From Clavelina lepadiformis (taxonomy: Eukaryota; Chordata; Ascidiacea; Aplousobranchia; Clavelinidae): a stretch of 64,000 nucleotides of DNA. The notes beneath the pieces are model-generated. The model was not told where the DNA came from and did no database searches. It saw nothing but the letters and a program-made list of their open reading frames with translations. This document shows, in pieces, positions 1 through 64,000 of this stretch (its first letter is position 1; each line of letters begins with the position of its first letter). The stretch covers positions 22,514,479 to 22,578,478 of the forward strand of contig NC_135243.1 of the NCBI RefSeq assembly GCF_947623445.1. Direction: 5' to 3'. A program made the position numbers and the translations under genes.

Positions 1-1153
1 TTTAATAGATAAAAAAAGTTCTTCTAAATTTACGGCAAACACAGAACAAATAACAAAACAAGTGGCATCAGCAGCATTTCGTTAAGGTTGGCGCCATTCA
101 ATAGGCTGACTGAGGCTGATACGCCGACTGAGGCTTTAAAGCTTGACCTTGCATGGGGCTATTTTTAACTACTTGTCTTGTATTTAACTGGATTCGTCCA
201 AACACGTTTTATTTACTGTAATTATTGCATTTCAACCGTTTAATAAAACCTTTAGCTTCTTTTTTGTGACACACAAAACAATTTTGTGTTCTATTGTCGA
301 TTTACTCAGTGACACTTTTTTTCGAAACTTTCGGTCTGAATAAATCGAACTTGATTAAGTATGCTTCGTGCTTCGACCTGAAACTCGTCTCTATGAACAT
401 TAACCGATTTCTTTACTTTCTTTGTTGAGATTATGTTTTTACTGTCATGTAAGATTTACTTTTATAGAGAAATGCAAGAAACTGTACTGAAATTAGAAGC
501 TGTAGATCAAACTGATGTCATTTTGATCTTTAGATTAGGTTTATCGAAGTAACGTTTGCGTTTGTTACATATACTATAGCGCAAAAAAAAATTTTTGCTG
601 TTTAATTACAGAAGCTGTTAATTGTGGAAAGAAATTACAGATACATACGTAACCGAAAATTCTTGCCTTCTGGTGCCAGGCTGTTTTCTCACATTCACGG
701 TGAATGGCGACATCATCAATAAAACCCAAGAAAGCAATTTATTTCATTAAACAGCCCCCACAATCAAAACCAAACCGACCTCCTTAAATCACTTAACAAC
801 GGATTTTACAGAATGCAAAAGGTGAGGTGCCAAACTATTGATAGGATAAGAGCGCACTAAACGTGAGAGCAACGATAATTAATCGCAGGTAATCAGCTAA
901 AACCAAAACACCGTGAAGTAATCATCGCACATCAAGCAGAAAATTAACGCACCATAAAAACGGTAAAATATAAGATACTATAAATAACACGTGACATATT
1001 TTCGTCACACATATACAGTAAAATTGTTTTGTGCAAGATGGAACATGATGGCAGTTATACAGTTACATCTTATCCATTTTTCGAACAAGTATTACAATCT
1101 CTATAACATGAAATTAACAACAACTGCCAACATTAAAATACAAGCATACAAAT
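1..1153. other. Left flank and 3' flank of XDH copy 1, no gene seen
   Basis: Bases 1-193 are unique to this end of the array and contain nothing I recognise. Bases 194-1153 lie downstream of the XDH stop codon on the minus strand; the only possible polyadenylation hexamer noted is at 738-743 on the minus strand, about 410 bases past the stop, and it is not strong evidence. The equivalent stretches in the other units are 18204-19164 and 36215-37175. Confidence 0.5.
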
Positions 1154-4100
1154 TTATGCTTGGATAGACCATGGGGTCAGTTTCTCTTCATTTGTTGAAT
1201 GTGACGCGTGCTGAAAGCCAAAAATATTGGTTAATCGAGAAATGTCAAGAAGGTGATATTACTATAGTTCTTACAAAATCATTAAATGTGTTCCTATGTT
1301 GAGTTATGATTAAGTTTGCTTTGAACAAACCTGTTTGGTGAAGCGGTCAGCGCAAGACATTCTAATACGTTCTGCTGACGCGGGAGAATCCAGTCGGAAC
1401 TCTCTTGGCAATCCCGAGTCTTCTCTGGCGTAACCAATCGCGTCTTTTATCGCAAAGAGAACCGATGACGCTAAAAAAAGTGGCGGTTCACCGACGGCCT
1501 AAGAATATATGGAAGTATGCAGTTTAAGGTCTTATTAAGTTAATGTACTTCAACTACATTACTGCTAACTGCAAACAGTTGTACCTTCGATGAAAATATT
1601 GCTTGCTTGTTGGATACATCTCTCAGCAAATGTACGTTGAACTCTTTAGGGCAATCCCCGAAACCGGGAATCTTGTAAGTTCCTGGTCCTCTTGTGAGCA
1701 TTTCTCCTTTTGGCGAGTAAAGCGGTTCTTCCAAAGTCATCATTCCATACCCTTGAGTAAAAGCTCCTTCGATCTAAGAACAAATAGTTCTTTTTCTTTC
1801 TAGTCGTCTGAATGTTTCACACACGATATATTTTGACTTAATTTATTGATATCAAAAACATCTTTTAGGTCAGTTATAAATGATAACCAGTACCAGTATT
1901 AAGCTATCACGACAAAATACCTCACCTGTCCAATGTCGATGCTTGGATTAAGACTTCTTCCCAAATCCATGACGATGTCAGTTCTGAGCACGATGTGATC
2001 TCCAGTCAAGCAGTCAATTTCAGCTTCAGACACCGCTGCACCGTATGTAAAGTAACTGAACCGTTTTGATTTTCCAATCTTCCCGCTTTCCCTGTCCCAA
2101 TCCCAAAAGAGATCAGGGATTCTGAAAGGAAAGTTACTAAAATTAAAGGCAGTGAAGAGATAAATAAACAAAAACACGAAAAACTATGAAGTGAAATTAA
2201 AAAGGTAGTTTGACAACCAGCTATATACATCATCCATGAAAAATAACCAGTTGGATCATTAAAATTATAAACTTCTTGATCATTAAACTAATTGTTCACA
2301 TAAGTTAGATTAAATATAGGCCTACAGTTAAGTAGCAAAAAAAATGTAAATAAACTGCAAGTCTTTGATAATTCAAAATATCTCTTTTAACCGTGCAACG
2401 TACATGTATTATATCAACGTTAAGCCTTTATACCTGTAGAATCCAGTTGCAGAAAGGCTGATTTGCTCAAAATAGGCCTTTTCGATTGTTTCATTCCAAC
2501 TTAACTCTGGGTACTTGGACTGAATAGGCTGAAGTCTTGACACGATTACTTCGCATGCATTCTGTTGGAAACAAGTTTTTGTTCTTAAAAACAACCTTGT
2601 TGTGGATTTACTTGTTTCAAAACAAATTATGGGCAGTATTAACAATAATAGATATAACAAATATTAACAATATTATATTTATTGTATGTTATTATTAATC
2701 CGTTTTTTCTTGAAAAAAATGAACTACCAGTACTCTAAATGATCAGCTTTGCACCTTTACAGCCATGCCGTTGGTATCAGAGCTTACACTGGCAGCGGTA
2801 CCAGATGCATTTGGAACGGTGCTGGTGCTTGTTTCAGAAAGATGTATCATTGCATGTGGTACGCCTAAGCAGCGGCTTGCAATCTGTAAATTTAAAGGTC
2901 GTAGTTATTTTTTCAACGCTTAACTTGTGTAGGATATTATAGTATATCAGAATACTAACTTGAATCATTTTCGTGTGTAGCCCCTGTCCCATTTCGGTTC
3001 CTCCATGAGTAACTAGAACTGATCCGTCTCTGTAAACATGCACCAGTGCCCCAGCCTGGTTGAGATAGTTTTCTTCGAAAGAGATGCCAAATTTTGTTGG
3101 AACACACGAAATGCCTCGTTTGCGCCACCTATGTTATAAAAATTGTAAACTGTCACAAACCGTGGTTAAAGAAAAAAAAACGTAACTAAAAGATGAGCAC
3201 TGCTGACATTGAGCAGCTTTGAACACTTTGTTGCAAAAATTTAACCTTCTTTGTTAACCTCATTTTCTTGTTGTAGGTTTTGATCTCTGCTTTTCGTTTG
3301 TCGAAATTTGCACGTTGCATGCATTCTTGCCAGCATCTTCTCACAAAGAAATTGTCAAGCTTTTGAGCAAAGTGAGTTAAATCCCCTTCCTCATACATAT
3401 TCATTGCTCTAATCTGGTTTAAAAACGACAAACAACATTAATGATCAGACGGTTTTGTTACTAAAAAATATCAATTTTTCTTATAACAACAGTATAAAGT
3501 TAGGTTACTGTGCAATTTATGCTATATATCAGGGGTAGCCAAACTGCGGCTCTCGAGCCGCATGCGGCTCTTTGAGCCTTTAATTGCGGCTCTTTAATGA
3601 ATTTGCATTGTTGAATTAGACATGCATTTTCCCGGTCTAGACGAGTTGTTTGATCAGATTATGAAACAATGCGTTCTATCACACGTAGTAACAATGGACT
3701 CATTGTTAGTAATAATCAAATTACACTCCAAAAAGGACATTATTGTACAGAAGTGTGCTAACTTGTACACTGTAGTTAAGTAAACTGTCAGTTTGAAGCT
3801 GTACCTCAGGGTTGACCTAGTTTTAAGTCTTGGTTACGGTTACACTAATAATTGCATAAAGAGTTGGTGAAGCCCAGGTGGAGACTCATAGTATCACCAC
3901 GCAGCACTAATGTTTATCAATAGCTACACTTCGTTGTGAGTGAATAAATTCGTATTTTTTATTGTGTTTGTGTTGCGGCTCTTTTAAAGCTCGAATTGGT
4001 AATATGCGGCTCGAGCAGGAAGCAGGTCTGGCCACCCCTGCTATATATGATGTCATTAACTATGACTGACATTCGATAAAAAAGACTAAAAATGCATAAA

Positions 4101-6611
4101 TACATTTAACATAATGACGTAAGCAAGTCGAATTTTTCACCTTTTCTGGATCCAGTTTTAATACTGCGGCCACTCTAGTGATCCATTCTTCTACAACAAG
4201 CATGCTCTGCGGTCCACCGAATCCACGAAACGCCGTGTTGGACGCAATATTGGTGCGACACATGACGCCTTTAAGGCTAACATTTGGTATTCTAAAATTA
4301 CATGTTATTTCTTTGATAAGTTAACTTAACTTCTGTGCAAGAATTTGGAATTTTGTACCTAATTTTCGCTTAAACGCAAACGCGCATTATACTTAATAAA
4401 CTTCTACATGCAGATATCTATCATAAGTTCAAAAGACCACAGAAAGAATGCCGCACTGAACCGAACAATCGACAAATATTATTAGTTTTAATTCAACCTG
4501 TAACAATTATCCGAGTGGAACAAGGCACGGTCCATCACACCGGAAGAGTTATCCAAAGTGTTTCCGCAGTTTGAGTACAAATTATTCTTTAGAGCTAAAA
4601 TTTTCCCTTCCTGATTAAAACCAACCTATTGAAAAAAGAAACATATTGTTTTTATACAGTATAGGTAAAGAAGCATCAGCAGATAGGTAAAGCATCAATG
4701 TTCAAACACAATGTCTTCAGTTTCGTTCTCTGATGTTGCTTACAGTTTTAAAACCGGAACAAACTAACTTACCTTATATTTAGAAAGGAAGGCATGGCGT
4801 TGTCCAGTTATGAGCATGTCTTCCTGTCTGGTTAGCATACATCTCACTGGCTTTCCGCACCTGCCAAGTTCAGACAAAGCGTGAATTCTTTGGCCACGTC
4901 ATACAAAACTATTATACAAACATTATGGTATTCTTTTCAAATTTTTGTAAACATTAAGAGAGCATTTAACTTGCTTGTTTGCGGCCACAACTACAGGATT
5001 TGAGAGAACGTTGTATCTTGTTTCCTTTCCTCCAAATCCTCCGCCCATCCTTTTTACTCTTACGACTATTTTATTGCATTGGACCCCTAGAGCCCGTGCA
5101 GCCTAACAACACTTATTATACAGTGACATTCCAAATAATCTAAATGAATTTGATGTTTAAGGCAAGACATGATTCAAGGACATAATGTGTATTGTCTGCT
5201 TATCTACGTTGATTTCAAGTAAATGTTAAGATATTAAGTAGAAGTTTGTAGGCAATTAACTATAAAAACTAAAAACTTACTGTATACATATATTTGCGAT
5301 ACATTCCTTGATTATGTTGAATAGTTTCGAACTTATCACTTACATTCAATTGTAGACCTGAGGGATTTTGTGAGGAAGCAAATATTTCCATTTCTCCGTC
5401 CTCTCCCTTCGGCACTGCAAGACATGCTTGCGTTTCCAGGTAGAAATGCTCTTGGCCAGCAATTCTACGAAAATATCGTGGTGAGTTAAAAAAAAATAGA
5501 CAAATTTAATTAAAAATGAGACCAAAATACTTTTCCAGTGTTAATAACGCGATTTTGTATTAATTGCCAGATTAGTTGTCTATACAAATATATGGCAAAT
5601 CAATATACACCATTACATTTTTATTTACCTGCATTTATTTTTTACAAGATTGGTGTCTACAAAAATTTAGATATGAACCAGTCAATGTATACAGTCGAAC
5701 TTCTATTAACCTGCATTCGCCACTAATAACGTGATCACAGGATTCCATCACAGTCTCAGCGTCTCCCTGAATCATTTTGCTGACTGGTTGGAAATAAGAC
5801 TCATGCTCTATTGCTTGCTGTAAAATGGAAGTTTCAGGTAAAATATTAATTAGAATATATTTTGACAATTTCGGTCTCTTGTAATTGTTTTGATCCCAAC
5901 AACCTTTACCTCAATTGTTATTATTCTTGGCGTTATGTCTTCATACTCAACGGTCACTAGTCTGGCTGCCCTTTGCGCATGCGCATTATTATCTGCAACC
6001 ACAGCACCAATGACATGACCCACATAGGTCACCTGAATCAAAGTTTTTCATCACAATTACGTTTTATGTGGCTTCTGGAACAGCTGAGTTGAAAGAAGAG
6101 CGACAGTCACTCAACATAAACACAACATTGATCATTTTACGACAGGTCAATAAAATGTCAAAAAAGCCAAAATAGTAAAATATTCACTTTTTCTTTGGCA
6201 AAAACTTGATCCTGTTTATCAATTCCAACATTATTGGAACCAGGTACGTCACGATAATCTACGTAGGTGACAAAGCCTGGTGTTCCTATTGCTTCGTCAA
6301 TATTAACACCTCGAATGTAGGCATGAGCTCTTGTACTTGTCACCAAGCACAAATACAATTCATCTATTAAAGAGCAAACTTTTGTAAAATATTACGCTGC
6401 TTGTATCCGCTTAGCTTCAAACTATGGCCTACTTTTGAACTAATTGTCGTTTCCAGCAGCCCAAGGAAAGTATTGCAATGTGCAATTTCTTCTTACCAGC
6501 ATAATGTGGAATGTCATCTAAATAAATTGCTTCTCCGGTCACTTGCTTTACAGCTGAAAGATGCTTCATTGGCCTTCCGACGGGATCATCAGCCGGTTGT
6601 TCTGCCGGCAC
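1154..6611 (-). other. XDH: XDH copy 1: molybdopterin (Moco) domains
   Basis: Exons 14-30. DPVGRP and [10 protein letters not shown] open the hammerhead domain, followed by [26 protein letters not shown] and [14 protein letters not shown] carries the catalytic-site Gln, [12 protein letters not shown] the substrate Glu, [11 protein letters not shown] the substrate Arg, [12 protein letters not shown] and SLSATGFYR further Moco-site segments, and [10 protein letters not shown] the base-catalysing Glu. The protein ends in PWSIQA, comparable with the PWSVRV end of the mammalian enzyme. Confidence 0.93.
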
Positions 6612-9600
6612 CTTTCAAGTACGCATAAATATTGAGGAAAGTTTATTGTGGAACATTCAATATCATTTGATATGATGTTTACAGAACTTTACATCTTCAT
6701 ATGTTTGTGTGTTCAAGCGTCCATAATAATCCCCACCCAGAGGAACTTGCGTAGACGTTTCTTCAACTGACAAGACAACCTGCTATTGTCACACAAAGAA
6801 ACTTAGAAAGGAAATTCATTGTAAGATTTATTCAAAACAAAGCAATAATGCCAAATTTACTTTGGATATTCCGTCCTTGATCAAACATTCCTTCACATGG
6901 ACAAAGAACTTAAAGAAAAAACTGGCTGCGAGAGCTTCTCTGTACTCCACCATTCCTCCAGGAGTACTCAGTGTAAGAGGCAAGTCCTCAGCAAGCCATC
7001 TAATTCCATCCTCCTGCAAGCTTTCATCCCATTCCCTAGAGCAAAAAATTCAACTTTTCAATATCTAAATTTAAACATTTACGTTTTTGGTTATTTGTGT
7101 CGATGGTTTTGTATATGACTCGAAATATGTCATTAAAATTTATGGGTGGAAAGATTTTTTAATTCAGCTAATACCTTTCTTTCATGTTTTCCATCATTCC
7201 AGCTGACATGAATGTTGTTGCTGCCATGCCACCAAATGCTGCAACAAACGTTTGGACTTTCCGAGTTTTAGAGTTAAACTTTACCCTCATTGCGACGTTT
7301 ACTATAGATATGTCGTCTTCTCGTCGTTTGGATTGCATGTAGAACTTTAAATATTCGTTCTAATACAAAAGTACGATGATGATATCAACTGTATATACTA
7401 AAGAAGAATGTTAGATTATGTGTGCTTTACAAAAAACGTTTCAAAATGGTTTGCAGATCTCATGAACTATGGCAATGCGAAACACACGGTGAAATACTTT
7501 TGTTGTAAAAGGAAGAGTGATGGACTTTAGAACTTCTCCAGGCATAGCTGCAGTCTTTCTATAACTCGGGAAAAAATCTTGATCCATTTTCAAAGTTCGT
7601 TCACCTCGGGAATGAAGCATGAACTTTGCCTCGCTCTCGCAAGCCATTAGAATGGGGTTAAGGTCAGATATGGGACTTGCTGTCATGACGTTTCCTCCTA
7701 ACACCTAAAAGTGCTTTTATTTACCAGGATATCTTTCTGATTTCTGTTATGCAGAGTGTGTCGAAACAATACTTGCTACATTTTAGCTTGATCCAAATAT
7801 AATGTGCAAGAAATTTCCTTTATGCAAACAGCACGTATAAGAACTCCATTTTCGACCCAGTGTGAGTTCATGTTGTTAGAAAAGTAAGACGTTTGTGCTA
7901 AGTCCTAAAAGTAAAAGTGAGATTACTTACTGCAACATTCCGTATTTGATCTCCAGCAAACCAATGAAGTGCATCAAGGACAGCTTTCATTGGCTGGGTC
8001 TGATAAGCTGGTCTTTCCGTTGTTATTTGCGTCAGTTGGTGACATATTTGCGTCAGCGTACATGAAGCACCGATGGTTACGCCTGTCGTACAAAACACAC
8101 ATTCTAAATGTCCAGTCGAATAAACGTCTATAAAAGGAACCATTTAAACAAGTGTTTACAATCGTAATGTCAACATATGTAACCTTATAAAAAGTTATGG
8201 CGAAGGCTAAAGCTGTTACGTTGTTAGGTTAATCCGTTGCTGACTCCTGACTCAGAAGGCTGCTGTTACAGTTGTAAGCTACCTTCGCTCATATATTAAA
8301 AGTTAAAACACAACCATCTTAGTTTAAGACTTTAATCGAATCATCTGTCCTGTGTGCGCAAGCAAAGCAGAAAGCGAATGGCGTGGTGAAACGAACGTGC
8401 AGTGCAGAAATCAATACATGCTGAGAACGTCCCGAGGGCGCCAACCAGCGACAAACCAAACAAACACCCAACGGTCGCTACAAAGTTAACGCTACTTTGA
8501 AGTGATAAGAATGGAATTCAAGAGGAATACCTTATTGAAAAAAACTTTGTATCAGTTGATAGAAACTTTACCTGTCGCCCTATTCTTCAAAAAATAAAAC
8601 GTACCCTAACAAAGCTATATACTTCAAGTGAGGGGCAAGTCCAAAAACAAGTTGGCCTTAAATCAAAGATTAGTTGTGACTAGTAAATATACTGGTGAAA
8701 GAATTTGTACTAATATGTAGTGGTTAAGCAGTTATTGCTATAAATAAGTGGAAAACACAACCTCATTGCTTAATTGTGACGAGGGTGGCGGTTCTTATTA
8801 CGTCACACTAGAAGAAACAATAGGGATGACTCGGTTTTTTGGATCAAGTATAAATAGAATATTTTCTGGAACAAACAAATAAAGAAGAATAGGTATAACT
8901 ACAACGTACTTATGTGTATAACAGGGACTTTTCCCTTAAATAACCCTAAACTACCTTAGCGTTCGTGTCTAGCCTATATGTACTGGTTAAAGCAAATGCT
9001 AACCGACAGTAGAGTACCGGTACAGTGTAGTCTGGGCTGCTGGCGCTAGCCTAATTCGGTACCGGTAACCGAGGTAAAAACAAGAATGTTTTGCCAGTTT
9101 ATATATGCTTATCTGTGATATTCCTATGCTGAAAATAAAAATTATCTGCTACTAATCACCTACCTATGGAGACGTATTCTATTCACAACGCGTCATCTAG
9201 CCAACTGTACCTGATATAAACCACAGACATCAGATATATTTATGGTATTATGACGTCATAATCACTGGGGTTTTCGTCATAATCAAATTTGCGATACAAT
9301 TTTGGCAATTACTGCTTAACCACTATACATATTAGTACAAATTCTTGACCAGTAGGTTACTGATTAATGTTGTTTGTTTTAAGGCCAAATTATTTTTGGA
9401 TTTTCCCCTCACTTTAACAGAAACCTGTTTCATTGATAGATATGGTCGTCAACTCGTCTACGTAAGCAGGACTAATTATGACAGGATGGTGGTGACCTTT
9501 GACCCAAGTCTCAATTCCGATCTCAGTGTTGCCGACAACGAGATGTGCTCGTGGATATTTTTCCTTCAAATCGGTTAATTGAGCTAATGTGATTGGTCTG

Positions 9601-11454
9601 TACCACGTGACGCGTTCTCCAACAAATTTTATAACCTCCGAAGATTCTTGTTGACTTGCTATCTGTAAACAAATTACCAACTTTTAGTCCTTCAAAGTAA
9701 GTTTTCTTCTCATGATCAGAGAAAATATTAACTTAACATTTTCGGCATCGTTTAGTTTGCTTGAAAATTTTCTTTCAAAAATGTTTTTCATTACTTCAGT
9801 GTTTCAATTATACCTTGTTTAATACAAAATTAATTAATGGGTGCTAATGTAGTGGATAAAATCCAGATCATCATTGAATTAGCTTAAAGTCAGCTAAAAA
9901 ATGCTAAAAGTTCATCCAGCGTTGCCCTCCGAAAAAGAATTATAATCTTAAAAATTTTGATTAATAGTTTTCAATTTTATTCTAAAATTTATAAGGTCCA
10001 ATTAAACAGGTACTGCAGGAAAAATTGTTTACCAATAATTCTGGAGGAAATATTGGTTCCTGGGTTGAGTCATGAGGAGCATATTGACACGGGTTCTTTA
10101 CGTCACTATCTTCAACTTTGACGTCTCCATTTACAACTAGATCTACAAGATATTCATTTATGATGCAACTGATCAAAAGCCATGTTAACTAAGTCAATAT
10201 GAATTGTCATATACTCAACTGTCGCAACCATTTTGCTTGTTTTGGCAACAATTTGCGCCCAAAGGGCAACCCGAAGCGCCTGGTGGTAACGGCTTGGCAA
10301 ATGTGTTAAATGCTAGACAAAACAGAGCCAAGTTTAGACTTCCATAGCATTATATATAGGCCTAATGTAAGTATTTAAAATACTGCAGTAGAAGTCGGTT
10401 AAGTTGGTTATTATTTGGCAAAAAGTGCTGCATCACGTCAGCAAGCTTACCACTCAATATTGGTCGATAACCTGTACATCGACACAGATTTCCTTGAAGT
10501 GACATTTCGATGTCACGTGACGTTGGACCTTCTTTGTTACGTAACAATGTGTACATAGACATAACAATGCCAGGAGTACAAAAACCACATTGCGATCCAT
10601 GAAAATCAGCCAGACGTTCCTGTTTTAGATAGCATAAAATTTTGTTGATTTGAAGTTGATTTATAATTTGCATTTGTACTTTTAGTAAACCACTGAATTT
10701 AACAAAAATTAAATTGTAGGTTAATTGAAGACATACAAGTCATGAATGCATTGCACTTATAACATGACCTGAACTGGGTGAAGCTTTGTTTTTGTGCTTC
10801 CAATCCCTTCTATCGTTGTAACCGCACATTCATGCATTGATACAACAGGTGCTAGGCAGGCATTAACGGAAATGTGACTATAAAATGAAAATAACGCATT
10901 TGCTTTTGTTTAGCGCAAAACAAGACTCATAGACAGTACCATGACAGTTTAGTAGAACGTTTTACATGTATCCAAAAAATTAAACCCTCGCAAACGACAT
11001 ATTGATCGTAACCTACGTAGAAATTAATATAAAACAAGTGTTGCTTCTTACATCGCTTTAGATTATGGTCGAAGACATATCAGTGTAAAAACTTTCAGAA
11101 CTTCCTATCTGTATACTCACATTATTCTTCCTTCATAGCGGCTCCATCTGGACACCATGACAGTGCAAGCTCCACAGCCTCCTTCCCCGCATCCTAGCTT
11201 GGTACCGGTCAATCTAACTAAAATACAACAACAAGAATAAACATTGTAATGTTTTGTCAAAATAAAACCGTATTTTACTTTAAACGTAAACAATTTGGCT
11301 GAAAAAGCTATTGATTCGTACATCCTTTTATGCTTTGTTTTCAAATTTTCATAGTTTAAGTGAGAATTTTTCACTGCAAATTGCGCGATCACTTACGCTT
11401 TGTTCTCAAATAAGTTAAAAGAGAAATTTCAGGATCTGCGCTTTCATCTGTAAC
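1154..11454 (-). CDS. XDH: Xanthine dehydrogenase/oxidase, copy 1 (exon 1 not found)
   Basis: Molybdenum-iron-sulphur flavoenzyme that oxidises hypoxanthine to xanthine and urate in purine breakdown. Exons read 5' to 3' (numbered from 2): 11397-11454, 11121-11217, 10769-10877, 10451-10619, 10229-10312, 10033-10142, 9425-9662, 7931-8082, 7498-7704, 7175-7359, 6861-7035, 6693-6779, 6497-6611, 6188-6363, 5910-6032, 5711-5817, 5344-5464, 4975-5102, 4773-4860, 4498-4625, 4141-4291, 3259-3413, 2960-3128, 2755-2883, 2434-2561, 1926-2121, 1585-1773, 1331-1498, 1154-1210 (stop TAA at 1154-1156). They sum to 3,999 bases in continuous phase, about 1,332 residues, the usual family length. All introns are GT-AG except one GC-AG. 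GGKETR and FRGFGGPQ point to XDH rather than aldehyde oxidase, and VGEPPLF carries the catalytic Glu. The short first exon, expected to end in a VNG(R/K)K-like motif, was not identified. I saw no frameshift or stop in the placed exons. Confidence 0.95.
3530..4040. mobile_element. Non-autonomous hAT element in XDH intron, unit 1
   Basis: A 511-bp element with imperfect terminal inverted repeats (CAGGGGTAGCCAAACTGCGG at the left, GGCCACCCCTG at the right) flanked by an exact 8-bp target duplication CTATATAT (3522-3529 and 4041-4048). The CAGGGGTGG-like ends and 8-bp duplication are typical of hAT. No transposase coding is visible. It lies in the intron between XDH exons 22 and 23 and is present in all three units, so it predates the duplications. 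Confidence 0.92.
8231..8482. mobile_element. Truncated foldback MITE remnant in XDH intron 8, unit 1
   Basis: The stretch matches the centre and right arm of the intact 403-bp element at 50809-51211: shared pieces include CTCAGAAGG, CTTCGCTCATATATTAAAA, GAGGGCGCCAACCAGCGAC and the end CGCTACA. The left inverted-repeat arm is missing. It is an older, decayed member of the same family. Copies lie at about 26243-26494 and 44254-44505. Confidence 0.75.
8626..9414. mobile_element. Long inverted-repeat MITE in XDH intron 8, unit 1
   Basis: About 790 bp bounded by inverted arms of roughly 120 bp: the left arm begins AAGTGAGGGGCAAGTCC and contains TTGGCCTTAAA, TTTGTACTAATATGTA and TGGTTAAGCAGT; the right arm reads the reverse complement of the same series with some mismatches and ends CCCCTCACTT. 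The right end lies only 10 bases from XDH exon 8 (9425). Flanks are TTCA and TTAA, so a decayed TTAA duplication is possible but not convincing. No coding capacity seen. Confidence 0.8.
10451..11454 (-). other. XDH: XDH copy 1: two [2Fe-2S] domains
   Basis: Exons 2-5. The plant-ferredoxin-type cluster shows CGEGGCGAC in exon 3 and the following cysteine in NACLAP (exon 4). The second, helical cluster shows CGFCTPG and [10 protein letters not shown] in exon 5. Together these are the eight cluster cysteines expected in the family. In unit 3 this region is on the diverged side and carries at least four replacements relative to units 1 and 2: Asp to Glu in exon 2, Tyr to Asp in exon 3, Glu to Gly in exon 4, Arg to Ser in exon 5. 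None touches a cluster cysteine. Confidence 0.93.
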
Positions 11455-11741
11455 CTGCAAAAGGGATTTTTAAAGATTTGCTTACACTCTATTTTCCATT
11501 TACGAATTTTAACCTAACACGAGCACATAACAATCTTCAATGTTAGCTGTTAAATTATATTCATTTATAATTAATAGGTTTATCAAAGTATTAGTATTAG
11601 CAAATGACTTGAATAACAATGTATCCATGGGAAAGTGCATTAGCCATTTCGTGTCAATAACGCAGTTTATGATTTTAGGGACAATGTAGCTATGGTTGCC
11701 AAATAATTTGATAAAGTACCCACACAAAGCATATACTAAGT

Positions 11742-12085
11742 CAGGGCTTCTGAAACATTTTTGTTGTGTGACCCCATTTTAGAAAAGAAATTTCTGTGCG
11801 ACCTCTTGATGGGTGGCCTACATGTTAATGATATTAAAACAATAAACGTCCCATCACAAATATCAAGTGCTATTTTTGTCTATGGCGACATCATGCAAAC
11901 GCAAACAATTTATGAAATTAGCTGTTCAGTAAATCATTAACAAATGAACTGCGTAATGGAAAAGGAAAAGCAAAAAAAATACCAAAAAACAATTCAACTT
12001 ATGAAAGTTGAATTTGTTTCAGGATCCAAAAAATACATTTTGCGACCTCAAATTTTAGACACGACCCATAGTTTGAGAAGCCTTG
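11742..12085. mobile_element. Short hAT-type MITE upstream of XDH, unit 1
   Basis: 344 bp with inverted ends CAGGGCTTCTGAAAC and GTTTGAGAAGCCTTG, flanked by an imperfect 8-bp duplication TACTAAGT (11734-11741) and TGCTAAGT (12086-12093). The GTGTGACCCC subterminal sequence recurs near the other end as GCGACCTCAAA-like sequence. No coding capacity seen. The plus-strand open frame 11944-12240 runs across its right end and is not taken as a gene. Confidence 0.82.
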
Positions 12086-13904
12086 TGCTAAGTGACAATG
12101 GGAAGAGTAGAAAACTTAAAGTGTCCCTTGAACAAGCACCTTATATCGACAAACTAAGTCACCTTTCGCCCATTGACATAAAACACCAAAGCAGTCTTGG
12201 CTTTGTTCCAAATATGCTCCGCTGGCATTTTGCCCAATAAGGATAGCAATACGTTTATTTCGTAAGAAAACTGAACTTAAAACCACAACATATCATCACA
12301 TTTGAAATATAAAATGTTACTAAAAGTTTAAGCTGCAGCTTTCTAGCAGTTTTCTTTCGCCATCCAACAGTTTAAATAGTACTAGTACCCTCAGAGACTT
12401 TAGTAAAAGTTCTTCATTTTATTACCATAACAACACGACTATGTAGGCTCGATTGATTTTGAAGAGAGTTAGATAAATCGCTTAAAAACTGAAATTTTAT
12501 TGTTTGCTCAATCTTTTTGATACACTTCTTAATATATCTCAGTCCGTTTCTGACAAACTACGGCTGCAAGGTTGTTTCCTTTATTCAATGCAGCAGTGTA
12601 ACTACATTTACGCATTAAAGCGGACTTCCTGTGTTTGCGGACTTCCTGTGTTCAGGGAAGTGTGATGTCCAAGTAACCTTAGTTATAGCCTGCAGTCAGC
12701 AGATTTTATTGAGCTGCTTACTACAGGTGAACTCTCTCTTCCTGCCAGGTTACTCTGTCACCAAACAAAAGTCGCCACCTCGAAAGCTTTTAATTGTTTA
12801 ACTAACTTAAACCTTTTAGATTCCTAGACTATACGGCTGTGTTTGCTTGACTGAAATATCTGTAAACTTCTGATAACATAAAATATTTTAGATGACAGGA
12901 AAAACCTCCATTGGATTTACTTTAAATAACAGCTTTGCACTGTCGTTCCGCAAACACATGTAAGCTATTCAAGCGTAATGGTTACTCTCAATGTTTGTTG
13001 AAAGACAAGTTTTAGCGACAACGTTGACATATCAACTTTATCGTGCTGTTCGTTGCTGCCATCGAGTTTGCGGCGTTACGCAAACAAAGAAGTTATAGGT
13101 CCTCATGCTTAGGTTTACGAATGTTTAACGATTGTACGAGTGATTGTAAACTATGTTCAAAGAGTCATAATCGCCTACATGCTAATGCTCAAAAAAGTAT
13201 CTAGTACTCGTTCAGACAAGGCGAATTTCAAACAGTTAAACTAACTTAAAAAAAATACACAAATTGACCTTTTATTTCGCTGGTTTGGCTTATTTACGTT
13301 TGCACTTGTGATGGCCGAATGACGAACCCATTAGTGAGTGTCCTATGGACGTACAACCAGTTTTTGACTAAGATAGTATACTATATAGTATGTAGGATAT
13401 GTAAATATGTAGATAGTATACCAATACTGTATACCGCAATATAAATTTAATTGTTTTAATTAATTTTAATTGAGGTTTTTCTTGATAATTAAAGACCGAT
13501 GTTTGGTAAAGTCGGTGAGATGTGAAACGTTTTGATAATCCATGATTTGATTTTTGATTCTAAAAAATCTAGGTTGCTAGTTGTGTTATATTTTTGAGCA
13601 TAATGGCAAATACATGAGACTGAACTTTATCCAAGGCTCAAGAAGGCTGTGAAAAGTTCCAACTCAAACTGTACATTTAAGACTGTAGATTCCAGCGTTA
13701 ACCTGCTCTGTTGTCTTCAGTATTGCGAAGAAGAGCTAAGAAACCGACCAAAAACTGACCTGTGGTCGCATTTAGTTGAGTTGCATTCTTGACTTGCGTA
13801 TTTTGCACATGGAATTACTTACACTTTGGTTGCTATGCAGACAACCGAGCATGCAAACCGTAGACCGATGATAACCATCAGAAACAAACTGTATTGCTTA
13901 AAAA

Positions 13905-14114
13905 ATGTTTGGCAGGAAAAAGAGTAATCTTACAGTAGGCTATATAAAAAGGTTGTCTAATGGACTAAACACACAAGATTTACTGAAAGGTCGAGGTAGC
14001 TCGTTAGCGACAACTAACGTTGAAAAGAAACGCCTTAATGGTCGACATAAAAAGCAATTAACAGAAAGAAAAAATGGAGTCTATCGGAACGCATTATTGA
14101 AATACGAAATATAA
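13905..14114 (+). other. Short basic open reading frame, unit 1
   Basis: A 69-codon frame rich in Lys and Arg (GRKKSNL near the start, EKKRLNGRHKKQ in the middle). It is repeated at 31917-32126, and unit 3 has a longer 119-codon version because of a one-base difference near the start and a changed stop. No family is recognised, and there is no evidence of splicing or a promoter. It may well be chance. Confidence 0.2.
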
Positions 14115-15700
14115 CACTTATACCTCACCGCCCTTTTGTTTCATATTTCCAATAATACTTCTGGCTTACATTGCACAAATCTATAAAAAGCATAAAAGAA
14201 ACGAATGGGATCGGTTGTGTGGAAATCGATCTGCAAAATTTCAGTGACATGAAACTGAACGATTTGAGTTATATCACGATGTAACTAAACACACCAAATT
14301 TTGAAAACAAAGGAATGTTACTTGCGAGACAACGGTATACTGGACATTAAACAAAAGGAATTTGTGATGCTGCATTGAACTTTTTACTTTGCACGACTTA
14401 AACTGAGCGACGACATATCATTGCTTGATTCCTGGCTTTGAAAAACACTTAGTTGATATATTTACTGTTTTAATTACTTGGATCTAGCTCGAACTGGAAA
14501 CTGTCTACAAAGTCCACAAACTCATCGTTAACGGCTTGCCCGAAATATTACAAACAACAACGTTGCTGAGCATAAGTTGTCGAACATTTATGCCTGAAAA
14601 ATTATTACTGCGAGGCAAAAATTTTGACGGCTTTTATTTCTCTAAAATCCCCGTCAATACCAAAATCATGAACACTGTGGCAAATATTTTAAGTGTAATT
14701 ATGTCATGACATTTTATTTAATAATAAACATTACAAAATACGTTTCTGCATAATAAAATGTCAGAGTTGTAGTAGGTGTAATAGTTTCGCTATCTTGTTT
14801 ATCTGTTAAATCTATTAAGCGTTTCGCGCTTAACACCTGTTTTCCATAACGAGCGACTTTAGACCGGGGCAGGAGTATTAAAATTTGTTTATGCATGTAA
14901 CATTTTTTTCAACTAAAGTCTGTCATAAATCTATATTTGCTGCAACTAGAAGCGCTATTTTTGGTTGCCAAAGAGAGACAGTTTTATTTATGTTTATTTA
15001 TCGCTTGTCGATTCAAAGCAAACTACAAAATCAGCAAATTACTTTTAGCATAAAATCATATGATATGTGTGATACTTTATGATGTATATGATCAAATGTA
15101 ACATGATTCATGAGATAAAATCACTTTACATCCAAATATTGATCACGTAAAATTGCAAAATTTCATGAAATGAAATATTTACAAATTTTAAAATATACAT
15201 TCTCTAAATTTTTACTTCACAAAATGTATATTATCCGGAACTGTTGATCATCATGTTTGTAGTTTAAAAGTTTACTAAAAGACTAAGGACATAAAATGAG
15301 TACAAAGTAAAATTGAAAAATGTACAGAATCAATTTATAGAAATAAACCATTTTAATAATAGCAACACAAATACTGGTGAAAATTTCAGAATCAGATTTC
15401 GAAAAAAAGCGGAAAAAACTCAATATTATAAAGCATAATCAATTCTTGCGATTTGCATTAAAACTTTTAATTGAGTCTTTCAAGCAGAATCACTAATATT
15501 TTTGTACATCATTTTGTGTAACTCAGTGAAATTATAAAGCCATGTGTAAAAAATTAAAACAATAATGTAAGTTTTTAAACTGTAAAGCGTCATTCAGATC
15601 ATGCCGCTTGTGTGCTACTTTCCCATCGATTTTCATTGTTTCTTGTGACAATGACTCCGAGTTCTGCTGATATGTGATTATTGAAATGGGTTGACGTTGT

Positions 15701-18051
15701 TTATTTTCTTAGTTTAAACAATTTTGATAAAGATTTTTCTGCTGGGGAAGATAGGAATTTACAAGTCTCATCCGCCATGAGTCTGAGGTCCCTTAAAATA
15801 CAAAAACAAAATTATTTAAAACTAGTTGCTATGTAATTAATTTTGTGGTGAGGCAATGCTTCTTGTTCAAATATCAAACGTCAGTTCTCTGTTGAATTAT
15901 AGAAAACTTTGGAAGATCACGCCTTTATGCTTCGTATATTTTGAAAACACATTTGCTACTGCAGTATCGTATATTTTAGATTAAGTTTTATTGTTTTACT
16001 GGTTTGGGTCGTTTATTCGCATATTTGTCAGTAGATCGAACAGTTCTAATTGCTTCTGAACTTTCCCTTTGTTTCTCTTCGACTGACAAATGTTACAGAT
16101 TAGTTGCAAGGAAGCTTTTCTGTTTGACTCTTGATCTATTTGCGTATGGTAAAGGTATGGTTAGTTACTGATTAGCTTTTAAAATGCTTTATGAAATAAA
16201 AATAAAATAGAAAAAATGTACAAATTATCAATTAATATTTTCAACAAAATTTGAATAATATTATGAATAATGACATGCTTTTTGTAACCAACATAACATG
16301 TTTATTATTTAAATAAACCATTTTTACCTGAATTTAAAAATTTTGTTATGTAATCAACGGATTCAGGACATTTTAGAATTGCTGCTGCATTGTCGTCATT
16401 GCGAGCAAGCTGAGCTAAACCATCAAACATTTCCAACAGCGAATAACTTCCTCTTTTGAGCTTAATGTCTTTATTGCTTGCAACAGCTTTGTTGATATTC
16501 TTTGATTTGGTTTCCCAAATAGAAGAAATGAGATTAAAAGTAATAAAAGCTCGTAGATTTTTATCAAAGTATTTTGAAGTTATTACATCAATTACCAGCA
16601 TCTTTTGAAATACTAACCTCCACAATGTAGTTAATTAAAGACTGATGGACTTTCAAGGAACCGAGCTGATCTTCCTCTGCCATGTAAGTCACAGAAAAAG
16701 CAATGAAGGTTAAAAATTCCATCCTTTCTGGTCCCTGTGTCAATGCAATGCAAACAGAAAATAATGTAGTGTGATTGATGTGAGAACTAATATTGTTCCT
16801 AAGACTAGTATCGAGCGCAGATATTCAGCTGTTTTCAAAAGATTTTTTGTTAAATACGTTTTTTGAATTGTTGATACTTTTTGCGTAAATTTTACTTTCC
16901 AATGCGTTCTGATTATATTCAGTTTAAGTAAAGCTACAATAAAGCTAAATTACCACTTCTTTGACCATTTCGTGTCTAAATTCTGACATTATTTCAAAGG
17001 TGTTTTGTACTTTTGCATAAATCAAAGGCTCTGGTCTTTTTGCACAGTTGTACATAATACCTACAGCTTTTTGTTCTGCATAACCTTTCACCTAAAAAAA
17101 TTAATATCTAAGTTGAAATACTAGAAACAAAGAAAGTCAATGTAGCCAAACTTAAAAGGTTTTTCAGATTAATGAGTACCTTAAAATGTAATGGTAGTTG
17201 ATTATGCGTAAGGGTAATCATTAGTACCTCCAATGGAAGCCAAAATAAGCCTTGTAAATATTGCAAATGTACGGCCATCAACGTAATCAAACCTTGCTTG
17301 CAACATTCAAAGCAAAATTCTGAGCTAGTTTCAGTCATGTTAAACACCAATCCTTTAAGTACTTCCAAGAATCCATATCTCACGCTAAGTAAAACAACAA
17401 AACAATTTAGTATGAGAAATTAAAATGAAAATAGCCCGCTAATTAGTCATGATTAAGAGATGCATCAAGCATGTATGCAAGTATAATCACCAAGATTAAT
17501 TAAAAATGACCAAGTATAAAAAGTTTCTTTCGCCTTGCATGAACCAATATAAACTTTCAGGGCGTGGGTGTTGAAGGTATGTTTGGCAAAGGCAAAAATG
17601 CCAACCACGACCTATGCAAAGCAACCTGGTATTTCAAGTGGAATCATGTATGACCCAAAAAAATTCGAGTGAAAAGCACTTTCGAATCGATATAGCCTTT
17701 CAAAATTAATAAATAAATCTATTATAAGAAAGCAAAGAAGATTTTATTACTTTCCACCATATTTGCATTGATTTAGACTATTAATAATACAGAGGTAAAT
17801 GCAAATACTTTACTACCTCAAATGTCATTTTTTGGCTCAAATAAAACACGTATAAAAATAGATGAAATCATTTTTAATTTTAGCATTAACTTAAGTAAAA
17901 TAAAAAAATAAACAAACAGCTTGCTGGCAATGCCAGCCTACCTGTCAATTGGATATTCATTTCCATCATCAATTAAAATCATGAAATATTGAAGAAACAG
18001 TGGAATAACATCATGACTTATCATCTCATCCACAACATCGTTTTGAAAGCT
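15701..18051 (-). pseudogene. Gene A fragment, unit 1 (armadillo-like, 5' truncated)
   Basis: Seven in-phase minus-strand exons, 5' to 3': 17942-18051, 17228-17384, 16954-17091, 16618-16734, 16328-16499, 16000-16135, 15701-15791 (stop TAA at 15701-15703), about 306 residues in total. The protein is alpha-helical with Leu- and Asn-rich repeats (FDGLAQLARNDDNAAAIL, SLQLICNICQ) suggesting an armadillo-type fold; I do not recognise the family. All splice sites are usable and no stop interrupts it, but the 5' exons present beyond unit 3 are missing because the duplication breakpoint lies just upstream. Its own promoter is therefore absent, and it sits directly behind the 3' flank of XDH copy 2. 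Confidence 0.75.
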
Positions 18052-18190
18052 CTGCAAAAATAATTTACATTTTATCAATTTCGGTAACATTGTTAGAGCA
18101 AAATACGTAAAAGAAAGTGTTTGCATATTACGTATACAAATTAGCTAGCAAGAAATTACAAGCGCAAGCTGAAAGCTTGTAATGTGACAC

Positions 18191-18203
18191 GTCTCAGCTT
18201 GTC
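18191..18203. other. Duplication junction between units 1 and 2
   Basis: On the left, sequence shared with the end of unit 3 runs as far as TGTGACAC and TCTCA; on the right, homology to the start of unit 1 begins at TCGTCCAAAC (18204). The few bases between include CTTGTC, which also occurs about 16 bases before the homology start in the left flank (near 173), so a short-homology or filler join is likely. The breakpoint falls in the gene A intron between the exons at 17942-18051 and (in unit 3 numbering) 55304-55443. Confidence 0.8.
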
Positions 18204-19164
18204 TCGTCCAAACACGTTTTATTTACTGTAATTATTGCATTTCAACCGTTTAATAAAACCTTTAGCTTCTTTTTTGTGACACACAAAACAATTTTGTGTT
18301 CTATTGTCGATTTACTCAGTGACACTTTTTTTCGAAACTTTCGGTCTGAATAAATCGAACTTGATTAAGTATGCTTCGTGCTTCGACCTGAAACTCGTCT
18401 CTATGAACATTAACCGATTTCTTTACTTTCTTTGTTGAGATTATGTTTTTACTGTCATGTAAGATTTACTTTTATAGAGAAATGCAAGAAACTGTACTGA
18501 AATTAGAAGCTGTAGATCAAACTGATGTCATTTTGATCTTTAGATTAGGTTTATCGAAGTAACGTTTGCGTTTGTTACATATACTATAGCGCAAAAAAAA
18601 AATTTTTGCTGTTTAATTACAGAAGCTGTTAATTGTGGAAAGAAATTACAGATACATACGTAACCGAAAATTCTTGCCTTCTGGTGCCAGGCTGTTTTCT
18701 CACATTCACGGTGAATGGCGACATCATCAATAAAACCCAAGAAAGCAATTTATTTCATTAAACAGCCCCCACAATCAAAACCAAACCGACCTCCTTAAAT
18801 CACTTAACAACGGATTTTACAGAATGCAAAAGGTGAGGTGCCAAACTATTGATAGGATAAGAGCGCACTAAACGTGAGAGCAACGATAATTAATCGCAGG
18901 TAATCAGCTAAAACCAAAACACCGTGAAGTAATCATCGCACATCAAGCAGAAAATTAACGCACCATAAAAACGGTAAAATATAAGATACTATAAATAACA
19001 CGTGACATATTTTCGTCACACATATACAGTAAAATTGTTTTGTGCAAGATGGAACATGATGGCAGTTATACAGTTACATCTTATCCATTTTTCGAACAAG
19101 TATTACAATCTCTATAACATGAAATTAACAACAACTGCCAACATTAAAATACAAGCATACAAAT

Positions 19165-22100
19165 TTATGCTTGGATAGACCATGGGGTCAGTTTCTCTTC
19201 ATTTGTTGAATGTGACGCGTGCTGAAAGCCAAAAATATTGGTTAATCGAGAAATGTCAAGAAGGTGATATTACTATAGTTCTTACAAAATCATTAAATGT
19301 GTTCCTATGTTGAGTTATGATTAAGTTTGCTTTGAACAAACCTGTTTGGTGAAGCGGTCAGCGCAAGACATTCTAATACGTTCTGCTGACGCGGGAGAAT
19401 CCAGTCGGAACTCTCTTGGCAATCCCGAGTCTTCTCTGGCGTAACCAATCGCGTCTTTTATCGCAAAGAGAACCGATGACGCTAAAAAAAGTGGCGGTTC
19501 ACCGACGGCCTAAGAATATATGGAAGTATGCAGTTTAAGGTCTTATTAAGTTAATGTACTTCAACTACATTACTGCTAACTGCAAACAGTTGTACCTTCG
19601 ATGAAAATATTGCTTGCTTGTTGGATACATCTCTCAGCAAATGTACGTTGAACTCTTTAGGGCAATCCCCGAAACCGGGAATCTTGTAAGTTCCTGGTCC
19701 TCTTGTGAGCATTTCTCCTTTTGGCGAGTAAAGCGGTTCTTCCAAAGTCATCATTCCATACCCTTGAGTAAAAGCTCCTTCGATCTAAGAACAAATAGTT
19801 CTTTTTCTTTCTAGTCGTCTGAATGTTTCACACACGATATATTTTGACTTAATTTATTGATATCAAAAACATCTTTTAGGTCAGTTATAAATGATAACCA
19901 GTACCAGTATTAAGCTATCACGACAAAATACCTCACCTGTCCAATGTCGATGCTTGGATTAAGACTTCTTCCCAAATCCATGACGATGTCAGTTCTGAGC
20001 ACGATGTGATCTCCAGTCAAGCAGTCAATTTCAGCTTCAGACACCGCTGCACCGTATGTAAAGTAACTGAACCGTTTTGATTTTCCAATCTTCCCGCTTT
20101 CCCTGTCCCAATCCCAAAAGAGATCAGGGATTCTGAAAGGAAAGTTACTAAAATTAAAGGCAGTGAAGAGATAAATAAACAAAAACACGAAAAACTATGA
20201 AGTGAAATTAAAAAGGTAGTTTGACAACCAGCTATATACATCATCCATGAAAAATAACCAGTTGGATCATTAAAATTATAAACTTCTTGATCATTAAACT
20301 AATTGTTCACATAAGTTAGATTAAATATAGGCCTACAGTTAAGTAGCAAAAAAAATGTAAATAAACTGCAAGTCTTTGATAATTCAAAATATCTCTTTTA
20401 ACCGTGCAACGTACATGTATTATATCAACGTATAGCCTTTATACCTGTAGAATCCAGTTGCAGAAAGGCTGATTTGCTCAAAATAGGCCTTTTCGATTGT
20501 TTCATTCCAACTTAACTCTGGGTACTTGGACTGAATAGGCTGAAGTCTTGACACGATTACTTCGCATGCATTCTGTTGGAAACAAGTTTTTGTTCTTAAA
20601 AACAACCTTGTTGTGGATTTACTTGTTTCAAAACAAATTATGGGCAGTATTAACAATAATAGATATAACAAATATTAACAATATTATATTTATTGTATGT
20701 TATTATTAATCCGTTTTTTCTTGAAAAAAATGAACTACCAGTACTCTAAATGATCAGCTTTGCACCTTTACAGCCATGCCGTTGGTATCAGAGCTTACAC
20801 TGGCAGCGGTACCAGATGCATTTGGAACGGTGCTGGTGCTTGTTTCAGAAAGATGTATCATTGCATGTGGTACGCCTAAGCAGCGGCTTGCAATCTGTAA
20901 ATTTAAAGGTCGTAGTTATTTTTTCAACGCTTAACTTGTGTAGGATATTATAGTATATCAGAATACTAACTTGAATCATTTTCGTGTGTAGCCCCTGTCC
21001 CATTTCGGTTCCTCCATGAGTAACTAGAACTGATCCGTCTCTGTAAACATGCACCAGTGCCCCAGCCTGGTTGAGATAGTTTTCTTCGAAAGAGATGCCA
21101 AATTTTGTTGGAACACACGAAATGCCTCGTTTGCGCCACCTATGTTATAAAAATTGTAAACTGTCACAAACCGTGGTTAAAGAAAAAAAAACGTAACTAA
21201 AAGATGAGCACTGCTGACATTGAGCAGCTTTGAACACTTTGTTGCAAAAATTTAACCTTCTTTGTTAACCTCATTTTCTTGTTGTAGGTTTTGATCTCTG
21301 CTTTTCGTTTGTCGAAATTTGCACGTTGCATGCATTCTTGCCAGCATCTTCTCACAAAGAAATTGTCAAGCTTTTGAGCAAAGTGAGTTAAATCCCCTTC
21401 CTCATACATATTCATTGCTCTAATCTGGTTTAAAAACGACAAACAACATTAATGATCAGACGGTTTTGTTACTAAAAAATATCAATTTTTCTTATAACAA
21501 CAGTATAAAGTTAGGTTACTGTGCAATTTATGCTATATATCAGGGGTAGCCAAACTGCGGCTCTCGAGCCGCATGCGGCTCTTTGAGCCTTTAATTGCGG
21601 CTCTTTAATGAATTTGCATTGTTGAATTAGACATGCATTTTCCCGGTCTAGACGAGTTGTTTGATCAGATTATGAAACAATGCGTTCTATCACACGTAGT
21701 AACAATGGACTCATTGTTAGTAATAATCAAATTACACTCCAAAAAGGACATTATTGTACAGAAGTGTGCTAACTTGTACACTGTAGTTAAGTAAACTGTC
21801 AGTTTGAAGCTGTACCTCAGGGTTGACCTAGTTTTAAGTCTTGGTTACGGTTACACTAATAATTGCATAAAGAGTTGGTGAAGCCCAGGTGGAGACTCAT
21901 AGTATCACCACGCAGCACTAATGTTTATCAATAGCTACACTTCGTTGTGAGTGAATAAATTCGTATTTTTTATTGTGTTTGTGTTGCGGCTCTTTTAAAG
22001 CTCGAATTGGTAATATGCGGCTCGAGCAGGAAGCAGGTCTGGCCACCCCTGCTATATATGATGTCATTAACTATGACTGACATTCGATAAAAAAGACTAA

Positions 22101-25100
22101 AAATGCATAAATACATTTAACATAATGACGTAAGCAAGTCGAATTTTTCACCTTTTCTGGATCCAGTTTTAATACTGCGGCCACTCTAGTGATCCATTCT
22201 TCTACAACAAGCATGCTCTGCGGTCCACCGAATCCACGAAACGCCGTGTTGGACGCAATATTGGTGCGACACATGACGCCTTTAAGGCTAACATTTGGTA
22301 TTCTAAAATTACATGTTATTTCTTTGATAAGTTAACTTAACTTCTGTGCAAGAATTTGGAATTTTGTACCTAATTTTCGCTTAAACGCAAACGCGCATTA
22401 TACTTAATAAACTTCTACATGCAGATATTTATCATAAGTTCAAAAGACCACAGAAAGAATGCCGCACTGAACCGAACAATCGACAAATATTATTAGTTTT
22501 AATTCAACCTGTAACAATTATCCGAGTGGAACAAGGCACGGTCCATCACACCGGAAGAGTTATCCAAAGTGTTTCCGCAGTTTGAGTACAAATTATTCTT
22601 TAGAGCTAAAATTTTCCCTTCCTGATTAAAACCAACCTATTGAAAAAAGAAACATATTGTTTTTATACAGTATAGGTAAAGAAGCATCAGCAGATAGGTA
22701 AAGCATCAATGTTCAAACACAATGTCTTCAGTTTCGTTCTCTGATGTTGCTTACAGTTTTAAAACCGGAACAAACTAACTTACCTTATATTTAGAAAGGA
22801 AGGCATGGCGTTGTCCAGTTATGAGCATGTCTTCCTGTCTGGTTAGCATACATCTCACTGGCTTTCCGCACCTGCCAAGTTCAGACAAAGCGTGAATTCT
22901 TTGGCCACGTCATACAAAACTATTATACAAACATTATGGTATTCTTTTCAAATTTTTGTAAACATTAAGAGAGCATTTAACTTGCTTGTTGGCGGCCACA
23001 ACTACAGGATTTGAGAGAACGTTGTATCTTGTTTCCTTTCCTCCAAATCCTCCGCCCATCCTTTTTACTCTTACGACTATTTTATTGCATTGGACCCCTA
23101 GAGCCCGTGCAGCCTAACAACACTTATTATACAGTGACATTCCAAATAATCTAAATGAATTTGATGTTTAAGGCAAGACATGATTCAAGGACATAATGTG
23201 TATTGTCTGCTTATCTACGTTGATTTCAAGTAAATGTTAAGATATTAAGTAGAAGTTTGTAGGCAATTAACTATAAAAACTAAAAACTTACTGTATACAT
23301 ATATTTGCGATACATTCCTTGATTATGTTGAATAGTTTCGAACTTATCACTTACATTCAATTGTAGACCTGAGGGATTTTGTGAGGAAGCAAATATTTCC
23401 ATTTCTCCGTCCTCTCCCTTCGGCACCGCAAGACATGCTTGCGTTTCCAGGTAGAAATGCTCTTGGCCAGCAATTCTACGAAAATATCGTGGTGAGTTAA
23501 AAAAAAATAGACAAATTTAATTAAAAATGAGACCAAAATACTTTTCCAGTGTTAATAACGCGATTTTGTATTAATTGCCAGATTAGTTGTCTATACAAAT
23601 ATATGGCAAATCAATATACACCATTACATTTTTATTTACCTGCATTTATTTTTTACAAGATTGGTGTCTACAAAAATTTAGATATGAACCAGTCAATGTA
23701 TACAGTCGAACTTCTATTAACCTGCATTCGCCACTAATAACGTGATCACAGGATTCCATCACAGTCTCAGCGTCTCCCTGAATCATTTTGCTGACTGGTT
23801 GGAAATAAGACTCATGCTCTATTGCTTGCTGTAAAATGGAAGTTTCAGGTAAAATATTAATTAGAATATATTTTGACAATTTCGGTCTCTTGTAATTGTT
23901 TTGATCCCAACAACCTTTACCTCAATTGTTATTATTCTTGGCGTTATGTCTTCATACTCAACGGTCACTAGTCTGGCTGCCCTTTGCGCATGCGCATTAT
24001 TATCTGCAACCACAGCACCAATGACATGACCCACATAGGTCACCTGAATCAAAGTTTTTCATCACAATTACGTTTTATGTGGCTTCTGGAACAGCTGAGT
24101 TGAAAGAAGAGCGACAGTCACTCAACATAAACACAACATTGATCATTTTACGACAGGTCAATAAAATGTCAAAAAAGCCAAAATAGTAAAATATTCACTT
24201 TTTCTTTGGCAAAAACTTGATCCTGTTTATCAATTCCAACATTATTGGAACCAGGTACGTCACGATAATCTACGTAGGTGACAAAGCCTGGTGTTCCTAT
24301 TGCTTCGTCAATATTAACACCTCGAATGTAGGCATGAGCTCTTGTACTTGTCACCAAGCACAAATACAATTCATCTATTAAAGAGCAAACTTTTGTAAAA
24401 TATTACGCTGCTTGTATCCGCTTAGCTTCAAACTATGGCCTACTTTTGAACTAATTGTCGTTTCCAGCAGCCCAAGGAAAGTATTGCAATGTGCAATTTC
24501 TTCTTACCAGCATAATGTGGAATGTCATCTAAATAAATTGCTTCTCCGGTCACTTGCTTTACAGCTGAAAGATGCTTCATTGGCCTTCCGACGGGATCAT
24601 CAGCCGGTTGTTCTGCCGGCACCTTTCAAGTACGCATAAATATTGAGGAAAGTTTATTGTGGAACATTCAATATCATTTGATATGATGTTTACAGAACTT
24701 TACATCTTCATATGTTTGTGTGTTCAAGCGTCCATAATAATCCCCACCCAGAGGAACTTGCGTAGACGTTTCTTCAACTGACAAGACAACCTGCTATTGT
24801 CACACAAAGAAACTTAGAAAGGAAATTCATTGTAAGATTTATTCAAAACAAAGCAATAATGCCAAATTTACTTTGGATATTCCGTCCTTGATCAAACATT
24901 CCTTCACATGGACAAAGAACTTAAAGAAAAAACTGGCTGCGAGAGCTTCTCTGTACTCCACCATTCCTCCAGGAGTACTCAGTGTAAGAGGCAAGTCCTC
25001 AGCAAGCCATCTAATTCCATCCTCCTGCAAGCTTTCATCCCATTCCCTAGAGCAAAAAATTCAACTTTTCAATATCTAAATTTAAACATTTACGTTTTTG

Positions 25101-28100
25101 GTTATTTGTGTCGATGGTTTTGTATATGACTCGAAATATGTCATTAAAATTTATGGGTGGAAAGATTTTTTAATTCAGCTAATACCTTTCTTTCATGTTT
25201 TCCATCATTCCAGCTGACATGAATGTTGTTGCTGCCATGCCACCAAATGCTGCAACAAACGTTTGGACTTTCCGAGTTTTAGAGTTAAACTTTACCCTCA
25301 TTGCGACGTTTACTATAGATATGTCGTCTTCTCGTCGTTTGGATTGCATGTAGAACTTTAAATATTCGTATACAATACAAAAGTACGATGATGATATCAA
25401 CTGTATATACTAAAGAAGAATGTTAGATTATGTGTGCTTTACAAAAAACGTTTCAAAATGGTTTGCAGATCTCATGAACTATGGCAATGCGAAACACACG
25501 GTGAAATACTTTTGTTGTAAAAGGAAGAGTGATGGACTTTAGAACTTCTCCAGGCATAGCTGCAGTCTTTCTATAACTCGGGAAAAAATCTTGATCCATT
25601 TTCAAAGTTCGTTCACCTCGGGAATGAAGCATGAACTTTGCCTCGCTCTCGCAAGCCATTAGAATGGGGTTAAGGTCAGATATGGGACTTGCTGTCATGA
25701 CGTTTCCTCCTAACACCTAAAAGTGCTTTTATTTACCAGGATATCTTTCTGATTTCTGTTATGCAGAGTGTGTCGAAACAATACTTGCTACATTTTAGCT
25801 TGATCCAAATATAATGTGCAAGAAATTTCCTTTATGCAAACAGCACGTATAAGAACTCCATTTTCGACCCAGTGTGAGTTCATGTTGTTAGAAAAGTAAG
25901 ACGTTTGTGCTAAGTCCTAAAAGTAAAAGTGAGATTACTTACTGCAACATTCCGTATTTGATCTCCAGCAAACCAATGAAGTGCATCAAGGACAGCTTTC
26001 ATTGGCTGGGTCTGATAAGCTGGTCTTTCCGTTGTTATTTGCGTCAGTTGGTGACATATTTGCGTCAGCGTACATGAAGCACCGATGGTTACGCCTGTCG
26101 TACAAAACACACATTCTAAATGTCCAGTCGAATAAACGTCTATAAAAGGAACCATTTAAACAAGTGTTTACAATCGTAATGTCAACATATGTAACCTTAT
26201 AAAAAGTTATGGCGAAGGCTAAAGCTGTTACGTTGTTAGGTTAATCCGTTGCTGACTCCTGACTCAGAAGGCTGCTGTTACAGTTGTAAGCTACCTTCGC
26301 TCATATATTAAAAGTTAAAACACAACCATCTTAGTTTAAGACTTTAATCGAATCATCTGTCCTGTGTGCGCAAGCAAAGCAGAAAGCGAATGGCGTGGTG
26401 AAACGAACGTGCAGTGCAGAAATCAATACATGCTGAGAACGTCCCGAGGGCGCCAACCAGCGACAAACCAAACAAACACCCAACGGTCGCTACAAAGTTA
26501 ACGCTACTTTGAAGTGATAAGAATGGAATTCAAGAGGAATACCTTATTGAAAAAAACTTTGTATCAGTTGATAGAAACTTTACCTGTCGCCCTATTCTTC
26601 AAAAAATAAAACGTACCCTAACAAAGCTATATACTTCAAGTGAGGGGCAAGTCCAAAAACAAGTTGGCCTTAAATCAAAGATTAGTTGTGACTAGTAAAT
26701 ATACTGGTGAAAGAATTTGTACTAATATGTAGTGGTTAAGCAGTTATTGCTATAAATAAGTGGAAAACACAACCTCATTGCTTAATTGTGACGAGGGTGG
26801 CGGTTCTTATTACGTCACACTAGAAGAAACAATAGGGATGACTCGGTTTTTTGGATCAAGTATAAATAGAATATTTTCTGGAACAAACAAATAAAGAAGA
26901 ATAGGTATAACTACAACGTACTTATGTGTATAACAGGGACTTTTCCCTTAAATAACCCTAAACTACCTTAGCGTTCGTGTCTAGCCTATATGTACTGGTT
27001 AAAGCAAATGCTAACCGACAGTAGAGTACCGGTACAGTGTAGTCTGGGCTGCTGGCGCTAGCCTAATTCGGTACCGGTAACCGAGGTAAAAACAAGAATG
27101 TTTTGCCAGTTTATATATGCTTATCTGTGATATTCCTATGCTGAAAATAAAAATTATCTGCTACTAATCACCTACCTATGGAGACGTATTCTATTCACAA
27201 CGCGTCATCTAGCCAACTGTACCTGATATAAACCACAGACATCAGATATATTTATGGTATTATGACGTCATAATCACTGGGGTTTTCGTCATAATCAAAT
27301 TTGCGATACAATTTTGGCAATTACTGCTTAACCACTATACATATTAGTACAAATTCTTGACCAGTAGGTTACTGATTAATGTTGTTTGTTTTAAGGCCAA
27401 ATTATTTTTGGATTTTCCCCTCACTTTAACAGAAACCTGTTTCATTGATAGATATGGTCGTCAACTCGTCTACGTAAGCAGGACTAATTATGACAGGATG
27501 GTGGTGACCTTTGACCCAAGTCTCAATTCCGATCTCAGTGTTGCCGACAACGAGATGTGCTCGTGGATATTTTTCCTTCAAATCGGTTAATTGAGCTAAT
27601 GTGATTGGTCTGTACCACGTGACGCGTTCTCCAACAAATTTTATAACCTCCGAAGATTCTTGTTGACTTGCTATCTGTAAACAAATTACCAACTTTTAGT
27701 CCTTCAAAGTAAGTTTTCTTCTCATGATCAGAGAAAATATTAACTTAACATTTTCGGCATCGTTTAGTTTGCTTGAAAATTTTCTTTCAAAAATGTTTTT
27801 CATTACTTCAGTGTTTCAATTATACCTTGTTTAATACAAAATTAATTAATGGGTGCTAATGTAGTGGATAAAATCCAGATCATCATTGAATTAGCTTAAA
27901 GTCAGCTAAAAAATGCTAAAAGTTCATCCAGCGTTGCCCTCCGAAAAAGAATTATAATCTTAAAAATTTTGATTAATAGTTTTCAATTTTATTCTAAAAT
28001 TTATAAGGTCCAATTAAACAGGTACTGCAGGAAAAATTGTTTACCAATAATTCTGGAGGAAATATTGGTTCCTGGGTTGAGTCATGAGGAGCATATTGAC

Positions 28101-29466
28101 ACGGGTTCTTTACGTCACTATCTTCAACTTTGACGTCTCCATTTACAACTAGATCTACAAGATATTCATTTATGATGCAACTGATCAAAAGCCATGTTAA
28201 CTAAGTCAATATGAATTGTCATATACTCAACTGTCGCAACCATTTTGCTTGTTTTGGCAACAATTTGCGCCCAAAGGGCAACCCGAAGCGCCTGGTGGTA
28301 ACGGCTTGGCAAATGTGTTAAATGCTAGACAAAACAGAGCCAAGTTTAGACTTCCATAGCATTATATATAGGCCTAATGTAAGTATTTAAAATACTGCAG
28401 TAGAAGTCGGTTAAGTTGGTTATTATTTGGCAAAAAGTGCTGCATCACGTCAGCAAGCTTACCACTCAATATTGGTCGATAACCTGTACATCGACACAGA
28501 TTTCCTTGAAGTGACATTTCGATGTCACGTGACGTTGGACCTTCTTTGTTACGTAACAATGTGTACATAGACATAACAATGCCAGGAGTACAAAAACCAC
28601 ATTGCGATCCATGAAAATCAGCCAGACGTTCCTGTTTTAGATAGCATAAAATTTTGTTGATTTGAAGTTGATTTATAATTTGCATTTGTACTTTTAGTAA
28701 ACCACTGAATTTAACAAAAATTAAATTGTAGGTTAATTGAAGACATACAAGTCATGAATGCATTGCACTTATAACATGACCTGAACTGGGTGAAGCTTTG
28801 TTTTTGTGCTTCCAATCCCTTCTATCGTTGTAACCGCACATTCATGCATTGATACAACAGGTGCTAGGCAGGCATTAACGGAAATGTGACTATAAAATGA
28901 AAATAACGCATTTGCTTTTGTTTAGCGCAAAACAAGACTCATAGACAGTACCATGACAGTTTAGTAGAACGTTTTACATGTATCCAAAAAATTAAACCCT
29001 CGCAAACGACATATTGATCGTAACCTACGTAGAAATTAATATAAAACAAGTGTTGCTTCTTACATCGCTTTAGATTATGGTCGAAGACATATCAGTGTAA
29101 AAACTTTCAGAACTTCCTATCTGTATACTCACATTATTCTTCCTTCATAGCGGCTCCATCTGGACACCATGACAGTGCAAGCTCCACAGCCTCCTTCCCC
29201 GCATCCTAGCTTGGTACCGGTCAATCTGACTAAAATACAACAACAAGAATAAACATTGTAATGTTTTGTCAAAATAAAACCGTATTTTACTTTAAACGTA
29301 AACAATTTGGCTGAAAAAGCTATTGATTCGTACATCCTTTTATGCTTTGTTTTCAAATTTTCATAGTTTAAGTGAGAATTTTTCACTGCAAATTGCGCGA
29401 TCACTTACGCTTTGTTCTCAAATAAGTTAAAAGAGAAATTTCAGGATCTGCGCTTTCATCTGTAAC
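19165..29466 (-). CDS. XDH: Xanthine dehydrogenase/oxidase, copy 2
   Basis: Second tandem copy. All 29 exons of copy 1 recur, at +18011 for exons below 7360 and +18012 for those above; the stop codon is at 19165-19167 and exon 2 at 29409-29466. Coding differences from copy 1 that I saw are synonymous (22991, 23427, 29229). The exception is exon 11: the acceptor AG used in copy 1 is replaced, so the minus strand reads TATTGTATACGAATATT where copy 1 has TATTAGAACGAATATT. The nearest usable upstream AG gives an exon of 25186-25400, still in frame, with about 11 residues ([10 protein letters not shown] region) in place of one Asn. Whether this yields active enzyme is unknown. The copy is otherwise intact in the placed exons. 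Confidence 0.92.
21541..22051. mobile_element. Non-autonomous hAT element in XDH intron, unit 2
   Basis: Copy of the 511-bp element at 3530-4040, with the same CTATATAT flanks, carried along by the segmental duplication. Confidence 0.92.
26243..26494. mobile_element. Truncated foldback MITE remnant, unit 2
   Basis: Unit 2 copy of the remnant at 8231-8482, in the same XDH intron. Confidence 0.75.
26638..27426. mobile_element. Long inverted-repeat MITE in XDH intron 8, unit 2
   Basis: Unit 2 copy of the element at 8626-9414. Confidence 0.8.
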
Positions 29467-32400
29467 CTGCAAAAGGGATTTTTAAAGATTTGCTTACACT
29501 CTATTTTCCATTTACGAATTTTAACCTAACACGAGCACATAACAATCTTCAATGTTAGCTGTTAAATTATATTCATTTATAATTAATAGGTTTATCAAAG
29601 TATTAGTATTAGCAAATGACTTGAATAACAATGTATCCATGGGAAAGTGCATTAGCCATTTCGTGTCAATAACGCAGTTTATGATTTTAGGGACAATGTA
29701 GCTATGGTTGCCAAATAATTTGATAAAGTACCCACACAAAGCATATACTAAGTCAGGGCTTCTGAAACATTTTTGTTGTGTGACCCCATTTTAGAAAAGA
29801 AATTTCTGTGCGACCTCTTGATGGGTGGCCTACATGTTAATGATATTAAAACAATAAACGTCCCATCACAAATATCAAGTGCTATTTTTGTCTATGGCGA
29901 CATCATGCAAACGCAAACAATTTATGAAATTAGCTGTTCAGTAAATCATTAACAAATGAACTGCGTAATGGAAAAGGAAAAGCAAAAAAAATACCAAAAA
30001 ACAATTCAACTTATGAAAGTTGAATTTGTTTCAGGATCCAAAAAATACATTTTGCGACCTCAAATTTTAGACACGACCCATAGTTTGAGAAGCCTTGTGC
30101 TAAGTGACAATGGGAAGAGTAGAAAACTTAAAGTGTCCCTTGAACAAGCACCTTATATCGACAAACTAAGTCACCTTTCGCCCATTGACATAAAACACCA
30201 AAGCAGTCTTGGCTTTGTTCCAAATATGCTCCGCTGGCATTTTGCCCAATAAGGATAGCAATACGTTTATTTCGTAAGAAAACTGAACTTAAAACCACAA
30301 CATATCATCACATTTGAAATATAAAATGTTACTAAAAGTTTAAGCTGCAGCTTTCTAGCAGTTTTCTTTCGCCATCCAACAGTTTAAATAGTACTAGTAC
30401 CCTCAGAGACTTTAGTAAAAGTTCTTCATTTTATTACCATAACAACACGACTATGTAGGCTCGATTGATTTTGAAGAGAGTTAGATAAATCGCTTAAAAA
30501 CTGAAATTTTATTGTTTGCTCAATCTTTTTGATACACTTCTTAATATATCTCAGTCCGTTTCTGACAAACTACGGCTGCAAGGTTGTTTCCTTTATTCAA
30601 TGCAGCAGTGTAACTACATTTACGCATTAAAGCGGACTTCCTGTGTTTGCGGACTTCCTGTGTTCAGGGAAGTGTGATGTCCAAGTAACCTTAGTTATAG
30701 CCTGCAGTCAGCAGATTTTATTGAGCTGCTTACTACAGGTGAACTCTCTCTTCCTGCCAGGTTACTCTGTCACCAAACAAAAGTCGCCACCTCGAAAGCT
30801 TTTAATTGTTTAACTAACTTAAACCTTTTAGATTCCTAGACTATACGGCTGTGTTTGCTTGACTGAAATATCTGTAAACTTCTGATAACATAAAATATTT
30901 TAGATGACAGGAAAAACCTCCATTGGATTTACTTTAAATAACAGCTTTGCACTGTCGTTCCGCAAACACATGTAAGCTATTCAAGCGTAATGGTTACTCT
31001 CAATGTTTGTTGAAAGACAAGTTTTAGCGACAACGTTGACATATCAACTTTATCGTGCTGTTCGTTGCTGCCATCGAGTTTGCGGCGTTACGCAAACAAA
31101 GAAGTTATAGGTCCTCATGCTTAGGTTTACGAATGTTTAACGATTGTACGAGTGATTGTAAACTATGTTCAAAGAGTCATAATCGCCTACATGCTAATGC
31201 TCAAAAAAGTATCTAGTACTCGTTCAGACAAGGCGAATTTCAAACAGTTAAACTAACTTAAAAAAAATACACAAATTGACCTTTTATTTCGCTGGTTTGG
31301 CTTATTTACGTTTGCACTTGTGATGGCCGAATGACGAACCCATTAGTGAGTGTCCTATGGACGTACAACCAGTTTTTGACTAAGATAGTATACTATATAG
31401 TATGTAGGATATGTAAATATGTAGATAGTATACCAATACTGTATACCGCAATATAAATTTAATTGTTTTAATTAATTTTAATTGAGGTTTTTCTTGATAA
31501 TTAAAGACCGATGTTTGGTAAAGTCGGTGAGATGTGAAACGTTTTGATAATCCATGATTTGATTTTTGATTCTAAAAAATCTAGGTTGCTAGTTGTGTTA
31601 TATTTTTGAGCATAATGGCAAATACATGAGACTGAACTTTATCCAAGGCTCAAGAAGGCTGTGAAAAGTTCCAACTCAAACTGTACATTTAAGACTGTAG
31701 ATTCCAGCGTTAACCTGCTCTGTTGTCTTCAGTATTGCGAAGAAGAGCTAAGAAACCGACCAAAAACTGACCTGTGGTCGCATTTAGTTGAGTTGCATTC
31801 TTGACTTGCGTATTTTGCACATGGAATTACTTACACTTTGGTTGCTATGCAGACAACCGAGCATGCAAACCGTAGACCGATGATAACCATCAGAAACAAA
31901 CTGTATTGCTTAAAAAATGTTTGGCAGGAAAAAGAGTAATCTTACAGTAGGCTATATAAAAAGGTTGTCTAATGGACTAAACACACAAGATTTACTGAAA
32001 GGTCGAGGTAGCTCGTTAGCGACAACTAACGTTGAAAAGAAACGCCTTAATGGTCGACATAAAAAGCAATTAACAGAAAGAAAAAATGGAGTCTATCGGA
32101 ACGCATTATTGAAATACGAAATATAACACTTATACCTCACCGCCCTTTTGTTTCATATTTCCAATAATACTTCTGGCTTACATTGCACAAATCTATAAAA
32201 AGCATAAAAGAAACGAATGGGATCGGTTGTGTGGAAATCGATCTGCAAAATTTCAGTGACATGAAACTGAACGATTTGAGTTATATCACGATGTAACTAA
32301 ACACACCAAATTTTGAAAACAAAGGAATGTTACTTGCGAGACAACGGTATACTGGACATTAAACAAAAGGAATTTGTGATGCTGCATTGAACTTTTTACT

Positions 32401-33711
32401 TTGCACGACTTAAACTGAGCGACGACATATCATTGCTTGATTCCTGGCTTTGAAAAACACTTAGTTGATATATTTACTGTTTTAATTACTTGGATCTAGC
32501 TCGAACTGGAAACTGTCTACAAAGTCCACAAACTCATCGTTAACGGCTTGCCCGAAATATTACAAACAACAACGTTGCTGAGCATAAGTTGTCGAACATT
32601 TATGCCTGAAAAATTATTACTGCGAGGCAAAAATTTTGACGGCTTTTATTTCTCTAAAATCCCCGTCAATACCAAAATCATGAACACTGTGGCAAATATT
32701 TTAAGTGTAATTATGTCATGACATTTTATTTAATAATAAACATTACAAAATACGTTTCTGCATAATAAAATGTCAGAGTTGTAGTAGGTGTAATAGTTTC
32801 GCTATCTTGTTTATCTGTTAAATCTATTAAGCGTTTCGCGCTTAACACCTGTTTTCCATAACGAGCGACTTTAGACCGGGGCAGGAGTATTAAAATTTGT
32901 TTATGCATGTAACATTTTTTTCAACTAAAGTCTGTCATAAATCTATATTTGCTGCAACTAGAAGCGCTATTTTTGGTTGCCAAAGAGAGACAGTTTTATT
33001 TATGTTTATTTATCGCTTGTCGATTCAAAGCAAACTACAAAATCAGCAAATTACTTTTAGCATAAAATCATATGATATGTGTGATACTTTATGATGTATA
33101 TGATCAAATGTAACATGATTCATGAGATAAAATCACTTTACATCCAAATATTGATCACGTAAAATTGCAAAATTTCATGAAATGAAATATTTACAAATTT
33201 TAAAATATACATTCTCTAAATTTTTACTTCACAAAATGTATATTATCCGGAACTGTTGATCATCATGTTTGTAGTTTAAAAGTTTACTAAAAGACTAAGG
33301 ACATAAAATGAGTACAAAGTAAAATTGAAAAATGTACAGAATCAATTTATAGAAATAAACCATTTTAATAATAGCAACACAAATACTGGTGAAAATTTCA
33401 GAATCAGATTTCGAAAAAAGCGGAAAAAACTCAATATTATAAAGCATAATCAATTCTTGCGATTTGCATTAAAACTTTTAATTGAGTCTTTCAAGCAGAA
33501 TCACTAATATTTTTGTACATCATTTTGTGTAACTCAGTGAAATTATAAAGCCATGTGTAAAAAATTAAAACAATAATGTAAGTTTTTAAACTGTAAAGCG
33601 TCATTCAGATCATGCCGCTTGTGTGCTACTTTCCCATCGATTTTCATTGTTTCTTGTGACAATGACTCCGAGTTCTGCTGATATGTGATTATTGAAATGG
33701 GTTGACGTTGT
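29467..33711. other. Intergenic region, unit 2
   Basis: Equivalent of 11455-15700. Contents are the same: the hAT MITE at 29754-30097, the tandem GCGGACTTCCTGTGT duplication near 30632, and the short basic frame at 31917-32126. No gene recognised. Confidence 0.5.
29754..30097. mobile_element. Short hAT-type MITE upstream of XDH, unit 2
   Basis: Unit 2 copy of the element at 11742-12085, same ends and flanks. Confidence 0.82.
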
Positions 33712-36062
33712 TTATTTTCTTAGTTTAAACAATTTTGATAAAGATTTTTCTGCTGGGGAAGATAGGAATTTACAAGTCTCATCCGCCATGAGTCTGAGGT
33801 CCCTTAAAATACAAAAACAAAATTATTTAAAACTAGTTGCTATGTAATTAATTTTGTGGTGAGGCAATGCTTCTTGTTCAAATATCAAACGTCAGTTCTC
33901 TGTTGAATTATAGAAAACTTTGGAAGATCACGCCTTTATGCTTCGTATATTTTGAAAACACATTTGCTACTGCAGTATCGTATATTTTAGATTAAGTTTT
34001 ATTGTTTTACTGGTTTGGGTCGTTTATTCGCATATTTGTCAGTAGATCGAACAGTTCTAATTGCTTCTGAACTTTCCCTTTGTTTCTCTTCGACTGACAA
34101 ATGTTACAGATTAGTTGCAAGGAAGCTTTTCTGTTTGACTCTTGATCTATTTGCGTATGGTAAAGGTATGGTTAGTTACTGATTAGCTTTTAAAATGCTT
34201 TATGAAATAAAAATAAAATAGAAAAAATGTACAAATTATCAATTAATATTTTCAACAAAATTTGAATAATATTATGAATAATGACATGCTTTTTGTAACC
34301 AACATAACATGTTTATTATTTAAATAAACCATTTTTACCTGAATTTAAAAATTTTGTTATGTAATCAACGGATTCAGGACATTTTAGAATTGCTGCTGCA
34401 TTGTCGTCATTGCGAGCAAGCTGAGCTAAACCATCAAACATTTCCAACAGCGAATAACTTCCTCTTTTGAGCTTAATGTCTTTATTGCTTGCAACAGCTT
34501 TGTTGATATTCTTTGATTTGGTTTCCCAAATAGAAGAAATGAGATTAAAAGTAATAAAAGCTCGTAGATTTTTATCAAAGTATTTTGAAGTTATTACATC
34601 AATTACCAGCATCTTTTGAAATACTAACCTCCACAATGTAGTTAATTAAAGACTGATGGACTTTCAAGGAACCGAGCTGATCTTCCTCTGCCATGTAAGT
34701 CACAGAAAAAGCAATGAAGGTTAAAAATTCCATCCTTTCTGGTCCCTGTGTCAATGCAATGCAAACAGAAAATAATGTAGTGTGATTGATGTGAGAACTA
34801 ATATTGTTCCTAAGACTAGTATCGAGCGCAGATATTCAGCTGTTTTCAAAAGATTTTTTGTTAAATACGTTTTTTGAATTGTTGATACTTTTTGCGTAAA
34901 TTTTACTTTCCAATGCGTTCTGATTATATTCAGTTTAAGTAAAGCTACAATAAAGCTAAATTACCACTTCTTTGACCATTTCGTGTCTAAATTCTGACAT
35001 TATTTCAAAGGTGTTTTGTACTTTTGCATAAATCAAAGGCTCTGGTCTTTTTGCACAGTTGTACATAATACCTACAGCTTTTTGTTCTGCATAACCTTTC
35101 ACCTAAAAAAATTAATATCTAAGTTGAAATACTAGAAACAAAGAAAGTCAATGTAGCCAAACTTAAAAGGTTTTTCAGATTAATGAGTACCTTAAAATGT
35201 AATGGTAGTTGATTATGCGTAAGGGTAATCATTAGTACCTCCAATGGAAGCCAAAATAAGCCTTGTAAATATTGCAAATGTACGGCCATCAACGTAATCA
35301 AACCTTGCTTGCAACATTCAAAGCAAAATTCTGAGCTAGTTTCAGTCATGTTAAACACCAATCCTTTAAGTACTTCCAAGAATCCATATCTCACGCTAAG
35401 TAAAACAACAAAACAATTTAGTATGAGAAATTAAAATGAAAATAGCCCGCTAATTAGTCATGATTAAGAGATGCATCAAGCATGTATGCAAGTATAATCA
35501 CCAAGATTAATTAAAAATGACCAAGTATAAAAAGTTTCTTTCGCCTTGCATGAACCAATATAAACTTTCAGGGCGTGGGTGTTGAAGGTATGTTTGGCAA
35601 AGGCAAAAATGCCAACCACGACCTATGCAAAGCAACCTGGTATTTCAAGTGGAATCATGTATGACCCAAAAAAATTCGAGTGAAAAGCACTTTCGAATCG
35701 ATATAGCCTTTCAAAATTAATAAATAAATCTATTATAAGAAAGCAAAGAAGATTTTATTACTTTCCACCATATTTGCATTGATTTAGACTATTAATAATA
35801 CAGAGGTAAATGCAAATACTTTACTACCTCAAATGTCATTTTTTGGCTCAAATAAAACACGTATAAAAATAGATGAAATCATTTTTAATTTTAGCATTAA
35901 CTTAAGTAAAATAAAAAAATAAACAAACAGCTTGCTGGCAATGCCAGCCTACCTGTCAATTGGATATTCATTTCCATCATCAATTAAAATCATGAAATAT
36001 TGAAGAAACAGTGGAATAACATCATGACTTATCATCTCATCCACAACATCGTTTTGAAAGCT
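33712..36062 (-). pseudogene. Gene A fragment, unit 2 (armadillo-like, 5' truncated)
   Basis: Same seven exons as in unit 1 at +18011: 35953-36062, 35239-35395, 34965-35102, 34629-34745, 34339-34510, 34011-34146, 33712-33802. It is likewise cut off from its 5' exons by the junction at about 36202-36214 and lies behind the 3' flank of XDH copy 3. The reading frame is intact but the gene is incomplete. Confidence 0.75.
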
Positions 36063-36201
36063 CTGCAAAAATAATTTACATTTTATCAATTTCGGTAACA
36101 TTGTTAGAGCAAAATACGTAAAAGAAAGTGTTTGCATATTACGTATACAAATTAGCTAGCAAGAAATTACAAGCGCAAGCTGAAAGCTTGTAATGTGACA
36201 C

Positions 36202-36214
36202 GTCTCAGCTTGTC
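36202..36214. other. Duplication junction between units 2 and 3
   Basis: Same join as at 18191-18203, with the same bases across the breakpoint. Two identical junctions indicate one original breakage event, later amplified, rather than two independent duplications. Confidence 0.8.
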
Positions 36215-37175
36215 TCGTCCAAACACGTTTTATTTACTGTAATTATTGCATTTCAACCGTTTAATAAAACCTTTAGCTTCTTTTTTGTGACACACAAAAC
36301 AATTTTGTGTTCTATTGTCGATTTACTCAGTGACACTTTTTTTCGAAACTTTCGGTCTGAATAAATCGAACTTGATTAAGTATGCTTCGTGCTTCGACCT
36401 GAAACTCGTCTCTATGAACATTAACCGATTTCTTTACTTTCTTTGTTGAGATTATGTTTTTACTGTCATGTAAGATTTACTTTTATAGAGAAATGCAAGA
36501 AACTGTACTGAAATTAGAAGCTGTAGATCAAACTGATGTCATTTTGATCTTTAGATTAGGTTTATCGAAGTAACGTTTGCGTTTGTTACATATACTATAG
36601 CGCAAAAAAAAAATTTTTGCTGTTTAATTACAGAAGCTGTTAATTGTGGAAAGAAATTACAGATACATACGTAACCGAAAATTCTTGCCTTCTGGTGCCA
36701 GGCTGTTTTCTCACATTCACGGTGAATGGCGACATCATCAATAAAACCCAAGAAAGCAATTTATTTCATTAAACAGCCCCCACAATCAAAACCAAACCGA
36801 CCTCCTTAAATCACTTAACAACGGATTTTACAGAATGCAAAAGGTGAGGTGCCAAACTATTGATAGGATAAGAGCGCACTAAACGTGAGAGCAACGATAA
36901 TTAATCGCAGGTAATCAGCTAAAACCAAAACACCGTGAAGTAATCATCGCACATCAAGCAGAAAATTAACGCACCATAAAAACGGTAAAATATAAGATAC
37001 TATAAATAACACGTGACATATTTTCGTCACACATATACAGTAAAATTGTTTTGTGCAAGATGGAACATGATGGCAGTTATACAGTTACATCTTATCCATT
37101 TTTCGAACAAGTATTACAATCTCTATAACATGAAATTAACAACAACTGCCAACATTAAAATACAAGCATACAAAT

Positions 37176-40100
37176 TTATGCTTGGATAGACCATGGGGTC
37201 AGTTTCTCTTCATTTGTTGAATGTGACGCGTGCTGAAAGCCAAAAATATTGGTTAATCGAGAAATGTCAAGAAGGTGATATTACTATAGTTCTTACAAAA
37301 TCATTAAATGTGTTCCTATGTTGAGTTATGATTAAGTTTGCTTTGAACAAACCTGTTTGGTGAAGCGGTCAGCGCAAGACATTCTAATACGTTCTGCTGA
37401 CGCGGGAGAATCCAGTCGGAACTCTCTTGGCAATCCCGAGTCTTCTCTGGCGTAACCAATCGCGTCTTTTATCGCAAAGAGAACCGATGACGCTAAAAAA
37501 AGTGGCGGTTCACCGACGGCCTAAGAATATATGGAAGTATGCAGTTTAAGGTCTTATTAAGTTAATGTACTTCAACTACATTACTGCTAACTGCAAACAG
37601 TTGTACCTTCGATGAAAATATTGCTTGCTTGTTGGATACATCTCTCAGCAAATGTACGTTGAACTCTTTAGGGCAATCCCCGAAACCGGGAATCTTGTAA
37701 GTTCCTGGTCCTCTTGTGAGCATTTCTCCTTTTGGCGAGTAAAGCGGTTCTTCCAAAGTCATCATTCCATACCCTTGAGTAAAAGCTCCTTCGATCTAAG
37801 AACAAATAGTTCTTTTTCTTTCTAGTCGTCTGAATGTTTCACACACGATATATTTTGACTTAATTTATTGATATCAAAAACATCTTTTAGGTCAGTTATA
37901 AATGATAACCAGTACCAGTATTAAGCTATCACGACAAAATACCTCACCTGTCCAATGTCGATGCTTGGATTAAGACTTCTTCCCAAATCCATGACGATGT
38001 CAGTTCTGAGCACGATGTGATCTCCAGTCAAGCAGTCAATTTCAGCTTCAGACACCGCTGCACCGTATGTAAAGTAACTGAACCGTTTTGATTTTCCAAT
38101 CTTCCCGCTTTCCCTGTCCCAATCCCAAAAGAGATCAGGGATTCTGAAAGGAAAGTTACTAAAATTAAAGGCAGTGAAGAGATAAATAAACAAAAACACG
38201 AAAAACTATGAAGTGAAATTAAAAAGGTAGTTTGACAACCAGCTATATACATCATCCATGAAAAATAACCAGTTGGATCATTAAAATTATAAACTTCTTG
38301 ATCATTAAACTAATTGTTCACATAAGTTAGATTAAATATAGGCCTACAGTTAAGTAGCAAAAAAAATGTAAATAAACTGCAAGTCTTTGATAATTCAAAA
38401 TATCTCTTTTAACCGTGCAACGTACATGTATTATATCAACGTATAGCCTTTATACCTGTAGAATCCAGTTGCAGAAAGGCTGATTTGCTCAAAATAGGCC
38501 TTTTCGATTGTTTCATTCCAACTTAACTCTGGGTACTTGGACTGAATAGGCTGAAGTCTTGACACGATTACTTCGCATGCATTCTGTTGGAAACAAGTTT
38601 TTGTTCTTAAAAACAACCTTGTTGTGGATTTACTTGTTTCAAAACAAATTATGGGCAGTATTAACAATAATAGATATAACAAATATTAACAATATTATAT
38701 TTATTGTATGTTATTATTAATCCGTTTTTTCTTGAAAAAAATGAACTACCAGTACTCTAAATGATCAGCTTTGCACCTTTACAGCCATGCCGTTGGTATC
38801 AGAGCTTACACTGGCAGCGGTACCAGATGCATTTGGAACGGTGCTGGTGCTTGTTTCAGAAAGATGTATCATTGCATGTGGTACGCCTAAGCAGCGGCTT
38901 GCAATCTGTAAATTTAAAGGTCGTAGTTATTTTTTCAACGCTTAACTTGTGTAGGATATTATAGTATATCAGAATACTAACTTGAATCATTTTCGTGTGT
39001 AGCCCCTGTCCCATTTCGGTTCCTCCATGAGTAACTAGAACTGATCCGTCTCTGTAAACATGCACCAGTGCCCCAGCCTGGTTGAGATAGTTTTCTTCGA
39101 AAGAGATGCCAAATTTTGTTGGAACACACGAAATGCCTCGTTTGCGCCACCTATGTTATAAAAATTGTAAACTGTCACAAACCGTGGTTAAAGAAAAAAA
39201 AACGTAACTAAAAGATGAGCACTGCTGACATTGAGCAGCTTTGAACACTTTGTTGCAAAAATTTAACCTTCTTTGTTAACCTCATTTTCTTGTTGTAGGT
39301 TTTGATCTCTGCTTTTCGTTTGTCGAAATTTGCACGTTGCATGCATTCTTGCCAGCATCTTCTCACAAAGAAATTGTCAAGCTTTTGAGCAAAGTGAGTT
39401 AAATCCCCTTCCTCATACATATTCATTGCTCTAATCTGGTTTAAAAACGACAAACAACATTAATGATCAGACGGTTTTGTTACTAAAAAATATCAATTTT
39501 TCTTATAACAACAGTATAAAGTTAGGTTACTGTGCAATTTATGCTATATATCAGGGGTAGCCAAACTGCGGCTCTCGAGCCGCATGCGGCTCTTTGAGCC
39601 TTTAATTGCGGCTCTTTAATGAATTTGCATTGTTGAATTAGACATGCATTTTCCCGGTCTAGACGAGTTGTTTGATCAGATTATGAAACAATGCGTTCTA
39701 TCACACGTAGTAACAATGGACTCATTGTTAGTAATAATCAAATTACACTCCAAAAAGGACATTATTGTACAGAAGTGTGCTAACTTGTACACTGTAGTTA
39801 AGTAAACTGTCAGTTTGAAGCTGTACCTCAGGGTTGACCTAGTTTTAAGTCTTGGTTACGGTTACACTAATAATTGCATAAAGAGTTGGTGAAGCCCAGG
39901 TGGAGACTCATAGTATCACCACGCAGCACTAATGTTTATCAATAGCTACACTTCGTTGTGAGTGAATAAATTCGTATTTTTTATTGTGTTTGTGTTGCGG
40001 CTCTTTTAAAGCTCGAATTGGTAATATGCGGCTCGAGCAGGAAGCAGGTCTGGCCACCCCTGCTATATATGATGTCATTAACTATGACTGACATTCGATA

Positions 40101-43100
40101 AAAAAGACTAAAAATGCATAAATACATTTAACATAATGACGTAAGCAAGTCGAATTTTTCACCTTTTCTGGATCCAGTTTTAATACTGCGGCCACTCTAG
40201 TGATCCATTCTTCTACAACAAGCATGCTCTGCGGTCCACCGAATCCACGAAACGCCGTGTTGGACGCAATATTGGTGCGACACATGACGCCTTTAAGGCT
40301 AACATTTGGTATTCTAAAATTACATGTTATTTCTTTGATAAGTTAACTTAACTTCTGTGCAAGAATTTGGAATTTTGTACCTAATTTTCGCTTAAACGCA
40401 AACGCGCATTATACTTAATAAACTTCTACATGCAGATATTTATCATAAGTTCAAAAGACCACAGAAAGAATGCCGCACTGAACCGAACAATCGACAAATA
40501 TTATTAGTTTTAATTCAACCTGTAACAATTATCCGAGTGGAACAAGGCACGGTCCATCACACCGGAAGAGTTATCCAAAGTGTTTCCGCAGTTTGAGTAC
40601 AAATTATTCTTTAGAGCTAAAATTTTCCCTTCCTGATTAAAACCAACCTATTGAAAAAAGAAACATATTGTTTTTATACAGTATAGGTAAAGAAGCATCA
40701 GCAGATAGGTAAAGCATCAATGTTCAAACACAATGTCTTCAGTTTCGTTCTCTGATGTTGCTTACAGTTTTAAAACCGGAACAAACTAACTTACCTTATA
40801 TTTAGAAAGGAAGGCATGGCGTTGTCCAGTTATGAGCATGTCTTCCTGTCTGGTTAGCATACATCTCACTGGCTTTCCGCACCTGCCAAGTTCAGACAAA
40901 GCGTGAATTCTTTGGCCACGTCATACAAAACTATTATACAAACATTATGGTATTCTTTTCAAATTTTTGTAAACATTAAGAGAGCATTTAACTTGCTTGT
41001 TGGCGGCCACAACTACAGGATTTGAGAGAACGTTGTATCTTGTTTCCTTTCCTCCAAATCCTCCGCCCATCCTTTTTACTCTTACGACTATTTTATTGCA
41101 TTGGACCCCTAGAGCCCGTGCAGCCTAACAACACTTATTATACAGTGACATTCCAAATAATCTAAATGAATTTGATGTTTAAGGCAAGACATGATTCAAG
41201 GACATAATGTGTATTGTCTGCTTATCTACGTTGATTTCAAGTAAATGTTAAGATATTAAGTAGAAGTTTGTAGGCAATTAACTATAAAAACTAAAAACTT
41301 ACTGTATACATATATTTGCGATACATTCCTTGATTATGTTGAATAGTTTCGAACTTATCACTTACATTCAATTGTAGACCTGAGGGATTTTGTGAGGAAG
41401 CAAATATTTCCATTTCTCCGTCCTCTCCCTTCGGCACCGCAAGACATGCTTGCGTTTCCAGGTAGAAATGCTCTTGGCCAGCAATTCTACGAAAATATCG
41501 TGGTGAGTTAAAAAAAAATAGACAAATTTAATTAAAAATGAGACCAAAATACTTTTCCAGTGTTAATAACGCGATTTTGTATTAATTGCCAGATTAGTTG
41601 TCTATACAAATATATGGCAAATCAATATACACCATTACATTTTTATTTACCTGCATTTATTTTTTACAAGATTGGTGTCTACAAAAATTTAGATATGAAC
41701 CAGTCAATGTATACAGTCGAACTTCTATTAACCTGCATTCGCCACTAATAACGTGATCACAGGATTCCATCACAGTCTCAGCGTCTCCCTGAATCATTTT
41801 GCTGACTGGTTGGAAATAAGACTCATGCTCTATTGCTTGCTGTAAAATGGAAGTTTCAGGTAAAATATTAATTAGAATATATTTTGACAATTTCGGTCTC
41901 TTGTAATTGTTTTGATCCCAACAACCTTTACCTCAATTGTTATTATTCTTGGCGTTATGTCTTCATACTCAACGGTCACTAGTCTGGCTGCCCTTTGCGC
42001 ATGCGCATTATTATCTGCAACCACAGCACCAATGACATGACCCACATAGGTCACCTGAATCAAAGTTTTTCATCACAATTACGTTTTATGTGGCTTCTGG
42101 AACAGCTGAGTTGAAAGAAGAGCGACAGTCACTCAACATAAACACAACATTGATCATTTTACGACAGGTCAATAAAATGTCAAAAAAGCCAAAATAGTAA
42201 AATATTCACTTTTTCTTTGGCAAAAACTTGATCCTGTTTATCAATTCCAACATTATTGGAACCAGGTACGTCACGATAATCTACGTAGGTGACAAAGCCT
42301 GGTGTTCCTATTGCTTCGTCAATATTAACACCTCGAATGTAGGCATGAGCTCTTGTACTTGTCACCAAGCACAAATACAATTCATCTATTAAAGAGCAAA
42401 CTTTTGTAAAATATTACGCTGCTTGTATCCGCTTAGCTTCAAACTATGGCCTACTTTTGAACTAATTGTCGTTTCCAGCAGCCCAAGGAAAGTATTGCAA
42501 TGTGCAATTTCTTCTTACCAGCATAATGTGGAATGTCATCTAAATAAATTGCTTCTCCGGTCACTTGCTTTACAGCTGAAAGATGCTTCATTGGCCTTCC
42601 GACGGGATCATCAGCCGGTTGTTCTGCCGGCACCTTTCAAGTACGCATAAATATTGAGGAAAGTTTATTGTGGAACATTCAATATCATTTGATATGATGT
42701 TTACAGAACTTTACATCTTCATATGTTTGTGTGTTCAAGCGTCCATAATAATCCCCACCCAGAGGAACTTGCGTAGACGTTTCTTCAACTGACAAGACAA
42801 CCTGCTATTGTCACACAAAGAAACTTAGAAAGGAAATTCATTGTAAGATTTATTCAAAACAAAGCAATAATGCCAAATTTACTTTGGATATTCCGTCCTT
42901 GATCAAACATTCCTTCACATGGACAAAGAACTTAAAGAAAAAACTGGCTGCGAGAGCTTCTCTGTACTCCACCATTCCTCCAGGAGTACTCAGTGTAAGA
43001 GGCAAGTCCTCAGCAAGCCATCTAATTCCATCCTCCTGCAAGCTTTCATCCCATTCCCTAGAGCAAAAAATTCAACTTTTCAATATCTAAATTTAAACAT

Positions 43101-46100
43101 TTACGTTTTTGGTTATTTGTGTCGATGGTTTTGTATATGACTCGAAATATGTCATTAAAATTTATGGGTGGAAAGATTTTTTAATTCAGCTAATACCTTT
43201 CTTTCATGTTTTCCATCATTCCAGCTGACATGAATGTTGTTGCTGCCATGCCACCAAATGCTGCAACAAACGTTTGGACTTTCCGAGTTTTAGAGTTAAA
43301 CTTTACCCTCATTGCGACGTTTACTATAGATATGTCGTCTTCTCGTCGTTTGGATTGCATGTAGAACTTTAAATATTCGTATACAATACAAAAGTACGAT
43401 GATGATATCAACTGTATATACTAAAGAAGAATGTTAGATTATGTGTGCTTTACAAAAAACGTTTCAAAATGGTTTGCAGATCTCATGAACTATGGCAATG
43501 CGAAACACACGGTGAAATACTTTTGTTGTAAAAGGAAGAGTGATGGACTTTAGAACTTCTCCAGGCATAGCTGCAGTCTTTCTATAACTCGGGAAAAAAT
43601 CTTGATCCATTTTCAAAGTTCGTTCACCTCGGGAATGAAGCATGAACTTTGCCTCGCTCTCGCAAGCCATTAGAATGGGGTTAAGGTCAGATATGGGACT
43701 TGCTGTCATGACGTTTCCTCCTAACACCTAAAAGTGCTTTTATTTACCAGGATATCTTTCTGATTTCTGTTATGCAGAGTGTGTCGAAACAATACTTGCT
43801 ACATTTTAGCTTGATCCAAATATAATGTGCAAGAAATTTCCTTTATGCAAACAGCACGTATAAGAACTCCATTTTCGACCCAGTGTGAGTTCATGTTGTT
43901 AGAAAAGTAAGACGTTTGTGCTAAGTCCTAAAAGTAAAAGTGAGATTACTTACTGCAACATTCCGTATTTGATCTCCAGCAAACCAATGAAGTGCATCAA
44001 GGACAGCTTTCATTGGCTGGGTCTGATAAGCTGGTCTTTCCGTTGTTATTTGCGTCAGTTGGTGACATATTTGCGTCAGCGTACATGAAGCACCGATGGT
44101 TACGCCTGTCGTACAAAACACACATTCTAAATGTCCAGTCGAATAAACGTCTATAAAAGGAACCATTTAAACAAGTGTTTACAATCGTAATGTCAACATA
44201 TGTAACCTTATAAAAAGTTATGGCGAAGGCTAAAGCTGTTACGTTGTTAGGTTAATCCGTTGCTGACTCCTGACTCAGAAGGCTGCTGTTACAGTTGTAA
44301 GCTACCTTCGCTCATATATTAAAAGTTAAAACACAACCATCTTAGTTTAAGACTTTAATCGAATCATCTGTCCTGTGTGCGCAAGCAAAGCAGAAAGCGA
44401 ATGGCGTGGTGAAACGAACGTGCAGTGCAGAAATCAATACATGCTGAGAACGTCCCGAGGGCGCCAACCAGCGACAAACCAAACAAACACCCAACGGTCG
44501 CTACAAAGTTAACGCTACTTTGAAGTGATAAGAATGGAATTCAAGAGGAATACCTTATTGAAAAAAACTTTGTATCAGTTGATAGAAACTTTACCTGTCG
44601 CCCTATTCTTCAAAAAATAAAACGTACCCTAACAAAGCTATATACTTCAAGTGAGGGGCAAGTCCAAAAACAAGTTGGCCTTAAATCAAAGATTAGTTGT
44701 GACTAGTAAATATACTGGTGAAAGAATTTGTACTAATATGTAGTGGTTAAGCAGTTATTGCTATAAATAAGTGGAAAACACAACCTCATTGCTTAATTGT
44801 GACGAGGGTGGCGGTTCTTATTACGTCACACTAGAAGAAACAATAGGGATGACTCGGTTTTTTGGATCAAGTATAAATAGAATATTTTCTGGAACAAACA
44901 AATAAAGAAGAATAGGTATAACTACAACGTACTTATGTGTATAACAGGGACTTTTCCCTTAAATAACCCTAAACTACCTTAGCGTTCGTGTCTAGCCTAT
45001 ATGTACTGGTTAAAGCAAATGCTAACCGACAGTAGAGTACCGGTACAGTGTAGTCTGGGCTGCTGGCGCTAGCCTAATTCGGTACCGGTAACCGAGGTAA
45101 AAACAAGAATGTTTTGCCAGTTTATATATGCTTATCTGTGATATTCCTATGCTGAAAATAAAAATTATCTGCTACTAATCACCTACCTATGGAGACGTAT
45201 TCTATTCACAACGCGTCATCTAGCCAACTGTACCTGATATAAACCACAGACATCAGATATATTTATGGTATTATGACGTCATAATCACTGGGGTTTTCGT
45301 CATAATCAAATTTGCGATACAATTTTGGCAATTACTGCTTAACCACTATACATATTAGTACAAATTCTTGACCAGTAGGTTACTGATTAATGTTGTTTGT
45401 TTTAAGGCCAAATTATTTTTGGATTTTCCCCTCACTTTAACAGAAACCTGTTTCATTGATAGATATGGTCGTCAACTCGTCTACGTAAGCAGGACTAATT
45501 ATGACAGGATGGTGGTGACCTTTGACCCAAGTCTCAATTCCGATCTCAGTGTTGCCGACAACGAGATGTGCTCGTGGATATTTTTCCTTCAAATCGGTTA
45601 ATTGAGCTAATGTGATTGGTCTGTACCACGTGACGCGTTCTCCAACAAATTTTATAACCTCCGAAGATTCTTGTTGACTTGCTATCTGTAAACAAATTAC
45701 CAACTTTTAGTCCTTCAAAGTAAGTTTTCTTCTCATGATTAGAGAAAATATTAACTTAACATTTTCGGCATCGTTTAGTTTGCTTGAAAATTTTCTTTCA
45801 AAAATGTTTTTCAATACTTCAGTGTTTCAATTATACCTTGTTTAATACAAAATTAATTAATGGGTGCTAATATAGTGGATAAAATCCAGATCATCATTGA
45901 ATTAGCTTAAAGTCAGCTAAAAAAAGCTAAAAGTTCATCCAGCGTTGCCCTCCGAAAAAGAATTATAATCTTAAAAATTTTGATTAATAGTTTTCAATTT
46001 TATTCTAAAGTTTATAAGGTCCAATTAAACAAGTACTGCAGGAAAAATTGTTTACCAATAATTCTGGAGGAAATATTGGTTCCTGGGTTGAGTCATGAGG

Positions 46101-47471
46101 AGCATATTGACACGGGTTCTTTACGTCACTATCTTCAACTTTGACGTCTCCATTTACAACTAGATCTACAAGATATTCATTTATGATGCAACTGATCAAA
46201 ATCCATGTTAACTAAGTCAATATGAATTGTCATATACTCAACTGTCGCAACCATTTTGCTTGTTTTGACAACAATTTGCGCCCAAAGGGCAACCCGAAGC
46301 GCCTGGTGGTAACGGCTTGGCAAATGTGTTAAATGCTAGACAAAACAGAGCTAAGTTTAGACTTCCATAGCATTATATATAGGCCTAATGTAGCCTACGT
46401 ATTTAAAATACTGCAGTAGAAGTCGGTTAAGTTGGTTATTATTTGGCAAAAAGTGCTGCATCACGTCAGCAAGCTTACCACTCAATATTGGTCGATAACC
46501 TGTACATCGACACAGATTTCCTTGAAGTGACATTTCGATGTCACTGGACGTTGGACCTTCTTTGTTACGCAACAATGTGTACATAGACATAACAATGCCA
46601 GGAGTACAAAAACCACATTGTGATCCATGAAAATCAGCCAGACGTTCCTGTTTTAGAAAGCATAAAATTTTGTTGATTTGAAGTTGATTTATAATTTGCA
46701 TTTGTACTTTTAGTAAACCACTGAATTTAACAAAAGGTAAATTGTAGGTTAATTGAAGACATACAAGTCATGAATGCATTGCACTTATGACATGACCTGA
46801 ACAGGGTGAAGCTTTGTTTTTGTGCTTCCAATTCCTTCTATCGTTGTAACAGCACATCCATGCATTGATACAACAGGTGCTAGGCAGGCATTAACTGAAA
46901 TGTGACTATAAAACGAAAATAACACATTTGCTTTTGTTTAGCGCAAAAGACAATACCATGACAGTTTAGTAGAACTTTTTACATGTATCCAAAAAATTAA
47001 ATCCTCGCAAACGACATATTGATCGTAACCTACGTAGAAATTAATATAAAACAAGTGTTGCTTCTTACATCGCTTTAGATTATGGTCGAAGACATATCAG
47101 TGTAAAAACTTTCAGAACTTCCTATCTGTATACTCACATTATTCTTCCTTCATCACGGCTCCATCTGGACACCATGACAGTGCAAGCTCCACAACCTCCT
47201 TCCCCGCATCCTAGCTTGGTACCGGTTAATCTGACTAAAATACAACACCAAGAATAAACATTGTAATATTTTGTCAAAATAAAACCGTATTTTACTTTAA
47301 ACGTAAACAATTTGGCTAAAAAAGCTATTAATTCGTACATCCTTTTATGCTTTGTTTTCAAATTTTCATAGTTTAAGTGAGAATTTTTCACTGCAAATTA
47401 CGCGAGCACTTACGCTTTGTTCTCAAATAAGTTAAAAGAGAAATTTCAGGATCTGCGCTTTCCTCTGTAAC
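37176..47471 (-). CDS. XDH: Xanthine dehydrogenase/oxidase, copy 3 (mosaic)
   Basis: Third tandem copy. Exons 8-30 equal copy 2 shifted by 18011 (exon 8 is 45448-45685, stop at 37176-37178). Exons 7 to 2 lie beyond the 45740 boundary on diverged sequence: 46056-46165, 46252-46335, 46479-46647, 46797-46905, 47138-47234, 47414-47471. All keep their phases and splice dinucleotides. Exon 11 has the same acceptor loss as copy 2, with the alternative in-frame exon at 43197-43411. The iron-sulphur part carries several replacements relative to copies 1 and 2, all outside the cluster cysteines. Being joined to intact gene A on its right, this copy sits at the ancestral right end of the locus. Confidence 0.92.
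39552..40062. mobile_element. Non-autonomous hAT element in XDH intron, unit 3
   Basis: Third copy of the 511-bp element, with identical ends and 8-bp flanking duplication. Confidence 0.92.
44254..44505. mobile_element. Truncated foldback MITE remnant, unit 3
   Basis: Unit 3 copy of the remnant at 8231-8482, in the same XDH intron. Confidence 0.75.
44649..45437. mobile_element. Long inverted-repeat MITE in XDH intron 8, unit 3
   Basis: Unit 3 copy of the element at 8626-9414. It lies just inside the part of unit 3 that is identical to unit 2; the identity boundary is about 300 bp further on. Confidence 0.8.
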
Positions 47472-47758
47472 CTGCAAAAGGGATTTTTAAAGATTTGCTT
47501 ACACTCTATTTTCCATTTACGAATTTTAACCTAACACGAGAACATAACAATCTTCAATGTTAGCTGTTAAATTATATTCATTTAAAATTAATAGGTTTAT
47601 CAAAGTATTAGTATTAGCAAATGACTTGAATAACAATGTATCCATGGGAAAGTGCATTAGCCATTTCGTGTCAATAACGCAGTTTATGATTTTAGGGACA
47701 ATGTAGCTATGGTTGCCAAATAATTTGATAAAGTACCCACACAAGGCATATACTAAGT

Positions 47759-48102
47759 CAGGAGTTCTCAAACATTTTTGTTGTGTGACCCCATTTTAGA
47801 AAAGAAATTTATGTGCCACCTCTTGGTGGGTGGCCTACATGTTAATGATATTAAACCAATAAACGTCCCATCACAAATATCAAGTGCTATTTTTGTCTAT
47901 GGCGAAATCATGCAAGTGCAAACAATTCATGAAATTAGCTGTTCAGTAAATCAGTAACAAATGAACCGCGTAATGGAAAAGGAAAAGCAAAAAAAATACC
48001 AAAAAACAATTCAACTTATGAAAGTTGAATTTGTTTCAGGATCCAAAAAATACATTTTGCGACCCCAAATTGTAGACACGACCCATAGTTTGAGAAGCCT
48101 TG
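47759..48102. mobile_element. Short hAT-type MITE upstream of XDH, unit 3
   Basis: Unit 3 copy on the diverged side. Its left end reads CAGGAGTTCTCAAAC, a better match to its right end (GTTTGAGAAGCCTTG) than the ends in units 1 and 2, so it preserves the older state. Confidence 0.82.
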
Positions 48103-49810
48103 TGCTAAGTGACAATAGGAAGAGTAGAAAACTTAAAGTATTCCTTGACCAAACACCTTATATCGACAAACTAAGTCACCTTTCGCCCATTGACATAAAA
48201 CACCAAAGCAGTTTTGGCTTTGTTCCAAATATGCTCCGCTTGCATTTTGCCCAATAAGGAGAGCAATACGTTTATTTCGTAAGAAAACTGAACTTAAAAC
48301 CACAACATATCATCACATTTGAAATATAAAATGTTACTAAAAGTTTAAGCAGCAGCTTTCTAGCAGTTTTCTTTCGTCATCCAACAGTTTAAATAGCACT
48401 AGCACCCTCAGAGACTTTAGTAAACGTTTTTCATTTTATTACCATAACAACACGACTATGTAGGCTCGATTGATTTTGAACAGAGTTAGATAAATCGCTT
48501 AAAAACTGAAACTTAATTGTTTGCTCAATCTTTTTGATACACTTCTTAATATATCTCAGTCCGTTTCTGACAAACTACGGTTGCAAGGTTGTTTCCTTTA
48601 TTCAATGCAGCAGTGTAACTACATTTACGCATTAAAGCAATTGCGGACTTCCTGTGTTCAGGGAAGTGTGATGTCCAAGTAACCTTAGTTATAGCCTGCA
48701 GTCAGCAGATTTTATTGAGCTGCTTACTACAAATGAACTCTCTCTTCCTGCCAGGCTACTCTGTCACCAAACAAAAGTCGCCACCTCGAAAGCTTTTAAT
48801 TGTTTAACTAACTTAAACCTTTTAGATTCCTAGACTATACGGCTGCGTTTGCTTGACTGAAATATCTGTAAACTTCTGATAACATAAAATATTTTAGATG
48901 ACAGGAAAAACCTCCATTGGATTTACTTTAAATAACAGCTTTGCACTGTCGTTCCGCAAACACATGTAAGCTATTCAAGCGTAATGGTTACTCTCAATGT
49001 TTGTTGAAAGACAAGTTTTGGCGACAACATTGACACATCAACTTTATCGTGCTGTTCGTTGCTGCCATCGAGTTTGCGGCGTTACGCAAACAAAGAAGTT
49101 ATAGGTCCTCTTGCTTAGGTTTACGAATGTTTAACGAGTAATTGTAAATTGTGTTCAAAGAGTCATAATCACCTACATACTAATACTCAAAAAAGTATCT
49201 AGTACTCGTTCAGACAAGGCGAATTTCAAACAGTTAAACTAACTTAAAAAAAATACACAAATTGACCTTTTATTTCGCTAGTTTGGCTTATTTACGTTTG
49301 CACTTGCGATGGCCGAATGACGAACCCATTAGTGAGTGTCCTATGGGCGTACAACCAGTTTTTGACTAAGATAGTATACTATATAGTATGTAGGATATGT
49401 AAATATGTAGATAGTATACCAATACTGTATACCTCAATATAAATTTAATTTTTGAAACGAACTTTTACATGAGGTTTTTCTTGATAATTAAAGACCGATG
49501 TTTGGTAAAGTCGGTGAGATGTGAAACGTTTTGATAATCCGTGATTTGATTTTTGATTCTAAAAAATCTAGGTTGCTAGTTGTGTTATATTTTTGAGCAT
49601 AATGGCAAATACATGAGACTGAACTTTATCCAAGGCTCAAGAAGGCTGTGAAAAGTCCCAACTCAAACTGTAGATTCCAGCGTTAACCTGCTCTGTCGTC
49701 TTCAGTATTGCGAAGAAGAGCTAAGAAACCGACCAAAAACTGACCTGTGGTCGCATTTAGTTGAGTTGCATTCTTGACTTGCGTATTTTGCACATGGAAT
49801 TACTTACACT

Positions 49811-50170
49811 TTGGTTGCTATGCAGACAACCGAGCATGCAAACCGTAGACCGATGATAACCACCAGAAACAAACTGTATTGCTTAAAAAAGTTTGGCAGG
49901 AAAAAGAGTAATCTTACAGTAGGCTATATAAAAAGGTTGTCTAATGGACTAAACACACAAGATTTACTGAAAGGTCGAGGTAGCTCGTTAGCGACAACTA
50001 ACGTTGAAAAGAAACGCCTTAATGGTCGACATAAAAAGCAATTAACAGAAAGAAAAAACGGAGTCTATCGGAACGCATTTTTGAAATACGAAATAAAACA
50101 CTTATACCTCACCGCCCCTTTGTTTCATATTTCCAATAATACTTCTGGCTTCCATTGCACAAAACTATAA
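49811..50170 (+). other. Longer version of the basic open reading frame, unit 3
   Basis: 119 codons from ATG at 49811. It contains the whole basic stretch seen at 13905-14114, with 5' and 3' extensions that are closed in units 1 and 2 by a one-base indel in an A-run (near 49889) and by a stop. No known domain. Possibly non-coding; reported because it is the longest otherwise unexplained open frame in the array. Confidence 0.2.
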
Positions 50171-50808
50171 AAAGCACAAAAGAGCCGAATGCGATCGGTT
50201 GAGTGGAAATCGATCTGCAAAATTTCAGTGACATGAAACTGAACGATTTGAGTTATATCACGATGTAACTACCCACACCAAATTTTGAAAACAAAGGAAT
50301 GTTAATGGCGAGACAACGGTATACTGGACATTAAACAAAAAGGAATTTGAGATACTGCATACTTTTACTAACTACTAACATACTAACTTTTTAATTTAGA
50401 TTCCCTTTACTTTGCACGACTTAAACTGAGCGACGACATATCATTGCTTGATTCCTGGCTTTGAAAAACACTTAGTTGATATATTTACTGTTTTAATTAC
50501 TTGGATCTAGCTCGAACTGGAAACTGTCTACAAAGTCCACAAACTCATCGTTAACGGCTTGCCCGAAATATTGCAAACAACACCGCTGCTGAGCATAAGT
50601 TGTCGAACATTTATGCTGGAAAAATTATTACTGCGAGGCAAAACTTTTGAGGGCTTTTGTTTCTCTAAAATCCCCGTCATTACCATAATCATGAACACTG
50701 TGGCGAATAACCCATATTTTAAGTGTAATTATGGTTTGGTATTTTATTTGATAATAAACATTGCAAAATACGTTTGTGCATATTAAAGTGTCAGAGTTGT
50801 AGTAGGTG

Positions 50809-51211
50809 TGTAGCGGCCATGGGGTGTTTGTTTGTTTTGTCGCTGGTTGGCGCCCTCGGAATGTTACCGCACGTGTCGATTTCAGCACTGCGCGTTCGTT
50901 TTACCACCATTCCGTTTTGCACCGCTTGTGCACAGGACGCATGAGTTTGAGTAAAGGCTAAACCGACGGTTGTTGACTCCTTGTCTCAGAAGGTTGCTAT
51001 TTCTGTTCTCTGTCTCCTTCGCTCATATATTAAAATAAATGAACACGAGGTTCTGAGTTTAGCCTTTACTCAAACTCATGCGTCCTGTGCACAAGCGGTG
51101 CAAAACGGAATGGTGGTAAAACGAACGCGCAGTGCTGAAATCGACACGTGCGGTAACATTCCGAGGGCGCCAACCAGCGACGAAACAAACAAACACCCCA
51201 TGGCCGCTACA
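50809..51211. mobile_element. Intact foldback MITE, private to unit 3
   Basis: 403 bp with terminal inverted repeats of about 155 bp that are almost perfect, beginning TGTAGCGGCCATGGGGTG and ending CATGGCCGCTACA. It is flanked by GGTG on both sides (50805-50808 and 51212-51215). Units 1 and 2 have the empty site AGTAGGTGTAATAG near 14773-14785 and 32784-32797, which proves insertion with a 4-bp target duplication. No transposase; superfamily not assigned. The older relative is at 8231-8482. Confidence 0.93.
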
Positions 51212-52249
51212 GGTGTAATAAATTCGCAATCGTGTCTATCTGTTAAATCTATTAAGCCTGTTTTCCATATTGAGCGAATTTAGACCGCGGCAGGGGTATT
51301 AAAATTTGTTTATGCATGTCACATTGTTTTCAACTAAAGTCTGTCATAAATCTATATTTGCTGCAACTAGAAGCGCTATTTTTGTTTGCCAAAGAGAGAC
51401 AGTTTTTTTATGTTTATTTATCGCTTGTCGATTCAAAGCAAACTACAAAATCAGCAAATTACTTTTAGCATAAAAGCATATGATATGTGTGATACGTTAT
51501 GATGTTCATGATAAAATGAAATATAATTCATGAGATAAAAACACTTTACATCCAAATATTGATCACGTAAAATTGCAAAATATCATGAAATGAGATATTT
51601 ACAAATTTTACTATATACATTGTCTATATTTTTACTTCACAAAATGTATTAAATGTTTAAAACTCTACTAACAGACGAAGAGCATAAAACTAGTACAAGG
51701 TAAAGTTGAAAAATGTACAGAATCAATTTATACAAAAAAAAATTTATTTAGCATACATATAAGCTTTTAATTTTCATAACAGCGGTTTTCAATTTGTTTT
51801 GTATACTTTTGCCTTAAAAATGTTTTTGCTCTTCCTCTGTCAACAATAACGTTTTCTAATAATAGCAGCACAAATACTGGCGCAAATCTCAGAAGCAGAT
51901 TTCGAAAAAAGCAAAAAAACTCGGTATCATAAAGCACAATAATCAATTTTTGCAATTTGCATAAAAACTTTTAACTGAGCTTTTAAAGCAAAATCACTAA
52001 TATTTTTGCACAATATTTTGTGTAACTCTGTGAACGCTTTTGCACTTCATTTGAGTGCTAGCACTGCTACTTTGGAATTATAAAACCATGTTTAAAAAAA
52101 TTAAACAATAATATAAGTTTTTAAAGTGTATAACGCGTCATTCAGATTATGCCGTTTTTTGTGCTACTTTCCTATCGATTTTCATTGTTTCATGTGACAA
52201 TGACTCCGAGTTCTGCTGATATATGATTATTGTAATGAGTTGACGTTGT

Positions 52250-55200
52250 TTATTTTCTTAGTTTAAACAATTTTGATAAAGATTTTCCTGCTGGGGAAAA
52301 TAGGAATTTATGAGTCTCATCCGCCATGAGTCTGAGGTCCCTTAAAAAACAAAAACAAAATTATTTAAAGCTACTTGCTATGTAAGTAATTTTGTGGTGA
52401 GGCAATGATTATTTTTCAAATATTAATGTTTTTGTCAATATTATCAGCATATCAAATATTTATCTATTTATAATATATTTATTTTTATTTTATTTATTTT
52501 ATATTTATTATTATTTTATATTTATATTTTATTTTTATTTTATATATCTATTTATATTTAAATATTTATTTATATTATTATAAATTTATCAAATATTATC
52601 AAATTTCAAAAATCAATATCAGTTCCATGTTGAATTTTAGAAAACTTTAGAAGATCGTGCCATTATGCTTCGTATATTTTTAAAGCACATTGGCTGTTGC
52701 AGTATTGTATATTTAAGATAATGTTTTATTATTTTACTGGTTTGGGTCGTTTATTCGCATATTTGTCAGTAGATCAGACAGGTCTAATTGCTTCTGTAAT
52801 TTCTCTTTGTTTTTCTTCAACTGGCAAATGTTACAGATTAGTTGCAAAGAAGCTTTTCTGTTTGACTCTTCACCTATTTGCGTATGATAAAGATATGGTT
52901 AATTACTGAATAGCTTTAAAAATGCTTTATAAAATAAAAAAAAAATAAAATAGAAAAAATTTACAAATATCAATTAATATTTTCAACAAAATTTGAATAA
53001 TATTATGGATAATGGCTTTTTGTAACAAATATAACATGTTTATTATTCAAATAAATCATTTTTACCTGATTTTAAAAAGTTCGTTATGTAATCAACGGAT
53101 CCAGGACATTTTAGAATTGCTGCTGCATTTTCGTCATTGCGAGCAAGCTGAGCCAATCCATCAAACATTTCGGACAGCGAATAACTTCCTCTTTTGAGCT
53201 TAATGTCTTTATTGATTGCAACAGCTTTGTTGATATTCTTTGATTTGGTTTCCCAAATAGAAGAAATGAGATTAAAAGTAATAAAATCTTGTAGATTTTT
53301 ATCGTAGTAGCTTGAAGTTATCACATCAGTCTCCAACAGCTTTTGAAATACTAACCTCCACAATGTAGTTAAGTAAAGACTGATGGACTTTCAAGGAACC
53401 CAGCTGGTCTTCCTCTGCCATGTAAGTCACAGAAAAAGCAATGAAGGTTAAAAACTCCATTCTTTCTAATCCCTGTGTCAATGAAATGAAAACAGAAAAT
53501 AATGTAGTGTGATTGATGTCAGAACTGATATTGTTCCTAAGTTATCGAAATACTGATACTAGTTATGGAGCGCAAATATTCAGCTGTGTTCAAATGATTT
53601 TTTGTTACATACGTTTTTTGAATTGTTGATACTTTTTGCGTAAATTTTACTTTTCAATGCGTTCTGATTATATTCAGTTTAAGTAAAGCTACAATAAAGC
53701 TAACTTACCACTTCTTTGACCATTTCGTGTCTAAATTCTGACATTATTTCAAAGGTGTTTTGTACTTTTGCATAAATCAAAGGCTCTGGTCTTTTTGCAC
53801 AGTTGTACAAAATACCTACAGCTTTTTGTTCTGCGTAACCTTTCACCTAAAAAAAAATAATATCTAAGTTGAAATACTAAAAACAAAGAAAGTCAATGTA
53901 GCCAAACTCAAAAGGTTTTTCAGATTAATGAGTATCTTAAAATGTAATGGTAGTTGATTATGCGTAAGGGTAATCATTAGTACCTCCAATGGAAGCCAAA
54001 ATAAGCCTTGTAAACATTGCAAATGTACAGCCATCAACGTAATCAAACCTTGCTTGCAACATTCAAAGCAAAATTCTGAGCTAGTTTCAGTCATGTTAAA
54101 CACCAATCCTTTAAGTACTTCCAAGAATCCATATCTCACGCTAAATAAAACAACAAAACAATTTAGTATGAGAAATTAAAATGAAAATAGCCCGTTAATT
54201 AGTCATGATTAAGAGATGCATCAAGCATATATGCAAGTATAATCACCGCGATTAATGAAAAATGACCAAGTATAAAAAGTTTCTTTCGCCTTGCATGAAC
54301 CAATATAAAGGTTTGGGGCGCGGGTGTTGAAGGTATGTTTGGCAAATGCAAAAATTTCAACCACGACCTATGCAAAGCAACCTGGTATTTCAAGTGAAAT
54401 CATGTATGACCGAAAAAAATTCGAGTGAAAAGCACTTTCGAATCGATATAGCCTTTCAAAATTAATAAATAAATCTATTATAAGAAAGCAAAGAAGATTT
54501 TATTACTTGCCACCATATTTGCATTGATTTAGACTAGTAACAATACAGAGGTAAATGCAAATACTTTACTACCTCAAATGTCATTTTTTGGCTCAAATAA
54601 AACACGTATAAAAATAGATGAAATCATTTTTAATTTTAGCATTAACTTAAGTAAAACCAAAAAATAAACAAACAACTTGCTGGCAATGCCAGCCTACCTG
54701 TCAATTGGATATTCATTTCCATCATCAATTAAAATCTTGAAATATTGAAGAAACAGTGGAATAACATCATGACTTATCATCTCATCCACAAAATCGTTTT
54801 GAAAGCTCTGCAAAAATAATTTACATTTTATCAATTTCCGTAACGTTGTTAGAGCAAAATACGTAAAAGAAAGTATTTGCATATTACGTATACAAATTAG
54901 CTAACAAGAAATTACAAGTGCAAGCTAAAAGCTTCTAATGTGACACTCTCACAGTAGCCGAATGTAAAAAAGTAAGTGGCATAATGTAAATATTAAACCA
55001 GCTTTCAATCATAACGTATTTTGGGAGTGTGGTTTTGGCTGATTTTACAAAATGTAACAAACAGCGTTTTTCTTCTAAAACTAAAGATTGCTTTTTTTTT
55101 AAATTACGTTCACAAATAATCTGTTTGGCTCAAATTTAGCTACTCTGCATGCGGTTTTGTAAACTACGCCACAATGGAAGAACCAATTTGCATAAAAGAC

Positions 55201-55443
55201 AAGATTTCAAAGGCACTGGCAATAATATAAGCTTATTTAAAACAAAAACTAAAAAGTGACACAAATAAAAAAGAAAAAAACTTAAAAAACAAAAGAAAAT
55301 AACCTTTGGATATTTTGATGTTAAGTAAACTTGTATTTGTAAAATTCTTTTATGAGGTATTTCTACCAGTTGTTCATTCCATTCGTTTTCAAGCAAACCA
55401 CAAGTTCTCAAGTAGTCTAGAAAACTTTGCACATTTGCTTTAG
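52250..55443 (-). CDS. Gene A, armadillo-like protein, most complete copy (5' end unresolved)
   Basis: Eight in-phase exons, 5' to 3': 55304-55443, 54698-54807, 53984-54140, 53709-53846, 53356-53472, 53066-53237, 52738-52873, 52250-52340 (stop TAA at 52250-52252). They give about 350 residues. The first of these (AKANVQSFLDYL, CGLLENEWNE) is missing from units 1 and 2. Helical repeats resemble armadillo or related folds; function unknown. The exon lengths 140, 110, 138 and 117 recur in gene B, which shows the two are paralogues. The 140-bp exon needs one base from an upstream exon that I could not fix: candidates are 56051-56098 and 57903-57962, both weak. Confidence 0.75.
52430..52620. repeat. 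AT-rich low-complexity expansion, unit 3 only
   Basis: Runs of TATTTATTTTTATTTTA-type sequence, about 190 bp, absent from the matching place in units 1 and 2 (near 15870-15890 and 33881-33901). It lies in the intron between the last two exons of gene A. Confidence 0.85.
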
Positions 55444-56719
55444 CTGAAAAGGAAAATTTACTAAAATCAGACAAGGTGGTCAATGCAGAAGCAAGTTTTA
55501 AAAGAGCAGCACACAGTATGAGTTATACACTCATTGGCTAGTGTAACATTTTGAGCTTCAAGCTGTCATGAGTAAATGTGGCAATGCTTTGTTTCCGTTT
55601 TGTGTGGAAGCTATAGTTTTTTTGTAGCGGTACGGTACCAACGCTGTTGCTCAGGTAAAATGTTTAACGAGTAGGTAATTACAGTACGTTTCCGTTTAAG
55701 TATGTTGTTATAAGTAATTTAGCGCTAAAATGTTTTGTATCAGAACTTCAGGAAATTTACAGAAGCAAGGTATGATTCTAATACTTCCCCCAAGTTTGCA
55801 CCAACTTATATTTCAGTGTCAAGTTATTTGGTTACTTACCTCTTAACGCTACGAAAACTGGGCAGCTGTTTGATATCGATCTTTGCAATTTCTACTGTAG
55901 CTTTTGTTTTTATTTACACATACACCTTTACATATATATATGTATTTATGCATGTATAGATATATATAGCCCAATGCATAGATGATTTGAAGAAATGCAG
56001 TACGGTTAATAATTTACAGTATTTCTTAAATTGCATTAAATGATTACATACCTTTTTCGATGGGCGTTGAACATTGTCTAGCATTAGGTTTTACTAAAGA
56101 AATAATAAATTATAATTGTTGCAGTACTTATTTTCAACTAGGAATTTAATTATGCATTAATACTTTAGTTACTGCTAACTACAAAACAAATAAATGGTTA
56201 GTCATGACAATGTTAAGTTTACAAAAAGCAAATTAGATAAACAAATGAGAATTTGGCACGGAAATATAAATTTGGATTTTAAAAATACAAATTGTTGTTT
56301 TGTTTACTCTATTGACATTGTCCTCGTATGAGCCAAACGTTAGTCGACCACCCGGATGTAATGTCTGGGTATGAGTTGAGCATCCACTGGGTCGTGTTGC
56401 CATTAAAAATTCGCAGCCCTGGTATTCTGAAGGGATCATGACAAATAGACCACCGGATATAACAGGGTATATGGTATACGGGTGCAATGCCGTGGATGCA
56501 ATTTCTTGTGGGTTCAACGCCGTGCACAACCCCATTTTGCGATTCCGCGCATTCCATTTATGGTTCGTTCAGTGATCACTGCATCATTGATACTTGAGAT
56601 TGTTTAAACCGTTGTTTGTTTGTTTGTTTAGTGTTATTCTTAAACCGGTACAAACAAGTTTTTATTTGTCTCTTGATTTCATTTGTCGGACTTGATTATT
56701 TGCTGAGGCAAAAGTTTCA

Positions 56720-57830
56720 GGTAAAGCAGATGGAATGGCTCCATTGCCTGATGGGCGAGAAAAAGAGGCTACACGCTGCAAAGCGCAGCAGGCGATGGAT
56801 GCCCGAGAGATTGTCTGGAAAATTGTCCAATGATGTGGGACGAAGACATCAAGTTACAGTACGCAAGACACCGTTTATGACAGTGTAGATTTGATGTGCG
56901 TGTGTATGCTGCAACACCACACAGGTGCGCATGAATCAGCGGTGAAACAGACGAAGGCTAGAGCTGATGTACGAAGAGTAGCAGCTCCAACTCCCCCAGC
57001 CCATGCCTGCTAGTCTTGTAATCTACAGTAGGAATCCCGAAATGTAAGTTGATTAGGTATAGGGATTTCAGGTGTCGGCGATACATGAACGATTTGTCGA
57101 AGTTTAAATCAAATGTTTTTGGGGTGCAGGGAGAAAGGGCACACACGTTCAGCTGATATTAACTTTAAGCTTACGTTTTACGTTTTTGGTATTAACAACA
57201 TCGCTTTTGTTTTGTTAAGCTTCCATTTCCATTTCCGGAGATAAGTCGATAAAGTAGTCCTATTTTTCCAATGTGTCCCCTCTACAGTTTTCTAGTCCCT
57301 TACCGGATACATGATTGCTTAGTGGTCCGCGCCCGCGACCGCGTCCACGCCCGCGTCCACTGGAACGGCGTTCGATAGGTCATGGGTGAAGATCTTAAAC
57401 AGAGGGGGCCAAGACCAATCCGACAGAGCAGCTTGGAAGCAAAGCCGCGATGCTTTACTGTGTCGTAAGCAACTGTAAAATTTAAAACTGTAAAATGCAG
57501 CGCCAGTTTTTCTCTTAGCCTCGAAGCTGTCCTCGATGCTCTGGGTCATAACAATGACCTGGTTTACAGTTGACCTGCCGCGTTGGAACTAAAGTAAACT
57601 TTTTAAAACAGGGGTGAGGGGTTCGATAAACCGTTGGGAGGGGGAGGGGTTCGTTTGTGATAAACGCTGGCGTGGTTCAGGCGTTCGAAGATCTTCAAGG
57701 GGACACACAAAAACAGTATGCTAACTCTTTGTGTCCCCTAGCAGCTTCTGGGGCTTTGGGGTCGCTATTGCAGGAACTTTTTTCCGTAAATTTTCAAAGT
57801 AGGTCGTAAATATATAGTTATTAATTTTGC
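56720..57830 (-). mobile_element. Decayed non-LTR retrotransposon, reverse transcriptase part
   Basis: Minus-strand reading, spread over several frames with stops, follows the order of a LINE reverse transcriptase: AIATPKPQKLLGDTKS, then PLKIFERLNHA, FQRGRSTVNQV, TQSIEDSFEAKRKTG, then a segment with PPLFKIFTHDL, later DKSFMYRRHLKSL, RLAGMGWGS, and an APVWC segment. This matches the familiar 'PKSYRPISLLC...GRSTVDQV' type of element. The polymerase active-site region between the IFTHDL and RRHL parts is deleted and replaced by GC-rich sequence near 57329-57360. No intact frame remains, so it is a dead copy. Confidence 0.8.
57326..57362. repeat. Short GC-rich tandem repeat
   Basis: Imperfect 6- and 12-base repeats of CGCGTCCACGCC and GCGCCCGCGACC type, markedly GC-rich against the AT-rich surroundings. 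It lies at the edge of the decayed LINE, where the retrotransposon sequence is interrupted. Confidence 0.6.
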
Positions 57831-58444
57831 TTAGTCTCACAATAGGTTGTTTAAAGTTTAAACCACCTTTTCCTTGATCACTTTTGTAAAAACAAAACTT
57901 ACGCCAAGGAGCAGGCGGTGGTGGTGGTTGCGGTAAGTCGACTTCATTGTGAACAAAATCTCCTGAATTCCAAATACAGAAAATTGACGTTTTTAAAAAT
58001 ATTCTCATAAAAAATTGTGATGCTGCTTATAAGACTATAATGAAATTGTGTAACTAGAATATAGCATATTATAGTGCAAAGAACTGGCGCTTTCGAAAAA
58101 ATTAACCAGATTATAGCGTAAAGCAATTACCGCCGCTTCTCATTGAAGGCGTCTTTGTTGTAGCCAAACCAAGTAGCTGATAGATTTGCGTTGCTAATCG
58201 CCGTAGATTTCTAGAAATATTACGTGTTTTCGTATGAACTTATAGCCATATAAATATTATTGCGTTTTTTCTGGGTTGTTTTAGATCTTGTTATGAAAGG
58301 ACATTTTTACAACTTGCTAGGTTGAAAATTATTTTATATAACATACCATGTAAATTTATTAAGCTTAAAAGTAAAATTTAACAAAACCAAAGGCATTTAA
58401 TAATAATTGGTTAATAAATGTACTACTTTTAATGTTTATTTTCC

Positions 58445-61400
58445 TTACGCAACGGATTCTTTCATTAGGATTTTTCTTAGAAGGTCTATTAATCCTGTTT
58501 GCTTTCTGATTTCCTCTGTGTTTTCATTCAGCAGGCATAAATTGTAGAGAAGTTGCAAGCCAGATTTCTTGGTTTTCTGGCTACCTGTAAAGTAAGAATA
58601 ATTTTTACATAAAAAGCTGAACAAAATATTTTTAAATCAATAAAAACATAATTATGTTATAATTATAATTATAACAGCTCAAATAAAACGCATTAAGTAT
58701 TAATTCAGCGACTTGTTGTAATTTTAAGATGATCTGTGAAAATGGTCTGAAAACACCTGATTTTAGAACGGATGTAATACGTTTCATGGAGCCAGGAACG
58801 TTAACTATGTTTGCTGCATTGTCTTTATTGCGGGCAAGTTGACCCAAACCATCACAAATTTCAGACAATGTTGAAACTGCTCCGCTTTCAAATTCAAAGC
58901 GTTCGTCATTTTTAAGTCCTTCGTCGATAATCTAAACGAAATGCCGTTAGTGGAAATAATTGTAAATAATGATAAGAAGAAAGTCATTTCACCTAATGCT
59001 GCAGTTTTTACTTATGACTACAATCGATCTCTTTTCAGCTGTTGACGCAAAAATTGACATTTGATGACTTACGTCAAAAATGTATTTGATCAGAGACTGA
59101 TGCACAGAGAGCAAATGCATTTGATGTTCCAAAGCCACATAAGAGAGTAAAACGGCAAAAAAAGTTAAAAATTCCATTCTTTCCTCTTTCTGCGTGAACA
59201 AAGTAAAAAAAAGCTCAAAGCAAACTTTAAATAAACTTTTAGATATCCACCGTAAATTCCCTATTACAAATTAATTGATAAATCGAAGTTAACGTTTACG
59301 GTTTCCACTTCACGTGCTACGTTTGTTTATGTGTCATAAAAGGTAAATTGTGTAGAATTATGCTTTTACGTAAAATAGAGCGTTGGCGAAAGCTGATGCT
59401 CTTGGGGATATTCGACTTAAGACAGTTTGCATAGTGACGATTATGTTTAATGACAATGATGACATAGTTAACAAAAGATTGGCGAGAGTAACCTTTATGA
59501 CAAGATAGCTTTTTAAACTAGATTCCGTTGGGTAAACGTTGCTTGCGATTCCAACAACAAACCAACCTAATCTACAACACGTTTGAAAAAGTATAAAATA
59601 AACTAGTTAGGAAAGAAGCTTGAAACGGATTTGGAATTTCGAATGACCGGCGATTTAACCTCTTGCAGTAATTAACATATAGAGTACATTAAAAATTGTA
59701 AAAATGCAACAAAATGCAACCGCTGAGTAGACTTTAACAAGGCTATGGTTAATTAGTGAAGTAGGCTAGGAAATAGTTTAGATGGCAACCAACATCTATT
59801 GCAGGCTAATTTGGTTAAATTGGCAAAGTGTTGAAACACAACTAGTAATTTTCGTGCGTTAAGGATTCGGGTCTTCTTGCGCTGTTGTATAAGATGCCCA
59901 AACAAGTCCGTGACACTTTTACTTTTTTCTGTAAAAATAGTATTAACATAAAAGCGTTTTCTAAATATATTAGTATGTTTTTTCCGAACAATAATATGAG
60001 GACGTGGACGGTAATTGGTATAATTGTATATTTCATAACGTGTAATTTAGAAATACGACATCCTCAATATTCAGCAAGCCGTATCTTAAACATTCCCAAA
60101 GAGAACATAAAACGTTTTAGATCTTAAATTATAACCAGCTTAAATATAATTACTTGCTAAAAGAAATGAAAAACTAAATCACAGAACGCTACAGAGTAAT
60201 TGATTAAAGTTACGGAAGACGATGATATGTATATCAACACATGACAGACATATCCAGAAATCAGTAGCTCGATTAGAATCATTTAAAATTGTAAAGAAAA
60301 CAAGATATATACTGTACAAGGTTATAGTTATACTTCTGAACTCAACCAAGAGACACTTTGTACGTGTCGAAAGTGAACAGCTATTAACGGAACTAGCCCT
60401 TTTTTGCACGATTCGACGCAGAATGCAGCACTAGCGTCTGCAAGGTTCCACACGATTTGCTTGAAATCTTCCAAAAATTGACATGTAAAAATTTTTTTGT
60501 ATCTTATTTTGACGGAATTATAATTTCTTTGAAGCTTATTTTTCACTTTTATCGTCATCATCCGTTTTACGAATGAACAGTGCAAAAAACAATTTACACC
60601 TTTAGAAACGCATTTTTATGTTTTTAACGGAATATGGAATGAGAAAAGTTGAAAATATTTTGACTTAGTATAACTAAAATGTACAGTAAATAGAAATTTG
60701 CTGGGAATTGACAACGTATATATGAGGACGTATATTTCACACTTTTGATCTCATTTTAAACAATGATTTACATGTTTATTTATGCTGGAGAGTCCGCCCA
60801 ATTCTCAATGTTTCGCAAGGGGGATAATATGTGTCCACTACTACCTCATTCGCATTACGTGGCAACGAAAACAAATGGAGAGTTTAAGTAGCGGCTGTTT
60901 GAAAAAATCTTTTTCGTCGCTAGTTGACGCTTTTGTATTGCAGTTAAAAGAGAAAAAAAGCACTGCTTTAATACTTACGGCTTCTTTACGAAAAATGTAA
61001 GTGATTTTAATAGAGCAAAATTAAGTTTAAAAAAACTAAAAAATGCTGATTTACAGGTTGATTTCTGGTGGCGTCTAACGATTAAACGTTTGAATTCGTA
61101 TTAATGATTGAACATTTGTTCGTCGGCCACACAAAGGTAAGATCCAAATACTGCTCACCCGGATTAAATAAGTTTAATAATGGCAGGGATAAATTTCTCT
61201 GTTTATCCAAAGGTATTATAGATCTCCATAACATCAAAATTAAACAATAGTATCAAAATTATATCAACAAACAAACAACATGAACAAACAATGTTACCTG
61301 TCACGCGGATAAAGGTTTCCATCCAGAACTTTTGTTCTGAAGTACCTCATGAACAATGACATGGCGTCTTCCCTAAGGACTTCATATGCAATTTCTTTCC

Positions 61401-63952
61401 GGAACAGCTTAAAACGTTTATTCTTTAATACTTATGTTGTTCCAAACAATAAGTTAAAACTATACAGCTTTCCGCTCAATGTCTTTTTACCATTATATCA
61501 TAAGATAAAGCTGTTTCTTACGTTGTTTTGTGCATACAATATAAACAACCATTAAAGCAGCAATACCTCGGAAAATCTAGGGTCTGTGTACGTGAGTAAT
61601 TTCTTAAGCCTTTTTTCTGCAGCATCTGTCATATTCTTATTCCACTCCGTCTCAAGCCAATCACAACTTTGTAAATAATCAAGACAGCTACCAACATCAG
61701 CTTTAGCTAAATACATTAGCACAAAAGAGATTTCCGTTAAGGATGATATGTACATTTCAAGTCTGTTGATTTATTGCACGTAGAATGTTAATAAATAACT
61801 GAATGTTATTTTATATTCTTCTATATTGAGTGTTTTACCACAAAGTATTTAGAGTACAAATAAATATTTATGGTTGGTTTATTACGTTGTACCTTCGTCT
61901 ATAGTAACGATGTCATGGTAGGATTTAACGGGATCACGTCAATTGACCGTGAACAAATTCACCGGCGACAATTGGTCGTGGTCAACTGACCGGCAACAAA
62001 TTGGCCGGCGACACAAATCAACCGCTACGCATTTTATTTTTATTTTTTACGCAAATTAGCATTGTTGTTTATTCAAATTATATGATTTAAGTGATAATAT
62101 GATTTAAGGTCAGTTGGTTCTAGGTAAATTTACGTCACGGTCAGTTGTCCCCCGGTCAGTTGTCCCCGGTGAGTTTGTTCGCGGTCAATTTCCCACGGTT
62201 AATTGTCGTGGAACCGGATTTAACCAGGGTGTTCCTTCTATCATCCCCTAACAGAATAAATAATTATATGTTGATTCTTGAACGTTTTCTTACGATTAGA
62301 GGTATTTAAAGAAATAAACATAAAAACAAACATCGTCCATTGGGAAATAAGAACAGTCCTTCTACAATCTACAATATAATGCAGATATTTGTAGAGTTTG
62401 ATTTAAATCAATACACTGTACAGTAATAGTGAGTAAACTGATTATATGATAATATAAATCTCTGTATCTTGGGTATCTTGAGTATCTTGGAATATAAATT
62501 AGACAAAGCATTTCAAGGCGATGATCGGCTAATTTTATGATATACACTGTCATGCCTTACCCACGAAACTAAAATTGACATAGCAAACATATTATACGGT
62601 GTACAAAGATGAATTGTTTGCTCTTATACGAACAAAGCATCGGTTTAATCAAACACGGGATCGCTACTTCAACAGCGGCCAGTTGGAGACAAATGACCAC
62701 CGGGTCGGATTTTGGTTATGTTCGTGTTTTTATGTTACTTTATTTATTTTGACAAAATGATAATGTTTACCTGTAGACGAAATATATTTATGTTTCAACG
62801 TTGCACAAGTCGACTCCGGTTTTATCTTACATTTAACATTAGCTTGTAGTAATAATGTTACAAAATATACAGTACTTAGTTGAAAAATCAACCCTATCCA
62901 AACCGGGTTCGCCACATTACTATTTTAACTAGGTGTGGCCAACACTGCACACGAATTTTCAATTGTTAATTACTCGAAAACTATACGTCGTAAACTGATC
63001 TAAATTTTACAGGTTATTAGCAAAAACATCTGGATTCCTGTATACATCGTAATTGTAAAATAAAGAAAGTGCATTAAGTGTAACTTAAGTATTTCTACAA
63101 TTGATACATTTCTGGAATTTTTTCTTGTTACGCCGTGTCCCAGCTCTGCGCAAAACCAGCTGACCGCGAAAAGAGAACACAAGAGAATAGTTAGTCGAGT
63201 TAGCAGTGCGTAAATGAGTAACAGAAACGATACGCTTCAATGCGGAGAGAGCAAAATTATGAAAATATGACAATATCTCAAAAATTACAAAATCCAACTT
63301 TATAAAATAAACATGGACAAATAGTTGAACATTTTTTAGGAAAAGTCACCAAATTTCCAGTTTCTACAGCAAACAATGCAATAGTACGCCACGCAAATGG
63401 ACTATAACTAAACAATTCATATAGCAAAACATTTTTTCGTGCAGAAATTGATTGTTTGACCTGACATATGACCTGAAATATTGCACGACTTTCCGTATTA
63501 TACAAGAATTATGTTGTTTTCCATAGCGAACCTGGCCAATCGTAACGCAATGCGTTTAGCCATTAAACAATAACTGATTTGCTATAGATGAAAACATTCA
63601 ACATTAACAGGTCATATTATGCCGATTAGTACAAGCTGCTAACTTTCCAAAGCAAACTAAAAAAAGGATTAATTTGTAATCCTAAGTTTCTTTAAAGTAA
63701 TTTAATTAGTCTCATTTTTCTTTTTGCAGGAAAGTGAAAATTTACTTAATCTCGTTCTTATAAAAATATTACAATACCTCTTAAAAATATTGTATTTCGA
63801 TAAATACTTTTTTCGTTAGTTTAAACTGTTTCTTTAGAACGCCTACAACTATAAAATGTTATTCACCTGGAAGTTTGTTCTCGTCATTTAATCCAATATC
63901 TTTTTCAATACACAGAATATCACAGATTTCTTTTGCCATAGTTCTCATATTC
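58445..63952 (-). CDS. Gene B, armadillo-like paralogue of gene A (partial, probably damaged)
   Basis: Minus-strand exons 5' to 3': 63867-63952, 61567-61706, 61298-61407, about 60334-60480, about 59791-59928 (damaged), 59073-59189, 58757-58931, 58445-58584 (stop TAA at 58445-58447). Most align with gene A: AKADVGSCLDYL with AKANVQSFLDYL, CDGLGQLARNKDNAA with FDGLAQLARNDDNAA, ERMEFLTFFA with ERMEFLTFIA; several exon lengths are equal. The last exon shows an armadillo-like LLYNLCLLNENTEEI and ends at a stop where gene A splices on. The exon at 59791-59928 starts well (LGILYNSARRPES) but meets a TAG, so the gene may be a pseudogene. The 5' end lies beyond the window. Confidence 0.65.
59190..60333. 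other. Introns of gene B with one damaged exon
   Basis: Apart from the degenerate exon at about 59791-59928, I see no coding signal or repeat. Open frames on the plus strand here are short and unconvincing. Confidence 0.4.
61707..63866. other. Large intron of gene B
   Basis: A 2.2 kb stretch between the gene B exons at 63867-63952 and 61567-61706. It contains an inverted-repeat element (61930-62215). A short piece with similar GGCCAGTTGGAGACAAATGACC sequence lies near 62676-62697. Nothing else recognised; the open frames around 63000-63500 match nothing I know. Confidence 0.45.
61930..62215. mobile_element. Inverted-repeat MITE with 9-bp target duplication
   Basis: 286 bp with ends GGGATCACGTCAATTGACCG and (reverse complement of the other end) GGTTCCACGACAATTAACCG. 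It is flanked by exact GGATTTAAC on both sides (61921-61929 and 62216-62224). The arms contain several degenerate GACAACTGACCGG-type repeats. A 9-bp duplication would fit a Mutator-like element, but the superfamily is not proven. Confidence 0.82.
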
Positions 63953-64000
63953 CTGAAAATACCGGCAAAGTTATTACTTGCCAAACCCAAAATTTTCAAC

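What the first reader, a model, noticed from the sequence alone, without database searches (positions are those of the whole stretch)
194..54950. Three tandem XDH genes in an 18.01 kb array
Each unit carries an XDH gene with all 29 recognisable exons. XDH is usually single copy in animals, so a triplicated, near-identical set would be a marked dosage change in purine catabolism, or else an assembly artefact. Both shared junctions are identical, so one breakage event followed by amplification is the simplest history.
Basis: partly seen in the sequence, partly recalled or inferred. Interest (0 to 1): 0.85.

Follow-up and report, generated by a model that had tools for sequence, protein, structure and literature searches.

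The report
Recent tandem XDH array in sea squirt
A sea squirt chromosome carries three head-to-tail copies of the gene for xanthine dehydrogenase, part of a larger group of such genes; the middle copy looks like the product of a very recent unequal exchange, and two of the three copies have lost a normal splice site.

Summary
The array is real in the assembly. [quoted passage not shown] Units are 18,010, 18,011 and 18,737 bp; each holds a 30-coding-exon XDH gene (minus strand) and the 3' part of a neighbouring gene. It is not a simple near-identical triplicate: units 1 and 2 differ by 8 substitutions; unit 3 equals unit 2 for its first 9.5 kb and then diverges by 4.3%. Unit 2 is a mosaic, as unequal crossing-over in a two-copy array would leave. 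Both joints share a 13-bp filler, pointing to one founding join. Five more full XDH genes and a fragment lie about 150-270 kb away; all eight form one Clavelina clade. A derived change shared by units 2 and 3 removes the exon-11 splice acceptor, so only unit 1 (identical to the deposited protein) has canonical splicing; the others must use another site (a strong upstream one gives +13 residues, a weak downstream one -5) or make less enzyme. Uricase gave no hit in this genome, so XDH may be the last purine step. Verdict: ordinary birth-and-death of a tandem family, unusually legible, with a splice lesion that undercuts a plain threefold dosage. Copy number needs reads.

The parts
194..18203 (.). 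Unit 1 (L1+R1)
   Evidence: self-BLAST and alignment
18204..36214 (.). Unit 2, mosaic (L2+R1)
36215..54951 (.). Unit 3 (L2+R2), the end copy joined to the single-copy right flank
1157..12228 (-). XDH gene of unit 1 (coding span without stop codon), 30 coding exons, 1357 aa, identical to deposited protein P0001; intron 19 is GC-AG
19168..30240 (-). XDH gene of unit 2, 30 coding exons, exon-11 acceptor lost
37179..48245 (-). XDH gene of unit 3, 30 coding exons, exon-11 acceptor lost; 5 residues differ from unit 2, all in the first 145
7360..7361 (-). Intact exon-11 acceptor AG of unit 1
25370..25373 (-). Lesion that removes the exon-11 acceptor in unit 2 (net +1 bp)
43381..43384 (-). Same lesion in unit 3
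25374..27728 (.). Interval of unit 2 in which the switch from L2 to R1 must lie (the three units are identical here)
18191..18203 (.). 13-bp filler at joint 1/2; 7 of its bases repeat a stretch 22 bp upstream
36202..36214 (.). Same filler at joint 2/3
52737..55447 (-). Neighbouring gene, recognised exons b7 to b1; b1 lies outside the unit
15999..18045 (-). Copy of that gene without b1, unit 1
34010..36056 (-). Copy of that gene without b1, unit 2
58168..63945 (-). Second, diverged member of the neighbouring gene family

Best explanation
A genuine, young tandem array within a lineage-specific XDH family. Shown: both internal joints are the same and carry the same filler; the right end of the unit lies between the first two recognised exons of the neighbouring gene and the left end about 1 kb beyond the 3' end of XDH; unit 2 has the left half of unit 3 and the right half of unit 1. 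Inferred: one end-joining event made a two-copy array; an unequal crossover between copy 2 of one chromatid and copy 1 of another, within a 2.4-kb identical tract, then made the mosaic middle unit. Inferred: the genes encode XDH-type enzymes that make urate, with unit 1 the only canonically spliced copy of the three and units 2 and 3 spliced at a substitute acceptor or partly non-productive. The family as a whole evolves by birth and death.
For: Mosaic: u2 and u3 do not differ in the first 9,525 aligned columns, where u1 and u2 differ at 7 of 9,523; in the remainder u1/u2 differ at 1 of 8,486 and u2/u3 at 364 of 8,383. Identical joints with filler. First recognised exon of the neighbour gene once only. 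In the MoCoBD_1 search 46 of 46 candidates matched, on C4 and C3 and on no other contig (the tool calls its counts lower bounds). In a 22-row tree the eight Clavelina genes form one clade, support 100/100, split into a window clade and an array-A clade, each 100/100. Purifying selection between unit 1 and the five array-A genes: dN 0.104-0.107, dS 0.55-0.58. Assembly: HiFi 117x, QV 67.4, 0.6% duplicated BUSCO (PMC10884593, part 1 of 3 of the text).
Against: No reads, depth, alternate haplotype or RNA were available. The left halves of units 2 and 3 have no marker over 9.5 kb, so extra identical L2-R1 units could be collapsed and the count could be wrong either way. The near-identity of L1 and L2 (7 of 9,523) against 4.3% in R needs an earlier conversion of the left half, or a founding exchange between two haplotypes; the data do not separate these. 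Two sites of the right half, 11216/29228 and the one-base gap at 15402/33413, have u2=u3 and not u1, against the plain mosaic; they must be changes in unit 1 or a small conversion.
Confidence: 0.8

Rival explanations
1. Assembly artefact: haplotypes of a one- or two-copy locus laid end to end, or a misjoin.
For: Unit 1/2 divergence is very low (8 substitutions in 18 kb); units 2 and 3 share 9.5 kb without a marker; nine haplotypic duplications had to be removed in curation, and Hi-C came from another individual.
Against: The units share a joint that needs a real end-to-end connection; unit 2 combines L2 with R1, an adjacency that some molecule must have had unless it is a misjoin; differences between units 1 and 2 lie at most about 4.2 kb apart, within HiFi read length (recalled); no N in the window.
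Confidence: 0.12
2. The founding duplication joined two different haplotypes (inter-homologue exchange), so the 4.3% in the right half is allelic divergence, not age.
For: Right halves 4.3% apart while left halves are 0.07% apart, as patchy allelic divergence would give in one step.
Against: Heterozygosity of this species was not measured here; gene conversion of the left half explains the same pattern.
Confidence: 0.35
3. Units 2 and 3 are dead or dying copies: the acceptor loss gives unproductive mRNA.
For: The residues next to the lost site are kept in 120 of 120 aligned homologues, the best 120 listed of 7,985 matches, two of them Clavelina's own; the downstream AG is weak, 3rd percentile of 97 distinct acceptors of these genes.
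Against: No stop and no other broken splice site in the models; a stronger upstream acceptor (79th percentile) is in frame in units 2 and 3 because of the net +1 bp.
Confidence: 0.4

Closest known systems
Xanthine dehydrogenase/oxidase (animal XDH)
   Same: Seven XDH/AOX Pfam domains above cut-off in P0001 and P0002; best solved relatives are mammalian XDH, 1398 bits against 1099 for the best aldehyde oxidase (query put together from exon pieces of unit 3); GGKET, RALFH and GEPP motifs in 8 of 8 copies.
   Different: Eight full copies in one genome; two with a lost exon-11 acceptor.
Silkworm XDH1/XDH2 (recalled as a duplicated pair; here only a listing with title and abstract start was seen, PMC3722175)
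   Same: More than one XDH gene in an animal.
   Different: Independent origin: the Clavelina genes form their own clade against the 14 other rows of the tree, which hold no silkworm.
Array A, C4:22247662-22361917, same genome
   Same: Five full XDH genes and one fragment, four of the genes spaced about 17.8 kb.
   Different: Older copies (dS 0.033-0.090 among the five), all five keep the exon-11 acceptor; DNA matches of 400 bp or more to the window units lie in the XDH genes.

Membership tests
XDH | Two [2Fe-2S], FAD and molybdopterin domains in order | tested here: met
   P0001 (= unit 1) and P0002 (= array A copy 1); units 2 and 3 not scanned themselves
XDH | XDH-type residues Glu802, Arg880, Glu1261 (bovine numbers recalled) | tested here: met
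   GGKET, RALFH, GEPP in 8 of 8 copies; positions counted by hand on the alignment
XDH | Closer to XDH than to AOX | tested here: met
XDH | Intact exon-11 region before the FAD-domain loop | tested here: inconclusive
   met in unit 1 and array A; acceptor lost in units 2 and 3, product unknown
XDH | Oxidises hypoxanthine and xanthine to urate | not testable with these tools
   needs enzyme assay
Tandem array made by unequal crossing-over | Identical internal joints | tested here: met
Tandem array made by unequal crossing-over | Mosaic internal unit matching each neighbour on one side | tested here: met
   two sites of the right half depart from it
Tandem array made by unequal crossing-over | Copy number confirmed by read depth | not testable with these tools
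   no reads held

The most novel reading that the evidence does not exclude
Units 2 and 3 make a new kind of XDH: the lesion removed the old acceptor and at once put a stronger upstream one in frame, so that 39 more nucleotides become coding and insert 13 net residues just before the FAD-domain loop that (recalled from bovine XDH) governs the dehydrogenase/oxidase switch. The array would then hold one normal and two altered enzymes in a chordate in which no uricase was found.
Probability: 0.12. Interest if true: 0.65.

Novelty: new member of a known kind. Interest (0 to 1): 0.4.

Why it matters
It catches a gene family in the act of expanding: the joint, the mosaic unit and a shared splice lesion are all still legible. 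In an animal where uricase was not found, extra XDH could set how much urate is stored, so copy number and splicing here can be tested against urate levels. A link to the white pigment lines of the species is speculation; no call bears on it.

Tried and rejected
Rejected: 'three copies in the genome'. Rejected: 29 exons (30). The dN/dS runs on units 2 and 3 failed because of wrong exon ends in my script and were redone; one of the four listed u1/u2 codon differences (codon 433) is an alignment effect at the lesion, so three silent coding differences remain. The neighbouring gene: no Pfam match up to E = 1, and none of 1,399 candidates reached E 0.001; both queries were exon pieces strung together, so this does not show that it has no relatives. 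It is left unnamed; its helical-repeat look is by eye only. Literature: eight searches; no title or abstract start listed there reports this XDH array. Seen of papers: PMC10884593, part 1 of 3; PMC12373286 (not used) and PMC6320678, passages; the rest listings only. No tRNA found in the window by ARAGORN. A eukaryotic positive control for the uricase search (PF00962) did not complete; allantoicase is uninformative because no control genome rang. The whole-protein search with P0002 scored only 34 of 194 candidates and showed C4 matches only, so it says nothing on C3.

Full report
What and where. The homologue search returned two deposited proteins of Clavelina lepadiformis on a contig of 25,070,715 bases, the length of C4 here and the scaffold N50 of assembly kaClaLepa1.1 (PMC10884593, part 1 of 3 read). 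The window is C4:22514479-22578478.

The array. Self-comparison gives three head-to-tail units, 194-18203, 18204-36214 and 36215-54951. Units 1 and 2 differ by 8 substitutions and 3 gap columns over 18 kb. Unit 3 does not differ from unit 2 in the first 9,525 aligned columns (the split is set at the first difference), then differs at 364 of 8,383 aligned columns and by many gaps. In the same left part units 1 and 2 differ at 7 of 9,523 columns, in the right part at 1 of 8,486. So unit 2 has unit 3's left half and unit 1's right half; the switch lies between window 25374 and 27728. That is the expected product of unequal crossing-over in a two-copy array. Two sites of the right part, a substitution (11216/29228) and a one-base gap (15402/33413), have unit 2 like unit 3 and not like unit 1; they are most simply changes in unit 1.

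Breakpoints. Both internal joints carry the same 13-bp filler, of which 7 bases repeat sequence 22 bp upstream. The right end of the unit lies between the first and second recognised exons (b1, b2) of a neighbouring minus-strand gene: b1 (55304-55447) occurs once, b2-b7 occur in all three units. Units 1 and 2 therefore carry a copy without b1, and unit 3 is the end copy that keeps the right flank. The 10 kb left of the window match neither these exons nor the window DNA.

The XDH genes. Spliced alignment gives 30 coding exons in each of the three genes and in the five full genes of array A, without internal stops and with TAA directly after (corrected models). Unit 1 gives exactly P0001, array A copy 1 exactly P0002. 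P0001 stands for a cluster of six sequences; the other five were not seen, so what is deposited for units 2 and 3 is unknown. Unit 3 differs from unit 2 by five residues, all among the first 145. Pfam domains, solved relatives and active-site motifs say XDH, not AOX.

The splice lesion. Unit 1 reads ..TATTAG|AACGAATATTTAAAG before exon 11; units 2 and 3 read ..TATTGTATACGAATATTTAAAG. The five array-A genes read ..TAG|GATGAG, so the loss is derived. The residues at this point are present in 120 of 120 aligned homologues (the best 120 listed of 7,985; two are Clavelina's own, and P0015 carries a long insert there). In units 2 and 3 an AG 54 nt upstream of the conserved core (79th percentile of 97 distinct acceptors from unit 1 and array A) is in frame because of the net +1 bp and would give 1370 residues; an AG 45 nt upstream (4th percentile) is in frame too; the AG at the core (3rd percentile) would give 1352 residues. 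In unit 1 the upstream AG leads to a stop. The unit-1 acceptor itself scores low (6th percentile), which speaks against leaning on these scores. Which site is used is not known.

The family. The MoCoBD_1 search matched 46 of 46 candidates, on C4 and C3 only; the tool calls its counts lower bounds. C4 holds five more full genes and a fragment in 22247662-22361917, minus strand, four of the genes about 17.8 kb apart, that is about 150 to 270 kb left of the window's genes. The fragment shows only e22-e28 of my 28 query pieces, the last one broken between frames. In a tree of 22 rows the eight full genes form one clade (100/100), split into window and array-A clades. dS is 0.55-0.58 between unit 1 and the array-A copies and 0.033-0.090 within array A, with dN/dS 0.15-0.24 there. 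The C3 domain hits fall in three places; the one read (L029) looks AOX-like, the Glu of GGKET being Ala. Ciona savignyi and Styela clava also show more than one XDH protein, so several XDH genes are not unusual in tunicates.

Context. Uricase (PF01014) and OHCU decarboxylase (PF09349) gave no match in this genome, while controls rang in 2 and 4 of 14 genomes; my eukaryotic positive control did not complete, so sensitivity for intron-rich genes rests on the XDH domains alone. [quoted passage not shown] If so XDH is the last step and its product, urate, accumulates.

Verdict. A real (in the assembly), young, mosaic tandem array in an expanded XDH family: an ordinary kind of event, unusually legible, with a splice lesion that undercuts a simple threefold-dosage reading. 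Copy number and splicing remain to be shown from reads.

Noticed in passing
C4:22247662-22361917 (L009-L021): Second, older XDH array: five full genes and a 3' fragment with a frame break.
   Followed up: yes
L012-L013, C4:22273248-22285359: Inverted repeat of about 4.6 kb, arms 99.8% identical, between the XDH fragment and four of the array-A genes.
   Followed up: no
window 52737-63945 and C4:22288667-22290017: Related small-exon genes of unknown type beside both XDH arrays; no Pfam or protein match with strung-together exon pieces.
   Followed up: partly
C3:19176818-19219295: Three places with hits of the molybdopterin domain; the one read looks AOX-like, so the sister family may be multi-copy too.
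   Followed up: partly
window 4973-4974 and the same place in units 2 and 3: Intron 19 of the window genes is GC-AG; array A has GT there.
   Followed up: yes
window 44367-44540 and 51079-51279: Similar translated stretches recur within unit 3 (seen by eye), as a dispersed repeat would.
   Followed up: no
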